Assembly: GCF_029714425.1 (NCBI RefSeq) | Contig: NZ_CP121668.1 | Span: forward strand, 7,337,501-7,401,500 | DNA length: 64,000 nucleotides | Source of the DNA: Bradyrhizobium sp. CB2312 | GTDB lineage: Bacteria; Pseudomonadota; Alphaproteobacteria; Rhizobiales; Xanthobacteraceae | Reading direction: 5' to 3' | Part shown: one piece after another, positions 1-64,000 of the stretch | Numbering within the stretch: the first letter of the stretch is position 1 | How the letters are laid out: each line of letters opens with the position of its first letter | Made by a program: the position numbers and the translations under genes | The notes under the pieces: generated by a model | What the model was told of the DNA's origin: nothing | The model's input: only the letters and a program-made list of their open reading frames with translations | The model's database searches: none

Positions 1-198
1 AGCCACGGCGCGCACGACATCACCGTGCACCTGCTCGCGGCCTGTCCGAACCGGTCGTACCTGGAGGCGCACGGCTTCGGGTTGGACACATATATCGAGC
101 ACCCGCTGGTGCTCGAGGACGGCAAGGCGCTGGCGCCGGACCGCGCCGGCCATGGCATCAGCTTTGACTGGACAGGGTTGGCGAAATTGGCGGCGTAG
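1..198 (+). CDS. Enolase-superfamily protein (mandelate racemase/muconate lactonizing type), C-terminal fragment
   Basis: The first 198 bases are open in frame 1 and end at TAG 196-198; the gene starts before the window. The 65 visible residues match the C-terminal end of the mandelate racemase / muconate lactonizing branch of the enolase superfamily: a histidine-rich start (SHGAHDITVHLLA), a phenylalanine-glycine rich middle, and an ending of the form HGISFDWTGLAKLAA. Members abstract a proton alpha to a carboxylate using Mg2+, but the catalytic barrel residues lie outside the window, so no substrate can be named. The family assignment rests on a short tail and is moderate. Confidence 0.6.
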   Translation, partial: SHGAHDITVHLLAACPNRSYLEAHGFGLDTYIEHPLVLEDGKALAPDRAGHGISFDWTGLAKLAA

Positions 199-227
199 GG
201 CTGATCGCCGCTGCGAGCGAGGTGCGC

Positions 228-330
228 CCCTCTCCCGCTTGCGGGAGAGGGTTGGGGAGAGGGTGTCTCCGCAGTGAGATCCCCAATGACGATCGAGCCC
301 TCTCCCGGCTTCTCCCGCAAGCGGGAGAGG
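228..330. repeat. Palindromic intergenic repeat, two partial units
   Basis: The gene-free gap 199-473 is mostly this repeat. The core CTCTCCCGCTTGCGGGAGAG is self-complementary and is followed by a GGTTGGGGAGAGGGTG tail. A second, partial unit in the opposite orientation follows at 299-330. Positions 228-273 recur as an exact reverse complement at 3960-4005. Elements of this kind are frequent between genes in Bradyrhizobium. The remainder of the gap shows nothing else, apart from serving as the leader of the next gene. Confidence 0.85.
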
Positions 331-473
331 TGAAGCGGAGCGCGCGGCGCGGTTGGTCTACCCAGCAGGCACGGAGTTCATTGCTGCACGCGAGGCATTC
401 CAAGGGGCTTGATGTGGGAGGCAGATAATCGGCTATGGTGGCAACAGCCGACACCATCTGAAAGTCTCCCGCC

Positions 474-1622
474 TTGACCCCCGACCTGCACAAGAAACTG
501 ACCGAATGGCGCCGGCATCTGCATGCGCATCCCGAGCTGTCGCTCCAGGAGAAGGCGACTGCCGCCTTCGTGCAGGAGAAGCTGACCGAGCTCGGCATTC
601 CCTTCAAAGCCGGCATCGGCGGCCACGGCGTCGTCGCGACCTTGAGGCGCGGGTCTGCGCAGGGCCGCGTCGGCCTGCGGGCCGACATGGATGCGCTGCC
701 GATCACCGAGGATACCGGCCTTGCCTACACCTCGACCACCCCGGGCGTGATGCATGCCTGCGGTCATGACGGACACACCGCCTCGCTGCTCGGCGCGGCG
801 GCGCTGCTCGCTGCCGACACCAGTTGGAGCGGCACGGTCGATTTCATCTTCCAGCCGGCCGAGGAAGGCTTTGGCGGCTCGCGCGCGATGGTCGCGGCCG
901 GGCTGTTCGAGCGCTTTCCGATGGACCGGGTGTTCGGCTTCCACAACTGGCCGGGCTTGGAGGCCGGCACCATCGCGGTCCATGACGGGGTCGTCATGGC
1001 CTCCGGCGGGCGCATCACCATCACCATCGACGGCCATGCCGGCCACGCCGGCATGCCGCATCTGACGCGCGATCCGGTGATGGCGGCGGGCCATCTCATC
1101 GTGGCGCTGCAGACCATCGTGTCGCGCAGCGTGGATCCGCTCGACACTGCCGTCCTCTCGCTCTGCACCATCGAGGGCGGCACCGCGCCGAACCAGATCG
1201 CCGGCCGCGTCACCATCCGCGGCACGCTGCGCTATCACCGCGACGGCGTGAAGGACACCATCCTCGACGGCATCGAGCGCACCTGCGCCGGGATTGCGAC
1301 GAGCTTCGGCGTCAAGGTGACGCCCGAGATCGTCATGGGTGTCGGCGTCGTGATCAACACGCCGGCGGAGGCGGACCTTGCCCGCATCGCCGCCGACAAG
1401 GCGCAGGCGCCCGTACGCCGCGACCTCGCGCCCAGCATGGCCGGCGAGGACTTCGCCTACTACCTGCAAAAGCGGCCCGGCGCGTTCGTCTGGATCGGCA
1501 ACGGGCCCTTGCGCGACGGCGCCGAGCTACACGGGCCGCGCTACGATTTCAACGACGCGATCCTGCCGGTAGCGTCGACCTGGATGGCCGAGGTCGCCAA
1601 GACGGCGCTGGCGTCGAACTAG
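474..1622 (+). CDS. M20 family metallo-amidohydrolase (hippurate hydrolase-like)
   Basis: A 382-residue zinc-dependent amidohydrolase of the M20 peptidase family, which removes N-acyl groups from amino acids such as hippurate. The metal-site signatures are visible: HACGHDGH at about residues 94-101, DMDALP at 71-76, PAEEG near 129-132 with the catalytic/metal Glu pair, the FHNWP histidine at 157, and a late HGPRYDFND segment. Length fits the family. The start is TTG at 474, because the upstream in-frame ATG region is cut by a stop and the N-terminus (EWRRHLHAHPELS) is where the family normally begins. It is convergent with the next gene and shares a CTAG overlap with it. The substrate is not determinable. 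Confidence 0.9.
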   Translation: MTPDLHKKLTEWRRHLHAHPELSLQEKATAAFVQEKLTELGIPFKAGIGGHGVVATLRRGSAQGRVGLRADMDALPITEDTGLAYTSTTPGVMHACGHDGHTASLLGAAALLAADTSWSGTVDFIFQPAEEGFGGSRAMVAAGLFERFPMDRVFGFHNWPGLEAGTIAVHDGVVMASGGRITITIDGHAGHAGMPHLTRDPVMAAGHLIVALQTIVSRSVDPLDTAVLSLCTIEGGTAPNQIAGRVTIRGTLRYHRDGVKDTILDGIERTCAGIATSFGVKVTPEIVMGVGVVINTPAEADLARIAADKAQAPVRRDLAPSMAGEDFAYYLQKRPGAFVWIGNGPLRDGAELHGPRYDFNDAILPVASTWMAEVAKTALASN

Positions 1623-1840
1623 CTGATCTCGCGCGGCAGCTTCCACTCCGGCCGGGGCTCGCAGACCTCGGCCTGCTCCACCCGCGCGACGTGATATCCC
1701 TCGGGCAGAAGCCGGCCGCCTTCCTCGTCCGCGACCGGCACGTCGGTCACCAATCCCTCGATCAGGGCGGCTTCCCATACCTCCTTCTCGGAAGGAAAGG
1801 GATCGCCGATCTGCTTGTTGCCTTCGAACAGCGCATACAT
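1619..1840 (-). CDS. Small conserved hypothetical protein (73 aa)
   Basis: The 73-residue acidic protein begins MYALFEGNKQIGDPFPSE and has the character of a conserved rhizobial small protein. A purine-rich GGGAGGG lies about 9 bases before the ATG. Its stop codon overlaps the stop of the convergent amidohydrolase by four bases (CTAG read both ways). No signal peptide, membrane segment or known catalytic motif is visible, and I do not recognise a function. Codon use matches the neighbours, so it is probably a real gene rather than a shadow. Confidence 0.7.
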   Translation of the reverse strand: MYALFEGNKQIGDPFPSEKEVWEAALIEGLVTDVPVADEEGGRLLPEGYHVARVEQAEVCEPRPEWKLPREIS

Positions 1841-1966
1841 CAGTTCCGGCCCTCCCGTTGACCAAGCTCACGAGAAACGTATCGATAGCACGGACGTTCC
1901 TTCCGGCAGGCGCGGCTTCCGCCATGGAGCGAGCCGCGTCCGGCGATGGCAAAGGAAGTCACGTGA

Positions 1967-2692
1967 ATGGCGCGCGTTCTGATCGGAACCTCCGGCTGGC
2001 ACTACGCCTCCTGGCGCGGTCCGTTCTTTCCTGAAGGCGTGAGGCTGAAGGATCAGCTTCGCTACTATGCCGGGCAATTCGAGACGACGGAGCTGAACGG
2101 CGTGTTCTACCGCACGCCGACGCCCGAAGCCGTCGAGGCCTGGCGCGCGCAGACCGGGCGCGATTTCGTCTTCGCCTGGAAGGCGTCCAAATTCATCACG
2201 CACTGGAAGCGCCTGTCCGATCGCTCGGTGAACAGCCTCGAGCTGCTGGAGGACCGCATCTCGCGGCTCGGCGGCAAGGTCGGGCCGATCCTGTTCCAGC
2301 TGCCGCCGCAATTCGAGGCGAATGCCGACCGGCTTGCGTCCTTCTTCAAGCTGCTGTCCAGGAAGCGGCGCTACAGCTTCGAATTCCGCCATCCGAGCTG
2401 GTACCAACCGCGCATCCTGCGGATGCTCGCTGACGAAAACATCTCGCTGTGTCTGTCCGACCATCATGATGCGCCGGCGCCGTGGAGGCGCACGGCGGAT
2501 TTCGTCTATGTGCGCGGACACGGGCCGGGCGGGCGCTATCACGGGCACTACAGCAAGGCCGCGCTGGCGCAATGGGCCCGCCGCATCAAGTCGTGGAAGC
2601 GGCAGGACTGCGACGTCTACGTCTATTTCGACAACGACCAGAAGAGCGCGGCGCCCGCCGATGCCAAGGCGTTGAAACAATTGCTAGGGTAA
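1967..2692 (+). CDS. DUF72 (YecE-like) family protein
   Basis: The 241-residue protein matches the DUF72/YecE family. It has the N-terminal IGTSGWHYASWRGPFFPEG motif, the middle FELR-type segment (YSFEFRHPSWY) and the late VYVRGHGP and YVYFDNDQKSAAPADA motifs. The family adopts a TIM-barrel fold of unclear biochemical role. AAGGAAG about 9 bases upstream of ATG 1967 supports the start. The gene stands alone between a short hypothetical and the caspase-like gene. Confidence 0.92.
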   Translation: MARVLIGTSGWHYASWRGPFFPEGVRLKDQLRYYAGQFETTELNGVFYRTPTPEAVEAWRAQTGRDFVFAWKASKFITHWKRLSDRSVNSLELLEDRISRLGGKVGPILFQLPPQFEANADRLASFFKLLSRKRRYSFEFRHPSWYQPRILRMLADENISLCLSDHHDAPAPWRRTADFVYVRGHGPGGRYHGHYSKAALAQWARRIKSWKRQDCDVYVYFDNDQKSAAPADAKALKQLLG

Positions 2693-2755
2693 GCCCGTGG
2701 CTCCCCCGGCTCCGTTGCGCTAGGATCAAGGCTGGTTCGAGCCAGCGAGATCCGG

Positions 2756-3913
2756 ATGAACCGGCGCGAATTCGTCTCAAGGTTGACGGCCGCAGCCGCG
2801 TTTGCGGGCGTGGCGCCTTTGGCTGAAGGCGCGGAAGGCCGGCGGGTCGCGCTTGTCATCGGCAACGGCGCGTACAGGAACGTGCCCGCGCTGCCCAATC
2901 CGCCGAACGATGCGAGCGACATCGCCGCGGCGCTGAAGCGACTTGGCTTCGCTGTCTCCCTCGCCACAAACGCCAGTTTCGATGCCATGCGCCGCGGCCT
3001 GATCGCGTTGGGACGCGACGCCGCCGGCGCCGACATGGCGGCGGTTTATTTCGCCGGCCATGGCATGGAGATCAATGGCGAGAACTGGCTGATCCCTGTT
3101 GACGCAGAGCTGAAGCGGGATACGGACGCGGCGAACGAAGCCGTCAACCTGCAAAGCGTGATGTTGCAGGTGTCGAGCACCACGAGCCTTGGTCTCGTCA
3201 TCCTCGACGCCTGCCGCAACAATCCGTTTGCCGCCAAGATGAGTAGATCGATCGCCACGCGTGCGGCCACCACGAGCGGGCTCGGCCGCATCGAGCCCGT
3301 CGGTAACGTTCTCGTCGCCTATGCCGCACGCGACGGTACCACGGCGCTCGACGGCGATGCGCGCAACAGCCCGTTTGCCGCGGCACTCCTGCGCAACATC
3401 GAGGTGCCCGGCGTCGAGGTGACATTCATGTTCCGCAACGTCCGCGACGACGTCATGGAGGCGACCCGCAACGAGCAGCAGCCGTTCGTCTACGGCTCGC
3501 TGTCGCGCAAGGCGATCTACCTCGCCGGCCGGCCGCCCGCCGGCGCCGAAGGCGCGGCGCCGCCGAGCCCACTTCCGGCCGCCGTCTCCCCTGCTCCACC
3601 ACCCACGCCGGCATCGCCAACGATCGACCCCGCGCTGGTCGGCACCTGGGAGATCATGGTGCCGAGCAGCCGCGGGCAGTCGCGCTGGATCTGGCAGATC
3701 ATGGGCGACGGCACCTACAGATTCCACGCCGAGCCGCAGCGCTCGGCGCGTTCGCATGAAGGCACGATCACCGCCGCGAACGGCCGCTGGACCCTGCACG
3801 CAAGCAGGGGCCTGTCAGGCTACAGTGACGGCGGCGCCTACGAGATCCGCGATGCGCTGGCGGTGATCACGGGCAAGCTCGGCACCGGCGCCTGGAAGCG
3901 CAGCGCCGACTAA
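2756..3913 (+). CDS. Caspase-like (peptidase C14, p20) protein with Tat-type signal
   Basis: A 385-residue protein with a caspase p20-type domain at about 29-250. The catalytic dyad is intact: His102 in YFAGHGM and Cys153 in LDACRNNP. The N-terminus MNRREFVSRL followed by an Ala-rich hydrophobic run looks like a twin-arginine signal (RRxF), so the domain is probably exported to the periplasm. A Pro/Ala-rich linker (about 258-290) joins a C-terminal beta-type domain that starts LVGTWEIM and may act as a sensor. Bacterial C14 homologues cleave after basic residues in stress or defence settings. No partner gene is adjacent, so the role is open. Confidence 0.88.
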   Translation: MNRREFVSRLTAAAAFAGVAPLAEGAEGRRVALVIGNGAYRNVPALPNPPNDASDIAAALKRLGFAVSLATNASFDAMRRGLIALGRDAAGADMAAVYFAGHGMEINGENWLIPVDAELKRDTDAANEAVNLQSVMLQVSSTTSLGLVILDACRNNPFAAKMSRSIATRAATTSGLGRIEPVGNVLVAYAARDGTTALDGDARNSPFAAALLRNIEVPGVEVTFMFRNVRDDVMEATRNEQQPFVYGSLSRKAIYLAGRPPAGAEGAAPPSPLPAAVSPAPPPTPASPTIDPALVGTWEIMVPSSRGQSRWIWQIMGDGTYRFHAEPQRSARSHEGTITAANGRWTLHASRGLSGYSDGGAYEIRDALAVITGKLGTGAWKRSAD

Positions 3914-3959
3914 AGCGCGATGAGATTAGGATGACGCGCCACAGCAGGGGGTCCTCGTT

Positions 3960-4005
3960 TGCGGAGACACCCTCTCCCCAACCCTCTCCCGCAAGCGGGA
4001 GAGGG
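3960..4005. repeat. Palindromic intergenic repeat, second copy
   Basis: This 46-base stretch is the exact reverse complement of 228-273 and carries the same self-complementary CTCTCCCGCAAGCGGGAGAG core. It lies just after the caspase-like gene, so the two copies bracket the first four genes of the window in inverted orientation. Confidence 0.88.
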
Positions 4006-4044
4006 AGCGTATCTCCCATGGTGCTTCAGACACGGCTGGACCGA

Positions 4045-4224
4045 TCAGGCGGCAACGTCCTGCTGCCAGCCGCCGTGGAGCTCGCTGATCAGCTTCTCCT
4101 CCCGCGCGATCCGGCGCCGGTAGAGCTCGCGCTCCGTCTCGGTTTTCGCGCCGGCCAACAGCAGGCGATAATGCCCTATGACCTTCTCGCTGCCGCGGAT
4201 CAGCAGGGTTCGGACGTCCGTCAT
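4045..4224 (-). CDS. Small helical hypothetical protein (59 aa), coupled to its upstream partner
   Basis: The 59-residue protein begins MTDVRTLLIRGSEKVIGHY. Its ATG (4222-4224) overlaps the TGA of the preceding gene as ATGA, which indicates translational coupling. It is rich in Arg, Glu and Leu and is predicted all-helical. The segment YRLLLAG...ERELYRRRIAREEKLISEL resembles YRRLLKT...ERQFIERRLSEEQTALAAL in the upstream gene, so the two may be diverged tandem duplicates. No function is recognised. Confidence 0.65.
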   Translation of the reverse strand: MTDVRTLLIRGSEKVIGHYRLLLAGAKTETERELYRRRIAREEKLISELHGGWQQDVAA

Positions 4225-4448
4225 GGCGCGCCCCCCGCGTTCTCAGACACGGTGGCGCCCTTCGGCCAGGTGAGTTCGACAGGGAACGCGTTGGAGGCGA
4301 GCGCCGCGAGGGCCGTCTGTTCCTCCGAGAGCCGCCGTTCGATGAACTGGCGCTCAAGGTCCGACAGCCGCGTCTTCAGCAGGCGTCGATAGCGGGAGAC
4401 GTTGTTTCGGTGCGCGCGAATGCGGGCCAGATCTTCATCGAGCATCAT
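4221..4448 (-). CDS. Small helical hypothetical protein (75 aa)
   Basis: I place the start at ATG 4448 (MMLDEDLARIRAH) because AGGAG sits 7 bases upstream; an in-frame ATG 24 bases further out has no such site. The protein is basic-acidic mixed, helical and coiled-coil-like, with the core RYRRLLKTRLSDLERQ. Similar short proteins occur in Bradyrhizobium without known function. It overlaps the 59-residue gene by four bases. It is divergent from the heat-shock gene, separated by about 340 bases that contain that gene's promoter and thermometer. Confidence 0.68.
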   Translation of the reverse strand: MMLDEDLARIRAHRNNVSRYRRLLKTRLSDLERQFIERRLSEEQTALAALASNAFPVELTWPKGATVSENAGGAP

Positions 4449-4621
4449 CGTCGGCTCCTGACGGTCTTTCACAATCCTTTTCGGTTGTCGGGTGCTGGAA
4501 GAGCAGCCTTCCGGCGGGAAAAAATATTCGCGCTTCTCACGCTGTCAAGACGCACCCTTGCCGCTCCCTGCTCGCCGGAACGACCGGCCGGCCGCGCCTT
4601 CAAAAAAATTTTCGTCAACCT

Positions 4622-4649
4622 CTTGCAACGACTTCACTCCGCCCTAAGT
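4622..4649 (+). promoter_or_regulatory. Candidate sigma-32 (RpoH) promoter for the Hsp20 gene
   Basis: CTTG at 4622-4625 and CCTAAGT at 4643-4649 are 17 bases apart. The alphaproteobacterial RpoH consensus is CTTG-N17-CYTATNT, so one position of the -10 differs. The site is just upstream of the ROSE-like leader, as in known rhizobial small heat-shock operons. Confidence 0.55.
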
Positions 4650-4657
4650 CGTTTTTC

Positions 4658-4786
4658 GCCGCGAGAGCGGTGTGCCGGATGCCCGATCGGGTCCGGCGCG
4701 GGCGCCGGGCCCGGGGTCTTCGGACCCGTTCCGATTCCCTGTCTTGCGCTCCTTCGTATCCATCTTGCTCTTTGGAGGACTTGGTT
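4658..4786 (+). promoter_or_regulatory. ROSE-type RNA thermometer in the Hsp20 leader
   Basis: The leader matches the architecture of the ROSE elements known from Bradyrhizobium hsp genes. It begins with a GCCGCGAGAGCGG hairpin at 4658, continues with GC-rich stems including GGGGTCTTCGGACCC, and ends in the diagnostic CTTGCT...TTGGAGGACTTGG block next to the start codon. In known ROSE RNAs the upstream TTGCT pairs with the Shine-Dalgarno GGAGG and melts on heating. Here GGAGG is at 4774-4778 and CTTGCT is immediately upstream. The assignment is from sequence pattern; folding was not computed. Confidence 0.8.
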
Positions 4787-5239
4787 ATGAGGACCACCTT
4801 TGACTTCGCGCCCCTGTGGCGCTCCACCATCGGCTTCGACCATCTGGCCGACCTCGTCGACAGCACGCTTCGCCAGGCGGGCGAGGACAACTATCCCCCC
4901 TACAACATCGAGCGCTCCGGCGAAGACCAATACCGGATCACGCTTGCCGTGGCGGGCTTCGGCGTCAACGACATCACCGTGACCGCCGAGCAGAACGCGC
5001 TCGCGATAGAGGGCAGAAAGCCCGACGGCGCCTCGCGCGAATATCTCTATCAGGGTATTGCGGCGCGCCCCTTCCGCCGTGTCTTCAACCTCGCCGACTA
5101 CGTCCAGGTCAAGCAGGCCGCCTTCCAGGACGGACTGTTGATCATCGATCTGCTGCGCGAGATTCCGGAGGCCATGAAGCCGCGGCGCATCCCGATCGCA
5201 GGCGCCCTGTCACCGCAGATCGAGAAGAAGGCGGCCTAG
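4787..5239 (+). CDS. Hsp20 / alpha-crystallin family small heat-shock protein (HspA-like)
   Basis: The 150-residue ATP-independent chaperone holds unfolding proteins in a refoldable state. I start it at ATG 4787 (MRTTFDFAPLWRS), 8 bases after GGAGG, and not at the longer in-frame opening. The N-terminal arm contains the rhizobial-class STIGFDHLADLVD segment. The alpha-crystallin domain runs from about 37 (NIERSGEDQYRITLAVAGF) to about 125, with the FRRVFNLADYVQV strand region. The C-terminal tail has IPIAG in place of the IxI/V anchor. Regulation is probably double: an RpoH-like promoter plus a ROSE thermometer. A conserved hypothetical gene follows. Confidence 0.95.
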   Translation: MRTTFDFAPLWRSTIGFDHLADLVDSTLRQAGEDNYPPYNIERSGEDQYRITLAVAGFGVNDITVTAEQNALAIEGRKPDGASREYLYQGIAARPFRRVFNLADYVQVKQAAFQDGLLIIDLLREIPEAMKPRRIPIAGALSPQIEKKAA

Positions 5240-5354
5240 ACGCGCCGAGCGCGTTCGCGCCTTGCCAGCAACCGCATCGGCGGATTGCGACCTCATCGCC
5301 ATCCGCCGACTGGACAACCATTCCCTTCGAAAGGGGTGTAGAGGGAGACGACCG

Positions 5355-5693
5355 ATGACTAATGCCAATACGACTGCCGGCGGTCTCGACCCGCTGTTTC
5401 ATCCTGCCGCACATTATTCATCTCCGGACGCCGTTCTCGACGACCGCAAGCTCTCAACACCGGAGAAGCGGATCATATTGTCGTCCTGGGCCTCGGACAT
5501 GTACGCCGTCGAATCCCAACCTGCACTGCGCGAGCTTCCCGGCATGGATCATCCGGTCCGGCTTGCGGACATTCTCGCCGCACTGCGCAAGCTCGATGAC
5601 GACGACGACCCGCCGCCCGGTGGCGGCGTCCCGATGCGGCTGCGGCGGCCCTGGAAGCGGACTTGGGCCGCCGCGACAGAGCCTTATCCGTGA
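5355..5693 (+). CDS. Conserved hypothetical protein (112 aa) downstream of Hsp20
   Basis: The 112-residue protein starts at ATG 5355 after a GGGAGACGACCG leader. Its middle (LSTPEKRIILSSWASDMYAVES) resembles a conserved rhizobial family of small proteins that often accompanies heat-shock genes. A run of Asp residues and a Pro/Gly patch precede a basic Trp-containing tail. There is no signal peptide or membrane span. It is 115 bases after hsp20 and could share its transcript. The function is unknown. Confidence 0.75.
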   Translation: MTNANTTAGGLDPLFHPAAHYSSPDAVLDDRKLSTPEKRIILSSWASDMYAVESQPALRELPGMDHPVRLADILAALRKLDDDDDPPPGGGVPMRLRRPWKRTWAAATEPYP

Positions 5694-5723
5694 TCGTTCA
5701 GCAAGATCCGTGATTGGTTTCGG

Positions 5724-6911
5724 CTAGATGATCCCGCCTTGCCGGAGCGCTGCGATCGCAGCCTTGTCATAGCCGAGCTCGGCCAAAACGAGATCGGTAT
5801 GCTCGCCGAGCGTCGGCGGACGGCTCGCGATTGCGCCTGGTGTTTCCGACAGGCGGACCGCGGCGCGGGCGACCGGGGCCTGTTTCGGCAGACCCGGATA
5901 ATCGACGTCCTGCAGGAAGCCCGCGGCGCGGATGTGCGGATGATCCAGCGCCTGTTGCGGGCTCAGCACCGGCCCGGTCGGGATCATCGCCTCACCCAAC
6001 GCGTCGATCGCCTCCTGCGTGGTGCGCATCGCGCACCAGCGCGCCATCCGCTCGCTGATGACAGGCCCGTTATTGCCGCGGCTGATGTCGTCGGCAAAGC
6101 GCGGATCGTTCAGCCAAAGCTCCTCCTCGCCCATTAGCCTCGCCCAGCGCTTGAACAGCGGCTGGCCGGTGACCTGGCACAGCACCCAGCCGTCCTTGGC
6201 GCGGTAGATGTCGGCGGGCGCGGCGGTCTGGCCGAGATTGCCTGATGGCACGCGGTTGACGTTGATGACGGCCTGCTCGATCAGCGTGGCATTGGTGAAG
6301 GACAAGGCGGTTGCGAGCAGCGCCCCCTCGACGATTTGCCCGCGTCCGGACTTGCCGCGCTCGATCAGCGCGGCAAGCGTGCCAAAGGCGCAATGCAATG
6401 CGGTGCCGAAATCGACCCAGTTCACCGCGGCGCGATAAGGCGGATCGCCCGCGCCAGTCATATAGACCGAGCCCGACATGACCTGCCCGACACCGTCGAA
6501 GCCGACCCGATCGGACCACGGCCCCGGCCCGCCGAACGCGGTCGCCGTGGTCAGGATGATGTCGGGCTTGATCGCCTTGAGCGAATCGTAATCGAGCTTC
6601 ATCGCGCGCAGCGTCTGCGGCGGCAGATTGGCGACGACGACGTCCGCGGTCGCAATCAGCCGGCGCATCACCTCCTGCCCTTCAGCCTTCATCGGATCGA
6701 GCGTGATGCACTTCTTGTTGCGGTTGACCTGGAGGAACAGCGCGCCCTCGCCGTTTTCGCCGACCGGCGCGACGAAGCGATCCTCGCTGCCGTCGCGCTT
6801 CTCCACGCGGATGACCTCGGCGCCGAATTCGGCCAGCAAGGTCGCGCAGTAGGGCCCTGCGATATAGCGCCCGAAATCGAGGACGCGCACGCCCGCCAAA
6901 ACTCCTCCCAT
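5724..6911 (-). CDS. CoA-transferase family III (CaiB/BaiF) protein
   Basis: A 395-residue class III CoA-transferase, which moves CoA between carboxylic acids through enzyme-bound anhydride intermediates. The family N-terminus (LAGVRVLDFGRYIAGPYCATLLAEFGA) is present. Asp167 in the NWVDFGTAL segment sits where formyl-CoA transferase has its catalytic aspartate. The protein is full length and is transcribed away from the VOC gene. The substrate pair cannot be told from sequence. Confidence 0.93.
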   Translation of the reverse strand: MGGVLAGVRVLDFGRYIAGPYCATLLAEFGAEVIRVEKRDGSEDRFVAPVGENGEGALFLQVNRNKKCITLDPMKAEGQEVMRRLIATADVVVANLPPQTLRAMKLDYDSLKAIKPDIILTTATAFGGPGPWSDRVGFDGVGQVMSGSVYMTGAGDPPYRAAVNWVDFGTALHCAFGTLAALIERGKSGRGQIVEGALLATALSFTNATLIEQAVINVNRVPSGNLGQTAAPADIYRAKDGWVLCQVTGQPLFKRWARLMGEEELWLNDPRFADDISRGNNGPVISERMARWCAMRTTQEAIDALGEAMIPTGPVLSPQQALDHPHIRAAGFLQDVDYPGLPKQAPVARAAVRLSETPGAIASRPPTLGEHTDLVLAELGYDKAAIAALRQGGII

Positions 6912-7084
6912 CGATCCCTTCCCTTATCTTTATGTTCTCGCAGCTTACAGGGACTGGCTGCCACGGCAAGGCGGCGACGGGCATGCTGCCTTACGCCGAA
7001 GATGTGATCGGCGACCCGTTTCGGCTGGCGGAAATTCTGCTCTAGAATGAGCTGCCCGTCCCCCGAAGCGAGAAGCGCCCGGCC

Positions 7085-7972
7085 ATGCCGCAACAATTCG
7101 ACCGATCCGCAGAAGATCTCGGCAACGCGATCCATTTCGAGCACGTCAACATCCAGGTCCCCGACCAGCGCCTCGCCACGCTGTTCTACGTCACCGGGCT
7201 CGGGCTCACCCGCGATCCCTATCTGATGGTGTCCGACACCAACATGTGGATCAATGCCGGACGCAGCCAGTTTCATCTGCCAAGCGGCAAGGCGCAGGTC
7301 CTGCGCGGCCATACCGGGCTGGTGATCGAGGGCCGCGAGGCGCTGCTGACGCGCCTGGCATCGGTTGCGAAGAAGCTCGAAGGCACCGCGTTCGCGTTCA
7401 CCGAGCACAATGATCACATCGAGGCGATCTGTCCGTGGGGCAATCGAATGCGCTGCTACGAGCCGGATGCGGCGCGCTTCGGCCGCGTCGCGCTCGGCAT
7501 TCCCTATGTCGAGTTCGACGTGCCCGTGGGCACCGCGAAGGCGATCTGCGCGTTCTATCCCGAGATCATGGGCATGCCCGCCAGCTTGCGGAACGGCGAC
7601 GGCACTGTTGCCGCCGTGCAGACCGGCCGTGACCAGCATCTGCTGTTTCGCGAGACCGACCGGCCGCAGGGCGGCTATGACGGCCACCATGTGCAGATGT
7701 ACATCACCGACTTCTCCGGCCCCTACCGCAAGCTGCTGGCGCGCGACCTGATTTCGCGCGAGGACAACCAGTACCAGTACCGGTTCTGCGACATCGTCGA
7801 CCTCGACAGCGGCAAGCACCTGTTCACGGTCGAGCACGAGGTGCGCTCGGCGACCCACCCGATGTTCATGCGCCCGATGGTCAACCGCAACCCGGCGGTG
7901 AACAACCGCAATTATGCCTACGGACACGATCAGACGTCATGGGCGATGGGACTGGATCAATACGAGGGGTAG
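7085..7972 (+). CDS. VOC (glyoxalase/dioxygenase fold) family protein
   Basis: The 295-residue protein has two vicinal-oxygen-chelate style repeats. The first begins FEHVNIQVPDQRLATLFYVTGLGL. The second begins about residue 140 with GIPYVEFDVPVGTAKAICAFYPEIMG. A late HLFTVEHEVRS supplies the last likely metal ligand. The family covers glyoxalases, extradiol dioxygenases and resistance proteins, and nothing here fixes which. It is divergent from the CoA-transferase gene, and the 170-base gap probably holds both promoters. Confidence 0.85.
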   Translation: MPQQFDRSAEDLGNAIHFEHVNIQVPDQRLATLFYVTGLGLTRDPYLMVSDTNMWINAGRSQFHLPSGKAQVLRGHTGLVIEGREALLTRLASVAKKLEGTAFAFTEHNDHIEAICPWGNRMRCYEPDAARFGRVALGIPYVEFDVPVGTAKAICAFYPEIMGMPASLRNGDGTVAAVQTGRDQHLLFRETDRPQGGYDGHHVQMYITDFSGPYRKLLARDLISREDNQYQYRFCDIVDLDSGKHLFTVEHEVRSATHPMFMRPMVNRNPAVNNRNYAYGHDQTSWAMGLDQYEG

Positions 7973-8139
7973 AGGGCGTGCCGGCTGGCCTCGATGATTT
8001 CGAGACGCATTTGGAAAAAGCACGACGCTCGCGGGCCGTGCTCTTTGAACGATCGAAAGAGCTGCTATCTTGTCGCAGCGCAAATGCAGCATAGGCTCGT
8101 GGCCGCCGTGCCGGACAGCCACAGCCCGGAGACATCGCG

Positions 8140-8499
8140 ATGAAGAAGTGCGTCTATTGGGCCGCGGCGGCGGTCTGTCTCGCCGCCTCCAGCTCCGGAG
8201 CTGAGGCTCGCTCGGCTTATGACGGCGCCTGGGATCTCGTCTTCGTAACCCAGCGCGGTGAATGCGATGCGAGCTACAGTTTCTCCGTCAACATCACCGA
8301 CGGGATCGTGACGCATCCGAACCTGGTCCGGTTCAGGGGCTACGTCGCAAGATCCGGGGCGGTTCGCGCCTCGGTCGCCGTTCAGGACAAATTTGCCTCA
8401 GGCAGCGGCCGGCTTTCGGGTAACGCCGGCCAGGGACGGTGGAGCGGTTATTCCGGGACCGCGCGTTGCTCCGGATATTGGACTGCACGGCGAAACTGA
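8140..8499 (+). CDS. Secreted hypothetical protein (119 aa)
   Basis: The N-terminal residues MKKCVYWAAAAVCLAASSSGAEA form a clear Sec signal with a likely AxA cleavage near residue 23. The mature part (YDGAWDLVFVTQRGECDASYSF...) carries paired cysteines (GEC...ARC) that could form a disulfide, and repeated Gly/Ser-rich strands. This resembles small periplasmic Bradyrhizobium proteins of unknown role. GGAGACATCGCG upstream supports ATG 8140. Confidence 0.8.
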   Translation: MKKCVYWAAAAVCLAASSSGAEARSAYDGAWDLVFVTQRGECDASYSFSVNITDGIVTHPNLVRFRGYVARSGAVRASVAVQDKFASGSGRLSGNAGQGRWSGYSGTARCSGYWTARRN

Positions 8500-8607
8500 T
8501 CGTCGGCCCTGCCGAGAGGATTCGGAGCAGCACAGCGCGGCGGACGAGACTTTCTAAGCACGACATGGAAAGCCGCTATCCCGGTCGAGCGCCAAGGGGA
8601 TCCGTTC

Positions 8608-9684
8608 ATGGACACGCCGACCTCCGACAAGGACAGTCAGGCCAAGGACATTCAAGCCAAGCCTGACGCGCCAGGCGACGATCACAAGCCGGGCCCGCGC
8701 AGCACGACGCGCACGCCTGCCATCATCGTCGCCATCGTGGCAGCCGTCGTCGCCGGGCTGTCGATCTTCTATCTGCTGCGGCCGGAGCCGCTGCTGGTCC
8801 AGGGCGAGGTCGATGCGACCCGGCTGGACATCGCGGCGCGCGTCGACGGCCGGGTCAAGGAAATCCCCGTCCAGCGCGGCCAGAACGTTGCTGCGCAGGC
8901 GGTGCTGGTGCGGATCGACAATCCGGAGACGATCGCGAAGCACGACCAGATGAAGGCGGCCAAGGCCGTCGCCGACGCCCAGCTCGCCAACATCATGGTC
9001 GGAACGCGCGTCGAAACCATCACCGCGCGCAAGGCCGAGATGGAGCGCGCGCAAGCGGCCGTGGTGCTGGCGCAGAAGACATTCGACCGCACGCGGACCC
9101 TGACCGAGCAGGGCAACGCGCCGCAGGCCCGCCTCGACCAGGTCACCGACGCCCTGCACGAAAGCGAGCGCGCGGTCGATCAGGCCAAATCGGCCTATGA
9201 GCAGGCCGTCAACGGCTACACCAAGGAAGAACGGGCGATCGCGAAGGCCAATGTCGAGAAGGCCGATGCCGACATCCAGAGCGTCCAGTCGATCATCGAT
9301 CAGCTCGTGGTCTACGCGCCGGTCGCCTCCCAGATCTACCAGCGCAATGTCGAGCCGGGCGAATATGTGTCGCCGGGCGTGCCGCTGGTCACGCTGATCG
9401 ACCTCGGCGATGTCTGGGTTCACTTCGACCTGCGCGAGGATCTGGTCAAGAGCCTCAAGGTCGGCGATCGTTTCGACGTCCGCATTCCCGCGCTCGACGA
9501 CCGCAGCGTCACCGTCGAGGTCAAGCTGATCGCGACCAAGGGCGAATATGCCAGCTGGCGCGCCACGCGCGCCTCGGGCGATTTCGACCTGCGCACGTTC
9601 TCGATCCGCGCCTATCCCGTGAAGCCGGTGCCTGAGCTGCGGCCCGGGATGAGCGCCTATCTCGACTGGCGGTCGCGGCAATGA
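8608..9684 (+). CDS. HlyD-family membrane fusion (adaptor) protein
   Basis: A 358-residue adaptor for an export system. The cytoplasmic head is charged, one transmembrane helix lies at about 38-57, and the lipoyl/barrel part begins VQGEVDATRLDIAARVDGRV. The helical hairpin at about 110-215 is rich in Ala/Glu/Lys. The second lipoyl half (VYAPVASQIYQRNVEPGEYV) and a C-terminal beta barrel follow. Its TGA overlaps the ATG of the permease gene (ATGA at 9681), so the two are co-translated. It is the first gene of a three-gene adaptor-permease-adaptor unit. Confidence 0.93.
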   Translation: MDTPTSDKDSQAKDIQAKPDAPGDDHKPGPRSTTRTPAIIVAIVAAVVAGLSIFYLLRPEPLLVQGEVDATRLDIAARVDGRVKEIPVQRGQNVAAQAVLVRIDNPETIAKHDQMKAAKAVADAQLANIMVGTRVETITARKAEMERAQAAVVLAQKTFDRTRTLTEQGNAPQARLDQVTDALHESERAVDQAKSAYEQAVNGYTKEERAIAKANVEKADADIQSVQSIIDQLVVYAPVASQIYQRNVEPGEYVSPGVPLVTLIDLGDVWVHFDLREDLVKSLKVGDRFDVRIPALDDRSVTVEVKLIATKGEYASWRATRASGDFDLRTFSIRAYPVKPVPELRPGMSAYLDWRSRQ

Positions 9685-12011
9685 CGTTTGCCACAAAGCC
9701 CGGGTTCTGGCTGGTCGCGCGGCGCGAATGCCGCTGGCTGTTTCATGACCGGGTTGCGCTGCTGCTGATCTTCGGCGTGCCGCTGTTCGCATTCGTGGTG
9801 CTGACCACCGTCTTCAGCCATCCGGTCATTCGCGGCCTCGGGGTCACGGTCGTCGACGAGGACAAGTCGGATGCTTCGCGCGCCCTCGTGGAGTATGTCG
9901 CGGCGTCGCCGAGCCTGAGGATCGTAGACCGATCCGGCACGCTGTCCACGGCCGTCGAGGACATCCGCTCGGGCAAGTCGATCTCGGCGGTCTTTATCCC
10001 GCCGGATTTCGAGCGCGACCTGAAGGCGGCGCGCCGCCCGCAGGTCGTCGGATTCTACAACCAGCAGTTCTTGACGCCTTCCGGCATCGCCTCCTCGGGA
10101 CTCAGCGACTCGCTCTCCGCCGCGGCGGCCGTGGCCGCGCCAGCCAGCCGCGCGGCGCCCGCGCCATCGTCTTTGGGAACGCTCAAGGCGGAGACCATGG
10201 CGCTGGTCAATCCGCAGAAGAACTATGCGCAGTTTCTACTGCGCGCGCTGCTGCCGACCATCATCCATGTGGTGATCACGCTGGCCGCCGGCTATTCCGT
10301 CGGCTCCGAATTCCGCCGCAGGGACGCGCGAACCTGGCTCGCAAGCGCCGGCGGCGATCCGCTCGTCGCGCTGGCCGGCAAGCTCGCGCCGCTGTTCTGC
10401 ATCTTCTTCCTGGTGATGCTGGCCGAGCCGCTGTTCCTGGAGGGCGTGCTGGATATTCCGTTCAGGGGCGACCTGCCGTTGATGATCGCCGCGGCCTCGC
10501 TGCTGATCATCGCCTATCTGTCAATCGGCGCCCTGCTCCAGCTTCTGGTCGGCGATCTCGCCACCGGCCTCGGGCTTGCGGGTCTCATCGCCTCCCCCGC
10601 ATTCGGCTATGCCGGCGTCGGCTTTCCCACCATCGCCATGAATAGCTTTGCGCAAGTCTGGAGCGCGATCCTGCCGCTGCGCTGGTACATGGCCGTTCTG
10701 CTCGGGCAAGCGGCACGCGGATTGCCGGTCGCCGATTCCGCGATTCCCTTCGCGGCGCTGGCGGGCCTGGCGCTGCTCTTTGCCGGCCTTGCGCTGCTGC
10801 GCATGGCGAGCCTCACGCGCCGAGGCTGGTTTGCAGCCGCGCGGCCGGCCGAGCCCGCCGAGGCCAGCGAGGCGCCGCGCGGCGTCGGCGGCGCCTTCAT
10901 TGCGGAGTGGCGGCGGGTGCTGGGCACGCGGAGCGCCTTCAGCCTGCTGTTTCTCGCGCCTCTCGTCTACGGCATCTATTATCCGCAACCCTATCTGAAC
11001 CAGATCCTTCGCAAGCTTCCGATCGCCGTCGTCGACAATGATCTCAGCGATCTCAGCCGCCGGATCGTCGAGACGCTGGATGCGAGCGGCGCATTGAGCG
11101 TCACGGTTCGCGCCCGGACGCTTGCCGAAGCGCGCAGCGCGATCGATCGCGGACAGGCCTTCGCCGCCGTCGAGATTCCGCCCAACACCGAGCGCGACGT
11201 GCTCAAGGGCATCACCGCGCACATCCCGGTCTACGCCGATGCGACCTATCTGTTCATCTTCCGAACGAGCGCGAGCGGGATCGCCACCGCCGTCGGCGCG
11301 CTGACGTCCGAGCTCGTCTCGCGCGGCGCGCGCGCCGATGGCAGCCTCGTCAAGGCGAAGCTTGCGAGTTCGAGCCCGGCCGACGTCCTGCTGCAGCCGA
11401 TCTTCAACCCGGTGGGCGGCTATGCGAGCTACATTGTTCCGGCAGCGTTCATCCTGATTCTGCAGCAGACCCTCTTGATCGGCGCGGCGATGCTGACCGG
11501 CACGGCGCTCGCGGCCGGAGGCGGAGCCTTTGCCGGCGTGCTCGGTCGCGGCATCGCCCATCTGACCGTCTATCTTCCCGCGCTCGCGCTCTATGTCGTC
11601 GTGCTGCCGCGCATCTACGGTTTTTCGACGCTCGGCCATCTCCCGCAGATCCTCGCGCTCGGAACCGTCTTCCTGCTGGCGACGAGCTTCATGGGACAGG
11701 CGGTCGGCGCCTGGTTCACGCGGCCGGAGAATCCGACGATCCTGCTGCTGGCGACCAGCCTGCCGCAGTTCTTCATGGCCGGCTTTGCCTGGCCGCGCGA
11801 AGCGATTCCGGACGTGGCGCTCGCGTTCGGACGGATTTTCCCGGCGGACTCGGCGATCGACGGCCTCGTGCGCATCAATCAGATGGGCGCCAGCATCTGG
11901 GAGGTCGCGCATGACTGGCGCGTGCTGTGGAGCCTGGCGATCGGCTATTTCTTGCTCGCGGTGATCTCGGCATTTGCCTTCAGGAGAGGACAGCGACATG
12001 CGCAACCTTAG
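9681..12011 (+). CDS. Double ABC-2 type permease (two fused half-transporters)
   Basis: The 776-residue protein consists of two ABC-2 permease halves in one chain. Each half starts with a transmembrane helix and a long extracytoplasmic domain: first VVDEDKSDASRALVEYV, then near residue 445 the matching VVDNDLSDLSRRIVETLD. Each is followed by about five helices. The repeated VxxxPPxxERD motif (FIPPDFERD and EIPPNTERD) confirms the internal duplication. Known ABC-2 exporters need an ATPase, and none is encoded next door. Adaptor genes flank it on both sides, with overlaps of 4 and 14 bases. Confidence 0.88.
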   Translation: MTFATKPGFWLVARRECRWLFHDRVALLLIFGVPLFAFVVLTTVFSHPVIRGLGVTVVDEDKSDASRALVEYVAASPSLRIVDRSGTLSTAVEDIRSGKSISAVFIPPDFERDLKAARRPQVVGFYNQQFLTPSGIASSGLSDSLSAAAAVAAPASRAAPAPSSLGTLKAETMALVNPQKNYAQFLLRALLPTIIHVVITLAAGYSVGSEFRRRDARTWLASAGGDPLVALAGKLAPLFCIFFLVMLAEPLFLEGVLDIPFRGDLPLMIAAASLLIIAYLSIGALLQLLVGDLATGLGLAGLIASPAFGYAGVGFPTIAMNSFAQVWSAILPLRWYMAVLLGQAARGLPVADSAIPFAALAGLALLFAGLALLRMASLTRRGWFAAARPAEPAEASEAPRGVGGAFIAEWRRVLGTRSAFSLLFLAPLVYGIYYPQPYLNQILRKLPIAVVDNDLSDLSRRIVETLDASGALSVTVRARTLAEARSAIDRGQAFAAVEIPPNTERDVLKGITAHIPVYADATYLFIFRTSASGIATAVGALTSELVSRGARADGSLVKAKLASSSPADVLLQPIFNPVGGYASYIVPAAFILILQQTLLIGAAMLTGTALAAGGGAFAGVLGRGIAHLTVYLPALALYVVVLPRIYGFSTLGHLPQILALGTVFLLATSFMGQAVGAWFTRPENPTILLLATSLPQFFMAGFAWPREAIPDVALAFGRIFPADSAIDGLVRINQMGASIWEVAHDWRVLWSLAIGYFLLAVISAFAFRRGQRHAQP

Positions 12012-12969
12012 AGCTGCCGCCTTCCTCGCAATTCCGCTCGCCCTCGTCGCGGCCGCACTGATCTATGCCACGCGTCACTCCGAACTTCCCGCGGCCATCG
12101 TCGGCATCGTGCGCGCGACCGAGGTCAGGGTGGAGCCGGAGGTGAGCGGTCAGCTCGCCGCGATCGCGGTCGAGAAAGGCGCCCATGTGAAGGCGGGCGA
12201 CGTGGTGGCGCGGCTGTCGGCGGTGGAGCTGACGGCGCAGGCGGACCAGGCGCGTGCCGCGCTCGCCTCCGCCGTCGCCAACCGCAACAACGTCTATGCC
12301 GGCGTGCGCCGCGAACAGGTCGAATCCCTGAAGGCCGCCATCGCCAAGGCGCGCGCCCGCCTCGACTATGTGGAGGCCCAGCTCACCCGCACCAGCACGC
12401 TCGCGCGGCAGAGCTTCGAAACGCAGCAGGCGCTCGACCAGGCCCAGAACGACGTCGCGGCCGCGCGCGCCGACGTCGCGGAGGCCCAGGCCAATTACGA
12501 TGCGGCGGTGGCTGGTCCGACACGCGAGGAGCGCGCCATTGCCGATACGCAGGTGCAGGCCGCCGCCGCGGCCGTCACCGTGCTCGAACGCCGTCTCGAC
12601 AAGATGGTGCTGCGCGCTCCCGCCGACGGCACGGTCAGCGTCATCGCCGCGGAGGTCGGCGAGAACGTCCGCGCCGGCCAGCCGATCCTGATGGTCGCGG
12701 CCGCGGGCCGGCAATGGCTCTCATTCAACGTGCGCGAAGATCATCTCGGCCGGGTCGCAATGGGGAGCACGGTGAACGTGGCGCGGACCGGGAGCAACGC
12801 CGCGACGACGGCGGTCGTGACCGAGCTGCGGCCGCTGGGCGTGTTCGCCACCTGGCAGGCCGAACGGGTCATCGGCGATCACGACCGCAACACGCTGCGC
12901 CTGCGCCTCGATCCCGCGCGCGAGACGGCGGACCTCGAACCAGGCATGACGGTCTGGATCGCGCGTTGA
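11998..12969 (+). CDS. HlyD-family membrane fusion protein, second adaptor
   Basis: The 323-residue adaptor starts at ATG 11998 (MRNLRAAAFLAIPLA), preceded by AGGAGAGGA; the reading frame opens earlier but lacks a ribosome site there. It overlaps the permease gene by 14 bases. It has an uncleaved signal/anchor, a first lipoyl half (RVEPEVSGQLAAIAVEKGAHVKAGD), a long coiled-coil hairpin (about 75-195), a second lipoyl half (VLRAPADGTVSVIAAEVGE) and a barrel. It differs clearly from the first adaptor, so the two may serve different sides or partners of the fused permease. Confidence 0.92.
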   Translation: MRNLRAAAFLAIPLALVAAALIYATRHSELPAAIVGIVRATEVRVEPEVSGQLAAIAVEKGAHVKAGDVVARLSAVELTAQADQARAALASAVANRNNVYAGVRREQVESLKAAIAKARARLDYVEAQLTRTSTLARQSFETQQALDQAQNDVAAARADVAEAQANYDAAVAGPTREERAIADTQVQAAAAAVTVLERRLDKMVLRAPADGTVSVIAAEVGENVRAGQPILMVAAAGRQWLSFNVREDHLGRVAMGSTVNVARTGSNAATTAVVTELRPLGVFATWQAERVIGDHDRNTLRLRLDPARETADLEPGMTVWIAR

Positions 12970-13110
12970 CGGCACGCGCTTGCGTCCCCTGCCAGAGCCT
13001 CACGATGCGAGACCCGCGCGATAGGCGTCGCCCTGCATCTCCTCCTCGCTCCGTCTCTGCAATACTTTCCTTGGCCTGACGGCCTATTTCTCCGGCGCGG
13101 TACTGTCCGC

Positions 13111-13641
13111 TCAGCGGGACAACATGCGCGCCATGACGCGATCTCGATAATACATCAGATGAACAAGGGCGGCGGCTACGTGTGCACCGACCAAAATCAA
13201 AAGAAACCACTCAGTAGCCTGGTGCAGACCATCGATCGCTTTGCCTGCTGCCGGATTGTTGGAGAAGAGCATCGGAAACGGAAACAAGTAGAAGAAGGAG
13301 ATCGACCAGCCACGGAATGAAGCGAACAGCCAACCGGTGACAGTCGTCAGCAGCACCATCAAGTACAGCATCCAGTGCAGGACCTCGGAAGTCACCTTCT
13401 GCCACCCTGGCAACGAGCTCTCGGGCGCGACTGGATGAGTGAGGCGCCACGCCAAACGCAGCACGATAAGGATCAGCAAGACCAATCCGATCGAAACGTG
13501 CAGGGTCATACCCACGCCGGGCTGCATGCCACGATGGATATCCGGCATCAGCCAACCGACGGGATATTGGATGAGCAGAAGGGCGACGATGGTCCAATGA
13601 AGGACCTTCGCGGTGGTCCCATAGTTCAGTTGAGGCAGCAT
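13111..13641 (-). CDS. Cytochrome b561 family protein
   Basis: The 176-residue four-helix membrane cytochrome probably carries electrons between quinol and periplasmic partners. The four histidines expected for two b hemes are visible at 15 (VLHWTIV), 48 (TLHVSIG), 140 (GLHQATEW) and 154 (GAHVAAALVH). I use ATG 13641 (MLPQLNYGTTAKV), where the family begins; the open frame extends further to 13782. The 300-base gap up to the AhpD-like gene holds one FixK-type box. Small c-type cytochromes nearby may be partners. Confidence 0.92.
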   Translation of the reverse strand: MLPQLNYGTTAKVLHWTIVALLLIQYPVGWLMPDIHRGMQPGVGMTLHVSIGLVLLILIVLRLAWRLTHPVAPESSLPGWQKVTSEVLHWMLYLMVLLTTVTGWLFASFRGWSISFFYLFPFPMLFSNNPAAGKAIDGLHQATEWFLLILVGAHVAAALVHLMYYRDRVMARMLSR

Positions 13642-13824
13642 CGATTCTTTTCTCGGTTCAAGATTGAACGGTGCGGCCGACGCGTTGGCCACGGGCCTGA
13701 TGAACCCTTCGCAATGGCCGGTTCCGAGCAGCAGATAGACCAACCCGGAATGCGCGTTGAGCGTTTCGCAAACCACCCGCACTTCCCGCGGAACCGCAAT
13801 ATATCATCTGTCTCGCGCCTGGCC

Positions 13825-13838
13825 TTGATCAGGCTCAA
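13825..13838. promoter_or_regulatory. FixK/FNR-type box (TTGATCAGGCTCAA)
   Basis: One half-site position differs from the TTGAT-N4-ATCAA ideal. It lies between the divergent cytochrome b561 and AhpD-like genes, about 104 bases before the latter. No other element is evident in this 300-base gap. Confidence 0.5.
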
Positions 13839-13941
13839 TGCATGCTTTCGCGCCGAGGTGCAAAATAGGGCCGGTCCCGCGATGTCGGCTACGACCAACC
13901 TTTCGCGATCCAGTACGTTGCAGATGCGCAGAGGGCAAGCC

Positions 13942-14295
13942 ATGGACAAAAACTATCCGGACATCACCCGGCAAATCTCCGCAAACCTGCGCAAGCTGCG
14001 CAACGACATCCCCGATACGATGAAAGGATTTGCCGTGCTCGCGCAGGCTGCCACGCGGGACGGCGCGCTCGACAAAAAGACCAAGGAACTGATTGCGCTC
14101 GCGCTCGGCGTCGCTGCGCATTGCGACGGCTGCATTGGCTTCCACATCGAAGCGCTCGTCAAGCTCGGGGCGACGCGCCAGGAGATCGAAGAGGCGCTCG
14201 GCATGGCCGTCTACATGGGCGGCGGGCCATCCCTGATGTACGCTGCCGATGCAATCGCCGCTTACGAACAATTCGCGGCGCAGCCCGCATCATGA
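13942..14295 (+). CDS. Carboxymuconolactone decarboxylase / AhpD-like protein
   Basis: The 117-residue protein has the AhpD-type thiol motif: Glu49, then Cys61-Asp-Gly-Cys64 and His68 (AAHCDGCIGFH). This implies a peroxidase or disulfide-reductase role, not a lactone decarboxylase role. The start is ATG 13942 (MDKNYPDITRQISANL); the frame is open far upstream but over sequence antisense to the cytochrome gene. A FixK-type box lies upstream. Related stand-alone proteins are often induced under stress. Its electron donor is not indicated. Confidence 0.9.
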   Translation: MDKNYPDITRQISANLRKLRNDIPDTMKGFAVLAQAATRDGALDKKTKELIALALGVAAHCDGCIGFHIEALVKLGATRQEIEEALGMAVYMGGGPSLMYAADAIAAYEQFAAQPAS

Positions 14296-14376
14296 CTTTG
14301 TATTTGCGGCTCCCTCCTGGCCGAACAGCCTGGCGGAGCCGGTGCGGCTTGCGATGCGCGCGGGCCGGCTCAACGA

Positions 14377-14390
14377 TTGAGCCACGTCAA
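14377..14390. promoter_or_regulatory. FixK/FNR-type box (TTGAGCCACGTCAA)
   Basis: A TTGA-N6-TCAA palindrome 111 bases before the alcohol dehydrogenase start. The family of such boxes repeats along this region ahead of functionally related genes. Confidence 0.6.
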
Positions 14391-14501
14391 GGCCCTTCTC
14401 ACACCCTGCGGGAAGTCGCATGTTGCGCCCGCGTAGCGAACGGCGCACACTGACTTCAGCTCCGGCGAGACAAGACCGGACGACGCATTACGAGCCGTAC
14501 C

Positions 14502-15485
14502 ATGTACGCGATGGTGCTTTCCGCGCGCGGCGCGCCGTTGACATTCCAGCAACGACCCGACCCGGTCCCCGGCCCCGGCGAGGTTCGCGTCAAGGTCAGC
14601 GCGTGCGGCGTGTGCCGGACTGACCTGCACGTGGTGGATGGCGAGCTGCCCGATATCTCCTATCCAATCATCCCGGGGCATGAAGTCGTGGGCCGCATCG
14701 ATGCACTCGGCGCAGGCGTCGATGAGTTGGAGTTGGGCATTCGCGTAGGTGTTCCATGGCTCGGCTTCACGTGTGGCGAGTGCTCTTATTGCCGCACCGA
14801 CAAGGAAAATCTCTGCGATCGTCCCGAATTCACCGGCTACACGCGCGACGGCGGCTTTGCCAGCCACCTTATCGCCAATGTCCGATATTGCTTTCCGCTC
14901 GGCGAGCACGGCGAGGACGCAGCTCTTGCACCGCTGCTTTGCGCCGGCCTGATCGGCTGGCGATCCCTGGTGATGGCCGGCGACGGCAAGACGCTTGGCA
15001 TTTTTGGCTTTGGCGCGGCGGGCCATATCGTCGCGCAGGTGGCCCACTCACAGGGGCGGAAAGTCTACGCCTTCACCCGTGACGGCGACAAGGAAGCACA
15101 GCAACTTGCGCTTGCGCTCGGCGCTGACTGGGCCGGCGCTTCAGGGGACATTCCGCCGACCGAACTCGATGCCGCCATCATATACGCGCCGGTCGGAGCA
15201 TTGGTGCCGCTTGCCCTGCGCTCGGTGCGCAAGGGCGGACGCGTTGTGTGCGCCGGCATTCACATGTCCGACATCCCATCGTTCCCCTATCGTATTCTTT
15301 GGGGCGAGCGGCAGATCGTATCGGTTGCGAACCTCACGCGAAAGGACGGCATCGATTTTCTCGCCGCCGCCGCAAAGGCCAATATCCAGACACACACGAC
15401 GGTATTTCCGCTCGTCGAGGCCAATGAAGCGCTCTCCCGTCTGAGGGACGGCAAGCTCATTGGCGCAGCCGTGTTGCGTCCCTGA
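14502..15485 (+). CDS. Zinc-dependent alcohol dehydrogenase (AdhP/AdhA-like MDR)
   Basis: The 327-residue medium-chain dehydrogenase oxidises alcohols with NAD(P). Catalytic zinc ligands Cys38, His60 and Cys147 are present, with Glu61 adjacent. The structural zinc set is Cys91, Cys94, Cys97 and Cys105. The nucleotide fold has GFGAAGH. The active-site context ACGVCRTDLHVVDGELP matches the AdhA/AdhP type of rhizobia. It sits behind a FixK-type box, so fermentative or low-oxygen aldehyde/alcohol turnover is likely. A P-type ATPase gene follows with its own box. Confidence 0.93.
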   Translation: MYAMVLSARGAPLTFQQRPDPVPGPGEVRVKVSACGVCRTDLHVVDGELPDISYPIIPGHEVVGRIDALGAGVDELELGIRVGVPWLGFTCGECSYCRTDKENLCDRPEFTGYTRDGGFASHLIANVRYCFPLGEHGEDAALAPLLCAGLIGWRSLVMAGDGKTLGIFGFGAAGHIVAQVAHSQGRKVYAFTRDGDKEAQQLALALGADWAGASGDIPPTELDAAIIYAPVGALVPLALRSVRKGGRVVCAGIHMSDIPSFPYRILWGERQIVSVANLTRKDGIDFLAAAAKANIQTHTTVFPLVEANEALSRLRDGKLIGAAVLRP

Positions 15486-15556
15486 CCGCAGCGTCTGGAG
15501 GCGACATGGTGAGCTCCTTTGGCCCGTGCAACCAAACCAACTTGTCCGAGACCGAA

Positions 15557-15570
15557 TTGAGCTGCATCAA
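15557..15570. promoter_or_regulatory. FixK/FNR-type box (TTGAGCTGCATCAA)
   Basis: TTGAG-CTGC-ATCAA lies 63 bases before the ATPase start at 15634. This spacing allows activation from around -41.5. Confidence 0.65.
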
Positions 15571-15633
15571 CCCAAAGATCGAGCTGCCTCTTACCTTGCT
15601 GGTCAAGAGACCAACAGGCCGGCGAGCCCTTCG

Positions 15634-18177
15634 ATGATCGAGCAGCCTAGCGCGGCCAAGGCATTGGCCGCTGCCGACTTCTGGCGAACACCAAAAGACG
15701 CCCTCTACCGCGCGCTCGGCTCTGGCCCCAACGGCCTATCACAGGTCGAAGCGGATCGGCGCCTCGTGATCTTCGGAGCAAACCACGCTGTCGCCTCTCA
15801 AAGCCGATCGGTCCTGCGCAAGCTCGGGCAACGCGTTTGGAACCCCTTGATTGCAATGCTCCTGGTGGCCGCCCTCGTATCCGGATTAAGCGGCGACGTT
15901 GGCAGTTTCGTGATTATCGCGGCCGTGCTGTCTCTGTCCATCACGCTGGACATCGTTCAGGAACATCGCGCGGAGCTGACTGCCGAGGCGCTGCGCGAAT
16001 CGGTGGCCATTCGGGCTGACGCCGTCCGCGATGGCAAGGACGTTACGGTACCGGTGACGGAGCTTGTCCCCGGAGACATCGTGAAGCTCCGTGTCGGCGA
16101 CCTCATACCTGCCGATGGCATCGTCCTTGATGCCCAGGAATTGCAGGTCAATGAGGCTTTGATGACGGGTGAGCCGTTTCCGGCTTTCAAGACGGACGCT
16201 CCCTGCTCCGCGGCATCGCCGGCGGAGGCGACGAATGCGCTGTTCGCCGGAACCAGTACCGTCGGCGGAAGCGGCAGGATGTTGGTGGTGAAAACCGGAG
16301 GCCAGACCCGGTTTGGCGCGATCGCTTCGGCACTCGCGGCCAATGCTCCGCCAACGGCTCTCGAACAGGGTGTGCACAAGCTTGGACTCCTGATCCTTCG
16401 GCTTACGCTCTTTCTGACCCTCTTCGTGTTGTTGGCTCATCTCGTCGCGCAACGCGCCGCACTGGAGTCCTTCCTGTTCGCGGTCGCACTCGCCGTCGGC
16501 CTGACGCCTGAGCTGCTGCCCATGGTGATGACGGTGACGCTCGCCCGCGGCGCGCTGCGCATGGCGGACCGAAAGGTTATCGTCAAACGTCTGTCCGCAA
16601 TCCATGATCTGGGTGCCATGGACACGCTTTGCGTGGACAAGACTGGCACGCTGACGGAAGCCAAGATCACGCTCGAAGCGCATGTCGATCCGAAGGGGCG
16701 ACCCAGCGATCGCGTTCTGAGCCTCGCGTACCTCAACAGCATCTTCCAGGCCGGCGTCAGAAGTCCCCTCGACGATGCCATACTCTCCGCGCGGAACGGC
16801 GCCACAGATGGCTGGGTTCGGATCTCGGAAGTGCCGTTCGACTTCGAGCGAAGGTGCCTGTCGGTGCTGGCGGCACGGAACGACGAACGCATCTTGATCG
16901 CAAAAGGCGCTCCGGAATCCATCCTGGCCCGCTGCGTCGCCGTGGACATCGATGGTCTGGCCCATCCGCTCGACGCCGCCTGGCAGCAAAAAATGAGGGA
17001 CATCCAGGATCAATATGCCCGCGACGGTCTTCGGCTTCTTGCCGTCGCCGTCAGGTCTGTTCCGCCTGAGCAGCAGACGATTGCGGTCGGCGACGAGGCG
17101 GGTCTGACCATGATTGGGTACTGTGTCTTCGCTGATCCTCCGAAGCAGGATGCAGCCTCGGCCATTGAAGCCCTTACCTCGCTCGGCATAACAGTAAAGA
17201 TTCTCTCGGGTGACCACGGCGCAGTGGTCTCGCATGTCGCGCGATCGGTAGGTCTTCAGTCGGACCGTATCATGACCGGGGCCGAGATCTCGGAGCTCAG
17301 CGACGCCGCGCTCACGGCCCGTGTCGATAACATCGATCTGTTTGCCCGCATCGATCCTGATCAGAAACGACGGATCATTGCTGCACTCCGGAATCGCAAG
17401 CACGTGGTCGGCTTCATGGGGGACGGCGTCAACGATGCCCCGGCCATCCATGCAGCCCATGTCGGCATATCCGTCACGGGCGCAACCGAAGTCGCCCGCG
17501 CGGCCGCCGACATGATCCTGCTGGCCCCCGATCTTTCAGTCCTCGCGGCCGGCGTGCGCGAAGGCCGCAGAACTTTTGCTAACATCCTGAAGTATGTCCG
17601 AATGGGAACGAGCTCGAACTTCGGCAACATGCTCTCGATGGCCCTGGCCTCGATCGTTCTTCCGTTCCTGCCGTTGCTCCCGCTGCAGATCCTGCTGAAC
17701 AACCTGATCTACGACCTCTCCGAAATCGGCATCCCTTTCGATGAAGTCGACCGCGAAGACCTTGCGCAACCGGAAGCCTGGAACATGGCAAGCATCCTTC
17801 GTTTCACGATCATCATGGGAATTGTTTCTTCCGTGTTTGACGTGATTACCTTCGCCGTCCTTCTGAAGCTATTTGAAGCGAATGCGGCGCAGTTCCAGAC
17901 CGGGTGGTTCGTGGAATCAATATCGACGCAGATCCTGGTGATTTTCGTAATCAGATCTCGCCGGATGCCCTGGCGCGCAAACCACCCCCATATTGTCCTG
18001 ATCGCAACGTCTCTGGGCGCTCTTGCTGCCGGCGTGGCCCTTGCGCTCGGGCCATGGGGAGGACTGTTCGGCTTTACCCCACCTTCCGCGGCACTGCTGG
18101 CGACGATCATCGCTATCGCGGCTGCTTATCTCTTCTCTGCGGAGATTGCCAAGCGCCTAGCGGTTTCGGGTCCGTAA
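15634..18177 (+). CDS. P-type ATPase, P3B (MgtA-like) cation transporter
   Basis: An 847-residue P-type ATPase. I choose ATG 15634 (MIEQPSAAKALAAADFW) because the earlier open frame runs through the FixK-type box. An N-terminal cation_ATPase_N segment precedes the actuator motif TGEP (about 178-181). The phosphorylated Asp335 is in DKTGTLTE, and the hinge is GDGVND near 596-601. The M4 motif VGLTPELLPM resembles the MgtA/MgtB class, which imports Mg2+. There are no N-terminal metal-binding repeats. Placement with low-oxygen genes suggests ion homeostasis under energy stress. The Mg2+ assignment is by motif only. Confidence 0.88.
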   Translation: MIEQPSAAKALAAADFWRTPKDALYRALGSGPNGLSQVEADRRLVIFGANHAVASQSRSVLRKLGQRVWNPLIAMLLVAALVSGLSGDVGSFVIIAAVLSLSITLDIVQEHRAELTAEALRESVAIRADAVRDGKDVTVPVTELVPGDIVKLRVGDLIPADGIVLDAQELQVNEALMTGEPFPAFKTDAPCSAASPAEATNALFAGTSTVGGSGRMLVVKTGGQTRFGAIASALAANAPPTALEQGVHKLGLLILRLTLFLTLFVLLAHLVAQRAALESFLFAVALAVGLTPELLPMVMTVTLARGALRMADRKVIVKRLSAIHDLGAMDTLCVDKTGTLTEAKITLEAHVDPKGRPSDRVLSLAYLNSIFQAGVRSPLDDAILSARNGATDGWVRISEVPFDFERRCLSVLAARNDERILIAKGAPESILARCVAVDIDGLAHPLDAAWQQKMRDIQDQYARDGLRLLAVAVRSVPPEQQTIAVGDEAGLTMIGYCVFADPPKQDAASAIEALTSLGITVKILSGDHGAVVSHVARSVGLQSDRIMTGAEISELSDAALTARVDNIDLFARIDPDQKRRIIAALRNRKHVVGFMGDGVNDAPAIHAAHVGISVTGATEVARAAADMILLAPDLSVLAAGVREGRRTFANILKYVRMGTSSNFGNMLSMALASIVLPFLPLLPLQILLNNLIYDLSEIGIPFDEVDREDLAQPEAWNMASILRFTIIMGIVSSVFDVITFAVLLKLFEANAAQFQTGWFVESISTQILVIFVIRSRRMPWRANHPHIVLIATSLGALAAGVALALGPWGGLFGFTPPSAALLATIIAIAAAYLFSAEIAKRLAVSGP

Positions 18178-18196
18178 CGCCCGGGTGTCTGCCGCT

Positions 18197-18210
18197 TTGA
18201 CGTGCGTCAA
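18197..18210. promoter_or_regulatory. FixK/FNR-type box (TTGACGTGCGTCAA)
   Basis: TTGAC-GTGC-GTCAA has perfectly complementary 5-base arms. It ends 56 bases before the universal stress gene start. Confidence 0.72.
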
Positions 18211-18266
18211 ATCTCTCGATGACGACATGTGCTGTTCTGAAGCTCAGATCGGAGCGGGAGGTACGC

Positions 18267-19100
18267 ATGTTCAGAGACCTGCTGGTGCACATTCCAACGG
18301 AGCGGTCACCGCGACCCGCCATCGATGCGTCCGTTTCCATGGCGATCAAGACCGGCGCGCACTTGGATGCTATTGCCACGGGATATGCGTCGACGAATGT
18401 GCCCTTTGTTGCGGAAGGCGGCGCAGCCATCGCATCATCGCTGCAATTCGAGTATGAACGTGCGCTGGAACGTGCCGATGCAGCACTTCGCATTTTTGAA
18501 GTCGAGGCGAAGAACGCTCGAATCAACTACGGAAAATGCGCACTGAGCGGGGCTATCGCCGAGACCGTTTCAAAAGTCGGGGCGACGGCGCGCCTTTATG
18601 ATCTCACGATCGTGTCACAAGGCGACCCGGATATCGAGACGTTCGACAACCGGCTTCCACAGGAGCTCCTCTTGCAGGCGGGCGGGCCGGTGCTATTCAT
18701 CCCCTATACTTTCCGCGGCGACTTCAAGGCGGCGCGCGTCGGCATCTGCTGGGACGGCAGCCGCCTTGCCGCCCGCGCCTTGCGGGATGCAATGCCTTTC
18801 ATCACCAACGCAGACGCCCTAACAACCATAACCCTCAATGCATCCGAGGTACCGTCCGACGCATCGCCCGACCGCCTCCTGACACACCTCGCGCGGAAGG
18901 GCTTGCCGGCGAAGACCGTTTCGCTTCAGTCCGACCGTGGCAATCTGCAGGCGAGCATCCTGTCGATTGCCGCGGATGAAAGCCTCGACCTACTGGTCAT
19001 GGGCGGTTACGGCCATTCTCGACTTCAGGAAACGGTGTTCGGCGGCGTCACGCGGGAGATGTTCCGCAGCATGACCGTTCCCGTCCTGATGTCGCACTGA
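18267..19100 (+). CDS. Universal stress protein, tandem UspA domains
   Basis: The 277-residue protein starts at ATG 18267 (MFRDLLVHIPTERSP) after GGGAGG. It contains two Usp folds, about 1-150 and 155-277. The second keeps the ATP-binding signature GGYGHSRLQETVFGG; the first has only a degenerate version. Such proteins bind ATP and support survival under energy or oxygen stress. A FixK-type box precedes it. It overlaps the next gene, a c-type cytochrome, by one base (TGATG), so the two are probably co-expressed. A second Usp gene lies at 30.4 kb. Confidence 0.93.
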   Translation: MFRDLLVHIPTERSPRPAIDASVSMAIKTGAHLDAIATGYASTNVPFVAEGGAAIASSLQFEYERALERADAALRIFEVEAKNARINYGKCALSGAIAETVSKVGATARLYDLTIVSQGDPDIETFDNRLPQELLLQAGGPVLFIPYTFRGDFKAARVGICWDGSRLAARALRDAMPFITNADALTTITLNASEVPSDASPDRLLTHLARKGLPAKTVSLQSDRGNLQASILSIAADESLDLLVMGGYGHSRLQETVFGGVTREMFRSMTVPVLMSH

Positions 19101-19441
19101 TGGAGCGCGACGTGACGAGAACCGTACGTGCCATCGCAGGCACCATATTTGCTGCGAGTTTGCTTCTCTCCTCAAACCCAACTGCGGCTTCAAGCGTCGA
19201 ACAAGGCCGACGTCTTGCGCTGCAGTATTGTGCAAAGTGCCACTCGACGGACAAGGTCAGCCCCAGCCCGCTCAAGATCGCTCCCCCGCTCAGGACGTTA
19301 CACGAACGATACCCGATCGAGATGCTGCAAGAGGCCCTGGCCGAAGGCATCGTCACTGGGCATCCGACAATGCCGGAATTTCGTTTCGATGCGGACCAGG
19401 TCGGCGATTTCATGGCGTTCCTGAAGACGTTAGAGCAATGA
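19100..19441 (+). CDS. Small monoheme c-type cytochrome (113 aa)
   Basis: A periplasmic electron carrier. Residues 11-30 form a Sec signal (AIAGTIFAASLLLSS...TAA). The heme motif is Cys44-Ala-Lys-Cys47-His48. The axial methionine is probably Met91 in HPTMPEF. It starts on the base that ends the stress-protein gene, so translation is coupled. Two related small cytochromes, at 39.5 and 40.8 kb, share the HPTMP/HPAMP/HQNMP region. Confidence 0.92.
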   Translation: MERDVTRTVRAIAGTIFAASLLLSSNPTAASSVEQGRRLALQYCAKCHSTDKVSPSPLKIAPPLRTLHERYPIEMLQEALAEGIVTGHPTMPEFRFDADQVGDFMAFLKTLEQ

Positions 19442-19685
19442 GGGCTCGTGGCGCTGCCTCCACAAGGCTCTGATTGACCTAGAAAGTTGAGTCGCTCCGT
19501 CCTAGCCTTCAGATGCATCCCTTTCGACTACTAGAACAATCAACTCGCGCGGTCTTTGGATTTTTCGGCGTGCTTCCCGGCCTTCGGATTGCGGCCATCG
19601 TGGTTCATCGAAAGTCGACCCGCAGAGCGCCGATCGGAAAGCCCGCCGCTGTTGTTGCGCGGAGCTGACTGTCTGCGAGGCATGA

Positions 19686-20770
19686 ATGAATCGTCGATCC
19701 CTGCTTTTCGGAACGGGTGCCATGTACGCCGCCCGCATGCCGATGGCCCGCGCCTCGCAGCCCTCGACCTACGAGGAGGCCGTGCACCTTGTGTGGCGTC
19801 CACTCGACCCGGCGCGCGGAGCTCGCGAGCTCGTACGCGCAGCGACGCTGGCCGCGAACAGCCACAACACGCAGCCGTGGCGGTTCATCCTTTCCGACAA
19901 CGAAATCACCATCCGACCGGATCTCGCCCGTCGTTGCCCCGCAGTCGATCCCGACGATCATCACCTCTTGCTTCACTTGACTGCGCGGCTGAGAACATCG
20001 TGCAGGCTGCCCCCATGCTCGGCTTGAATGCCAATGTTGCGGTCGACACCGCCGATCCGGGTTCGGTTTCCATCGCTCTCGACCGCACTGCGCCGTCGCA
20101 CCACGCGCTCGCAGATGCGATCACGCAGCGGCAATGCACGCGCGCAAAGTATGATGGCCGTGCCGTCAGCTCAGAGGACCTGCGCACGGTCGAGACCGCC
20201 GGCGCGCTATGTGGCGTCGAGTGTTTCATTGTGACCGAGCGATCGCGCATGGAGGCAATTCTCGACTACATCATTCAGGGTAACACGATGCAGATGCGCG
20301 ATCCCGCGTTCATGGCAGAGCTCATTTCCTGGATCCGCTTCAACGATTCCATGGCGATCGAGCGGTTGGACGGGCTCGCCGCGCGGAGCTCCGGCAATCC
20401 GGCGCTGCCGGCTTGGCTTGCGCGTCGCCTCCTGAAGTTCGTGCTCACCGAGAAGGGAGAGAACGACAAGTATGCCGAGCATGTCCGCTCGTCCGCGGGC
20501 ATTGCCGTCTTCATCAGTCCGCGTAACGACAAGGCAGGCTGGGTTGCTGCCGGACGCGCCTACCAGCGTTTCGCGCTGCAAGCGACGAAGCTCGGAATTC
20601 GGAATGCTCTTCTCAATCAGCCGGTCGAGGTGTCTTCCCTGCGTCCGCAGATTGCAGACTATCTGGGGCTTGGCGTCCGGCGCCCGGACCTGATGGTGCG
20701 ATTTGGCCGCGGCGCATCACTGCCACCTTCGCTGCGTCGGCCGGTGACCGCTGTGATTGATGCCTCCTGA
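19686..20770 (+). pseudogene. Acg-family nitroreductase-like flavoprotein, frameshifted
   Basis: The first part (19686 to about 19970) encodes MNRRSLLFGTGAMYAAR and ANSHNTQPWRF, the FMN-binding start of the Acg/nitroreductase-like family. The rest continues only in another frame with CAAENIVQAAPMLGLNAN through RRPDLMVRFGRG to a stop at 20770. The family normally reads straight from PDDHHL into SLxCAAENI. The break at about 19965-19975 (CTCTTGCTTCACTT) is best explained by one missing base. The N-terminus has a Tat-like NRRSLLFG. Everything else is intact, so a sequencing error is possible. The gap 19442-19685 before it shows no box. Confidence 0.82.
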
Positions 20771-20914
20771 AGCCCGAGCGAAACTTTCACTTGGGTTCAT
20801 GCTGGTTGCCCTCATTTGTGCGGGCGCTTTGGTCTATTGGCGCGGCGCCTAAAAATCACCTCCGTCGTGGTCGTCCTCAAGGCGACCTTCGACCGCTTGT
20901 TGCGAAATCCCCAA

Positions 20915-21691
20915 TCACGTGAAGCCGAGATTGCGGACCAGCATATAGATCGCCACCGCAAATATCAGGGCCGCGAATACGGTGTTCAATGCGCCTTTGC
21001 GCGCGGCGAGCGAGCTGGCCGAGCCGGCGCCGAGCATCCCGCCAAGAACTCCGCCGGAGATAAACAACGCGGCGAGATACCAATCCACGAAACCGGACAG
21101 GGCGTAGTTGGCCGCCGTCAGCCCGAAGGCTGTCACCGCCACAAGGGAGGAACCGACCGCATAGAGGATAGGCATGCCGGTGGCCGCAATCAGCGCCGGT
21201 ACGACTAGAAAGCCACCGCCGATCCCGAAGAAGCCGGACAAGGCTCCCGTGAGACCTCCCAGCGCGAAGAGTTTCGGCAGGTTCTCTCGGTTGAGCCGGA
21301 CCGATGGCTCGCCCGCGCCGGCGCGGCCCTTCAGCATCAGCGCGCCCACCGCCATCATGACGATAGCGAACAGCGCCAGCAACTTCTGTCCTTCGATGAC
21401 CTTGCCAAGGGTAGAGCCGAGAAAGGCGCCGGCCATGCCTGCGAGCGCGAACACGGAGGCGCAACGCCACTTCACATTGCCAGCCCGAGCGTGGTTGACG
21501 AGGTTCACTGCAGCGTTTGCCGCAACTGCGATCGCACTGGTGCCGATCGCCACGTGCGGATCCGACACCCCGACGAGATAGACGAGAAGCGGCACGGCCA
21601 AGATCGAACCGCCTCCTCCGACCAGCCCGAGCGAAAAGCCGACCAACGAGCCAGAGGCGAGACCGAGCGCACCTTGGGTCAGCGACAGCAT
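20915..21691 (-). CDS. TauE/SafE family sulfite/anion exporter
   Basis: The 258-residue membrane protein has about eight hydrophobic helices. The family's duplicated signature is present: GFSLGLVGGGGSILAVPLLVY near the start and GFFGIGGGFLVVPALI in the second half. I use ATG 21691 (MLSLTQGALG); a TTG nine bases further out is too close to GAGGAG. In BigR operons this type of protein is proposed to export sulfite made by persulfide oxidation. It is the distal gene of the minus-strand run ArsR - rhodanese - TauE. Confidence 0.93.
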   Translation of the reverse strand: MLSLTQGALGLASGSLVGFSLGLVGGGGSILAVPLLVYLVGVSDPHVAIGTSAIAVAANAAVNLVNHARAGNVKWRCASVFALAGMAGAFLGSTLGKVIEGQKLLALFAIVMMAVGALMLKGRAGAGEPSVRLNRENLPKLFALGGLTGALSGFFGIGGGFLVVPALIAATGMPILYAVGSSLVAVTAFGLTAANYALSGFVDWYLAALFISGGVLGGMLGAGSASSLAARKGALNTVFAALIFAVAIYMLVRNLGFT

Positions 21692-21720
21692 AGTGGGCAA
21701 CTCCTCATTTTAAGGCACTG

Positions 21721-22269
21721 TCACGTGGCCCGCGTGGGCGGGGCGTAGACGCTGCGGTTCCAAGGCGCGCGCATGAGAATCCGGGCCATGCCGCAAAAGC
21801 CCGTGACACCAGCCGCGAACAGCCCCGCACCGACGAAGGCCGGCACAGCAAAGAACCACGGCGATACGAAGAGCCCGAGCAGCGTGCCCACGACAGCAAG
21901 ACTGCCGGCCCCGATCTGCACTTGGCGCTGAAGCTCCAGCGGTTGGCGCCGGTCGTTCACGACCGGTAGGCCGGCCTTGCGCCAGGCGTCGAGCCCGCCT
22001 TCGACGATAAAGGCTTCGCAGGGTTCGCTCAGCTTCGTCGCGAGCCGTGGCGCGTTGGCCTGAGTGCGGGCGCCGCTTTTGCAATGAAAGATGACCGGCT
22101 TGCCCTGATGCAAGGCGAAGTCGGCCTCGTCGAGCTTCGACAGGGGAAGGTGCCGCGCGCCCGGAATTTTCGCGCGGGCGTGCTCATCAGCTTCGCGGAT
22201 GTCGATCAGGAGGGCACCACTGTCGAGAAGGCGGCGTGCCTCGGTCGGCTTGATTGTGGGTAGTGACAT
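21721..22269 (-). CDS. Rhodanese-domain protein with membrane tail
   Basis: A sulfurtransferase of 182 residues. The rhodanese domain (about 5-105) has the active Cys63 in the loop FHCKSGARTQ and the start PTEARRLLDSGALLIDIRE. Residues about 117-162 form two hydrophobic helices of the DUF2892 type, which tether it to the inner membrane. It lies between the ArsR repressor and the TauE/SafE exporter. It probably passes sulfane sulfur to or from the persulfide dioxygenase-like protein across the operator. Confidence 0.93.
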   Translation of the reverse strand: MSLPTIKPTEARRLLDSGALLIDIREADEHARAKIPGARHLPLSKLDEADFALHQGKPVIFHCKSGARTQANAPRLATKLSEPCEAFIVEGGLDAWRKAGLPVVNDRRQPLELQRQVQIGAGSLAVVGTLLGLFVSPWFFAVPAFVGAGLFAAGVTGFCGMARILMRAPWNRSVYAPPTRAT

Positions 22270-22293
22270 GATTAGCTCCTCTACTCTCCTAAA

Positions 22294-22623
22294 TCAGCTC
22301 TTCGCCTTGACGGGCTTGCAATAGAGCTGGTGCAGCGTCGCAAAGAGTTGCTCGATGCGCGGATCGGCGATCCGGTACCAGAGCGTCTGGCTTTCGCGCC
22401 GAAAGGTGACGAGGCCCTCGTCGCGCATCCTCGCGAGGTGCTGCGACAGCGCCGATTGCGACAGCCCCACGGCTTCCGCGAGGGCATTCACGTTGCTCTC
22501 GCCGCATTCGACGAGGTTGCACAGGATCATCAGGCGACGCTCGTTGGCGAGCGCGCGCAGGATTCCGGCGACCTCAACGGCCTTCTTTTCGAATGTCTCC
22601 AGATCGAAGGCCCGGGAGGCCAT
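22294..22623 (-). CDS. bigR: ArsR-family sulfane-sulfur sensor (BigR/SqrR type)
   Basis: A 109-residue winged-helix repressor. The helix-turn-helix is LAEAVGLSQSALSQHLARMRDEGLV. Cys40 (LVECGES) and Cys102 (LYCKPVK) sit where BigR and SqrR have the thiol pair that forms a polysulfide link and releases DNA. The metal ligands of classical ArsR are absent. Neighbours (ETHE1-like MBL protein, rhodanese, TauE/SafE) and an AT-rich inverted repeat in the intergenic gap match the BigR operon of Xylella and Agrobacterium. Confidence 0.92.
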   Translation of the reverse strand: MASRAFDLETFEKKAVEVAGILRALANERRLMILCNLVECGESNVNALAEAVGLSQSALSQHLARMRDEGLVTFRRESQTLWYRIADPRIEQLFATLHQLYCKPVKAKS

Positions 22624-22634
22624 TGGTCAACTCC

Positions 22635-22673
22635 ATATATTAGATATTTCTTATTTAGGACTTACTAATATAT
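22635..22673. promoter_or_regulatory. Probable BigR operator (inverted repeat)
   Basis: ATATATTAG at 22635-22643 and its exact reverse complement CTAATATAT at 22665-22673 frame an AT-rich centre in an otherwise GC-rich region. The site lies between divergent bigR (start 22623) and the MBL gene (start 22717). It is placed to control both transcripts. Confidence 0.75.
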
Positions 22674-22716
22674 ATGTCAAGTTCAAACGAACCGGTGACA
22701 TCAGGAGATTCAAGCC

Positions 22717-23604
22717 ATGTCAGGACAACCCATCATCCGAGCGTTCTTCGACGAGCCGACCAACACGGTGAGCTATCTGGTCGCCGATCCGGCGACCAAG
22801 AAGGCCGCTATCATCGACCCCGTATTTGACTACGACCACAATTCGGGCGAGGTGGACACGCGATCGGTTGCGTCCATGCTGAAGAGCGCCGTAGAGGCGG
22901 GCTACACGATCGAATGGGTGCTCGAGACGCATGCCCATGCCGACCATCTCTCGGGCGCCCCCTTCATCAAGGCGAAGACAGGTGCCCAAATCGGCATCGG
23001 CGAGCACATCAAGGACGTGCAGCGCATCTTCCGGCCGATCTTCAATGCCACCGACCTGAAGACGGACGGCAGCGACTTCGATCGCCTCTTCCGGGACGAC
23101 GAGCGCTTCAAGGTCGGCGAACTCGACGTGGAGGTGATCTTCACGCCCGGGCACACGCCCGCCGACGTTTCTTACAAGATCGAGGATGCCCTGTTCGTCG
23201 GCGATACCCTGTTCATGCCGGACTACGGCACGGCGCGGGCCGACTTCCCAGGCGGCGACGCGCACAAGCTCTACCGGTCGATCAAGCGCCTCCTGGCGCT
23301 GCCGCCCGAGACACGGCTATTCATGTGTCACGACTACAAGGCGCCGGGCCGCGACACATACGCCTGGGAGACCACGGTGCACGAACAGCGCGAGAAGAAT
23401 GTCCAGGCCAAGGAGGGCGTCACGGAGGCTGAGTTCGTGGCCATGCGCCAGGCGCGAGATGCCACGCTCTCGGCGCCCAGGCTGCTGCTGCCGTCTATCC
23501 AGGTCAACATCCGCGCCGGCAAATTTCCGCCTGCCGAAGCCAACGGAGTACGCTATCTCACCATTCCCGTGACGCTGAAAGGAGGAGCGGAGACCTGCGT
23601 TTGA
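22717..23604 (+). CDS. MBL-fold persulfide dioxygenase-like protein (Blh/ETHE1 type)
   Basis: A 295-residue metallo-beta-lactamase-fold protein. The motif THAHADHLSG places His72, His74, Asp76 and His77. The later FTPGHTPADVSY, GDTLFMPDYG and FMCHDYKAPGRDTYAWETTV complete the metal site. The segment DYGTARADFPGGDA is typical of ETHE1 and Blh proteins, which oxidise glutathione persulfide to sulfite with one iron. GGAG precedes ATG 22717. It is divergent from bigR and shares its operator. Confidence 0.93.
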   Translation: MSGQPIIRAFFDEPTNTVSYLVADPATKKAAIIDPVFDYDHNSGEVDTRSVASMLKSAVEAGYTIEWVLETHAHADHLSGAPFIKAKTGAQIGIGEHIKDVQRIFRPIFNATDLKTDGSDFDRLFRDDERFKVGELDVEVIFTPGHTPADVSYKIEDALFVGDTLFMPDYGTARADFPGGDAHKLYRSIKRLLALPPETRLFMCHDYKAPGRDTYAWETTVHEQREKNVQAKEGVTEAEFVAMRQARDATLSAPRLLLPSIQVNIRAGKFPPAEANGVRYLTIPVTLKGGAETCV

Positions 23605-23694
23605 GGCAGGCCAGCCGCTATCGTCAGTGATGTCGTCTTCTGGACCCAGAGCTGACGAAAGTGAAGCAAGATTACAGAATGCTACCGCTCATCG

Positions 23695-24342
23695 TCAGGG
23701 GGCTGGCGCCAACCTCTGGTCGCGGCGAGCGAGCAAAGCGGCTGATACGATTCCACTCACGAGCAGCCCCCAGTCCTGCGGCACGTGCAGCAGGATTGCC
23801 GCGCTGCCGCCGATGAGCGACCAGAGGACAGGAATGATCAGCAGCACGCGGGGAATCGGCCGGATTGCGAGCAGCAGCATCCCGAACGTGAAGATCGTGA
23901 CGGGGCATGGCGTTACACCGAACGCAGGCAGTTCCGCAAGGTCATGACCGGTCGCCACGCCAAGAAGCGAGTAGATGGCTGCCGCATAGAGAACGAATGC
24001 AATGCCAATCCATGCTACCGGACCGTTGCTCCGGCCGAAAGTCATTCGCCCCTGTATGACACCAACGTATCCAAACGCCATGGCCTGAACTGCGAACAAT
24101 GCACCGAATGCATAGGCCATCTTGTTGATGGGCGCGAAAAATATCAAATGATAGATGAGCCCCGTCCACGCCCACATCACAGCAAGGACACCGGCGATGA
24201 TCTCGTCGGACCGCTTGCACCTGCGGAATACCAGTGCGAACGCCAGGCCCCCTATCATCAAGGCAACGATCTGTGCCGGCCAAATCGCTCTGTTGTAGCT
24301 TGCGAAGACCCCGAAAAATTGCTCGACAGAAAACGGCAACAT
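23695..24342 (-). CDS. DUF6064-like polytopic membrane protein
   Basis: The 215-residue protein has about six hydrophobic helices. It begins MLPFSVEQFFGVFASYNRAIWPAQ, the hallmark start of the DUF6064 family, and contains the GVTPCPVTIFTFG segment. Its role is unknown. A FixK-type box lies 51 bases upstream of its start and also faces the AMP phosphorylase operon, so the gene belongs to the low-oxygen set. Confidence 0.85.
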   Translation of the reverse strand: MLPFSVEQFFGVFASYNRAIWPAQIVALMIGGLAFALVFRRCKRSDEIIAGVLAVMWAWTGLIYHLIFFAPINKMAYAFGALFAVQAMAFGYVGVIQGRMTFGRSNGPVAWIGIAFVLYAAAIYSLLGVATGHDLAELPAFGVTPCPVTIFTFGMLLLAIRPIPRVLLIIPVLWSLIGGSAAILLHVPQDWGLLVSGIVSAALLARRDQRLAPAP

Positions 24343-24392
24343 AATCCTGTTCCGCTGGCGATTTAACGTTAGCTGCTTCCGATGCCTGTCAT

Positions 24393-24406
24393 TTGACGCG
24401 GATCAA
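24393..24406. promoter_or_regulatory. FixK/FNR-type box (TTGACGCGGATCAA)
   Basis: TTGAC-GCGG-ATCAA lies between the divergent DUF6064-like gene (start 24342) and the AMP phosphorylase operon (start 24619). It could serve either or both. Confidence 0.7.
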
Positions 24407-24618
24407 GTCGGAGGACCTGTTGAGGAGCCCGCCAGCCCCCGTTCGACCTGCCGCGTACCCGGAGACATTACGAGCGCATCGATCTCACTGAGGCGGCCGC
24501 ATCGCCGGCGCCCCACGACCTCTCCATGCTTGAGGACCGGCGACGGGTTGATCTGTCGCAAATCGGGCTCCTCGGCGAGCCCTATCCTCGCTTCGCCGCG
24601 ACAAAGAAGTTTTCATCG

Positions 24619-26151
24619 ATGAACGCCATTCCACCCGCCCGCGCCCAGCTCAGATCCCGCCGTGTCAATCTCGACACCGGCCGGGAAAACGTCGTTGTAA
24701 TCTCCCGCCGCTCAACGGCGCTGCGGCCGGACCTGTTTCGAGGATTTTCGAGAGTCGAGCTGCGTAGCGGCTCGAAGACGCAGCTGGCGACGGTCCTTCT
24801 CACCGATGACGACAGCCTGGTCGGGCCCGACGAGCTTGGCATGGCCGAGCCTGCTTTTCGCCGCTTTGGCCAGCCGGCAGGCAGCTACATTGCGGTCACC
24901 CCTGCTCCTTCGCCAGCAAGTCTGGACGCGGTTCGCTCCAAGATTCAGGGCAAGACCCTCGAGGCTTCCGAGATCGGCGCCGTCATCGACGATCTCGTGC
25001 ACTATCGCTATTCGGATATGGAAATCGCCGCGTTCCTCGTCAGCTCCGCCAATTTCATGACATCCGGTGAGTTGATCGCTCTTACGGAGGCCATGGCGAG
25101 AGCCGGAACGCAGCTCAGATGGAATGCCAGGACCGTCGTCGACAAGCATTGCATTGGCGGCATTCCCGGCAATCGCACGTCCATGATCGTGGTCCCGATT
25201 GTGGCTGCGCACGGACTGACAATCCCGAAGACGTCGTCGCGCGCGATCACGTCGCCTGCCGGAACGGCCGATACCATGGAGGTACTGGCCCGGGTCGACC
25301 TCAGCGTCGAAGCGATGAAGGAGGTCGTTGCCTCCTGCAATGGCTGCCTTGCCTGGGGCGGACACGTCAATCTGTCGCCGGCAGATGACATCCTGATCGG
25401 CGTCGAGCGGCCGCTGGCGCTGGATACGCACGAACAGATGGTTGCATCCATTGTGTCGAAGAAGCTGGCCGCCGGCTCGACGCATCTTCTCATCGACCTT
25501 CCCGTCGGGCCTAACGCCAAGCTTACGACTGCATCGCAGGCTATGCGGCTCCGCAAGCTGTTTCAGTTCGTCGGCGATCGGTTTGGCCTCGAAGTGGAGG
25601 TCGTGACCACCGATGGACGGCAGCCCATCGGCAACGGTATCGGCCCGGCGCTTGAGGCCCAGGACGTGATGGCAGTCCTCGCCAATGAGCCCCAGGCCCC
25701 GCGCGATCTTCGAGAGAAGTCGCTACGCCTTGCCGCACACCTTCTGGAACACGACCCTGACTTGCGCGGAGGCGCTGGCTATGCACGTGCAAGCGAGCTC
25801 CTGGAGAGCGGGGCGGCGCTTCGACAGATGGTGAAGATCATCGAGGCCCAGGGCCCAGCGCCTTCCGCCAGCGAAATCGGTAGTCTTACCCTCGACATTC
25901 ACGCCGCAAGAGACGGTGTCGTCTCCGCGATCGATTGCTTGCGCCTCAACCGGCTGGCGCGGACGGCAGGCGCCCCGCTCGACAAGGGCGCAGGCATCAA
26001 GTTGTTCAAGAAGATTGGCAATCGGGTCGAGCAAGGGGAGCCGCTCTATCGCATTCACGCGTTCGAGCCCTCGGGGTTTGACCTCGCTGTCGGCATGGCC
26101 CAGCTGGACTCTGCTTACCGGATCGAACCGCAAGCCGGGGCAGCGCCATGA
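24619..26151 (+). CDS. AMP phosphorylase / thymidine phosphorylase family protein
   Basis: A 510-residue protein of the long (archaeal AMP phosphorylase-like) branch of the pyrimidine phosphorylase family. It keeps the N-terminal domain before the catalytic core that ordinary DeoA enzymes lack. Core motifs are [16 protein letters not shown] (phosphate loop), [18 protein letters not shown] and [18 protein letters not shown]. Archaeal enzymes split nucleoside monophosphates to base and ribose-1,5-bisphosphate. I start at ATG 24619 ([16 protein letters not shown]); the frame opens at 24526. Its TGA overlaps the next ATG, so it is coupled to the PRPP-synthetase-like gene. Confidence 0.9.
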
Positions 26152-27068
26152 TCAGGAGTGCAGCTCAATGGCTGCCCACCTCCACCCATTTCGGGCCTCG
26201 GCTTGCTGAAATTCTGGGTATTGTCGGCCATGAAATCCTCTTGCATCGATTTCCCGATGGGGAGCTGCGGGCAACCGTCGGCCCAGCGGCGACCACCACG
26301 ATAGTCTGTTGCTCGCTCAATCAACCTAATGAAAAGCTGATTGCGCTGCTGTTTGCTGCGGAGGCCTTGCGGCGCGATGGAGCCAAGCGTCTCGTGCTCG
26401 TTTCGCCATATCTCGGCTACATGCGCCAGGACGCGGCGTTCCATCCGGGTGAGGCGATTAGTCAGCGCGCAATCGGCACCCTTCTGGCGAACACCTTCGA
26501 TTGCGTCATCACGTTTGATGCGCATCTCCATCGGACGCCGAACCTCGCCGAGGTCTTTCCTGGTATTGAAGCGCACAACCTGTCGGCGGCTCCTGCGATC
26601 GAAGCTGTGCTTCGTGCCGAGACAGTCGCGCCCACGACCGTTGTGGTCGGTCCCGATGAAGAATCGCGATCTTGGGTGGCCGACATTGCCGGCCGTCTCG
26701 GACTTGCGTACAGCGTGGCGCGAAAAGTACGCCGGAGTGATCAGTCGGTGCAGATCGCCTTCACAGACGCGTCGCTGTTCGCCGGCCGTCCCGTGCTCTT
26801 CATCGACGACATCGTGTCGTCCGGTGGGACCCTTACCGCCTGTGCGGAAGCTCTTGCCGCGTCAGGAGCCTCTTCTATCGAGGCCATCATCGTTCACGCA
26901 CTATTTCCGCGCGCACTGATGACAGCGTTCGGTCGCGCCGGCATTCGTTCCGTCCGATCCACCAACAGCGTGCCACATCCAACCAACGCCATCCGCCTCG
27001 ACGAACTTCTCGCTCGCGCGTTGCGGCGGGAAGTTGTTGGCATGCCGGAGACTGGGAGCCCCCCGTGA
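26148..27068 (+). CDS. Ribose-phosphate pyrophosphokinase (PRPP synthetase)-like protein
   Basis: The 306-residue protein has the PRPP synthetase layout: [13 protein letters not shown] near 33-45, [19 protein letters not shown] (ATP loop) near 86, [23 protein letters not shown], and the ribose-phosphate loop [11 protein letters not shown] at about 219-229. The flexible loop and the ASLxPAGGV-type region differ from housekeeping Prs, so it is a diverged paralog. It overlaps both neighbours (ATGA upstream, GTGA downstream). The context suggests it acts on ribose phosphates released by the phosphorylase; whether it accepts ribose-1,5-bisphosphate is inference. Confidence 0.88.
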
Positions 27069-28660
27069 GCGTCACCATCCAGTTTTGCGGCGCCGCCCGC
27101 ACCGTTACCGGCTCCTGCTATCTCTTTGCTACGCCGAAAGGACAATTCCTGGTCGATTGCGGGCTGTTCCAGGGACCGAAAACGTTGAAAGCGCTGAACT
27201 ATGGTGCATTCCCGTTTTGCCCCGCGGATGTCGATGCCGTTTTGCTGACGCATGCCCACATCGACCACAGCGGGCTCCTGCCGAAGCTCAAGCGTGAGGG
27301 CTTTTCAGGCCCGATCGTGGCGACGCGCGGCACCATCGACCTCTGCTCCTACATGCTTCCCGACGCAGGCAACATCCAGGAAACGGAGGTTGCCGCCTTG
27401 AACCGCCGAAACGCCGCCCGAGGGCGGGCCGCCGTCACGCCCATCTACAGCCAGGCCGATGCGATTGCGACGCTCGATGCCTTCCGCCCGGTCGAATACC
27501 AGACGTGGCACACGGTGGTGCCGGGCGTACGCGCCCGCTATTGGAATGCCGGCCATTTGCTCGGCTCGGCTTCGATAGAGCTGGAATTCGCCGATCAAGG
27601 CAAAAACGGAGGGCCGTTGCGTGTCTTGATGTCGGGTGACATCGGCCCAGACGCCAAATTGCTGGAGCCGGATCCGGAGGCACCGACCAACTTCGATTAC
27701 GTATTTTGCGAGTCGACCTACGGCGATAGCGACCGCCCGTCCACAACTCACGCGCTGCGGCGCGCGCATCTCGCCCAGGAGGTGCGCGATGCCGCCAGCG
27801 GACGCGGCGCGCTGCTAATCCCCGCTTTTGCGGTAGAACGCACCCAGGAGCTGATCGTCGACCTGGCCGACTTGATGGCCCGCGGCGAGATTCCGACCGC
27901 ACCGATCTTCCTCGATTCGCCTTTGGCGATCCGTGCGACGGAAGTCTTCCGGAATAACGCGGCCAGCCTCGATCCGAGCGTCGGTCTGGACCGGCTTCTG
28001 ACCTCCAGTCAGTTGCACTTCACGGAAACCGTTGATGAAAGCAAGTCGATCGCCAGGCTCTCCGGCTTTCACATCATCATTGCCGCAAGCGGAATGTGCG
28101 ACGCCGGCCGCATCCGCCATCATCTGAAGCGATGGTTGTGGCGCAGGGAGTGCACGGTCCTGCTTGCGGGATTCCAGGCTCAAGGCACCCTAGGCCGCTT
28201 CCTGCGAGATGGCGCGAAAGCGGTGAGGATTCAGGGCGAAGAGATCAAAGTCGCTGCGAGGATTCGATATATCGACGAATACTCCGGGCACGCCGACGGT
28301 CCGGAACTCGCGCGCTGGATTGCCGCTCGGCGTCCCATTCATCGTGGTCTGTTGATCGTGCATGGGGAAGAGCACGCGCTCGGAGGCCTTCTGCACCGGG
28401 TCGCCGAACGGACCGTGCCAACAGCGCAGATTTTCACGCCGATGCTGGACGACGTCTACGAATTATCGACAGCCGCGCCGACACCGATCGACGTTGCTCG
28501 CCGCCGCAGGCTCGCTCCCGATGCAGTCGTCAACCTCGATTGGCACAACGATATGTCCAAACTGCTTCTCGATATCAACGACCAGATCGAAGCGGCCGCA
28601 GACGATCGATCACGGGGCGTGATCATCCGAAAATTGCGCAGAGCGCTCGAAGAGATGTGA
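27065..28660 (+). CDS. Beta-CASP metallo-beta-lactamase RNase (CPSF-like)
   Basis: A 531-residue metallo-hydrolase. It starts at GTG 27065 ([20 protein letters not shown]), overlapping the previous stop. The metal motif is THAHIDHSGLLP (about 59-70). The beta-CASP insert holds ASGMCDAGRIRHHL, and the RMMBL end has YIDEYSGHADGPEL. Relatives are RNA endo/exonucleases of the CPSF-73 type. As the third gene of a tightly coupled operon with AMP phosphorylase and a PRPP-synthetase-like enzyme, it may supply nucleotides from RNA. Nuclease activity is inferred from motifs. Confidence 0.92.
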   Translation: MSVTIQFCGAARTVTGSCYLFATPKGQFLVDCGLFQGPKTLKALNYGAFPFCPADVDAVLLTHAHIDHSGLLPKLKREGFSGPIVATRGTIDLCSYMLPDAGNIQETEVAALNRRNAARGRAAVTPIYSQADAIATLDAFRPVEYQTWHTVVPGVRARYWNAGHLLGSASIELEFADQGKNGGPLRVLMSGDIGPDAKLLEPDPEAPTNFDYVFCESTYGDSDRPSTTHALRRAHLAQEVRDAASGRGALLIPAFAVERTQELIVDLADLMARGEIPTAPIFLDSPLAIRATEVFRNNAASLDPSVGLDRLLTSSQLHFTETVDESKSIARLSGFHIIIAASGMCDAGRIRHHLKRWLWRRECTVLLAGFQAQGTLGRFLRDGAKAVRIQGEEIKVAARIRYIDEYSGHADGPELARWIAARRPIHRGLLIVHGEEHALGGLLHRVAERTVPTAQIFTPMLDDVYELSTAAPTPIDVARRRRLAPDAVVNLDWHNDMSKLLLDINDQIEAAADDRSRGVIIRKLRRALEEM

Positions 28661-28689
28661 ACGGCCCGAAATGTCGAAGATGCACTTGA

Positions 28690-29802
28690 TCAAAGTAGCC
28701 TTATTCGAGGCGCGGCAAGGCCAGTGAACCAGGTCAGCAAGGTGGCAAAGACGGTAAGAAGGGCGATGCCCGTGCCGCTGACTATGACTTGAGCGAGCAC
28801 GCCGTCAAATACGGTTCTCAGAAAGATATATGCCGCAAGGGACAACAAGACGCCCACACAGTAGATCTCAAGCGAATTCTCTCCGCAACGAACGGCTCCC
28901 AGCAGCGCGCTCGACCGCAAAGCGGCCCAATGCGCCGGCACGAGATTGGTGATACAGATCGACAGCGCAAGGAAATGCAGAAGTCGCAGCGGATCAAGGT
29001 CCGGCTTGTTTATCGGGTAGATCAAGCCTTTCAGGAACTGCGGAACTGCGAGCTCAAGAGCCGGACTGATCCAGCTCATTGCAACAGCTAGCGACCAAAT
29101 CAGGTATGCGGCCGACAGTGCGAACACCGGACGTGACGTCACGAGTGGCATTAGCCGCCAGCGCCCCACCACCACCCACCATCCACCCAGCGTGACGAGA
29201 AACTGCCAGGCGAGCGGGTTGAAGTACCAGTCGTTCGTCGGCCATCCCCGAAAATTCCAGCCGTATATCTGAACCAGGCCATACAACAGGGCCGAAGCGG
29301 CCAAAACGGCATTTGGCCATCTGAGCAAAAGCAAAAGCCACGGTGCAAACAGCAAATGGAAGAGCACGAAGGTCGGCAGCACATCCGTATTGACGGGCCG
29401 GTATTGCAGGATTGCCGCACGCGACAGCGCTTCTCCCGGCTTCTGCAAGACGATCGCCACATTTGCCTCGTCTGCGAGGTCGGCATCCATCCAATGAACG
29501 GCCACGACCAGAAATAGCGTCAACAGCAGAAATGCCGAATAAATCTCCCAGCTCCGTCGAACCGTATGACAGATCGTCGCCCAAGTCCCAGCGCTTCTGA
29601 ACACGTGTCCATATGCCATCGTACACGTCAACCCCGAGACAAACATGAAGACTTCCGTGGTGTCGCTGAATCCATAGTGGCTCAAGGTGAGCCAACTGCA
29701 GATATTCCCCGGGATGTGGTTGATGAAGACGAACCAGAGTGCAATGCCTCTGCAGGCATCGAGCCGAATGTCTCGGTCTGGCATATCGTCGAGCGGGCCC
29801 AT
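28690..29802 (-). CDS. OpgC-domain membrane acyltransferase-like protein
   Basis: A 370-residue polytopic membrane protein with about ten helices. It begins DIRLDACRGIALWFVFINHIPGN, the OpgC/acyltransferase-3 start with the conserved arginine and histidine. In Escherichia coli OpgC succinylates osmoregulated periplasmic glucans; rhizobial relatives are thought to decorate glucans too. The start may be ATG 29802 or 29784. It converges with the nuclease gene and has no FixK-type box directly upstream. Confidence 0.88.
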   Translation of the reverse strand: MGPLDDMPDRDIRLDACRGIALWFVFINHIPGNICSWLTLSHYGFSDTTEVFMFVSGLTCTMAYGHVFRSAGTWATICHTVRRSWEIYSAFLLLTLFLVVAVHWMDADLADEANVAIVLQKPGEALSRAAILQYRPVNTDVLPTFVLFHLLFAPWLLLLLRWPNAVLAASALLYGLVQIYGWNFRGWPTNDWYFNPLAWQFLVTLGGWWVVVGRWRLMPLVTSRPVFALSAAYLIWSLAVAMSWISPALELAVPQFLKGLIYPINKPDLDPLRLLHFLALSICITNLVPAHWAALRSSALLGAVRCGENSLEIYCVGVLLSLAAYIFLRTVFDGVLAQVIVSGTGIALLTVFATLLTWFTGLAAPRIRLL

Positions 29803-29836
29803 CGCAATTGTTCAGAATATCTCTGCCCGGCCAATC

Positions 29837-30307
29837 CTACTCCCTTAAGGCTCGCCCAGGCTCCCTAAGACAGCTCTCCAGCGCTGTAAGCATCTGCATT
29901 CGGCCAACGATACCCACGACCTTTCTCTTGCGGAGCACCGGCACCTGCGAGATCTGGTAGACATCCATTTCCTTGACGACCGCATCGATCGTCGCATTCT
30001 CGTCGACGCAAACGGGGTGACGGCTCATGACCGCTTCGACCCGCAGTCCCCTGGTTCGCTCACGAGCGAGCTCGCCTTCCTGCTTCCCCAGTAGCCATTC
30101 GAGCCAACACCCCTCGGGATAGGTGACGCCTAGCTCATGACGATGGAGGAAATCGCCTTCGGCAATGATGCCGACCAAGGCCCCTTCATTATCGAGGACC
30201 GGCAGGCCGCGTTGATTGGTCTCGAGCAGGAGATGGAGGGCCTCCAGCAACGGCGCTTCCGGCTTCACGGTTGCGAACGAGGTCCGCATGATATCTGACG
30301 CCCTCAT
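29837..30307 (-). CDS. CBS-domain pair protein
   Basis: The 156-residue protein has two CBS motifs: residues about 1-60 (MRASDIMRTSFATVKPEAPLLEAL...GIIAEGDFL) and about 92-145 (VEAVMSRHPVCVDENATIDA...VVGIVGRMQ). CBS pairs bind adenine nucleotides and sense energy charge. The second domain reads VVKEMDVYQISQVPVLRKRKV. It lies between the OpgC-like gene and a universal stress gene on the same strand. A stretch of 91 bases separates it from the latter. The target is unknown. Confidence 0.93.
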   Translation of the reverse strand: MRASDIMRTSFATVKPEAPLLEALHLLLETNQRGLPVLDNEGALVGIIAEGDFLHRHELGVTYPEGCWLEWLLGKQEGELARERTRGLRVEAVMSRHPVCVDENATIDAVVKEMDVYQISQVPVLRKRKVVGIVGRMQMLTALESCLREPGRALRE

Positions 30308-30398
30308 TGCTTCTCTCCCATCGGAACCGTGTCTCGACCCTCATGATCGCGGCATTGAGCAGCCATTAATTGACCCGAATAGAAGGGGCGTTGCGCGC

Positions 30399-31220
30399 CT
30401 AGTGGGCCATCAGCAGGCAGACTCGCGCCTGTTGGAGGAGGCTATGCGTCATGCCGCCAAATATCCATTCGCCCAACCTGCTATGTCCATAGCCTCCAGT
30501 AACGATGAGGTCGGCACCGACGCCCGCGGCAAGGCGAATGAGATAGTCAGCATCCGGCTCCGCCGTATGCACACGAACTTCGTGCTCGCAGCTCACGCCA
30601 TGTTTTTTGAGATAGTTGGCCACATCCCGGCCCCCGCCATGTGCCGCATCCTGTTCGTCCGGTGTGCAGATTTCGGCGATCGTGACCTTCGACGCCCGTA
30701 TCAAGAACGGCAGCGCTTCGCGAACGGCGAGACGCGCTTCCCGAGTATCCTTCCAGCCGATCACGATGCGATCGCCGGCCAGTTCCGTCACACCGTCCGG
30801 CACCGAAAGCGTGGGACGGCCCATTCGCAACATGGCGCCGGCGGAATCGAGATACCGGGGGGTCATTGGCCTTAAGCTGTTTCGCTTGACGACAACAAGG
30901 TCAGCAGCCCTGGCTTGCTCAGCAAGAAACTCAGTCGGGAATCCGATTGCCGAGCGCCATTCAACCTTTTCGCTTGGAAGGCGGACAATTCGCCTGAACC
31001 ACATCTCTTTGGCCGACAGCGTTGCCCGTATGCGCTCGAGATCCTCGGCTGTCGTCTCCTGGATTATCACGCCCTCGGCAGCTATCGTGGGTTCTGTCGC
31101 GATCGCCGCGACACCGAGGATGGACGCCTCAAATCCACGCGCGATGCCTTCCGCGACGGCAATCTGCCCTTCTTCCTGCTGCTCCGGATGGACGTAGACC
31201 ATGACGCTGGCGAAAGACAT
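30399..31220 (-). CDS. Universal stress protein, tandem UspA domains
   Basis: The 273-residue protein has two Usp folds. The N-terminal one starts FASVMVYVHPEQQEEGQIAVAE. The C-terminal one carries the full ATP signature GGYGHSRLGEWIFGGMTHSLL and ends VCLLMAH. It differs from the 18.3 kb paralog in the first half. A strong FixK-type box lies 61 bases upstream of its ATG at 31220. The CBS gene follows on the same strand and may be co-transcribed. Confidence 0.93.
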   Translation of the reverse strand: MSFASVMVYVHPEQQEEGQIAVAEGIARGFEASILGVAAIATEPTIAAEGVIIQETTAEDLERIRATLSAKEMWFRRIVRLPSEKVEWRSAIGFPTEFLAEQARAADLVVVKRNSLRPMTPRYLDSAGAMLRMGRPTLSVPDGVTELAGDRIVIGWKDTREARLAVREALPFLIRASKVTIAEICTPDEQDAAHGGGRDVANYLKKHGVSCEHEVRVHTAEPDADYLIRLAAGVGADLIVTGGYGHSRLGEWIFGGMTHSLLQQARVCLLMAH

Positions 31221-31281
31221 GTCGGCACTCCGATGGACTAGAATTAGTGGTCAATAATCGCGCGTCGGGCCGCCTCACGGC

Positions 31282-31295
31282 TTGATGCACATCAA
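31282..31295. promoter_or_regulatory. FixK/FNR-type box (TTGATGCACATCAA)
   Basis: TTGAT-GCAC-ATCAA has the ideal half-sites. It lies 61 bases before the minus-strand universal stress gene. Confidence 0.82.
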
Positions 31296-31347
31296 GCGCG
31301 AAAATGTGCTCTCGCAGCACAGGCTGCCCCCCTGCGAGCAACCTGCC

Positions 31348-31794
31348 CTACTCGTCCAGCAAATGCCTTTCGATGTCACCGACCGGATGCCTGGTGAGGT
31401 CTTTGGCAAGCTCCGCCACGATCCGTCGCTTTACATCAGGATGAAAATCCGACCGAAGCGCCGCCAGAGTGCGCGGCGGTGCGACGATGATCAGCGCCGT
31501 CGACGGCTCGCCGCGTACAATGCGCTCCACGGCAACCGCCACCTGCTTCACAAAGCGGCGCTCCTCGAGCTCATGCCAATCGGTGGCCTCCAAGGCGCTT
31601 CTCTGCCCGCTATGCGAGGCTTTGCTCACCCGGCCAGGCCGATCGCTTCCCTGGTCATGAGCCGGCGGGTTCTGATCCTCGAAGGCGGCTTCTACCTTCA
31701 AATGCGGGAACTTCTCGTCGCCTTCGTTCCGGAAGAATAGCGCCTTTCGCCCGTCGCCGACGAACACTACGGCACGATGCGGTATCTTGGTCAT
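31348..31794 (-). CDS. Host-attachment (PF10116, baeRF-like) protein
   Basis: The 148-residue protein starts at ATG 31794 (MTKIPHRAVVFVGDGRKALFF), 7 bases after AGGGAGGAA. The family was named from attachment-defective Agrobacterium but is related to archaeo-eukaryotic release factor 1 domains (baeRF), which hints at a ribosome role under stress. Family features are the early VxVGDGxKALFFRN, a central Asp/Gly/Arg-rich loop (DQGSDRPGRV), and ALIIVAPPRTLAALR. A perfect FixK-type box lies 55 bases upstream. Confidence 0.88.
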   Translation of the reverse strand: MTKIPHRAVVFVGDGRKALFFRNEGDEKFPHLKVEAAFEDQNPPAHDQGSDRPGRVSKASHSGQRSALEATDWHELEERRFVKQVAVAVERIVRGEPSTALIIVAPPRTLAALRSDFHPDVKRRIVAELAKDLTRHPVGDIERHLLDE

Positions 31795-31849
31795 GCGAAT
31801 TTCCTCCCTAGAAGGTCGACAATTCTGACCGCTCGGCAGGCCCCCTCGC

Positions 31850-31863
31850 TTGATCCCGATCAA
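31850..31863. promoter_or_regulatory. FixK/FNR-type box (TTGATCCCGATCAA)
   Basis: TTGAT-CCCG-ATCAA has ideal half-sites. It lies 55 bases upstream of the host-attachment gene on the minus strand. Confidence 0.82.
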
Positions 31864-31943
31864 TCTCGACCGCTCTCAATCCGGCAAGATGCCGACAAAC
31901 TGAAGCTGAGCGATTGATACGGAGGTTGTCATGCAGGCACGCA

Positions 31944-32048
31944 CCGTCCGTGGCCGAACGAACGGCCATCCGCGTAGCGGCCGAAGCTATTCCTGGCGTC
32001 GTGACGGTGAATGATCACCTGCTTGAGACACCGACCTTCGTGTATTGA
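31944..32048 (+). pseudogene. BON-domain protein, C-terminal remnant
   Basis: One frame reads VAERTAIRVAAEAIPGVVTV, then NDHLLETPTFVY and a stop at 32046-32048. This matches the last strand-helix-strand of a BON domain as found at the end of CBS-BON proteins in Bradyrhizobium (xAAExIPGVxxVNDHL). No start codon, ribosome site or N-terminal part is present; the preceding 80 bases carry the FixK box of the opposite gene. The fragment is too short to function alone and looks like the scar of a deleted neighbour. Confidence 0.6.
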
Positions 32049-32086
32049 CGCGAAGCAGAACGCCGGATTTGCGTCAGGAGGTATGC

Positions 32087-32299
32087 ATGGCACATTTTGT
32101 CGTCCGCTTTATCAAAGATATAGTCGGCGACCAGGGCCAGCCTTGCGAGGCGTGCCAGCACACGATCGACGTCGATGCGCGGGACGAGACGGAAGCGGCT
32201 CGCCTGGCGAAGCAGAAATTCTGCGAGGGGCGCGCGATTCGGGACTGGTCACTTCACGCCGATCGGATCGACGTGGAGCCGGCCGACTTTCCGTCTTAA
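32087..32299 (+). CDS. Small conserved hypothetical protein (70 aa)
   Basis: The 70-residue protein starts at ATG 32087 (MAHFVVRFIKDIVGDQGQP), with CAGGAGG about 6 bases upstream. It has three cysteines, CEAC at about 18-21 and FC near 46, and an acidic tail. Rhizobial genomes carry similar short proteins, often near stress genes. No function is recognised. It is not directly preceded by a FixK-type box. Confidence 0.75.
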   Translation: MAHFVVRFIKDIVGDQGQPCEACQHTIDVDARDETEAARLAKQKFCEGRAIRDWSLHADRIDVEPADFPS

Positions 32300-32450
32300 G
32301 CGGATCGGCAACGCGCTGTGGCGATCGATCGAGCAACGTGCCGGCCAAGAGATGCAGCGCCGCGACGATCTGCTCGCTGTTCGCCGCGGATCCTATAGCC
32401 GCGGCTCTCGCTTCTCATCAATCGACGAGCAGTCAGTGGATCGTGCTCAG

Positions 32451-32464
32451 TTGATGCAAATCAA
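32451..32464. promoter_or_regulatory. FixK/FNR-type box (TTGATGCAAATCAA)
   Basis: TTGAT-GCAA-ATCAA has ideal half-sites. It lies 79 bases before the start of the RND adaptor gene. Confidence 0.82.
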
Positions 32465-32543
32465 CCCACCAAGGCGCTGGGGGAGTAAGCAGACTCTGCA
32501 ATCACGGGACGCTTCGGCTGCTCGGTGACAGAGGACATCCGTC

Positions 32544-33674
32544 ATGCAACGCCGGCAGGCGCCTTTCCGTCCGAATCCAATTCGGAGCGGGACCTACGCT
32601 CTTCTTGCGCTCGCACTTAGTTTTCTGCCTTCAGTGTCGATGGCGGAAGACGAGGTGAAGCTAAGCGCCGCGCAGGCTCAGAATCTCGGAGTCCGGGTGA
32701 CGCATCCGGTATCGAGCCGTACCGACCAGACGTTGCCCTACCCGGCACAGATCGTGATCCCAACGCCGCAATTATGGGTCGTCAGCGCTCCCGTTGCGGG
32801 GATGGTCTCCAATCTGGCTGTCGCTCGCGGAGATCGTGTCAACGCCGGCCAGCCGCTCGTCACGCTGGAAAGCCCAAGCTTCGTTTCGCAGCAACGCGAG
32901 TATCTGCAAGCGGTCGCGCAAGAAGTTCTGGCTGCCCAGCAGCTCAAGCGCAACGCCGACCTGTTTGAAGGCAAGGCGGTGCCGCAGCGTGTGCTGGAGG
33001 CGAGCCAGACCGAGGCGCGGCAAGCGAGCATCACGGTCGCAGAGCGACGCCAGATGTTGCGCCTGAGCGGATTGTCCGATGAAGCCGTCTCGCGGCTGAC
33101 CAACGAGGCGGCGATCAGCGCGAGGCTGACCGTCCAGGCACCGCAGGCGGCTTCCGTCGTTGATATCGCGGTTTCGCCAGGCCAGCGGCTCGAGCAGTCC
33201 GCGCCGCTCGTCAAGCTCGCGCAGCTATCGTCACTCTGGGCAGAGATCGCGATTCCAGCGGCCAACATCCGTGCGATCCGCACCGGTGCGAAGATTGAAA
33301 TCGAAGGCTATGCCATACCGGGCACCGTCGTGCTGGTCTCCGAGACCACGGATGCGGCAACTCAGACCATTTTGGTGCGCGCGGAAATCCCCAACAATGG
33401 TGAGCTGCATCCTGGCCAGACAGCTGCGGCACGCATCGGCTTCCTCTCCGCCGGCGAAAGCGCTTGGGAGATTCCCTATAGCGGGCTGGTCCGCCGCGGC
33501 GAACAGACTTCTGTCTTCGTGGCCATCGACGGCGGCTTCCGCGTCGTTCCAGTCACTCTGCTCGCGGAAGATCAGGACCACGTCGTGGTCTCCGGCCCTA
33601 TCACGGACAAGAACGAGATCGCGATCGGTGGCATCTCGGCGCTTCGCGGTATTCTCTCTGGGTTGGGGCCATAG
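32544..33674 (+). CDS. RND efflux periplasmic adaptor (CusB/CzcB-like)
   Basis: A 376-residue membrane fusion protein. It has a signal sequence (about 15-34, ending SVSMA) and two lipoyl halves around a hairpin, first PVAGMVSNLAVARGDRVNAGQPLVTLESP and later VQAPQAASVVDIAVSPGQRLE. The barrel and membrane-proximal domain end with ISALRGILSG. GAGG precedes the ATG. Its stop abuts the RND pump gene with no gap. The missing His/Met-rich N-terminus makes the metal unclear; it could be copper, cobalt or nickel. Confidence 0.92.
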   Translation: MQRRQAPFRPNPIRSGTYALLALALSFLPSVSMAEDEVKLSAAQAQNLGVRVTHPVSSRTDQTLPYPAQIVIPTPQLWVVSAPVAGMVSNLAVARGDRVNAGQPLVTLESPSFVSQQREYLQAVAQEVLAAQQLKRNADLFEGKAVPQRVLEASQTEARQASITVAERRQMLRLSGLSDEAVSRLTNEAAISARLTVQAPQAASVVDIAVSPGQRLEQSAPLVKLAQLSSLWAEIAIPAANIRAIRTGAKIEIEGYAIPGTVVLVSETTDAATQTILVRAEIPNNGELHPGQTAAARIGFLSAGESAWEIPYSGLVRRGEQTSVFVAIDGGFRVVPVTLLAEDQDHVVVSGPITDKNEIAIGGISALRGILSGLGP

Positions 33675-36600
33675 ATGCTCCAGCGCCTCGTCGCATTTGC
33701 ACTTTCGCAGCGACTGTTCGTCGTCCTGAGCGCGCTGCTGTTGATTGGTGCCGGCGCCGTGTTTCTGCCAAGCCTGCCGATCGACGCCTTTCCGGACGTA
33801 TCACCGGTTCAGGTGAAGATCATCATGAAGGCGCCGGGCCTCACCCCCGAGGAGGTCGAACAGCGCATCACGGTTCCCATCGAGCTTGAGCTTCTCGGAC
33901 TCCCCAACAAGAAGATTCTGCGCTCGACCACCAAATATGCGCTGGCCGACATTACCGTCGATTTCGAGGACGGCACCGACATTTACTGGGCGCGTAACCA
34001 GGTCTCGGAACGCCTGTCAAACATTTCACGCGATTTTCCGGACGGCGTGAGCGGTGGGCTTGCGCCGATCACGAGTCCGTTGGGCGAGATGTTCATGTTC
34101 ACCATCGACAGCCCCGAGCTCTCACTCGCGGAGCGGAGGACCCTGCTCGACTGGGTGATCCGCCCGGCCTTGCGCACCGTTCCCGGCGTTGCTGATGTCA
34201 ACGCGCTCGGCGGCTATGTGCGTGCCTTCGAGATCGTTCCGCGGAACGACGCACTTGCCGCCCGCGGCATCTCCTACGACCTGTTCCGCCGGGCCATCGA
34301 GGCCAACAGCCGCAATGACGGCGCGGGCCGCGTGAACCAGGGCGAAGACAGCGCGCTGGTTCGCATCGAAGGCAGCATTCGCGGCGTCGAAGATATCCGT
34401 TCCATCGTCGTCGATACCCGCGACGGCATTCCGATCCGGGTCAATGACGTGGCACGCGTCAAGGTCGGCGCGCTGACCCGCTACGGGGCGGTCACGACCG
34501 ACGGCCGCGGCGAGACCGTCGAAGGGCTGGTGCTCGGCCTGCGTGGCGCCAATGCCGGCCAACTCGTCCGCGACGTCCGGGCGCGGATTGCGGAACTGCA
34601 GCCGTCGCTGCCAAAGAGCGTCTCGATCAACGTGTTCTACGACCGCAGCCATCTGGTCAACCGTGCCGTCGGCACCGTGGTGCGGGCGCTCGGCGAAGCC
34701 ACTGTACTTGTGATCGTGCTTCTGCTGCTGTTCCTAGGTAACTGGCGTGCCTCGCTCGTGATCGCACTCAGCCTGCCGCTCGCCATCGTGATCGCGCTGC
34801 TCGTCATGCGTGCGGTCGGGATGTCGGCCAATCTGATGAGTCTCGGCGGCCTTGCGATCGCGATCGGAATGCTGATCGATGCACTTGTGGTCGTAGTCGA
34901 GAACATCGTCGGCAATCTCAGCAAGCACGATCCCGGCAGAGCCACGCCGCTGATCCACATCGTATTCCGCTCGGTTTGCGAAGTCCTGCAACCCGTCGCT
35001 TCCGGCGTCCTGATCATTATCATCGTGTTCGTGCCGCTCTTGACGCTGCAGGGACTGGAGGGAAAGCTCTTCATTCCCGTAGCGCTCGCAATCATTTTTG
35101 CCCTGGCCGGCTCGCTTCTGCTTGCACTCACCGTCGTGCCAGTCGCGACCTCCTTCGTGCTCAAGTCCGCCTCGCATGGCGATCCCCTCCTGATCCGGGC
35201 CGCGCAGCGCGCCTACGCGCCTGCCCTGGGTTGGGCGTTGAACAACGAGCGCAAGGTCGTCGCGGCAGCGCTGATCGGCCTGATCGCCGCAGGCTTTGCC
35301 TACACAAGACTCGGCAAGACCTTCATGCCGACCATGGATGAGGGCGACGTCATCGTCAGCGTGGAAACACTTCCTTCCGTTAACCTGGATGAATCGCTCG
35401 CCATCAATGCCAGGCTGCAATCCGCGCTGTTGAAGGTGCCGGACATTGGCGGCATCATCGCCCGGACCGGGTCGGACGAGCTCGGCCTCGATCCCATGGG
35501 GCCCAATCAAACCGATACGTTTCTCGTGCTCAAGCCGGCGGCAGAGAGACAGACTACGCACAGGGAGGCCCTGCTGCAGAAGCTTCGCGAGGTTCTGGCC
35601 GGCTTTCCCGGCATCTCGCTCAGCTTCACCCAGCCGATCGACATGCGTGTGCAGGAGATGATCAGCGGCGTACGCGGCGACGTCGCGGTCAAGATCTTCG
35701 GTCCGGACATCGTCAGGCTCAATGAGATCGCGGCGAAACTGTCCTCCACCCTGTCCGGCATCGATGGTGCCGAGGACGTCTACACCACGCTCAACGAAGG
35801 CGCCCAATACTACACTGTAGCCGTGAATCGGATGGAGGCCGGCCGCCTCGGCCTGACGGTCGATTCCATTGCGAACTCGCTGCGCACGCAGATCGAGGGC
35901 CGCACGATCGGGACGGCGCTCGAGGAGGGACGCCGCACGCCCATCCTGGTCCGCGGCAGCGAGACGACTCGGGAGGCGCCGACCCTGCTCGCCAGCCTGC
36001 CATTGACGCTCGCGTCCGGGCAGCACGTCGCGCTGTCGCAGGTCGCTCGTATCCAGCGCGTCGATGGACCCGTGAAGATCGACCGCGAAAACGGCAATCG
36101 CATGAGCGTAGTTCGCGCCAACGTCCGCGGCCGCGACATGGTCGGATTCGTCCAGGCAGCTCAGCAGAAGGTTGCCGCCGAGCTTCCGCTGCCAGACGGC
36201 TATCGGCTGACCTGGGGCGGCCAGTTCGAGAACCAGCAGCGCGCCGCCGCCCGGCTCTCAGTCGTGGTTCCGGTCGCCATCGGCCTGATCTTCGTGCTGC
36301 TGTTCACCACATTCGGCTCGGTCCGCCACGCCCTGCTGGTGCTGGTCAACATCCCCTTCGCCCTGATCGGCGGCGTATTCGCGCTGGTTTCGAGCGGCGA
36401 ATATCTGTCCGTTCCGGCGTCGGTCGGATTCATCGCACTGCTCGGCATAGCCGTGCTGAACGGCGTCGTGCTGGTCTCCTACTTCAACCAGCTGCGCGCT
36501 CATGGGCTGAGCGAGGGGCGCATCGTCGTCGAAGGCGCCATGCGAAGACTGCGGCCCGTTCTAATGACGGCCAGTATCACGGCCCTCGGATTGATCCCGC

Positions 36601-36749
36601 TGTTGTTCGCCTCGGGTCCTGGATCCGAAGTGCAGCGACCGCTGGCCATCGTCGTCATCGGGGGTTTGGTCTCGTCCACACTGCTGACGCTGATCCTGCT
36701 GCCGATCCTGTACCGCCGCTACGGCGGCGCTGCGAAGGGGGCCAAATGA
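33675..36749 (+). CDS. Heavy-metal efflux RND pump (CusA/CzcA family)
   Basis: A 1024-residue inner-membrane proton-driven pump of the HME-RND type. It has 12 transmembrane helices and two large periplasmic loops. The family start is LVVLSALLLIGAGAVFLPSLPIDAFPDVSP, then APGLTPEEVEQRIT. TM4 has the GGLAIAIGMLIDALVVVVENI run with the proton-relay acidic residues. DUF3240 follows with a four-base overlap. Which metal is moved is unresolved; substrate-site Met/Asp residues were not mapped. No outer-membrane factor gene is present nearby. Confidence 0.95.
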   Translation: MLQRLVAFALSQRLFVVLSALLLIGAGAVFLPSLPIDAFPDVSPVQVKIIMKAPGLTPEEVEQRITVPIELELLGLPNKKILRSTTKYALADITVDFEDGTDIYWARNQVSERLSNISRDFPDGVSGGLAPITSPLGEMFMFTIDSPELSLAERRTLLDWVIRPALRTVPGVADVNALGGYVRAFEIVPRNDALAARGISYDLFRRAIEANSRNDGAGRVNQGEDSALVRIEGSIRGVEDIRSIVVDTRDGIPIRVNDVARVKVGALTRYGAVTTDGRGETVEGLVLGLRGANAGQLVRDVRARIAELQPSLPKSVSINVFYDRSHLVNRAVGTVVRALGEATVLVIVLLLLFLGNWRASLVIALSLPLAIVIALLVMRAVGMSANLMSLGGLAIAIGMLIDALVVVVENIVGNLSKHDPGRATPLIHIVFRSVCEVLQPVASGVLIIIIVFVPLLTLQGLEGKLFIPVALAIIFALAGSLLLALTVVPVATSFVLKSASHGDPLLIRAAQRAYAPALGWALNNERKVVAAALIGLIAAGFAYTRLGKTFMPTMDEGDVIVSVETLPSVNLDESLAINARLQSALLKVPDIGGIIARTGSDELGLDPMGPNQTDTFLVLKPAAERQTTHREALLQKLREVLAGFPGISLSFTQPIDMRVQEMISGVRGDVAVKIFGPDIVRLNEIAAKLSSTLSGIDGAEDVYTTLNEGAQYYTVAVNRMEAGRLGLTVDSIANSLRTQIEGRTIGTALEEGRRTPILVRGSETTREAPTLLASLPLTLASGQHVALSQVARIQRVDGPVKIDRENGNRMSVVRANVRGRDMVGFVQAAQQKVAAELPLPDGYRLTWGGQFENQQRAAARLSVVVPVAIGLIFVLLFTTFGSVRHALLVLVNIPFALIGGVFALVSSGEYLSVPASVGFIALLGIAVLNGVVLVSYFNQLRAHGLSEGRIVVEGAMRRLRPVLMTASITALGLIPLLFASGPGSEVQRPLAIVVIGGLVSSTLLTLILLPILYRRYGGAAKGAK

Positions 36750-37057
36750 CGAGCGATTCCGTCTGCCTCACGCTGATCCTTCCGAGCCCGCTTCGCGATG
36801 AGCTGTTCGACTATCTCGGCGAGCAAACCGATCTGGTGAGGGGGTTCACCGCCTCCGATGCTGCCGGACACGGCGCCGGCGTGCGGCTCCAAAGCCCGGC
36901 CGAACGCGTCAAAGGGCACGCCGATCAGGTCATTGTATGGATTATCCTGCCAGGGAGCGATGCCGAGCGCCTGCTGGACCGGGTTCGGGCTTCGTTTACC
37001 GGCACCAATCTCGTCTATTGGATCCTGCCCGTGGCAGAATTCGGCACTATCGACTAA
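36746..37057 (+). CDS. DUF3240 family protein
   Basis: The 103-residue protein overlaps the RND pump stop (ATGA). It matches the DUF3240 family, small cytosolic PII-like ferredoxin-fold proteins found after heavy-metal RND pumps, and probably modulates the pump or binds the ion. The motif GxTxSDAxGHGAGVRLQSPAERVKG is visible, as is the ending of the LVYWILPVAEFG type. It is the last gene of the CusBA operon and converges with the P1B-5 ATPase gene. Confidence 0.88.
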   Translation: MTSDSVCLTLILPSPLRDELFDYLGEQTDLVRGFTASDAAGHGAGVRLQSPAERVKGHADQVIVWIILPGSDAERLLDRVRASFTGTNLVYWILPVAEFGTID

Positions 37058-37108
37058 TCAACAGGGCTTTGTCGCCTGGCGCTTAGACTGCGTAAAGCTC
37101 GCCCCTGA

Positions 37109-39418
37109 TTACTGCGCGGACACCGCTTCGTAAATGTCCTCCTCTTGAGCAGTATGCATGCGCACCAGCGTTTCGATCGCCTCGATAACACGTTGGGCGT
37201 CCCGTATAAGATAACGATCTATCTTTTCTGACGGTAGATCCGCCGCGATCCGCGCGAGCAGCCGCGCAAGGTGTAGGATCTCGCGGTGCGCGCGGCTCAT
37301 AGCCGAGAGGCCGTGGCGTTCTCGCAGCACCTCTGCAATTTTGGGATAGACGCTGCCCTCGTCCTCGCGCTCGTGCGTCACAACGCTGCCCTGGACCAGG
37401 CGATGAGCCTCTTCGATCAAGGTCGCCGCGGTGTCTGGGGTCGCATCGTCAATCGCATCGACGATCTTGCGCAGCCGGTCGAGATCCCTGAATAGCGCCT
37501 GATGCTCGTGATGCAGCGCCAGCCCCTGCTCTGCGGAAATCCGGCGACTGGTAGTCCCATGGGCTGGAGTGAGCGCCCGAAGCGCGTTCAGGATGACGGC
37601 AACATCGATCACCTCCTGCACGATCGCTGCCGGCACGGGATTCAGCCAGCCGACGGTGGCGGCCACCATGGCCGCCATCGACAATCCCATACCAATAATG
37701 ATGCTCTGGAGGGCAATACGCCGTGCTCGCTGCGCAATTATGATCGCTTCGCCCACGCGATCAAGCCGATCGGTCAGGATCACCACATCTGCCGCCTCGG
37801 ACGAGGCGCTCGCGCCGCGCGCGCCGAGCGCGACTCCGATATCGGCCACGGCCAGTGCCGGGGCATCATTGATGCCATCGCCGACCATGATGGTCGGATG
37901 CAGCCGCTGTTCCGTGCGCACGGCCTCGACCTTGTCAGAGGGAACGCGATCGGCCAGCACGGCATCGAGGTCGAGCGCTGCTCCGATAGCCTGAGCCGCT
38001 GCAGCGCGATCGCCCGTGACCATCACCATTCGCGCAATGCCCGCATCGCGAAGTAACCGGATCGCTCGCGGCCTATCAGCCCGGAGCTCGTCGGCCAGCA
38101 GCAGCGCACCGACCGAGCGGCCGTCCACGGCAACAAAGACGATCAGCGCCGAGCGCCAAGATGCGCGCCGGATTGCCCGCAGCTCCCACGGCGACAGCTC
38201 GGCATGTGAGCGAACTAGCTCTCGCGAGCCGGCGGCGACATGGCGGCCGTCGATCAGGCCGGACAAGCCGGTGCCCATGGTCTCCTTGACCTGTTCGGGC
38301 GTTCTCAGTTTGAGGCCGCGATCGACGGCGGCAGCGACGACAGTCTTGGCGAGGACGTGATGCGAGGCCTGCTCAAGCGATGCCCCGAGGGCGAGGATCT
38401 CGTCCGGATTTTCCCCTGGGGCGACTTCAACCGAAAGCAGCCGGGCACCTCCCACCGTCAGCGTACCGGTCTTGTCGAACAGCACGGTGTGCGCGCGAGC
38501 CAGCGCCTCCAGCGCGCCTCCACCCTTGGCCAAGATTCCACGGCGGGCCGCTTGCGCCACGCCTGCGATGAAGGCGACCGGTGCGGCCAGAATCAGGGGA
38601 CAAGGTGTCGCCGCCACCAGCACGGCGAGGCTGCGGGTCAGATCGCCGGAGATCTGCCACGCCAGGAAGGCGATGGCGAGGGTCACCGGGAGAAAGATCA
38701 GCGCATAGCGGTCGGCCAAGCGCACAAAAGGCGCCTTCGCCGTTTGCGCGGCCGTTACCATGCGCACAATACCAGCGTAGGTGCTCTCGCCGGCCGGTGC
38801 GGTAACGATCAACTCGAATGTCTCACCCGCATTCAGCGAACCAGAAAGAACGGCACTGCCCCGCGTCTTCTCGACTGGTATCGGCTCTCCCGTAACGGCG
38901 GACTCGTCGATGGTCGCCCCGGCCGAATGGACGATGCCGTCGACCGGAACGATCTCGCCGGCGCGTACCAGCAGCTCATCGCCGACGGAGACCACCTCGA
39001 CCGACACCTCCTCGACCCGCTCGCCGGTCTTGCGATGTGCCTGGCGCGGCGCACGGTCGACCAGCGACCGCAAGTCGTGCTCCGCTCGTGCGATCGCGAT
39101 ATCCTCCAGCACGTTGCCGCCGGAATACATCAGCGCGACCACGGCGCCGGCAAGCGGCTGGCCGAGAGCCAATGCCGCGCTCATCGACAGGAGAGCGATC
39201 GCGTCCACCCCCAGGCGGCCGCCCAGCAAGTCCCTGACGATCGAGACCGCCAGTCCTCCTATCACGGGTGCCGTGCCGATTGCCCATGCGAGATCGGCCA
39301 GATCAGGCCGGCCCACGGCCCGCGCAACAATGCCCGCGGTCAATCCCACGATTGCGATCGCAACCAGGGTCCACGGCAAAACCCGCTCAAACGAGATGGT
39401 TTGGTTCGGCATTTTCAC
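37109..39418 (-). CDS. P1B-5-type metal ATPase with C-terminal hemerythrin domain (Nia-like)
   Basis: The 769-residue ATPase has six core helices, the TM4 metal motif TPCPL (271-275), phosphorylated Asp315 in DKTGTLT, GDGINDAP at 513-520, and QEVID at 601-605 in TM5. TPCPL with QExxD marks the P1B-5 subgroup; Sinorhizobium Nia exports Ni2+ and Fe2+. Residues about 625-769 are a hemerythrin domain with candidate ligands His637, His682, Glu686, His711, His755 and Glu759. There is no N-terminal metal-binding domain. The hemerythrin may sense oxygen or iron. A FixK-type box lies 36 bases upstream. Confidence 0.92.
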   Translation of the reverse strand: MKMPNQTISFERVLPWTLVAIAIVGLTAGIVARAVGRPDLADLAWAIGTAPVIGGLAVSIVRDLLGGRLGVDAIALLSMSAALALGQPLAGAVVALMYSGGNVLEDIAIARAEHDLRSLVDRAPRQAHRKTGERVEEVSVEVVSVGDELLVRAGEIVPVDGIVHSAGATIDESAVTGEPIPVEKTRGSAVLSGSLNAGETFELIVTAPAGESTYAGIVRMVTAAQTAKAPFVRLADRYALIFLPVTLAIAFLAWQISGDLTRSLAVLVAATPCPLILAAPVAFIAGVAQAARRGILAKGGGALEALARAHTVLFDKTGTLTVGGARLLSVEVAPGENPDEILALGASLEQASHHVLAKTVVAAAVDRGLKLRTPEQVKETMGTGLSGLIDGRHVAAGSRELVRSHAELSPWELRAIRRASWRSALIVFVAVDGRSVGALLLADELRADRPRAIRLLRDAGIARMVMVTGDRAAAAQAIGAALDLDAVLADRVPSDKVEAVRTEQRLHPTIMVGDGINDAPALAVADIGVALGARGASASSEAADVVILTDRLDRVGEAIIIAQRARRIALQSIIIGMGLSMAAMVAATVGWLNPVPAAIVQEVIDVAVILNALRALTPAHGTTSRRISAEQGLALHHEHQALFRDLDRLRKIVDAIDDATPDTAATLIEEAHRLVQGSVVTHEREDEGSVYPKIAEVLRERHGLSAMSRAHREILHLARLLARIAADLPSEKIDRYLIRDAQRVIEAIETLVRMHTAQEEDIYEAVSAQ

Positions 39419-39454
39419 ATGCAGATCACTCTCTTCCGAAGCCAGCCTCCTTGC

Positions 39455-39468
39455 TTGAGCGGAATCAA
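39455..39468. promoter_or_regulatory. FixK/FNR-type box (TTGAGCGGAATCAA)
   Basis: TTGAG-CGGA-ATCAA lies 36 bases before the first possible start of the P1B-5 ATPase. This spacing is short and would give a very short leader, so a start at the internal ATG 39412 is also possible. Confidence 0.6.
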
Positions 39469-39490
39469 CAACATTGGGAATGCTACGACC

Positions 39491-39853
39491 CTAGAGACGG
39501 CCACCCTGCAGAGATCGTTTCGGCTTCGGTGATTCCTGGACCGACTTCATGTAGTTTAGGACTGCCTCGGCATCATCCCTGTTGAAGCGAAAGGTCGGCA
39601 TTGCAGGATGAATGCTGCTATAGCCATCCTGAAGTCGCTGCAGAAAGTCGCTGTCGTAGAGCTTGGTTTCGCTAAAGCTGCGAAAAGGTGGCGCCTGCCT
39701 GTTCGGACTCGCGCCGGTCCTGCCAACTGAGTGACAGCGGGCGCACATTTTTTGCAGCAGCTCCCTGCCATGTCGATGCTCCTCGTCGAACGCGTGGGCG
39801 CCGGTGCTCGACCAGAGAGTGATTGTCGAAAGTATAAGCAAGCATCGCATCAT
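39491..39853 (-). CDS. Small monoheme c-type cytochrome (120 aa)
   Basis: The start at ATG 39853 (MMRCLLILSTITLWSSTGAHA) gives a clean Sec signal; the frame is open further out. The heme motif is Cys37-Ala-Arg-Cys40-His41. The axial Met is in HPAMPTF. The layout is close to the cytochromes at 19.1 and 40.8 kb. A FixK-type box lies 76 bases upstream. It sits behind the ATPase on the same strand but is separated by the ATPase's own box. Confidence 0.9.
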   Translation of the reverse strand: MMRCLLILSTITLWSSTGAHAFDEEHRHGRELLQKMCARCHSVGRTGASPNRQAPPFRSFSETKLYDSDFLQRLQDGYSSIHPAMPTFRFNRDDAEAVLNYMKSVQESPKPKRSLQGGRL

Positions 39854-39929
39854 CGCAGTCGTTCCCGCGAAACAGTTCACCAGCGCGAGGTCGCCTTCCC
39901 ACACGATGTCACCGCCGCTGAAGGCCAGC

Positions 39930-39943
39930 TTGATGCAGCTCAA
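39930..39943. promoter_or_regulatory. FixK/FNR-type box (TTGATGCAGCTCAA)
   Basis: TTGAT-GCAG-CTCAA differs from the ideal in one base of the second arm. It lies upstream of the minus-strand cytochrome start. Confidence 0.6.
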
Positions 39944-40092
39944 AGGATGAGCTCGGTTGACGATAGGACTCGCAATAGCGGCAAGCATGACCACCAAATG
40001 GCACCGCGCCGCCCAAAGCGATTGGCGCAACTGCTCTCAGGGGTATAGACAGGCCAGTTGCGCCCAGGGTTGACGGCCGGCTGCTCCGATAC

Positions 40093-40106
40093 TTGACCTG
40101 CCTCAA
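40093..40106. promoter_or_regulatory. FixK/FNR-type box (TTGACCTGCCTCAA)
   Basis: TTGAC-CTGC-CTCAA lies 49 bases before the ATG of the flavin-oxidase-fold gene, with a good ribosome site between them. Confidence 0.55.
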
Positions 40107-40155
40107 AACGTGCAAGCCACTTCGGGGCTACACTGGTCCAACTCGGAGGCGACCA

Positions 40156-40608
40156 ATGGACGAAGCGTTCAGGCGGAAAATCCTTCGGCTCCTGGATCAG
40201 CACCGGACCACGAGGATCGCGACGTTGCGATCTGACGGCTGGCCCCAGGTGACCACTGTCGGCTACGCCAATGACGGGCTCGTCATCTATTTCCTTTGTG
40301 GAGCGGACAGCCAGAAGGCAGCTAACCTGGCGAGGGACGATCGAGTCTCGCTAACGGTGGACGACGATCCCGCCCAAGTGATGGAGATCGCCGGCCTATC
40401 GATGGCGGCACACGCGAAGCTTGTAACCGATCCCGCCGAATTTGAAAAAGCCTTGCGGCTCCTGATCTCGCGATATCCGAACCAAAAGGGCCTCGATCTT
40501 CCCATGCCGAAAACTTCGGATGTCTGCGTCTTCCGCCTGACACCGACGATCGTCTCCCTGCTCGACTACTCAAAGGGATTTGGACATACCGACCTGATCG
40601 CGTGCTAA
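40156..40608 (+). CDS. Pyridoxamine 5'-phosphate oxidase-fold (split-barrel) protein
   Basis: The 150-residue protein starts at ATG 40156 (MDEAFRRKILRLLDQHRT); GGAGGC is 6 bases upstream. The split-barrel flavin/F420-type fold shows as RIATLRSDGWPQVTTVGYANDG, then CGADSQKAANLARDDRVSLTV. Members bind FMN, F420, heme or biliverdin and reduce small molecules; the cofactor cannot be told here. A FixK-type box upstream links it to the low-oxygen genes. Confidence 0.88.
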   Translation: MDEAFRRKILRLLDQHRTTRIATLRSDGWPQVTTVGYANDGLVIYFLCGADSQKAANLARDDRVSLTVDDDPAQVMEIAGLSMAAHAKLVTDPAEFEKALRLLISRYPNQKGLDLPMPKTSDVCVFRLTPTIVSLLDYSKGFGHTDLIAC

Positions 40609-40761
40609 GGAGCCGCGGCTTCCGCCAAGGCGCGGTTGCGCTCGGCCATTTTGCCTGCGTCCGCCGGAACCGCTGATCGGCAGGCGGTTTTGGCGATGAG
40701 GGTGCCCGCAGGCGCTCGCGCGATTTTGCTGTGAGTGCCCGACCGTGAGTTGAGACAGAAC

Positions 40762-41118
40762 ATGTTCCGCACCATACGCGTCGATATCAGTCTCGCGATC
40801 CTGATCGCACTAGCAGCATTGTTTCTCGTCCGCGTGCACAAGGCGGACGGATCCAAACTTGCTGCAGATAGGGCGTCGGAAGGACGTCGCCTCGCGGAAG
40901 CATGGTGCAAGCCATGCCATGCAATCGAACCGCACATGGCGGGGATATCGGATCAGGCACCGGGCTTTGCGGCAATCGCAAACAGGCATGGAACGACAGC
41001 TCTTTCGCTGAAAGTGTTCCTGAAGACCAGCCACCAGAACATGCCGAACCTGGTCATCGCACCCGATCAGGCCGACGCTCTCGCGAACTATATCCTTAGC
41101 CTAAAGACTCAGGACTAG
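40762..41118 (+). CDS. Small monoheme c-type cytochrome (118 aa)
   Basis: I start it at ATG 40762 (MFRTIRVDISLAILIALAALF), with a helix that may stay as a membrane anchor. The heme motif is Cys49-Lys-Pro-Cys52-His53, and the likely axial Met is in HQNMPNL. No box is clear in the 150 bases before it. Its stop codon, as part of CTAG 41115-41118, is shared with the stop of the IS5-type remnant on the other strand, so the insertion may have altered the last residues. Confidence 0.88.
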   Translation: MFRTIRVDISLAILIALAALFLVRVHKADGSKLAADRASEGRRLAEAWCKPCHAIEPHMAGISDQAPGFAAIANRHGTTALSLKVFLKTSHQNMPNLVIAPDQADALANYILSLKTQD

Positions 41119-41800
41119 GGCGTGGACTCATAACGCGCGGCCAACCATATCCTGATGGACGCGAGTTGAACGAAGGCCAGATAGTTGGCAGCAAGCCTGT
41201 CGTAGCGCGTCGCCACCCACGACATTGTTTGATCCTGTTGAAGAACCGCTCGACCCTGTTGCGGGCGCGGTAGAGATAGGGGCTGAAGCAGATCGGATCG
41301 CTGCGGTTGCTTTTCGGCGGGATATTGGCCGACGCGCCCTTTTTCAGGGCAAGCTCTCTGATCCAGTCTGCGTCATAGCCACGGTCAGCAAGCAGCATTG
41401 CCCCGATTTGAGACGAGACAACATTCTTCCTGCAAGTCGAACATCATGGGCCTCACCGGGACTCAGCGCCAACCGCACCGGCAAACCATTGCTATCGACC
41501 ACCGCATGGATTTTGCTCATCAAGCCGCCGCGGGACCTTCCCATCGATTGGCGTCGGTTCCTTGTGATACAGGATCCATGCTGATGCACGCGGACAATTG
41601 AGGTATCGATCATCTGGACGGCGGCGTCATGCGCAGCGGCAAGCGCCTCTATGATGCGCCCCAGACACCAGCCCGCCGCCAGCGGACGAACCGGTTGTAG
41701 CAAGTGGTGTATGGGCCAAACGCCGCCGGCAGATCACGCCAGGGTGCTCCTGATCGAAGCACCCAGAAGATACCATTGAGGACACGTCGGTCGTTCACTG
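41115..41800 (-). mobile_element. IS5-family transposase remnant, frameshifted
   Basis: Pieces of one IS5-type DDE transposase lie in three frames. The order is NDRRVLNGIFWVLRSGAPWRDLPAAF (to about 41650), then RIIEALAAAHDAAVQMIDTSIVRVHQHG and GGLMSKIHAVVDSNGLPVRLALSPGEAHD (to about 41400), MLLADRGYDADWIRELA (41398 on), and after a further shift VATRYDRLAANYLAFVQLASIRIW to the stop at 41115. The N-terminal part before NDRRVL is missing. At least three frame breaks make it non-functional. GGGCGTGGACTCATAA at 41118 is probably one element end. Confidence 0.82.
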
Positions 41801-41971
41801 CATGTGCGGACGCAAGGATTGTTCCGCCTTCGTCAACGCTTCGGCGCACAAGTCGCTTCTCTCGCAACGAGTAAACGTTACACTCGCGCCATCATTCGTG
41901 ACTCGCCTTCCACGACTACCGCGTGTATTTAGTGCGCGCCGCTCGGGAGGCGGCGGGGGCTGGGGCCGCAC

Positions 41972-43210
41972 ATGCACGACGAGACGTCACTGCGTTACGC
42001 CGGCTGGCGGGTCGTGCTTGCCTGCTTCTTGCTGGCGCTGTCGATTTTCGGCTTTGCTCTGTACGCGCAGGGTATCTACCTGGTCGAGCTGGAGCGTCTG
42101 AACGGCTGGCCGGCCTCGCTGATCTCGGGCGCCAGCACGCTGTCGCTCTTGATCGGCAATGTCATCGTCATCTTCACCGATGAGATCGTGCGGCGCCTCG
42201 GCCTGAAGCGCTTGGCGCTGGCAGGGATTGCGTGCCTCGCCACCTCAATGGTGCTGCTCCCCTTCGCGGCCGCGCCGTGGACCCTCTATGCGGCATTCGC
42301 GTTGATGTCGCTCGGCTGGGTCGGCATGGGCACCGTAATCATTCCGGCGGTGGTCGGCGCTTGGTTCGTGCGACGCCGAGGTCTTGCAATTAGCCTAGCC
42401 TTCCTCGGTGCTAGCTCCGGCGGCATCATCGTCACGCCACTACTGATGGTCCTGGTGGGCCACCTTGGATTTCAGACCGCAATGGTGGCCGCAAGCGCAG
42501 TCCTGCTGATCTTTCTACTTCCGACCACGTTCGCCTGGATCGGCCCGCCGCCGAATGTGTGCGCGACGACCGCAAGCGCTGACCAATTTTCGCCGGCGCC
42601 CGGTACTAGCATCTGCCGTGGCGAGATAGTGCGCCGGCCGGCGTTCTGGACAATCGCGGTTCCGTTTGCGCTCGGGATCATCGCTCAGGTCGGCTTCATC
42701 GTGCATCAGATCGCTATACTTGAACCGAAAATCGGGGCTCTTAAGGCGGGGCTCGCAGTCAGTGTAATGACTTCGATGGCGATTGTAGGAAGGGTCTCAC
42801 TCAGCCTCGTCGCAGACCACCTCGATCCTCGGCTTGTTGCCGCCATCTCGCTGGTGAGCCAGGCCGTGGCGGTGTTCACCATCCACCTGAGCGACAACGT
42901 CCATCTCGTGCTGCTGGCCTCCGCGGTGTTCGGCTTTTCGATCGGAAACCTCATCACACTGCCGCCGCTGATCATCCATCGCGAGTTCGAAGTCCAAAAC
43001 TTCACAGTGGTGATGGGGCTGTTCACCTCGATCAGCGGCACGGTCGGCGCCTTCGGTCCCGGATTGATCGGTCTAATCCGCGGCTGGAGAGGCGATTACG
43101 GCGCTGCGCTGCTGTTGACCATTGCGCTGGACGTGATCGCCGCCGCGATCGTCCTAGCGCGTGCCGGAAATCCAAGAGTGGCCAAGGAGTTCGATTGTGC
43201 GCGAAGGTAA
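41972..43210 (+). CDS. Major facilitator superfamily transporter
   Basis: A 412-residue, 12-helix MFS protein. Loop 2-3 has the weak signature DEIVRRLGLKRL, and the central loop (about 195-225) is hydrophilic. The pattern resembles monocarboxylate/oxalate-formate type carriers (YAQGIYLVELERLNGWPASLISGA). The substrate is unknown. It sits just beyond the IS5 remnant, so upstream promoter sequences may have been replaced. The YunG-like gene follows after 3 bases. Confidence 0.9.
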   Translation: MHDETSLRYAGWRVVLACFLLALSIFGFALYAQGIYLVELERLNGWPASLISGASTLSLLIGNVIVIFTDEIVRRLGLKRLALAGIACLATSMVLLPFAAAPWTLYAAFALMSLGWVGMGTVIIPAVVGAWFVRRRGLAISLAFLGASSGGIIVTPLLMVLVGHLGFQTAMVAASAVLLIFLLPTTFAWIGPPPNVCATTASADQFSPAPGTSICRGEIVRRPAFWTIAVPFALGIIAQVGFIVHQIAILEPKIGALKAGLAVSVMTSMAIVGRVSLSLVADHLDPRLVAAISLVSQAVAVFTIHLSDNVHLVLLASAVFGFSIGNLITLPPLIIHREFEVQNFTVVMGLFTSISGTVGAFGPGLIGLIRGWRGDYGAALLLTIALDVIAAAIVLARAGNPRVAKEFDCARR

Positions 43211-43213
43211 GCC

Positions 43214-43522
43214 ATGCTGTTTGAACGAGATCGCGTAGCTGCGGCGTTACTGCATTCTTGGTCCGTGCAAACCAGCGGACAATGGCTGGCCAGCAATCCA
43301 GCGCGCGGTCAGTGCAGTGTAACAGCATTGCTTGCCAATGAGTTCTTCGGCGGCGAAATCCTAAAGACACCGCTTGCCGAGGGGGACCACTTTTACAACC
43401 GAATCAATGGGAACTACCTGGATCTTAGATCAGGTCGAGATGAAGCTCTGGCTGGCACGTCGACCGCCAAGTACGAGTTCTTCAGGGCTGCCTTCTCTCG
43501 CTACTACAAAATTGAACTGTAG
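43214..43522 (+). CDS. YunG-like small protein (102 aa)
   Basis: The 102-residue cytosolic protein contains NPARGQCSVTALLANEFFGGEILKT, then HFYNRINGNYLDL. This is the Cys-centred pattern of the YunG family; the family has a papain-like look (GQC... HFYN) but no proven activity. The start is 3 bases after the MFS stop, with AAGG before it, so the pair is one operon. The last third is shorter and more diverged. Confidence 0.7.
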   Translation: MLFERDRVAAALLHSWSVQTSGQWLASNPARGQCSVTALLANEFFGGEILKTPLAEGDHFYNRINGNYLDLRSGRDEALAGTSTAKYEFFRAAFSRYYKIEL

Positions 43523-43627
43523 GAGTCCGCTACCTTCAGATCCTCTGCCGACTTTCCCATTCGTCTCTCGCGCGACAGATCTCCGACCGCTGGTTGCTGC
43601 AAGGTCGAAATTCACGGATGCTTGTCA

Positions 43628-44290
43628 ATGATCCCAAAGCCCCTTAAGGCCGTCGTTTTCGATATGGACGGATTGCTGCTCGACACCGAGGCGCTCTACC
43701 GTGGGGCAATTTTCGCCGCGTGTGCGGCTCAAGGGCACCAAATGGTTGATCATGTGCATCTCAGCTTGATCGGCGCGCCGAAGGATCTAGGTGACGAAAA
43801 GCTTATTGGCTATTTTGGACGGGCGTTTGATCTTGATCGCTACCATTTAGACTGCGAGGAACATTTTGACGGCCTGTGCGCAATTGAAGTCCCACTTCGC
43901 CCTGGTGTTATTGATCTCCTCAAAGTTCTGCGCGACGCCGCGATCCCCATGGCCGTCGCAACGTCAACCGCACGACCGAAATCTGAAGCGCAGCTGAAGA
44001 AGGCAGACATCTTCCACAATTTTGATGTGCTAGTCACGCGAAGCGACGTTGAGATAGGCAAGCCCCATCCCGAGACTTTCCTAAAGGCGGCCACACTCCT
44101 CAGTGTCGATCCACCAAGTTGCTTAGCACTCGAAGACTCGCACAATGGAGTTCGTGCGGCAGCGGCGGCGGGAATGTCTACGATTATGATCCCCGATCTC
44201 CTCCAACCGACGCCGGAGATCGCGGGTCTATGCGTCGGCGTGTTGCGGAGCCTGAATGACGTTCGGATCAGGATTTCTCAGCAGTTATAA
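43628..44290 (+). CDS. HAD-superfamily phosphatase (beta-phosphoglucomutase/phosphoglycolate-like)
   Basis: A 220-residue HAD hydrolase. Motif I is FDMDGLLLDTEAL, motif II is ATSTARPK, motif III lies in VEIGKPHPE, and motif IV is LALEDSHNG. The helical cap sits at residues about 18-80, as in the beta-phosphoglucomutase branch. I use ATG 43628 rather than the TTG two codons earlier. It could dephosphorylate small sugar phosphates; the exact substrate is unknown. It is independent of the upstream pair, with a gap of about 100 bases. Confidence 0.9.
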   Translation: MIPKPLKAVVFDMDGLLLDTEALYRGAIFAACAAQGHQMVDHVHLSLIGAPKDLGDEKLIGYFGRAFDLDRYHLDCEEHFDGLCAIEVPLRPGVIDLLKVLRDAAIPMAVATSTARPKSEAQLKKADIFHNFDVLVTRSDVEIGKPHPETFLKAATLLSVDPPSCLALEDSHNGVRAAAAAGMSTIMIPDLLQPTPEIAGLCVGVLRSLNDVRIRISQQL

Positions 44291-44566
44291 CGGAGGCAGC
44301 TTCTTGGATGCCCCTTTTTGGCACGCTACCTGTTCGTCATCAATCTAAAGACTGTGAAGTCGATTGGGCTCGAAATTCCATCGACACTGGCGGCGCTCAC
44401 GGACGAGGTAATCGAATAGGCCAGCGACTTCCGTTCATGGTTCGCTGCTGACTTCATGCGAACCACCGCAGCGTCCGCCATCCGGCGTAGACCGGACCAG
44501 CCCTGAAACGGGGTTGAAGTCGCAGTTTGGACCCATAGCGGACATGCGGAAAGCGGATGCTGCAAT
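44291..44566. repeat. Decayed dispersed intergenic repeat
   Basis: The minus-strand translation of 44327-44420 contains SLAYSITSSVSAASVDGISS, a pattern that recurs in many unrelated spurious proteins of Bradyrhizobium and marks a dispersed repeat. Near 44525-44550 is a TTTGGACCCATAGCGGACAT motif, another common relic in these genomes. I see no gene or terminator here. Confidence 0.5.
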
Positions 44567-45394
44567 TCACCAGTCTCGCGGCGCGATGCTGGGGCACAAT
44601 TTTTTGAACCAGTCGTGGATTTCGGCGTAGCTGCATGCGCCACAATCATCGACAAGTCTGTTATTCTTCACGTCAAGCACAGCCCACTTCGCATACGCCA
44701 CGTCGCCGCTGTCAACGAACTGGCTCCGATCCACCGTCTCGATACGACCTAGAAGGCGGTAGCGTAAGCCATTCAAGCCGGTCCATTCTTTTGCTTGACA
44801 ATCAGCCGTGATCGTCCTGTTTCGACTTTGGGCGCGTTCCTGATATGCCTCTTCTGCGGCTGTCTGCGAGTAGCTTTCGCCCATCGTTTGGCCAATGGTA
44901 TAGTACAAGGCAGCCCGTCGGCTTGGTTTCGTGTGGATCACAGCGTGGCTTGTATCCAGCCCGACGGCGCTCTCGATTTCATCGTCCATGCCATCCCTCT
45001 CGCCGTAAGCAACGAACAACTTCTTGTCACGAGGGCCAAGATAGATGTCTTGGTCGAGAGACCAAGCGCAAACATACGTTGTGCGGTCGCTCCAACATCC
45101 AGCCGCCTGTCTCAGCTTCCCAAGCGGCCAGTCACGAGGTGTTTTATGTGGGCCTGTCCAGCTCGCAATGCCTTCGTGCGGAGCGGTCACCTTAACCTCG
45201 GCTTCAATACCTGATCCACTGGTGTTCGCAATGCGAAAGGAGCCCTTCTTGTCTATGGGCGTAAACTCGCATGGCGAACCAATATAGTGCGCTCCATCAA
45301 TTTCAAAGAGGCACTTCGCCTGCCTTGCTTTCGCGGGTGTTGCGAAAGCATGCACGGCGGTGAGCAAAAGCAGTAGGGACAGCGTGTGTCTCAT
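44567..45394 (-). CDS. Secreted hypothetical protein (275 aa)
   Basis: I place the start at ATG 45394 (MRHTLSLLLLLTAVHAFATPAKA), which gives a Sec signal cleaved near residue 22-24; in-frame starts at 45409 or 45418 are possible. The mature protein has several Cys pairs (CLFE, SPCEF; GCWS, YVCAW; DDCGACSY) suggesting disulfides. The C-terminal third has a DCQAKEWTGLNGLRYRLLG segment and a WAVLDVKNNRLVDDCG block of surface-attached rhizobial proteins. I do not recognise a function. No operon partners. Confidence 0.75.
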   Translation of the reverse strand: MRHTLSLLLLLTAVHAFATPAKARQAKCLFEIDGAHYIGSPCEFTPIDKKGSFRIANTSGSGIEAEVKVTAPHEGIASWTGPHKTPRDWPLGKLRQAAGCWSDRTTYVCAWSLDQDIYLGPRDKKLFVAYGERDGMDDEIESAVGLDTSHAVIHTKPSRRAALYYTIGQTMGESYSQTAAEEAYQERAQSRNRTITADCQAKEWTGLNGLRYRLLGRIETVDRSQFVDSGDVAYAKWAVLDVKNNRLVDDCGACSYAEIHDWFKKLCPSIAPRDW

Positions 45395-45839
45395 CGCGAT
45401 CCAATTCATCAGAACCACATCAGATCAAGCTGGCCTCCGTATATCTCTACGCAACAGCGAGCGGAAGAGTTCGCTGATACTTGATACGTCGCCTTCTAGC
45501 CCTTCTCGGACCTCATGCAGTGCCCGTTTCAACGCCCCTGTTGGGGGATAAGCGGACATCGTGGATTTATGAGTACACGCCCTTCTGTAATGGGCCCGAT
45601 GATGTCAAGCCTCCCGAGTGAACGCCACGCCGCCGAGCTCATGCTTCTGTTCGTGGTCGACGCCTGGCCGCCACATCATGCTGTCAGAGGGAGCGGTGAG
45701 CCTATCTAGATACGCGTGGTTCGTCGGACGACGCCACTGGGCGTGTAACGGCTTCACCGCATCCACCGTCCCGGCGACGGGACTTCGGGCACCGGGCTTC
45801 AGTTCATCCCGGTTGCGTTCTTGATCTCCTCCACGTCTT
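45395..45839. other. Gene-free stretch, includes the 3' flank of the IS110-type element
   Basis: No supported gene lies here. The part from about 45560 to 45839 is immediately downstream of the IS110-type transposase. It probably belongs to the element: it has GC-rich inverted segments such as CCGTCCCGGCGACGGG at 45768-45783. The element's outer end cannot be set from one copy. Confidence 0.5.
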
Positions 45840-46874
45840 CTATGCTGCGATTGAGCCCGCTTCGGCCCATCGGTAAGTCGTGCCATCGACCCAGATCCGA
45901 TGCAGGATCACTGCGAGCTTGCGTGCCAAGGCGACCTTTGCGCGCTTCGAGCCTCTCCGCTTGGCGACGTCCATCCCCCAGCGTTTGAGTTTTGAGAACC
46001 GCGTGATGCGCGATAGCAGAACGTTGGCGGCTTCATACAAGGCCGTCCGCACCGTCTCATCGCCGGCCAGCGTGATTCCGCCCGTGACGTCCTTTTCTCC
46101 CGATTGATATTTCTTTGGCGTGAGCCCGAACAGCGCGCCTGCTGCCTTTGACTTTACAATGCGATGAGGATCATCAATCGCCGATTTGTAGGTGATGGCC
46201 ACCAGGGGACCAACGCCTGGTACTGTCATAAGCCGGCGGCAGACTGCATCATCACGCACAATTGCCAGCACAGCCTTGTGTAGTCTTCCGTATTCTGCCT
46301 TCAGGGCCGATCGTGCCGAAAGCATCGCACCAGCAATGCGCTCCAATGTCGCCTGGCCTGCAACCAACTCTCGAATCCGCGCTTCGAAATTCCTTCGCGT
46401 CACCGGGCCAACCTTCAGACCGAAGCCGCGCAAAATCCCTCGGATACTTAATTCTACATCGATCAGCCGCCCGAGAAGCTGTTTGCGTGCGATCAGGAGT
46501 GCCCGGATCTCTTGCGCATCAACCGACTTTGCGTGTACCTGCCGAAACCATCCCATCCGGATCAACTGGGCGATCCCGCGGGCATCCTTGCGATCCGTCT
46601 TGACCGTCATTGCAGATAATGCGGCCTTCACGTGCCGCGTTTCCAGCAGAACTGTTTCAAATCCTGCACCTTTCAGGCCTGCATGCAGCCATTGCGACAG
46701 CGGCCCAGCCTCCAGCCCGATCCGCTTCACTGCAAAGCCGAGCGTCTCAAAAAACTCAACTAAGGCGTCGGGTTCGCTTGCGACCTTCGCTTCCTTCAGG
46801 ATCTTACCCTGGGCGTCCACAACACACACGCTCGACAGTTCCAATGACACGTCGATTCCGGCATAATTCTCCAC
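45840..46874 (-). CDS. IS110-family transposase (DEDD type)
   Basis: The 344-residue transposase starts at GTG 46874 with GGAGGA 7 bases upstream; a longer in-frame opening to 47000 is not needed. The N-terminal RuvC-like DEDD domain has YAGIDVSLELSSVCVVDAQG, RIGLEAGPLSQWLHAGL and VKTDRKDARG. The C-terminal Transposase_20 domain has LMTVPGVGPLVA, then FGLTPKKYQSGEKDV, with the serine. It is full length and intact. IS110 relatives use a non-coding bridge RNA from the element's flank. About 120 bases upstream and 280 bases downstream could hold it. Confidence 0.92.
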   Translation of the reverse strand: MENYAGIDVSLELSSVCVVDAQGKILKEAKVASEPDALVEFFETLGFAVKRIGLEAGPLSQWLHAGLKGAGFETVLLETRHVKAALSAMTVKTDRKDARGIAQLIRMGWFRQVHAKSVDAQEIRALLIARKQLLGRLIDVELSIRGILRGFGLKVGPVTRRNFEARIRELVAGQATLERIAGAMLSARSALKAEYGRLHKAVLAIVRDDAVCRRLMTVPGVGPLVAITYKSAIDDPHRIVKSKAAGALFGLTPKKYQSGEKDVTGGITLAGDETVRTALYEAANVLLSRITRFSKLKRWGMDVAKRRGSKRAKVALARKLAVILHRIWVDGTTYRWAEAGSIAA

Positions 46875-46995
46875 GGCTGTCCTCCGTCTCCAGATGCTTG
46901 GGGCCGACTCAAGTCGTGACCCCGTTTCATCATCTATCGGGGGACAGCCACCATCATGACCCCTTGCTCCGGAGCCGGGCCCATTACCGCATCTA

Positions 46996-48180
46996 GTCAC
47001 GTGAATCTAAAGTTCGCCACATAAAGTCTGCTGGGCTTTGTGGCAGAAGCGTTTGACGGAAGCCAAAATCTGGTCTGCGGACTTGGTCCATTTGAAGGGC
47101 TTGGGATTTTTGTTGTGCAGGTCGATGAAGGTACGGATGTCGGCCTCGAGCTGCCTGACGGAGGTGTGAACACCTCGCTGGATCTGCTTTCGGGTGAGCT
47201 CAGCGAACCAGCGTTCGACCTGATTGATCCATGACGCGGAAGTCGGCGTGAAGTGGACATGATAATGCGGCCGACGGGCGAGCCACGCTTTGATCTTGGG
47301 TGTTTTGTGAGTGGCGTAGTTGTCCATGACGATATGGACATCGATCCCTTCAGGGACTTGAGCGTCGATCTCTTTGAGGAACTTCAAGAACTCGACTGCC
47401 CGGTGGCGCTTGTAGCATTTGCCGATGACGAATCCAGAGGCGACATCGAGCGCGGCAAACAGCGAGGTCGTACCATGCCGCACATAGCTGTGCGTGCGCC
47501 GTTCCGGTACGCCCGGCATCATCGGCAGGACCGGCTGCTCGCGATCCAGGGCCTGGATCTGGCTTTTCTCATCGACACTGAGGACAAGGGCTCGGTTCGG
47601 TGGGGAAAGGTAAAGGCCGACGATATCGCGGACCTTGTCGACGAACAGCGGGTCGCTCGACAGCTTGAATGTCTGGCTGCGGTGCGGCTGCAGGCCGAAC
47701 GCCGTCCACATTCGGCGGATCGTGGTGTGGGAAAAGCCAGTTTCCGCAGCCATTGAGCGGATCGACCAGTGCGTCGCGTCGGGTGGCGTTGTACGCAATG
47801 TCCGCTCAATTACCTCAGCAACCTGATCGTCGTTGATGGTTCGAGGGCGGCCCGGGCGGGCCTCGTCAAGCAGGCCATCACAGCGATCCTTCAAAAATCG
47901 GCGGCGCCACTTGCCGACGGTGTGTTCGTGGAGGCCGAGTTCGACAGCCACAGACTTGCTTGGCAAGCCATCCGCACACCGCAGGATCGCGCGGCAGCGC
48001 TCAGATAGCGATCGGGCAACGCGATGACGACGAACTTGTCTCTCCAAGTACGCCCGCTCCGGCGGACTAAGCACCAACGGCGCGATCGGCCGGCCTCGCT
48101 CACCTGCATTCGCCACAAGCTCTCTCCTCTGTAGAGATTCGAGCTATCAACTAATGTGACGAACTTGCGTTCCAGATGAC
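46996..48180 (-). mobile_element. IS630-family element, first tandem copy
   Basis: The 1185-base element is bounded by TA at 46994-46995 and 48181-48182. Its ends are imperfect inverted repeats of about 27 bases: the left begins GTCACGTGAATC and the right, read in reverse, GTCATCTGGAAC, with AAGTTCG and CACAT shared. The sole gene is the transposase at 47007-48116. It is followed without gap by an identical copy. Confidence 0.9.
47007..48116 (-). CDS. IS630-family DDE transposase, first copy
   Basis: A 369-residue transposase. The N-terminal helix-turn-helix region (about 20-110) includes SKSVAVELGLHEHTVGKWRRRFL and a winged second part. The DDE triad is in LSVDEKSQIQALD, HIVMDNYATHK and WINQVERWFAELTRK. 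The frame is intact and the coding DNA identical to the second copy, so both may be active. Confidence 0.93.
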   Translation of the reverse strand: MANAGERGRPIAPLVLSPPERAYLERQVRRHRVARSLSERCRAILRCADGLPSKSVAVELGLHEHTVGKWRRRFLKDRCDGLLDEARPGRPRTINDDQVAEVIERTLRTTPPDATHWSIRSMAAETGFSHTTIRRMWTAFGLQPHRSQTFKLSSDPLFVDKVRDIVGLYLSPPNRALVLSVDEKSQIQALDREQPVLPMMPGVPERRTHSYVRHGTTSLFAALDVASGFVIGKCYKRHRAVEFLKFLKEIDAQVPEGIDVHIVMDNYATHKTPKIKAWLARRPHYHVHFTPTSASWINQVERWFAELTRKQIQRGVHTSVRQLEADIRTFIDLHNKNPKPFKWTKSADQILASVKRFCHKAQQTLCGEL

Positions 48181-48182
48181 TA

Positions 48183-49367
48183 GTCACGTGAATCTAAAGT
48201 TCGCCACATAAAGTCTGCTGGGCTTTGTGGCAGAAGCGTTTGACGGAAGCCAAAATCTGGTCTGCGGACTTGGTCCATTTGAAGGGCTTGGGATTTTTGT
48301 TGTGCAGGTCGATGAAGGTACGGATGTCGGCCTCGAGCTGCCTGACGGAGGTGTGAACACCTCGCTGGATCTGCTTTCGGGTGAGCTCAGCGAACCAGCG
48401 TTCGACCTGATTGATCCATGACGCGGAAGTCGGCGTGAAGTGGACATGATAATGCGGCCGACGGGCGAGCCACGCTTTGATCTTGGGTGTTTTGTGAGTG
48501 GCGTAGTTGTCCATGACGATATGGACATCGATCCCTTCAGGGACTTGAGCGTCGATCTCTTTGAGGAACTTCAAGAACTCGACTGCCCGGTGGCGCTTGT
48601 AGCATTTGCCGATGACGAATCCAGAGGCGACATCGAGCGCGGCAAACAGCGAGGTCGTACCATGCCGCACATAGCTGTGCGTGCGCCGTTCCGGTACGCC
48701 CGGCATCATCGGCAGGACCGGCTGCTCGCGATCCAGGGCCTGGATCTGGCTTTTCTCATCGACACTGAGGACAAGGGCTCGGTTCGGTGGGGAAAGGTAA
48801 AGGCCGACGATATCGCGGACCTTGTCGACGAACAGCGGGTCGCTCGACAGCTTGAATGTCTGGCTGCGGTGCGGCTGCAGGCCGAACGCCGTCCACATTC
48901 GGCGGATCGTGGTGTGGGAAAAGCCAGTTTCCGCAGCCATTGAGCGGATCGACCAGTGCGTCGCGTCGGGTGGCGTTGTACGCAATGTCCGCTCAATTAC
49001 CTCAGCAACCTGATCGTCGTTGATGGTTCGAGGGCGGCCCGGGCGGGCCTCGTCAAGCAGGCCATCACAGCGATCCTTCAAAAATCGGCGGCGCCACTTG
49101 CCGACGGTGTGTTCGTGGAGGCCGAGTTCGACAGCCACAGACTTGCTTGGCAAGCCATCCGCACACCGCAGGATCGCGCGGCAGCGCTCAGATAGCGATC
49201 GGGCAACGCGATGACGACGAACTTGTCTCTCCAAGTACGCCCGCTCCGGCGGACTAAGCACCAACGGCGCGATCGGCCGGCCTCGCTCACCTGCATTCGC
49301 CACAAGCTCTCTCCTCTGTAGAGATTCGAGCTATCAACTAATGTGACGAACTTGCGTTCCAGATGAC
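48183..49367 (-). mobile_element. IS630-family element, second tandem copy
   Basis: Offset from the first copy by exactly 1187 bases (1185 plus a shared TA), same orientation, TA at 49368-49369 on its far side. The original target is thus probably CTAG, now present at 46993, 48180 and 49367. No base difference was seen between the copies. Confidence 0.9.
48194..49303 (-). CDS. IS630-family DDE transposase, second copy
   Basis: Protein identical to the first-copy transposase over all 369 residues, with the same DDE motifs. The gap to the first copy's gene (48117-48193) is just the two element ends and the shared TA. Promoter sequences sit inside the element, so both genes should be read alike. 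Confidence 0.93.
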   Translation of the reverse strand: MANAGERGRPIAPLVLSPPERAYLERQVRRHRVARSLSERCRAILRCADGLPSKSVAVELGLHEHTVGKWRRRFLKDRCDGLLDEARPGRPRTINDDQVAEVIERTLRTTPPDATHWSIRSMAAETGFSHTTIRRMWTAFGLQPHRSQTFKLSSDPLFVDKVRDIVGLYLSPPNRALVLSVDEKSQIQALDREQPVLPMMPGVPERRTHSYVRHGTTSLFAALDVASGFVIGKCYKRHRAVEFLKFLKEIDAQVPEGIDVHIVMDNYATHKTPKIKAWLARRPHYHVHFTPTSASWINQVERWFAELTRKQIQRGVHTSVRQLEADIRTFIDLHNKNPKPFKWTKSADQILASVKRFCHKAQQTLCGEL

Positions 49368-49407
49368 TAGAACGCTGATCGCCGCGACAGTATCGTAGGC
49401 TGGGCTC

Positions 49408-50127
49408 TTAACGAGCCCGGTCGGCCCGCAAGGTCTCGAAGAACGCCACGATCGCGTCAATCTGGTATTCGACAAGTTTTGGCTTGAGCATTGCTTCGTT
49501 CGGGCCTACTCGACGGTGGCTTGACGCCAACAACAGTCGGAGATCGTTGGCTGAGAAAGATGGTCGACTGGCAATTTCGCTGAAGCTTGGCGCGGGGAAG
49601 CGAAAGGCTGGTGTCTCCTTTGAAGAATCCGAGATGACGTGACAGAGGCCGCAGGTCCCGCGAGCCAGCGCACGCCCCTCCGCGATCTGATCCGCGAACA
49701 GCTGATCGCCGAACGGCGAATTGACCGGCACCTGGATGGTGATCGAACCGAATCCGCTCGCGCGGTGGCAGGTATTGCATCCGCTCGTGAAATCCGCGTA
49801 AGCCTTCGCGAAAGCTGCACTATCCTTCAGTTCAATCGCACGATCCAAGGCTTGTAACTGCTCGTTAGTTTGGGACAATCGCGAGCTTTCGGATGGATAG
49901 AGCATTGCCTTCCGCCAGCTGGCTTCGATCTGTCGAAGCTCGTAATTCGCCAAGCTCCAGTTGCCGAGCTTTCCGGCGAACCATAGTTTGATGTGTTGGA
50001 ATTGGAGCGCGACCATAAGGTCGGATAGTTGCGTTGACGTATTGCCAGCAGGCTGGTTCTCTGCCCCCGCATTGAATAGTGGAAGCATGGCGACGATCCC
50101 GGCGGCCATCAGCGTCCGACACTTCAT
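49408..50127 (-). CDS. Diheme c-type cytochrome (239 aa)
   Basis: The start at ATG 50127 (MKCRTLMAAGIVAMLPLFNAGA) gives a signal peptide; the frame is open to 50205. Two heme motifs are seen: Cys117-Asn-Thr-Cys120-His121 and Cys159-Gly-Leu-Cys162-His163. The N-terminal part (LMVALQFQHIKLWFAGKLGNWSLANYEL) is a helical domain of cytochrome-like sensor type. The second half resembles a monoheme c domain. It lies downstream of the IS630 pair, which ends 38 bases from its stop; no disruption is visible. It is probably periplasmic. Confidence 0.85.
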   Translation of the reverse strand: MKCRTLMAAGIVAMLPLFNAGAENQPAGNTSTQLSDLMVALQFQHIKLWFAGKLGNWSLANYELRQIEASWRKAMLYPSESSRLSQTNEQLQALDRAIELKDSAAFAKAYADFTSGCNTCHRASGFGSITIQVPVNSPFGDQLFADQIAEGRALARGTCGLCHVISDSSKETPAFRFPAPSFSEIASRPSFSANDLRLLLASSHRRVGPNEAMLKPKLVEYQIDAIVAFFETLRADRAR

Positions 50128-50288
50128 ACCAGCGCTCGAAAAGATGAAGCAACGCCAGCCTCGGCGCCGATTCCGATCAACACCTTTCCAAATGACTGAC
50201 GTCATGCGCGCGTACCAAAGCGATTTCTCGACGCACCGACCGAGCGCATCAGACGAATTCCCTTGTCGATCGGCCCAGCCGTCGTTGA

Positions 50289-50507
50289 TTAGACAAGCAG
50301 GTTCGTAAAGAACGGCTCGGCAATCTCAGCGACTGATGGCTCTATCCCGTCAGATGCGACGGCGGTGATAAATTCGCGCTTACAGTTCCAGCAGCGCCAG
50401 AGCTCTTGGGCTTCGCGAGCATTGATGCGTTCACGCCACTCGAGATCGACCAACCCGGAACCACAGCGAGGGCATTTTTTGTCATGTGGTGCTGAGACCG
50501 ATGCCAT
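50289..50507 (-). CDS. Small zinc-ribbon protein (72 aa)
   Basis: Four cysteines, Cys12-xx-Cys15 (KCPRCGSGL) and Cys39-xx-Cys42 (RCWNCKREF), form a zinc ribbon. GAGGAAA is 7 bases before ATG 50507. The remainder, ASDGIEPSVAEIAEPFFTNLLV, has no known motif. A FixK-type box lies 53 bases upstream, so it may be an oxygen-regulated accessory gene. Function not recognised. Confidence 0.75.
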   Translation of the reverse strand: MASVSAPHDKKCPRCGSGLVDLEWRERINAREAQELWRCWNCKREFITAVASDGIEPSVAEIAEPFFTNLLV

Positions 50508-50560
50508 ATGGGCTTTCCTCGTTTTCGACGCGTAGCATGCGTTCTTGGCGGTATAGCGAA

Positions 50561-50574
50561 ATGATCTAGATCAA
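50561..50574. promoter_or_regulatory. FixK/FNR-type box (minus strand TTGATCTAGATCAT)
   Basis: Read on the minus strand it is TTGAT-CTAG-ATCAT, one base from ideal. It lies 53 bases before the zinc-ribbon gene. Confidence 0.7.
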
Positions 50575-50696
50575 CGACCTGCTCGCTCTTCCCCATAGCT
50601 GACTTGAGGTGTAAGCCATCGTCCGCAATTTTCGCCGAGGCCACTGCGTATCTGCCATTGGGACGCTCACCAACTGGCTAACCCCACTGCACGCTT

Positions 50697-51260
50697 CTAA
50701 CGCCGTTCGACTTCGGACTCTTGCTCCATCTGCAAGATGCGCGCTCGTAGCGCGTCGAAGGTTTCTTCGGCGGCCTCGCTGAACAGCGGATCCTCATGAT
50801 TGACTGTCGCCGAGGCGATCTCAGCCCAATCTGCCGGCTTGAGAGCCTTGAGGGCGGCGGGGAAGAAATCGCGGTCTTCGATCATGATGTGACGCCGCTC
50901 GCTCTCCATGAAATCGCGAACGATGTTGTCCACATTCTGCCGAAGAATCTCTCGATCCGCCAAAACACTGTCGATCGCCTGAGCGACGCGGCGCAAACGC
51001 TGGGTCCCTTTTTGGTGTTCGAGCGTCAGATCGCCGATCCTTGCCGCCGCAGCGGGGTCTCGAAGCTTTAGCTTGGAAAAGACCAATTCTTCTTGGGGAT
51101 GATGATACAGTTCCGGATAGAGCTCAAAGTAGCTGATAATCGCGCGAATGACCTCATAGTCGGGATGGTCCCCGCGATCGAAAATCTCAAGCTCGCGATC
51201 GAGTACGGCGAGTAGCGTCTCGATGTTGCGATGTTCCCGGGATAGACGCTCAATGATCAT
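50697..51260 (-). CDS. Hemerythrin-domain protein (187 aa)
   Basis: I start at ATG 51260 (MIIERLSREHRNIETLL), with GGAGG 5 bases upstream of the leader end; the frame opens four codons earlier. Candidate diiron ligands are His10, His53 or His54 with Glu57/58, His82, His124 and Glu128. Such DUF438/hemerythrin HHE proteins bind oxygen, nitric oxide or iron. It is the stand-alone relative of the domain fused to the P1B-5 ATPase. A TTGCG-type FixK box lies 58 bases upstream. Confidence 0.92.
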   Translation of the reverse strand: MIIERLSREHRNIETLLAVLDRELEIFDRGDHPDYEVIRAIISYFELYPELYHHPQEELVFSKLKLRDPAAAARIGDLTLEHQKGTQRLRRVAQAIDSVLADREILRQNVDNIVRDFMESERRHIMIEDRDFFPAALKALKPADWAEIASATVNHEDPLFSEAAEETFDALRARILQMEQESEVERR

Positions 51261-51318
51261 TGCGACCTCCAATGAACCATTGAATGATGGAAGCTATCTT
51301 GAAAACGATCCCAGTTTC

Positions 51319-51332
51319 TTGCGCTAGATCAA
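51319..51332. promoter_or_regulatory. FixK/FNR-type box (TTGCGCTAGATCAA)
   Basis: TTGCG-CTAG-ATCAA uses the TTGC half-site that FixK2-type regulators also accept. It lies 58 bases before the hemerythrin gene (minus strand). Confidence 0.62.
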
Positions 51333-51549
51333 ACACGGAGGATCGGTCGCGACGTCGACGGGGACGACATACTGCTGTCTGGAAGGTCGAGGTGGCGCCG
51401 GTGCGGGTTCCCCCGAACGTCCGCTTTGCGCCAGCAGCAGTCGCTTCGAAGGTCTGAGGCGTCTCTATCTTCCTCGCTGCGCAATCCTGCTTTGGTCAAC
51501 AATTCGGTCGCTTGGACTGCGGGAGCGAATCGCGAAGCTTGTCGTTTCG

Positions 51550-52170
51550 TCACGCCTCTGCAAGATGGCGCGCGATCAACTGAACTGCGAATTTGAGGAA
51601 ATCGCGCTGGTCGAGGGCGGCGGGATCTTCGGCGACGCTTGCCAACAAAGCTTCTCCTGACATCGCAGCATGCATGTGGGCTGCGCTCAGGATAGCGATG
51701 GCGTATTGCGTGTCGGAGATCCGCGGTGCGCGCCGCCTCGCCTTCCGCGCCGCTTGGATCCGCGCTCGATGAACTCGCTCGACCAGCGACTTGAGCATGC
51801 CTGATCCCTTTGGCCGCCAGCCAGCGAGACTAAGCCAGAGGGCGAGTCTCGCGGCCCGTTCGTCGGCATAGGCGCGCTGAAAGAGCCGTCCAAGGGCAGC
51901 GACGTCGATTTGATCGGGCGCCCAGCTTTCGATGGTCGCTTCAATGTCATCTACCAGCCGGCGCCCTATGCGCCGCAGGAGCGCGTCCATCAAGGCTTCG
52001 CGGGTGCCGAAGTGGTAGTGGATAGCCGCGTCCGTAATGCCCAGATCTGCGGCGATGCGCTGGATGCGCACGCCTTCGGGGCCCTCGTCGTGCAGCCGCC
52101 GCTCCGCGGCATCCAGGATCGCGAATTTCGCCGCTTGTGGTGTTCGACGTTGTCGCGTGGCCATTGACAT
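51550..52170 (-). CDS. TetR-family transcriptional regulator
   Basis: A 206-residue repressor. The HTH is at residues about 35-55 (RIQRIAADLGITDAAIHYHFGTREALMDALL). The C-terminal ligand domain is helical with no recognised inducer pattern. The start is ATG 52170 or two codons later. It is divergent from an alpha/beta hydrolase gene, and a perfect 10-base inverted repeat lies in the 43-base gap. It most probably represses both itself and the hydrolase-NUDIX pair, with the hydrolase substrate as a likely ligand. Confidence 0.93.
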   Translation of the reverse strand: MSMATRQRRTPQAAKFAILDAAERRLHDEGPEGVRIQRIAADLGITDAAIHYHFGTREALMDALLRRIGRRLVDDIEATIESWAPDQIDVAALGRLFQRAYADERAARLALWLSLAGWRPKGSGMLKSLVERVHRARIQAARKARRRAPRISDTQYAIAILSAAHMHAAMSGEALLASVAEDPAALDQRDFLKFAVQLIARHLAEA

Positions 52171-52186
52171 ACCTGCGTTCGTGGGT

Positions 52187-52210
52187 CTTACTTAGGATAC
52201 CCTAAGTAAG
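52187..52210. promoter_or_regulatory. TetR-type operator (perfect inverted repeat)
   Basis: CTTACTTAGG at 52187-52196 and its exact complement CCTAAGTAAG at 52201-52210 are separated by ATAC. The site fills most of the gap between the divergent TetR and hydrolase starts, so binding should block both promoters. Confidence 0.85.
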
Positions 52211-52213
52211 GGG

Positions 52214-53140
52214 TTGTGGGTGAACGATTGGCATCCCGAGGCGCTGGCGACAATAGCCGATCGGCTCGGTATTGCCTTTACCGACCTCGCGCCGCCGCGC
52301 TCAACGCGTTTCCGCACGCATGGCGGACCCACTATCCACGTCCTCGATTGGGGCGGCCAAGGACCTCCGGCGGTGCTGCTGCACGGCGGCGCGCTGACCG
52401 CCCGCACCTGGGATTATGTCGCCATTGCACTGCGGCCTGATTTCCGGCTCTTAGCACTCGACATGCGCGGCCATGGCGCCAGCGGTTGGGCCGACGATTA
52501 TTCAATCGAAAGCTGTGCGACGGACCTCGTGGCAGTTATCGACGGCCTCGGGATTCAACGCGCGCGCATCGTTGGCATGTCGTTGGGAGGAATGGTGGCC
52601 TGCGAGTTCGCGCTGCGCCACCCGGACCGCACCGAAAGTCTCGCGATGGTCGATGTGACCTCACGACCGGTGTTTGCTGCAACGGCGCGGATGCGCACCT
52701 TCATGACGGACTTTCGTGGCGCAGCGACAGTGGACGAAGTGGTCGAGATGGCGCTTGCAGTTAGTCCCAGGAGCGATCCAGAGCGCCTTCACTATCGAAT
52801 GCGCACCCTGCTGAAGCGTGACGACGATGGGCGCCTCGTGTGGAAGAGCGACCGCCGTCGTCCGGCGGATTATCCCATGATCCTTAGGCATCTCGCGGGC
52901 TTCGAGGCTCGCATCCCGGACATGGCCGCGCCTTTCCTGCTGGCCAGGGGTGGTGAAAGCCTCATCGTCTCCAAGGATGCCGCCCATGACTTCACCGCGC
53001 GCTTTCCTGACGGGCGGTGGATCAACATCAAGGGCGCGGGCCACAACGTCCAGGAAGACAATCCGCGCGATCTGGCCGACGCGCTCAGAGCCTTCTGGGG
53101 CGGACGTCTGCGGAGCATGACGCAGAAAGGCATTCAATGA
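52214..53140 (+). CDS. Alpha/beta hydrolase
   Basis: A 308-residue serine hydrolase if begun at TTG 52214; GTG 52220 (VNDWHPEALATIADRLG) is an equal candidate. There is almost no leader, because the operator palindrome ends 3 bases before. Signs are the oxyanion HGG (LLHGGALTARTWDYVA), the DMRGHGASGWADDY loop, the nucleophile elbow GMSLGGMV and the late His in KGAGHNVQ. The N-terminal 30 residues are an extra helix. The substrate is unknown; the NUDIX gene overlaps it (ATGA) and both probably answer to the TetR. Confidence 0.9.
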   Translation: MWVNDWHPEALATIADRLGIAFTDLAPPRSTRFRTHGGPTIHVLDWGGQGPPAVLLHGGALTARTWDYVAIALRPDFRLLALDMRGHGASGWADDYSIESCATDLVAVIDGLGIQRARIVGMSLGGMVACEFALRHPDRTESLAMVDVTSRPVFAATARMRTFMTDFRGAATVDEVVEMALAVSPRSDPERLHYRMRTLLKRDDDGRLVWKSDRRRPADYPMILRHLAGFEARIPDMAAPFLLARGGESLIVSKDAAHDFTARFPDGRWINIKGAGHNVQEDNPRDLADALRAFWGGRLRSMTQKGIQ

Positions 53141-53730
53141 AGACTTGCCAGGTCTTTGCCGCATATGATCGCGACGCGACCACGCAACATGGCTGGGCCT
53201 ACTGCCCTATGTGCGGCTCCGGCCTGGTCCGACCAACAAGAGGAGAACCGGAGAAGACATGTGAAAACCCGGCCTGTGCCTTCGTGCTGTACCGAAATCC
53301 AACGCCGATCATCGCCGTTCTCATCGTCGACGGTGACAGGTTTTTGTTGTGCAGGCGGAAGCGAGAGACCTTCGAGGGAGGCAAGTGGTGCCTGCCGTGC
53401 GGTTACATCGAATTTCATGAGGATTATCTGACGGCAGGCAGGCGCGAGGTGAAAGAGGAGACCGGCCTTGAGGTAGAGATTACTGCCCTGCTCAGTGTCG
53501 CTTCCAACTTCCTTCGCCCGGACATCCACACGCTGGCAGTTTGCGTGCTCGCCAAGCCGGTGGGCGGAGCAGCCTGTCCCGACGACGACGTCGACGAATT
53601 GGGATGGTTTTCCCTTGGAGACAAATTGCCGAGCTTTGCATTCTCAGCCGATCGTCACATGGTGGAGCGCTACTTTGCGACGCGCCTGTCGGGCGCGCCC
53701 GTCGATCTCGCCTACGCCCGGCAGGTGTGA
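53137..53730 (+). CDS. NUDIX hydrolase with N-terminal zinc ribbon
   Basis: The 197-residue protein starts at ATG 53137, overlapping the hydrolase stop by four bases. Cys23, Cys26, Cys42 and Cys47 form a zinc ribbon. The NUDIX box is complete: Gly89, Glu95, Arg103-Glu104, Glu107-Glu108 and Gly110 in GYIEFHEDYLTAGRREVKEE. The ribbon-NUDIX order resembles NudC-like or ADP-ribose pyrophosphatases. The final substrate is not fixed. As the last gene of the TetR-controlled unit it may remove a nucleotide by-product of the hydrolase pathway. Confidence 0.93.
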   Translation: MKTCQVFAAYDRDATTQHGWAYCPMCGSGLVRPTRGEPEKTCENPACAFVLYRNPTPIIAVLIVDGDRFLLCRRKRETFEGGKWCLPCGYIEFHEDYLTAGRREVKEETGLEVEITALLSVASNFLRPDIHTLAVCVLAKPVGGAACPDDDVDELGWFSLGDKLPSFAFSADRHMVERYFATRLSGAPVDLAYARQV

Positions 53731-54924
53731 ACTGGACGTGGCTCGAATTCGCCGGACACACGAAGCCGGTTAATTCTCAACGGCGCTTGAGAATTTCTAT
53801 TTCCAAACGCGGTAAGAATTTTGACCGCAACAGAGTTTGTTCATCCAACGAACTCCGCAACTTAACTGCTGGCTGGGGCGGCATCGAACCTCCGAATGGC
53901 GGAATCAAAACCTGCTTGATTATTCAATGATTTCATCGCGCATTTGGAAAAAATGGTCAAAATGCGCTTCAGTAATTTCAATAGCTTGGCTGCCATTTCC
54001 AAATGAAAACGCTCTGAAGCTTGAAAGCGATCGACTGAGCAGCTCAGCTAAGTTGAAACTCGCTTGGCCGTGGGCTGGCGATATCACGCATGCAACCGTT
54101 TACGCGTAGGCACCCTGAAATCCTGACCGAGCTAATTAAGAGACAGCCCCGGCCTGAGAAAAATCAATGACTTACGGATCGCATCACTGGACTTAACCGG
54201 CCGAAGCTGGGCATTCGTCGCACGATCATAGTGTTGCACTGCCTGATATCCGAACCCGCGCTACTTGGACTTTACCGGGTCAACTGGGACGACCAAACCA
54301 TCGGTCGATAGGTTCAAATCGAGGAGGCGCAGCCTCCGATACCGACATCCGCTTCAAATATTGGTTCGACGAAAGTACCCCATTTTCCCGGCGCAACTGT
54401 GAGACAGAACGGAGTGATGACCGCTCTCAAGGCCTCCCGTTGATACGCTTTTCAAGCTGCAACGTTCGCTCGACCAAATCATCCAATTCAAAAGACTGCG
54501 AGTCGAGGAACGCAATGGACCCATTGTTGGGGTCAGCAGCCAGACGGTGGATCTCGCTCAAATGATGTTTGAGCCAGGTCCTGGTACAAGCGCGTCAGCG
54601 AGCCGGACACAGCGAACGAATCCTTAGAAAGCGATGCTTCGGCGAACGCACGTAGAGATGTTTTCGCATCTGGTTCATTAGCTAAGTGACAGTGCGTCAT
54701 TGACGCGCATTCGCTTAGGCATGGCGGACCAAGACGTTTAGTTCGTTTCGACCCTAAGCTGACTTCCTCTCTTGGCCTCGCACGGTCCGCTTCCGGGGGC
54801 TGAGCGGAAAGCCATCGTGGACACGCCGAGGGCAGCCTTTGACCCCAAGCGGACATCGTTGCGTCGCGAGAGCCGCACTGCGCGGGGACAGTCATGCCAC
54901 CAATGGTGCAGCAGTCAAGGCCAT
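53731..54924. other. Gene-free decayed stretch
   Basis: About 1.2 kb without a supported gene; its lower GC from about 53770 to 54120 contrasts with the surroundings. It holds a tRNA-Gln-like fragment (53870-53914), scattered short relics such as TTTGACCCCAAGCGGACAT (54838-54856), and nothing else I can assign. It looks like a graveyard of an integrated element. Confidence 0.55.
53870..53914 (-). pseudogene. tRNA-Gln-like 3' fragment (possible attachment-site scar)
   Basis: Read on the minus strand it runs from a GGTTTTGATTCCGCCATTC segment (anticodon-side stem) through CGGAGGTTCGA (T-loop like) to GCCCCAGCCA with an encoded CCA. The acceptor end matches glutamine tRNAs of this group. The T-stem is broken by a short deletion and the 5' half is missing, so it cannot be a working tRNA. 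Short 3' tRNA pieces are typical marks of integrase-mediated insertion. Confidence 0.42.
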
Positions 54925-55764
54925 TCAAGCTGTGCCACGCGCGGCTGCCGCCTGTCGCGCCGCTTTCTCTTGTGCGAGAGTTGATTCCAGCCGCGAGATG
55001 TTTTCCTGGAGGCGCTGGTTGTTTTCCAGGAGACGCTGGCTGATCAGGACGAGGATATAGTAGCCGAATTGCTGATCACTTTGAAAATAGATTTCAAGTA
55101 ACCTTTCATAAGTTATGGTCAGGACTTGGCCGTCTTCTATGCACTCGATCGTTCCGGTTCGCCGGTTATTGGGCGTAAGGAAGCCAAGTTCTCCCATGAA
55201 ACACCCCGGCGGAAGCTCGACGCCGATTTCTTTGACGAGAAACTTCCCGGTGACGGTGAGGAACATTTCCGTAGCGGGATCACCCTTCCTGAATAGTCTG
55301 TCGCCCCGGCGATATCTACGTTCGGTCATGAATGGTTTGAGCCATTCCATCGACCTGTCACCCTGCGTCGCGTTACGTGCCTTCTTAACGAGCTTGAGCA
55401 GTTGACGGAGGCGAACGGCATTGACTGGCAACAGCAGCAGATAAAGCAGAAAGGTGGCGACACTTCCGGAAAGCGCGCCGGAAATTGTGAAGAATGTACA
55501 GCCAACCATATTCGCGACCCGCAGCGGCACCATTCTCTGCATCAGCAAGGTAGCGACAAAGAAGATGGCGCCAACCAAGGCGAACATGTTGGCGAGCGTG
55601 ATATTGGCCAACACAATTTCAAACAGCCGATTAAACAGTGCGTCGTAGGTGATGTTGTTGGGATCAAGTCCCATTTGAACGAGAATCTTTGCGATCCTGA
55701 GATTATCCGCGGCCGCATCAAGGATGCGGTTTAGAATTGTCGAAAGATCTGCACTGGAATTCAT
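54925..55764 (-). CDS. Membrane cNMP-binding-domain protein (Popeye-like layout)
   Basis: The 279-residue protein starts at ATG 55764 (MNSSADLSTILNRIL). Residues about 55-120 form three close transmembrane helices. A cyclic-nucleotide-binding domain spans about 142-245, with the phosphate cassette GELGFLTPNNRRTG at 191-204. A coiled coil (about 243-275) ends the protein. The order three helices plus cNMP domain recalls Popeye-type proteins. It may respond to the cyclase encoded 1.5 kb away, but that link is inference. Confidence 0.85.
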   Translation of the reverse strand: MNSSADLSTILNRILDAAADNLRIAKILVQMGLDPNNITYDALFNRLFEIVLANITLANMFALVGAIFFVATLLMQRMVPLRVANMVGCTFFTISGALSGSVATFLLYLLLLPVNAVRLRQLLKLVKKARNATQGDRSMEWLKPFMTERRYRRGDRLFRKGDPATEMFLTVTGKFLVKEIGVELPPGCFMGELGFLTPNNRRTGTIECIEDGQVLTITYERLLEIYFQSDQQFGYYILVLISQRLLENNQRLQENISRLESTLAQEKAARQAAAARGTA

Positions 55765-56097
55765 CGGATCACCCCTATGCAAACAGTCGGTTATGTCGGA
55801 ACTCGCGGATACCCGACAATCGAAGTCTGACAAGCACAAGCGGTATTGGATCAATTTTACCCGGCGCTGTTGTTTTCGGCAATCGCAGGCGCGTGGCCAG
55901 TAGCGTACTCGCGCTCACATCGGAAATGGCTCCCGCTCGCTTCGACCCGCGATGCATGAGTCCGCTCCTGGCCTTAACCGCCTGAATGTCGGCTTTCCGA
56001 CCGCGAGCGGACTATAGGCTAATGGAGCCACCACGCCCGCTTGTGACTCACAAGAGACATCGGAGCGAAACCAACCGACGGCACCTTGTAGAACGGC
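55765..56097. other. Intergenic stretch without recognisable gene
   Basis: A 333-base region between the cNMP-domain gene and the MaoC gene (both minus). Aside from a relic resembling ATGTCGGCTTTCCGACC (55986-56002) and candidate promoters for the cNMP gene, nothing can be assigned. Confidence 0.5.
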
Positions 56098-56562
56098 TTA
56101 CGCCGATGCTTTCGCGTCCGGTCGCCTTGCAACGAGGATGGTGCCGATGCATTGCAAGGCGATTTCGTTTCTTTGATTACATAATCGGATTTGATTGCGC
56201 ACGATACCGCGATCAGGTTTCGATTTTGATTCCAGCTTCTCCAGGATAGTCGCTTCGAGACTAAGTTCATCTCCTGGGCGTACCGGGTTCGGCAACCTCA
56301 GCTCATCCCAGCCCATTCCGGCGAGGACATGGAGAGGCCGAGGCTGGAGCTTGGGCGTGAGCGAGATGAAGACTGCAAACGTGTGGGCGCTCGATGCGGT
56401 CAATCCACCAAAAATCGAACGTGCTGCTGCCTCCTCATCGATGTGGCGCGGTATCGGATCGTATTGCTTGGCGAACTGAATAATCTCTTCCTTCGAGACC
56501 AAATAAGGACCCGCCTTTCTGGCGGTACCAATTTCGGCATCTTCGAAATATATACGGGTCAT
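56098..56562 (-). CDS. MaoC-family (R-hydratase/dehydratase) protein
   Basis: The 154-residue hot-dog-fold protein begins MTRIYFEDAEIGTARKAGPYLVSKEEIIQFAKQYDPIPRHID. The hydratase pair Asp and His is present in AKQYDPIPRHIDEEAA and the later G..LPNPVRPGDELSLEATI matches the family. MaoC proteins hydrate enoyl-CoA. The MaoC protein is transcribed away from the small helical gene, and no pathway partner is adjacent. The substrate is not known. Confidence 0.9.
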   Translation of the reverse strand: MTRIYFEDAEIGTARKAGPYLVSKEEIIQFAKQYDPIPRHIDEEAAARSIFGGLTASSAHTFAVFISLTPKLQPRPLHVLAGMGWDELRLPNPVRPGDELSLEATILEKLESKSKPDRGIVRNQIRLCNQRNEIALQCIGTILVARRPDAKASA

Positions 56563-56682
56563 TGGTCAATCCTTTGCGAGCGGACAAACTACAGGGATGG
56601 CAAACGCCACTATAGTTCGGTGATCGCGGAACCGTTGACTTGGCTCAACGGGCGGACAATCGCCCGGGCCGACCATCCTGAC

Positions 56683-56925
56683 ATGGCCGAGTCCGAGAAA
56701 CTGAGCGACGTGAAAGAGCCAAAGCCATCCCGGCTGGAGGACGCGCGGCGGATCATCGAGGAATACGCCGCCAGCCTCCGAGAGATCATCAAGCAGCTCC
56801 GCCGTCCCGGTGGTCGAATGAGGACATCAGATGGTGGACGGCTGCGTTTTGGGCCCATCGAAAAGCTTTCTTCAGGAATCGCTTGTGGGGGATCCGCACC
56901 CGCGCACGCAACAAGGCGGCGATGA
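56683..56925 (+). CDS. Small hypothetical protein, possibly with altered C-terminus (80 aa)
   Basis: From ATG 56683 the protein reads MAESEKLSDVKEPKPSRLED then ARRIIEEYAASLREIIKQLRR, which matches a family of small helical proteins in Bradyrhizobium that end soon after KQLRR. Here 34 more residues follow with different composition (PGGRMRTSDGGRLRFG...), suggesting that the natural end was lost by a frameshift or deletion. Function unknown. Confidence 0.5.
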   Translation: MAESEKLSDVKEPKPSRLEDARRIIEEYAASLREIIKQLRRPGGRMRTSDGGRLRFGPIEKLSSGIACGGSAPAHATRRR

Positions 56926-57039
56926 CGTCGTGTTCGATTTCTCCAAAAGGGTACGGCACGCCGTCACGTCGGATGACGTCGGGGACGCTTCGCGGCCATG
57001 GACCCGTCCTAAAGTGCGCCCAGGAAGCACTGCCATTTC

Positions 57040-57220
57040 AAAAGTTTGACGCAGAATGCGCTGTACGACTGCGAGCACATGGTATTCAATCCCTGGAACT
57101 GTCTGCCTGGGCACGGGCCGCTCGGCAGCGTCCACTGGATGCGGCTCGCCGTCTATCTTGCCTCGCGGCAGGTACGGCGGAAAGTGAACTTGGTGGGTCA
57201 TGAGCAGCGAGCCGAAGCCC
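57040..57220 (+). pseudogene. Catalase-family-like C-terminal remnant
   Basis: One frame reads QNALYDCEHMVFNPWNCLP, then GHGPLGSVHWMRLAVYLAS. This resembles the end of catalase-related heme proteins (FNxWxCLPxHRPLGxxNRxRxAVYxAS). No N-terminal part is found upstream in any frame; the DNA before it (56926-57039) shows only broken pieces. It reads directly into the start region of the cyclase gene. Confidence 0.4.
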
Positions 57221-60200
57221 GATCGTTTGGGCGGACTTCAGCGGACACAGGGGCCGCCGAATGTCGAGAATGAGGCTCCGCATGCCGAACGCCGCCAGCT
57301 CACCGTGACATTTATCGATATCGTCGGTTCGACACCCCTGAGCGAGCGGATCGATCCCGAGGAGTTCTTCGCGATTATCAGAAATTACCGCGATATCTGC
57401 GACGAGCAGATTCGCCGCTACGGCGGTCATATCGCCAGAATGATTGGTGACGGGTTACTCGCATTCTTTGGCGTCCCGCAAGCCCATGAAAATGATCCTG
57501 AGCGCGCGGTCCGCGCCTCTCTGGCGATTGCCGCGGCGATCAAGGAACACAAGTTTCTGCTGTCGGACGGCAGCTTCGTTCGCCTGGGCGTGCGCATCGG
57601 GGTCAACACCGGGGTCGTCGTCGTCGGCAGCGTGCCCGGCGAGCCCCCCGATCGACGGGAAGTGTTCGGCAGTACGGCGCATGTCGCTGCCCGCCTCCAA
57701 GGACTCGCGAGTGAGAACGGTATCGTAGTCGGCTCGAGCACTTACGATCTGACCCGCAGAACCTTCAGCTATGCGCCGCTTGGCCGACAAGCTCTCAAGG
57801 GCGTGGAGGAGCCGGTCGAGGCTTGGCGTGCAGAGGCGCTTGGGTCAAACGAAAGCAGGTTCGACCGCGCGCGGAGGTCGCCTCTTGCCCCGATGATAAA
57901 CCGAACCAGCGAAAGTGCGTTACTTGCCGAGATGTGGCAGCAGACTCTCGCCGGCTCGGGGCAAGTTGGCGTCATTTCCGGCGAGCCCGGCATCGGCAAG
58001 TCACGTTTGATCCGCCAGTTCCGCAGTTCGCTCGGTGCGTCTCCGCGTGATGTTCTGTCGCTGCAATGTTCACCGTTCCACATCAACACGCCGCTTGCTC
58101 CGGAAATCGAGCGCCTCATGCGCGCGACCGGCATCCACGAGACCGACAACGCGGAACTCGCGCTGGCAAAACTGCAATCGCTGTTGGCGAGCACCGTCAC
58201 TGATCTCAAGCAGGCGCTTCGTTACTACGGGGCGGTGCTATCGATCCCCGCATGCGCGGGATACGAGCCCGCGGATTTCGGATCTCCCCTGGAGCGCGAG
58301 CGTGCGTTTCAGGTGTTCGTCGACGCTCTTGTCGCCGCCTCGCGTAAGCAGCCGATCCTCGGGATCGTCGAGGACGTTCAGTGGATGGACCCGACCACCA
58401 TCGAACTGCTGCTACGCGTGATGGCTCGCTGTCCTGGCGAGCGGATCATGGTCCTTATCACGCATCGCGATGATTACAAGGCCGACTGGTTGTCAAGCAC
58501 GGCAATTAGACGGGTCCCCCTCCGGAAGCTGGCAGCGCATGAATGCGAGCAGATGGTCGCAGCCGTCGCCGGCAGCGATTTCGTGCCGCGCCAGATTACC
58601 AGCCAGATCGTGGAAAGGACTGACGGCGTGCCACTCTTTGTCGAGGAGTTCACGCGGGCCGTCGTCGATGCCGGTGCGGTCCCGCCGGCCGCCGAAAGCC
58701 CTGTGCCGAAGTTGCCGGAACCCCTGGTGCCGTCAAGTATTCACGATTCCCTGATGGAGCGCCTTGATCGTCTCGGTCCTGCCAAGCGCGTCGCCCAGAT
58801 CGCCTCCGTTTTCGGAAGGCGTTTCGACTATGAAGGCATTTTCAACGTGTTTCCGGATAAGAGCCAGACGCTGCCACAGGCGTTGCGAGCTCTCGAGAGA
58901 GCGGGGATCGTGTATCGCAGCAAGGAACCTCAAGGCGAGGTCTTCACGTTCAAACATGCGATGATACAGGAAGTCGCCTACTCCTCGTTGCTCATGGAGG
59001 AAAGGCGTGAACTCCATGCGCGCGTGGCCTCGTGGCTGCTCCAGGAAGCCTCCATTGAAGAAAGCGGCCAGCCGGCGGTATTAGGCTATCATTATGCGCG
59101 CGCAGGCAACATTCCGGAGGCGATCGAGGCCTGGCTCCAGGCTGGCAAATCCGCGCTGCGCAGATCTGCCACCAAGGAAGCCGTGGCTCACCTTCGCGAA
59201 GGCCTCTCGCTGATATCCAAGATGCCGGCGTCGCCACGGCGCTTCGAGGCTGAAATCGGACTGCAATCCAATCTGGCGATGGCGTACACGGCCAACGCCG
59301 GATGGTCCGACCCGAACGTCTATGGCCCCTACAGTCGTGCACTCGAGCTTTGCGCGAGCCATGGCACCATTCGCGAGAAGGCGACGGTGCTGTGGGGAAG
59401 TACCATAGCCAAGCTGGTCAACTGCGAGCTCGCCAAGGGCCTCGAACACGCGGAAAATTTCGTCCGGCGGGCAGAAGAGTGGCGCAACGACGAGGCCGCC
59501 CTCATGGCCTACACCGCCGCCGTGATCGCCAATTTCTTCCTCGGTCGTTTGCGGCAGGCGAGTGAGCTCGCGGCTCTGGTCAGCGCTCGCTACAATCCGC
59601 GCGAGCACGGCAAGCTGGTCCAGATCTATCAGCATGATCCATTAATTGTATCGCTCGTCTATTCCGGACACATTGAATGGCTGTTGGGCCGGCCCGGCCG
59701 GGCCAGAGAGTGCTGCGTGACGGCGCGGCAGCTTGCGAATGAGATCGGACATCCGTTCATGGTGGCTTTTGCCTCCATTCTCGGCGTCGCCGATCACTGG
59801 TACGAGGGTGACCTTGCGGAGAACCTTGCCAGCGTGAAGCGTGGTCTGAAGGTCGCTGACGAGTATGGCTATCCGATGTACCGGGTCATCGGTCCATTGT
59901 GGGCAACCGCAGCGTTGGCGGCACGAGGCCCCGCGCCGGACGTGCTCGAGCAGCTATGCGGCCTGCTTGATAAGCTGCCCGCCGAGAACCGGTGCATCCA
60001 GATGCCGCTCTATCGAATTCTGCTTGCCACGGAATTCGGACGGATCGGGCAGATGGGCAGGGCTCGAAACTTCGCTGCCTCGGCTGAGGCCCTGGTGAAG
60101 CAAACCGGCGAGCGCTGGGCTGCTCCCGAGATTTACCGGATCCACGGCTCGCTGCTGTGTCGCGATCCATCGCGGGACGACCGGGCCGCCATGCGCTTGT

Positions 60201-60415
60201 TCAAGCGCTCGCTTGCCTCTGCCAGGAAGCTCGGGGCGGTCGGTTGGGAATTGCGCACGGCGATCAGCATCGCGCGCCTGGTCAGCGCAGGCGAGAGCGC
60301 ATCCGGACGCACCGAGGCACGAGACCTGCTAATATCGACCCGGGCGAAATTCGCATCCGCGGAAACTTCCCGCGATCTGCGCGAGGCTGACGATCTGGTG
60401 AGAGTGTTGAACTAG
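57200..60415 (+). CDS. Class III adenylate cyclase with AAA/NACHT-like ATPase and TPR repeats
   Basis: A 1071-residue signalling protein. The cyclase domain (about 30-215) has the metal Asp40 (FIDIVGSTP) and Asp84 (MIGDGLLAFFG); the usual substrate Lys before MGDG is Arg80 (HIARMIGDG), so substrate choice could differ. The ATPase domain has Walker A GEPGIGKSRL near 262-272 and Walker B LGIVEDVQWMD near 390. The C-terminal 400 residues are TPR-like helical repeats (LGYHYARAGNIPEAIEAWLQAG). This layout is common in Bradyrhizobium, with many paralogs per genome. The start is ATG 57200. Input signals are unknown. Confidence 0.92.
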   Translation: MSSEPKPDRLGGLQRTQGPPNVENEAPHAERRQLTVTFIDIVGSTPLSERIDPEEFFAIIRNYRDICDEQIRRYGGHIARMIGDGLLAFFGVPQAHENDPERAVRASLAIAAAIKEHKFLLSDGSFVRLGVRIGVNTGVVVVGSVPGEPPDRREVFGSTAHVAARLQGLASENGIVVGSSTYDLTRRTFSYAPLGRQALKGVEEPVEAWRAEALGSNESRFDRARRSPLAPMINRTSESALLAEMWQQTLAGSGQVGVISGEPGIGKSRLIRQFRSSLGASPRDVLSLQCSPFHINTPLAPEIERLMRATGIHETDNAELALAKLQSLLASTVTDLKQALRYYGAVLSIPACAGYEPADFGSPLERERAFQVFVDALVAASRKQPILGIVEDVQWMDPTTIELLLRVMARCPGERIMVLITHRDDYKADWLSSTAIRRVPLRKLAAHECEQMVAAVAGSDFVPRQITSQIVERTDGVPLFVEEFTRAVVDAGAVPPAAESPVPKLPEPLVPSSIHDSLMERLDRLGPAKRVAQIASVFGRRFDYEGIFNVFPDKSQTLPQALRALERAGIVYRSKEPQGEVFTFKHAMIQEVAYSSLLMEERRELHARVASWLLQEASIEESGQPAVLGYHYARAGNIPEAIEAWLQAGKSALRRSATKEAVAHLREGLSLISKMPASPRRFEAEIGLQSNLAMAYTANAGWSDPNVYGPYSRALELCASHGTIREKATVLWGSTIAKLVNCELAKGLEHAENFVRRAEEWRNDEAALMAYTAAVIANFFLGRLRQASELAALVSARYNPREHGKLVQIYQHDPLIVSLVYSGHIEWLLGRPGRARECCVTARQLANEIGHPFMVAFASILGVADHWYEGDLAENLASVKRGLKVADEYGYPMYRVIGPLWATAALAARGPAPDVLEQLCGLLDKLPAENRCIQMPLYRILLATEFGRIGQMGRARNFAASAEALVKQTGERWAAPEIYRIHGSLLCRDPSRDDRAAMRLFKRSLASARKLGAVGWELRTAISIARLVSAGESASGRTEARDLLISTRAKFASAETSRDLREADDLVRVLN

Positions 60416-60714
60416 TGTTGGCGCCTGAGATCGGACCGTTGGAGCCGGTGATGCGCAGAGCCCGGAGGCCAAGACTCAGCCAATCGCAGGACATAGCCTC
60501 GAACTTGGCGCTAGAGACGTCAGCCATGATGGCCTCCCCAATTAGTGAGGCGGGCCATTTTGGAGCCGGTAAACTCCTGAATGTAGGTCGGCTCTTGGAC
60601 CGTTTGAGACTTAGTTTGGATGGGATCAACCGACCAAGCGACACTTTTGACCAAAGGCGACCTTGACGGTTTGCGCCGTCAAGCGCCACCTCAGGCGTCA
60701 TGTTTGCCAATCAA
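60416..60714. other. Gene-free stretch after the cyclase
   Basis: A 299-base gap with no supported gene. It contains relics such as TTTTGACCAAAGGCGACC (60646-60663) that are typical decayed repeats in this genus. No terminator hairpin with a T-run is obvious after the cyclase stop. Confidence 0.5.
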
Positions 60715-60845
60715 TCAGGCATTGGTCCCGCCATCGACCGTCAAATTTGCTCCAGTGATGTATGACGAGTCGTCGCTGGCTACGAATGCCACGAGCGCAG
60801 CTACTTCTTCTACCTCACCGTAGCGATTGAGGGCCGTGACCGCCC
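60715..60845 (-). pseudogene. Short-chain dehydrogenase (FabG-like) C-terminal fragment
   Basis: The minus frame reads [20 protein letters not shown], then [17 protein letters not shown] and a stop at 60715-60717. This is the unmistakable end of a classical SDR (GxxEEVAxxVxFLASDxASYITGxxLxVDGG). Nothing of the Rossmann core, TGxxxGxG or YxxxK motifs is found upstream (60846 on), which is occupied by the DUF6624 remnant. It is a truncated relic. Confidence 0.85.
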
Positions 60846-60861
60846 TCTGCGGGGTGGCCCC

Positions 60862-61443
60862 TCATGCTGGTTGCTTACTCGACGATTCCGGACGTGCGCG
60901 CCAACCGACCGCAATGAGCCACTCCTCATAGTCGTGCTCGAACCGTTCACGGTCGGCCGGCACTGGCTGCGGTTTTGCGCGCGCAAGTACTTGGGCGAGA
61001 GGTTCGAGACCAACCGCGCGGCGTCGTTCGTCCACTCCCTCTGCATCCTTGATCGCGTGTGGCCGCATGTTGCCGTGCTCATCGGGCTCGAGCTGTGTGC
61101 CGTAGAGCTGCGGCCTACCTTCGAATACACGGATCCTGTCGTCTAGCATGGCCGGCTGCCAGGCCGGGACCAGGTGCTCGCGCGCGGCCATAGCAAGGAA
61201 CTCAAGGCACGAGCGCTGGAATTGCGGGAGCGCGATGGCATGCTGAGCGATCAGCCAGGCTGCCTCCGCGGCTCGTTCGCCGACGAGGCGCTCCGTCGGC
61301 CATCCGATCTGGGCCATGATCTACCGGAGCCGCAGCGCATTCTTTTCGTGAACTGCGGCCATACGTGGATCATAGCCCTCGTACAGCGCCCCCGACGCCG
61401 CCAGCTCATCACTGACTTTACGGTCGTATGACGTTGATGACAT
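60862..61443 (-). pseudogene. DUF6624-like protein interrupted by a nonsense codon
   Basis: From ATG 61443 the frame reads MSSTSYDRKVSDELAASGAL, then YEGYDPRMAAVHEKNALRLR, then TAG at 61321-61323, and continues in the same frame with IMAQIGWPTERLVGERAAEA to a stop at 60862. Both halves match the DUF6624 family, in which LRxIMxxxGWP(T/G)xxLVGE is contiguous. A single G-to-T change (GAG to TAG) explains the break. The C-terminal half is otherwise intact (RVFEGRPQLYGTQ). Family function unknown. Confidence 0.8.
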
Positions 61444-61840
61444 TGCTCGCCGACGGGGTGAGAGGAAGTGCGCGGAATTGCGCGGTGGGTGCCGTCGGCG
61501 AAGCGGCGTTGCGTCCGTGGGATGAATTATGACTCTGGAGTAGTGAGCGAATAATTACTTGCGATAGTCCGGTCCTGTTGAACCTATCGGATGAGAAAAC
61601 CCGCAGCCGTCCCCATTCTCATTCGGCTGTGCATGATACCCACGCCTTCCGTTTCTGCGCTGCACGATGCCCGGCAATGCAATGCAACGACTCTACTCCC
61701 CGCGTTGCACCTTTGGGCTTTTGCCCCCAAGATCGGCCAGCATCGGTATGAAGTCACCGCTTTTCCGAATTAAGCGCCAATGTGCAGGAACGCGCCTCAA
61801 AGGATCGCATTGTTTCCATGCTCTACTTTTGAGGTCGACG
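61444..61840. other. Gene-free stretch before the RlpA-like gene
   Basis: About 400 bases with one copy of a 48-base repeat (61472-61519) and a low-GC section from about 61530 to 61620. The following open stretch to 61840 is the leader of the RlpA-like gene. No RNA gene was recognised. Confidence 0.5.
61472..61519. repeat. 48-base direct repeat, first copy
   Basis: Identical to 63232-63279. It starts GCGGAATTGCGCGGTGGG and ends GCGTTGCGTCCGTG. The two copies flank the RlpA-like gene and a degraded region in the same orientation. Confidence 0.9.
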
Positions 61841-62359
61841 ATGCGTACTCTTTGCAGACTAGCCGCGATTGCAGCCGTACCAGCGTGGATGTGCACTTAT
61901 GCAAACTCTGCCGCTGCACAAGACTTCAATGAAAGGTGGTCTATCATTCCAAAGGCACATGCCGAGCCCGCTCCTGAGCCGCCGGAGCAGACCAACCAGA
62001 GTCCACAGAAACAACCTCGTATCGAACAGGAGCCGACGCGCAAATCGGGAGATCCTTCAGCTCCTCAATCTCTCAATCGAGTGTTTTCCGGGAAAGCTTC
62101 CTACTACTCTTATTCGAAACGGAAAACAGCGAGCGGCGCCGCGTTCGATAGGAATTCGTTTACTGCTGCTCATCGCAACCTGCCATTCGGCACGCTCGTT
62201 CGCGTCACGGACCTTAAGAGCAGCAAATCGGTGGTCGTCCGCATCACCGATCGCGGACCATGGGTCCCCAGTCGTGTCATCGACCTCTCACTTGGCGCAG
62301 CTCGCAGCTTGGGAATCACCGATCGTGGCATCGCCCAAGTTCGCGGTGTGGTGCTTTAG
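61841..62359 (+). CDS. rlpA: RlpA-like septal ring lytic transglycosylase-type protein
   Basis: The 172-residue protein starts at ATG 61841 (MRTLCRLAAIAAVPAWMCTYANSAAAQ); GAGG is 6 bases upstream. A Sec signal is cleaved after AAA near residue 26, and no lipobox cysteine is present. A Pro/Gln/Glu-rich linker (about 40-80) leads to the double-psi beta-barrel: GKASYYSYSKRKTASGAAFD, HRNLPFGTLVRVTD, then RITDRGPWVPSRVIDLSLGAARSLG. RlpA cuts naked glycan strands; the catalytic Asp (in RVIDLS) is kept. The SPOR domain is absent, so septal targeting is doubtful. Confidence 0.93.
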   Translation: MRTLCRLAAIAAVPAWMCTYANSAAAQDFNERWSIIPKAHAEPAPEPPEQTNQSPQKQPRIEQEPTRKSGDPSAPQSLNRVFSGKASYYSYSKRKTASGAAFDRNSFTAAHRNLPFGTLVRVTDLKSSKSVVVRITDRGPWVPSRVIDLSLGAARSLGITDRGIAQVRGVVL

Positions 62360-62489
62360 CTGGCGACCGATCAAGGCAGATCTATAAACTGCCTGTTCTC
62401 ATGATACTTGCGCAGCTCCGCGCAGAGCTCCTCGAAGCGAGCATCGCGGTCGGCGCACCCCCCATTGATGGGCCACCCGGGTGCAATTT

Positions 62490-62880
62490 TTCTGATGACA
62501 GCTCACACTGTTTCCCTGTCACCCGAGTTTGCCGCTCCGCCAGCGAGCTGCGCTTCCAAGTTTATAGGTGAATGGCGGCATTCCGGAGGGAATAAGGAGA
62601 CGCTCACGCTGACTGCAGGCGATCTGTAGGGAGCACGCGGCGTATCAGGATGACGGCACCTGGACCTGCTTTGGAAACGATTGACCTACAAGACCAGCCT
62701 GGGCTCGTGAGTCTGCACGCTGCAGCCCGAAGGCGCGATTACGACCAGCGTATCGACCGTACCGTGCGGATCGGCGGAGCGCCCACGACCGCAGTCAGCC
62801 CGCTCAGATTGTAGCAAAGCACCTGCTTTCGGTGACCAAAACTCACAACTGCTAAGCCGACGAAGAAGTAGCGGCGTCAG
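62490..62880 (+). pseudogene. Decayed secreted-protein remnant
   Basis: One frame carries ASKFIGEWRHSGGNKETLTLTAGDL and a stop near 62629. After a shift another frame has GTWTCFGND, a stop, then LTYKTSLGS. These look like successive pieces of a small secreted beta-rich protein of the type found at the end of caspase-like and related rhizobial proteins. Multiple stops and shifts make it non-functional. The assignment is by pattern and low. Confidence 0.35.
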
Positions 62881-63539
62881 TGGAAAGGTGAACGGCGTCG
62901 AACTGAAGTTAATGAAGGCGATGAAGCACCGCCGAAGGCCGCGGCACAGATGCCGGCGCCGACAACTCAGCCCGCCAAGCCACCGCAGGCCACCTCCGAC
63001 GCGGTGTCCGGATCGAAGCGCGCCCGGGATGCCATTGCGGATGTTTCGCGGGACTTCAGATGGCCCTCGAGAACGCATCGCTACTTTAGTAAATGCGAAG
63101 ATTAACCCTTCACGCCTGAGCCGGTTGTCGAAGAACCCGCGCGCGCCTAGGCAAAGTAGAAGCAAACAGAAACCCCCAGTGGAGCGCGAATTCTGAACGA
63201 TCCGGAATCCAAAAATTAGCGGAGCGTCTTTGCGGAATTGCGCGGTGGGTGCCGTCGGCGAAGCGGCGTTGCGTCCGTGAGGCGAAATGTAACTCAGACG
63301 CGGTTGTTGAGAAGTTTATGGGCTGTGGCGAAGCCCTCTGGCGCAAACTCGCTCCGCGTCCCTCCGGAATGAAGCGTTATCGTCGATTCAAAGCGGACAT
63401 TGGAGACGCGGCATCATTTCCCAGCTTGCACACGAGCGTAAGGATGAGTGCTCCTAGCCGCATGGTCTTGTGCTAAATCAACCGAGTTTCGCGACGGTTT
63501 TGAGCAGCGATTACCGTCAACGCAAAGGGCAAGGGATGA
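62881..63539. other. Gene-free decayed stretch
   Basis: No supported gene. It contains the second 48-base repeat (63232-63279) and relics like TTCAAAGCGGACATTGG (63388-63404). Short frames here have biased composition (Arg/Pro/Ser), typical of out-of-frame high-GC DNA. Confidence 0.5.
63232..63279. repeat. 48-base direct repeat, second copy
   Basis: Exact match to 61472-61519, same orientation, 1760 bases downstream. See the first copy for the sequence ends. Confidence 0.9.
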
Positions 63540-63695
63540 TGGGCAACCAAGGAGACTAGACCTTTCGCGGGCGAGGCATGGAGCGTGCCCGGGATCGCGA
63601 GATGCGCTCTCGCTCCGGTCATGCATCCGCTTTCGACGACAGACTTGGTCAGCTCCTCGATGAACAATGGCACGCCATCAGTGCGATCGATTTTT
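63540..63695 (-). pseudogene. Cyclase-linked ATPase fragment
   Basis: The minus frame reads RKIDRTDGVPLFIEELTKSV and VESG, then after a divergent stretch LAIPGTLHASPA. This matches the ATPase core that follows class III cyclases in rhizobia (ERTDGVPLFVEELTKxVLESG ... LxIPxTLHxSLxARLDRL). It is distinct from the ATPase in the intact cyclase gene at 57.2 kb (FVEEFTRAVVDAG). Neither end of the gene is present. Confidence 0.72.
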
Positions 63696-63776
63696 CTTCA
63701 ATTAGCACTAGCTGCACGATAGCGGGCTTTCTTAGCACATTCCAAAGGTCGCCTGGGGAAGTAGTTTCGTGCATGG

Positions 63777-64000
63777 ATGGCTTGTGAAAGTATGATCTTG
63801 CAAGCCAAACCGTTGACAAAGCAACGGGCCGAAGATCCGGCAGGGCGTCTGTTCGCTATGCAGGACGGGTCAAAGATCACTACGCTCATTGACCAGCTCA
63901 ATGCTGCGTTCAGGGAAGCAGGTATCGAGCGGAGCACTGGCGAGACGTACTCAGTGTATAGTTTGCGCCACTTCTATGCAGTGAATGCGCTGCGGAATGG
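63777..64000 (+). CDS. Tyrosine recombinase / phage-type integrase, partial
   Basis: The gene runs off the window end. From ATG 63777 it reads MACESMILQAKPLTKQRAED, with RSTGETYSVYSLRHFYAVNAL at the end. The LRHFYA segment is the Arg-x-x-His box of the tyrosine recombinase catalytic domain. The visible start falls inside what is normally the middle of the catalytic domain, so the N-terminal arm-binding part is missing here and the gene is probably a truncated relic or begins from a downstream piece. Confidence 0.7.
   Translation, partial: MACESMILQAKPLTKQRAEDPAGRLFAMQDGSKITTLIDQLNAAFREAGIERSTGETYSVYSLRHFYAVNALRN

Follow-up and report, generated by a model that had tools for sequence, protein, structure and literature searches.

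FixK-type boxes cluster before stress, metal-transport and cytochrome genes in a 26-kb stretch of the Bradyrhizobium sp. CB2312 genome

Genes and boxes at the locus

The window (the whole 64,000-nt stretch of DNA analysed) carries a series of stress, cytochrome and metal-transport genes preceded by short FixK-type palindromes. A first-pass annotation had listed 13 sites of the form TTGA/C-N6-TCAA. In a motif scan of the window this stood for most of them: 11 are exact TTGA-N6-TCAA (strict) and 51319 matches the relaxed FixK2 consensus TTGA/C-N6-T/GCAA, while 50561, one base away from consensus, falls outside the form claimed. Two boxes, 24548 (relaxed) and 56635 (strict), were absent from that list. 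The features are as follows.

13111-13776, minus strand: cytochrome b561, behind box 13825
13825..13838, no strand assigned: strict FixK box TTGATCAGGCTCAA, common to the divergent cytochrome b561 and CMD/AhpD-like genes
13942-14295, plus strand: CMD/AhpD-like gene, behind box 13825
14377..14390, plus strand: strict box; zinc alcohol dehydrogenase 14502-15485 downstream
15557..15570, plus strand: strict box; Mg-type P-ATPase 15634-18177 downstream
18197..18210, plus strand: strict box; universal stress protein (Usp) 18267-19100 downstream, then cytochrome c 19100-19441
24393..24406, minus strand: strict box; DUF6064 gene 23695-24342 downstream
24548..24561, plus strand: relaxed box TTGATCTGTCGCAA; TP-like/PRS-like/beta-CASP operon downstream
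24619..28660, plus strand: RNA-salvage-type operon of three genes
24619-26151, plus strand: TP/AMP-phosphorylase-like, first operon gene
26148-27068, plus strand: PRPP-synthetase-like, second operon gene
27065-28660, plus strand: beta-CASP MBL, third operon gene
31282..31295, minus strand: strict box; universal stress protein (Usp2) 30399-31220 downstream
29837-30307 and then 28690-29802, minus strand: CBS and OpgC genes, following Usp2
31850..31863, minus strand: strict box TTGATCGGGATCAA; host-attachment/baeRF-family protein 31348-31794 downstream
32451..32464, plus strand: strict box; CusA/CzcA-type RND operon downstream
32640-33674, 33675-36749 and 36746-37057, plus strand: RND adaptor, pump and DUF3240 genes
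39455..39468, minus strand: strict box; P1B-type ATPase with C-terminal hemerythrin domain 37109-39418 downstream
39930..39943, minus strand: strict box; cytochrome c, 39491 to about 39853, downstream
40093..40106, plus strand: strict box; pyridoxamine-phosphate-oxidase-like (PNPOx) protein 40156-40608 downstream
50561..50574, minus strand: one-off box ATGATCTAGATCAA; 72-aa CxxC/CxxC protein, start 50507
51319..51332, minus strand: relaxed box TTGCGCTAGATCAA; hemerythrin-like protein 50697-51260 downstream
56635..56648, minus strand: strict FixK-type box beyond the core island; MaoC-like protein 56098-56562 downstream

The Mg-type P-ATPase scored 790.9 bits against TIGR01524 (cut-off 610.75), and the CusA/CzcA-type RND operon exceeded the TIGR00914 cut-off. 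The window contains 14 strict matches versus 0.5 expected, and none of 100 shuffles reached 14. Two of these matches, 47374 and 48561, lie inside two transposase gene copies, and their 14-mer occurs in 10 copies genome-wide, both included; an extra relaxed match, 22100, is within a rhodanese gene. As had been claimed, the sites are non-coding, which a home-made gene caller bore out for all 11 strict island sites, and most lie about 35-110 bases before a start codon (36-111 nt as measured, with the RND adaptor at 175 nt as the exception). Ten different spacers occur among the 11 strict island boxes, and no pair of these boxes exceeds 19/40 in flank identity; inspection by eye revealed no island-specific spacer sequence. 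Not all island genes are included, the window scan giving no strict box for the ArsR/rhodanese/TauE/dioxygenase block (20915-23604).

Density, conservation and -10 spacing

Across the genome 207 TTGA-N6-TCAA sites were found, versus 35 for the reversed control pattern. Clustering was analysed with 188 of 197 sites placed, after removal of 10 transposase-type 14-mer sites and with the nine sites beyond 8.29 Mb left out. Among these 188, the 11 strict boxes in 26.3 kb are the genome maximum at that scale, the next clusters holding 8, 7 and 7, and 2000 random placements never gave more than 7 boxes per 26.3 kb; in 10-kb windows the island (6) equals a cluster at 3285442 (6). The comparison with control non-coding DNA that the first-pass annotation had proposed gave 2.3 strict boxes per non-coding kb in the island versus 0.027 in controls, and other FixK clusters reach 2.9-4.4, above the island. 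The 19 control regions contained 15 relaxed non-coding matches, 2 of them strict, so a relaxed match by itself is weak evidence. In 80 related loci a spacer of 6 yielded 135 matches, against 5-27 for every other spacer length between 0 and 12, and other half-sites yielded 0-16; in relatives there are as many as 32 boxes in 100 kb. The observation of a FixK-type box island is confirmed, and the 26-kb stretch is the genome's largest local cluster of such boxes at the 26.3-kb scale.

The box is kept before orthologues of Usp, PNPOx, the RND adaptor, TP (one mismatch permitted), baeRF, Usp2 and, in relaxed form, hemerythrin. With the island's own copy counted, a strict box was present at 29 of 30 loci for Usp (18267-19100), at 12 of 12 for PNPOx (12 of 23 loci counted, weaker or fragmentary matches being excluded) and at 19 of 21 for the RND adaptor (21 of 30 counted, nine distant paralogues being excluded), and permuted half-sites before orthologues of these three and of the Mg-ATPase gave 0-1. 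Box 31850 was found before the baeRF gene in 4/4 aligned relatives and in 2/2 in a second comparison, and a strict box before Usp2 in 4/4 aligned relatives' copies and in 1/3 among TP loci; the hemerythrin box was relaxed in 5/5 relatives and strict in 0/5. Conservation is partial for the Mg-type P-ATPase (11/30 loci, and 5/5 at ≥83% identity, own copy counted in both; one test used 28 of the 30 alignments, the other all 30) and for DUF6064 (strict in 3/20 loci, own copy counted, with relaxed TTGC forms in 3 more). It is poor for the P1B-hemerythrin ATPase, where a strict box precedes the gene at just 6 of its 30 loci (own copy counted) and is lacking in 5 of 6 orthologues of 85-88% identity, and for the alcohol dehydrogenase, with a box at 2 of 7 loci, 2 of 4 at ≥69% identity and 0 of 1 in a separate comparison; orthologues at 91% and 83% identity lack it within 300 nt. 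The cytochrome c gene at 39491 keeps its box in 5 of 9 aligned relatives' loci, those of 77-89% identity, and box 13825 was seen before both cytochrome b561 and CMD in the single relative aligned (1/1 each). The core of 50561 is kept in the 3/3 relatives' stretches that align across it, one with a spacer change, and this site is probably a FixK-type box, weaker than the others. For such a departure from the stated form there is a precedent in B. diazoefficiens, where one FixK2-dependent promoter is given an ATGA half-site (PMC9104804).

Class II FNR/FixK promoters have their -10 element at a distance from the box like the 21/22 nt found here. Over 12 orientations of the 11 strict boxes (the TP orientation of 24393 excluded, 13825 counted in both) the mean -10 score at offset 21/22 was 7.25, which none of 20000 random-offset draws reached, and scoring a single orientation per box left the result unchanged. 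The offset was first spotted on these same boxes and tested afterward; 31 other box orientations in the same genome, independent of the island boxes, have their -10 peak at 21. Box 13825 has -10-like hexamers at offset 21/22 in both directions (scores 10 and 8). The island boxes show the class II placement, except 14377, the weakest of the 11 (score 3); it is marginal for 32451 (score just 5). Outside the strict set, 51319 has TAGCTT at offset 22, and TATAGT lies 20 nt downstream of 56635.

Box 24393 had been placed ahead of the RNA-salvage operon. This assignment was rejected, since its -10 score is 0 toward TP and the operon's own box is 24548, with TATCCT at offset 21; 24393 fits DUF6064 instead (score 8). 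The TP start is probably ATG 24619, which would put the first base of box 24548 at -71. An initial conservation test had found the TP box in 3/77 loci, because it used a TP start called some 31 codons upstream of the probable one and because ATGA is the first half-site in most of the orthologous boxes. With the frame corrected, 6/81 loci were strict and 11/81 relaxed (81 of 83 had enough alignment and upstream sequence), and a box with at most one mismatch stood at the same place in 58/81 other loci, permuted half-sites giving 0-7. The promoter of this RNA-turnover operon is accordingly corrected from 24393 to 24548.

Candidate regulators and alternative readings

A FixK2 orthologue (about G000:C1:7255114-7255842) lies 96 kb from the island beside FixLJ-like genes, in the order PAS kinase, FixJ-like regulator, receiver, FixK2, with FixL and FixJ assigned from domains and gene order only. 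It matches 4i2o with E=1.7e-138 and an identical recognition helix; the DNA-binding helix is intact and Cys183 is present. Another protein, L023, was dropped as FixK2 when comparison with the solved structure pointed to L025. Translation of 18 of 40 Crp-type HTH matches gave six FixK-like proteins with a TLETVSR/TIETISR-type recognition helix; together with L021, a four-cysteine FNR-type protein with the helix TIETVSR, the candidate activators with similar helices number seven. None of the 40 listed genome matches to the Crp-type HTH (150 of 229 first-look candidates scored) is inside the window, in agreement with the claim that it holds no crp/fnr gene.

Read from the DNA alone, the boxes, their density, their conservation before most genes, their -10 spacing and the FixK2 orthologue beside FixLJ-like genes support the co-ordinated FixK/FNR-type low-oxygen regulon island that had been proposed; binding of the boxes, a response to oxygen and the choice of FixK2 over a paralogue are what we infer. 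It is highly likely that the island serves survival at low oxygen and that most of its transcription units are under class II FNR/FixK promoters activated by FixK2. A drop in oxygen would cause FixL to phosphorylate FixJ, FixJ would raise fixK2 expression, and the FixK2 dimer would bind the TTGA-N6-TCAA boxes; with a -10-like hexamer 21/22 nt past the box, the dimer would sit near -41.5 and activate RNA polymerase. The predicted products are universal stress proteins, the Mg-type P-ATPase, the P1B ATPase with its hemerythrin tail, the CusA/CzcA-type RND pump, cytochromes, alcohol dehydrogenase, the PNPOx-like protein, DUF6064 and the RNA-turnover operon, and the stress, metal-transport and cytochrome genes would very probably be switched on together at low oxygen.

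The boxes could be real and yet serve mainly another Crp/Fnr protein, whether a FixK paralogue, NnrR or the FNR-type L021. The similar helices of the six FixK-like proteins and L021 speak for this, but expression of same-named B. diazoefficiens genes is 6.6- to 83-fold lower when fixK2 is mutated (PMC9104804), an argument in which genes are matched by name and the effect could be indirect, and we regard a different main activator as unlikely. That the boxes are remnants in an acquired island, with promoters decaying or silent here, appears a good deal less probable still. The codon score per codon of the island is 0.130 versus 0.228 in control genes (p=7.7e-8), transposase genes at 45.8-49.3 kb lie just right of it, and the stretch from one box to its cytochrome gene is about 156 nt shorter than in one relative; however, the 11 strict boxes retain aligned -10 elements, and island genes are often 80-97% identical to those in relatives G339, G335 and G024. 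The G+C content is 61.8% versus 63.6%, and the DNA to the right is further off (codon score 0.095, G+C 58.5%), so the composition shift is not island-specific; low expression may also lower the score.

Two further explanations have next to no probability. The palindrome could be carried by a dispersed repeat, as the 14-mer of 47374/48561 is within its transposase gene, but the 11 strict island boxes have 10 spacers and dissimilar flanks, which refutes this origin for them. Only 8 bases of the motif are fixed, which would favour chance clustering; the excess over expectation in the window and its shuffles, the genome-wide clustering, the spacer controls and the control-region density refute it.

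The island is compositionally unusual and recurs in relatives. The window contains no tRNA genes, and no integrase was found among the part of the ORFs scanned with Pfam. Shuffled versions of the island occur in relatives. Tentatively, the block may also be modular and circulate horizontally as a low-oxygen survival kit, whose cassettes would travel together, each bringing FixK-ready class II promoters. If so, any recipient with FixLJ-FixK2 would acquire the whole programme at once, and the kit would be a proteobacterial counterpart of the lxa locus, with the mycobacterial DosR dormancy set as a further counterpart. These data suggest that one block with near-uniform promoters can hold much of a low-oxygen programme, and that such a block can recur rearranged in relatives and plug into an existing regulator. 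This arrangement makes gene-by-gene tests of what low-oxygen survival needs practical, for example in nodules.

Comparison with known regulons

The FixLJ-FixK2 regulon of B. diazoefficiens (PMC9104804, PMC6515984, PMC6710368) has the same box, TTGA/C-N6-T/GCAA, similar box-to-start distances and shared gene names (TP/PRS/MBL, PNPOx, Usp, host-attachment protein, RND adaptor). There the TP/PRS/MBL operon, PNPOx-cytochrome c, a universal stress protein, a host-attachment protein and an RND adaptor are all tabulated with putative FixK2 boxes, at -69 to -75 for the same-named genes, and with lower expression in the fixK2 mutant (PMC9104804 Table 2); several are up at 0.5% O2 (PMC6515984 Table 2). 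Box 31850 and that of bll4645 are the identical 14-mer at the identical -69 position (PMC9104804 Table 2). The earlier claim that the FixK regulon is not known to include several of the island genes was therefore overstated; in its favour, bll3115-3117, blr4240, bll4644 and bll4645 are marked outside the direct FixK2 targets of a 2008 study (PMC6515984). Unlike the B. diazoefficiens regulon, the island packs 11 boxes into 26.3 kb, and the 37-gene Table 2 of PMC9104804 lacks boxes before a Mg-type P-ATPase, a P1B-hemerythrin ATPase, DUF6064 and cytochrome b561/CMD. For the Mg-type ATPase, P1B-hemerythrin ATPase and DUF6064, none of PMC9104804 Table 2, PMC6515984 Table 2 and PMC2908626 Table 1 gives a box. 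The Mg-type ATPase, DUF6064, cytochrome b561/CMD and hemerythrin are candidate direct FixK targets.

Predicted alphaproteobacterial FixK/FNR regulons already include a CBS protein, HlyD, cytochrome c, zinc alcohol dehydrogenase, Hsp20, UspA and a heavy-metal P-type ATPase (PMC2908626 Table 1); those regulons are orthologue groups, whereas the island is a physical cluster. Hemerythrin, the TP operon, PNPOx and DUF6064 are unnamed in the accessible part of that table, as are usp, ATPase, hemerythrin and alcohol dehydrogenase in the accessible main text of a later comparative study (PMC4999443). Nia of Sinorhizobium meliloti (P1B-5), as far as the accessible text of PMC9388753 describes it, is likewise a P1B-type ATPase with a C-terminal hemerythrin domain, a likeness in domain layout. 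The lxa locus of Burkholderia cenocepacia, in the accessible parts of its published descriptions (PMC6127331, PMC9733578), on which the likeness rests, is also a single physical block, low-oxygen-induced and with many universal stress proteins, a cytochrome c, a heat-shock protein and phosphofructokinase; it differs in its ~50 genes, six Usps and organism. Titles and opening abstracts among the literature matches listed do not describe this island in Bradyrhizobium. Taken together, the island presents, in unusually compact form, a regulon known before from the soybean symbiont.

Box inventory and clustering

The first-pass annotation had listed thirteen FixK/FNR-type sites and read them as one low-oxygen regulon island. 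Of these, eleven are strict boxes (TTGA-N6-TCAA); the site at 51319, TTGC-N6-TCAA, falls inside the published FixK2 consensus, TTGA/C-N6-T/GCAA (PMC9104804, PMC6710368; here the relaxed box), and that at 50561, ATGA-N6-TCAA, departs from it by one base. The window holds 14 strict boxes against 0.5 expected from shuffles, including one absent from that list (56635) and two, at 47374 and 48561, inside two copies of one transposase gene, which are 2 of the 10 genomic copies of the same 14-mer. Features in and around the island are as follows.

4675-4793, ROSE RNA thermometer (RF00435, 51.8 bits), overlapping the start of an Hsp20 gene (4787-5239)
13825-40106, the island, a block of genes with FixK-type boxes
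24619-28660, RNA-turnover operon, beginning with a thymidine-phosphorylase-like gene
47007-49303, two transposase reading frames of equal length on the same strand, 1187 bp apart, of DDE_3 type (one scanned) and presumably IS630; their in-gene palindrome, TTGAGGAACTTCAA, occurs 10 times in the genome
54925-55854, cNMP-domain protein
57200-60415, 1071-aa protein resembling a TOMM system kinase/cyclase fusion (465.7 bits, under its cut-off of 705.75)

The genome (9.78 Mb, single contig) contains 207 strict sites, compared with 35 for a reversed control pattern. Four sub-patterns placed 198 of the 207, or 188 of 197 without the ten transposase copies. Among these 188, the island forms the top 26.3-kb cluster with 11 sites (runners-up 8, 7 and 7), and 2000 random placements of 197 sites gave a maximum of 7. 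At 10 kb the island equals a cluster at 3285442, with 6 sites each. Using a home-made gene caller to separate coding from non-coding DNA, all 11 island boxes were non-coding, as previously claimed, and none was coding. The island is enriched over control DNA, with 11 strict boxes in 4.8 kb of non-coding DNA (2.3 per kb) versus 2 in 73.6 kb across 19 evenly spaced 20-kb regions, whose coding DNA held 3. The relaxed form discriminates poorly by itself: the control regions contain 15 non-coding matches to it, including 2 strict ones. Three stretches picked for their boxes (L313, 4.4 per non-coding kb; L314, 2.9; L309, 2.9) exceed the island because non-coding DNA there is scarce; the island is therefore the largest cluster, not the sole one.

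Promoter architecture and conservation

A TATAAT-like hexamer lies 21 or 22 nt past the box with a mean score of 7.25 (12 gene-oriented readings of 11 boxes), a value matched by 0 of 20000 random-offset draws. This offset was first spotted on the same 11 boxes on which it was scored. A fairer test comes from the genome's remaining 31 box orientations, which also peak at offset 21. Such spacing of the -10 element fits class II FNR/FixK promoters. Placement is unclear for the boxes at 14377 (score 3) and 32451 (score 5).

Boxes were scored in the 300 nt upstream of homologues in other genomes and of the window's own copy, against 11 permuted half-sites. Strict boxes precede the universal stress protein (Usp) gene in 29/30 cases, the PNPOx-like gene in 12/12 and the RND adaptor gene in 19/21 (permuted 0-1), and the Mg-type P-ATPase and P1B-hemerythrin ATPase genes in 11/30 and 6/30 (permuted 0). 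For DUF6064 the strict box was found in 3/20 and the relaxed form in 3 more. In fetched relatives a box precedes the second Usp (4/4), baeRF (4/4), CBS (1/7) and third cytochrome c (1/6) genes, and the hemerythrin gene has a relaxed box in 5/5 and a strict one in 0/5. Poorly kept are the alcohol dehydrogenase box (2/7 and, in fetched relatives, 0/1) and that of the P1B-hemerythrin ATPase, missing from 5/6 orthologues of 85-88% identity. Around the phosphorylase gene, 80 named loci gave 135 matches for spacer 6, compared with 5-27 for other spacers from 0 to 12 and 0-16 for other half-sites. Box and cytochrome c gene are separated in one relative (L271) by a small membrane-protein-like reading frame, some 156 nt of which is missing at window 39853-39930.

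The box at 24393, between DUF6064 and the RNA-turnover operon, had been assigned to that operon. This assignment does not hold: the -10-like score is 0 toward the operon versus 8, properly placed, toward DUF6064. Phosphorylase homologues mostly begin aligning at residues 27-42, which makes ATG 24619 the probable start. Ahead of this ATG by 71 nt, at 24548, is a relaxed box, TTGATCTGTCGCAA, with TATCCT 21 nt downstream. In 58 of 81 phosphorylase loci the same place holds a box that departs from the motif by no more than one base, most commonly ATGATCTGGGTCAA, the motif given for B. diazoefficiens bll3117 at -74 (PMC9104804 Table 2).

Gene content and origin of the island

By Pfam and NCBIfam, the island begins with cytochrome b561, CMD, alcohol dehydrogenase, an Mg-type P-ATPase (passing the TIGR01524 cut-off), Usp and cytochrome c, followed by an ArsR/rhodanese/TauE/persulfide-dioxygenase-like block without strict boxes. 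Then come DUF6064, the thymidine-phosphorylase-like/PRPP-synthetase-like/beta-CASP genes, OpgC, CBS, Usp and a host-attachment/baeRF protein, and finally a CusA/CzcA-type RND operon, a P1B-type ATPase with a hemerythrin tail, cytochrome c and a PNPOx-like protein. In 3/3 relatives (L270, L275, L280) a TTAG-N6-CTAA palindrome, possibly an operator of the local ArsR-type regulator, separates the ArsR-type gene from the persulfide-dioxygenase-like one, with no FixK box there.

The codon score is lower in island genes (0.130) than in the controls (0.228, p=7.7e-8), which may reflect acquisition, low expression being another possible cause. The score right of the island is lower still (0.095), so this property is not special to it. 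Transposase genes also lie to the right. The same cassettes, partly reordered, occur in stretches of related genomes selected for holding island genes: 10 boxes in 20 kb (G339), 21 in 80 kb (G335) and 32 strict boxes in 100 kb (G024, C1:6090001-6190000, L277-L281), the last a larger version of the island.

Regulator and the known FixK2 regulon

The earlier statement that the window lacks a crp/fnr gene was borne out, as none of 40 listed genomic Crp-type helix-turn-helix matches lies there (of 229 first-look candidates, 150 were scored). The protein at 54925-55854, which has a cNMP domain near its C-terminal end, matched no HTH family in Pfam and the NCBIfam CRP model only weakly (32.6 bits, cut-off 266). 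Among the 18 of 40 matches translated, similar recognition helices occur in at least six FixK-like proteins and in a four-cysteine protein of FNR type. One FixK-like protein (~7255114-7255842 of the contig), encoded 96 kb from the island, aligns full-length with solved FixK2 (4i2o, E=1.7e-138), has an identical recognition helix and carries cysteine at the crystal's serine position; its gene adjoins those for a PAS histidine kinase, a FixJ-like regulator and a receiver protein. Taken together, the boxes are real and, judged from sequence, very probably serve most of these genes as working control sites. Their most likely controller is FixLJ-FixK2, acting when oxygen is low; we infer the binding, the response to oxygen and which paralogue acts.

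Comparison with B. diazoefficiens genes was made through shared names and descriptions. Table 2 of PMC9104804 gives a putative box and lower expression in the fixK2 mutant for bll3117 (-6.6) and bll3115 (-30.6) of the bll3117-3115 operon, blr4240 PNPOx (-25.1), blr4241 cytochrome c (-83.3), bll4644 Usp (-20.9), bll4634 RND adaptor (-20.2) and bll4645 host-attachment protein (-10.6); the 14-mer of bll4645 and its -69 position are identical to those of the window's box at 31850. In Table 2 of PMC6515984, bll3115-3117, blr4240, bll4644, bll4645 and others go up at 0.5% O2, these named genes being marked as not direct FixK2 targets of a 2008 study. CBS, HlyD, cytochrome c, zinc alcohol dehydrogenase, Hsp20, UspA and P-type ATPase are already predicted members in Table 1 of PMC2908626, and an iModulon study gives 148 potential targets beyond the known FixK2 regulon (PMC10454721). 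The island is a dense example of an already known regulon, to which it adds some candidate new members and one corrected promoter.
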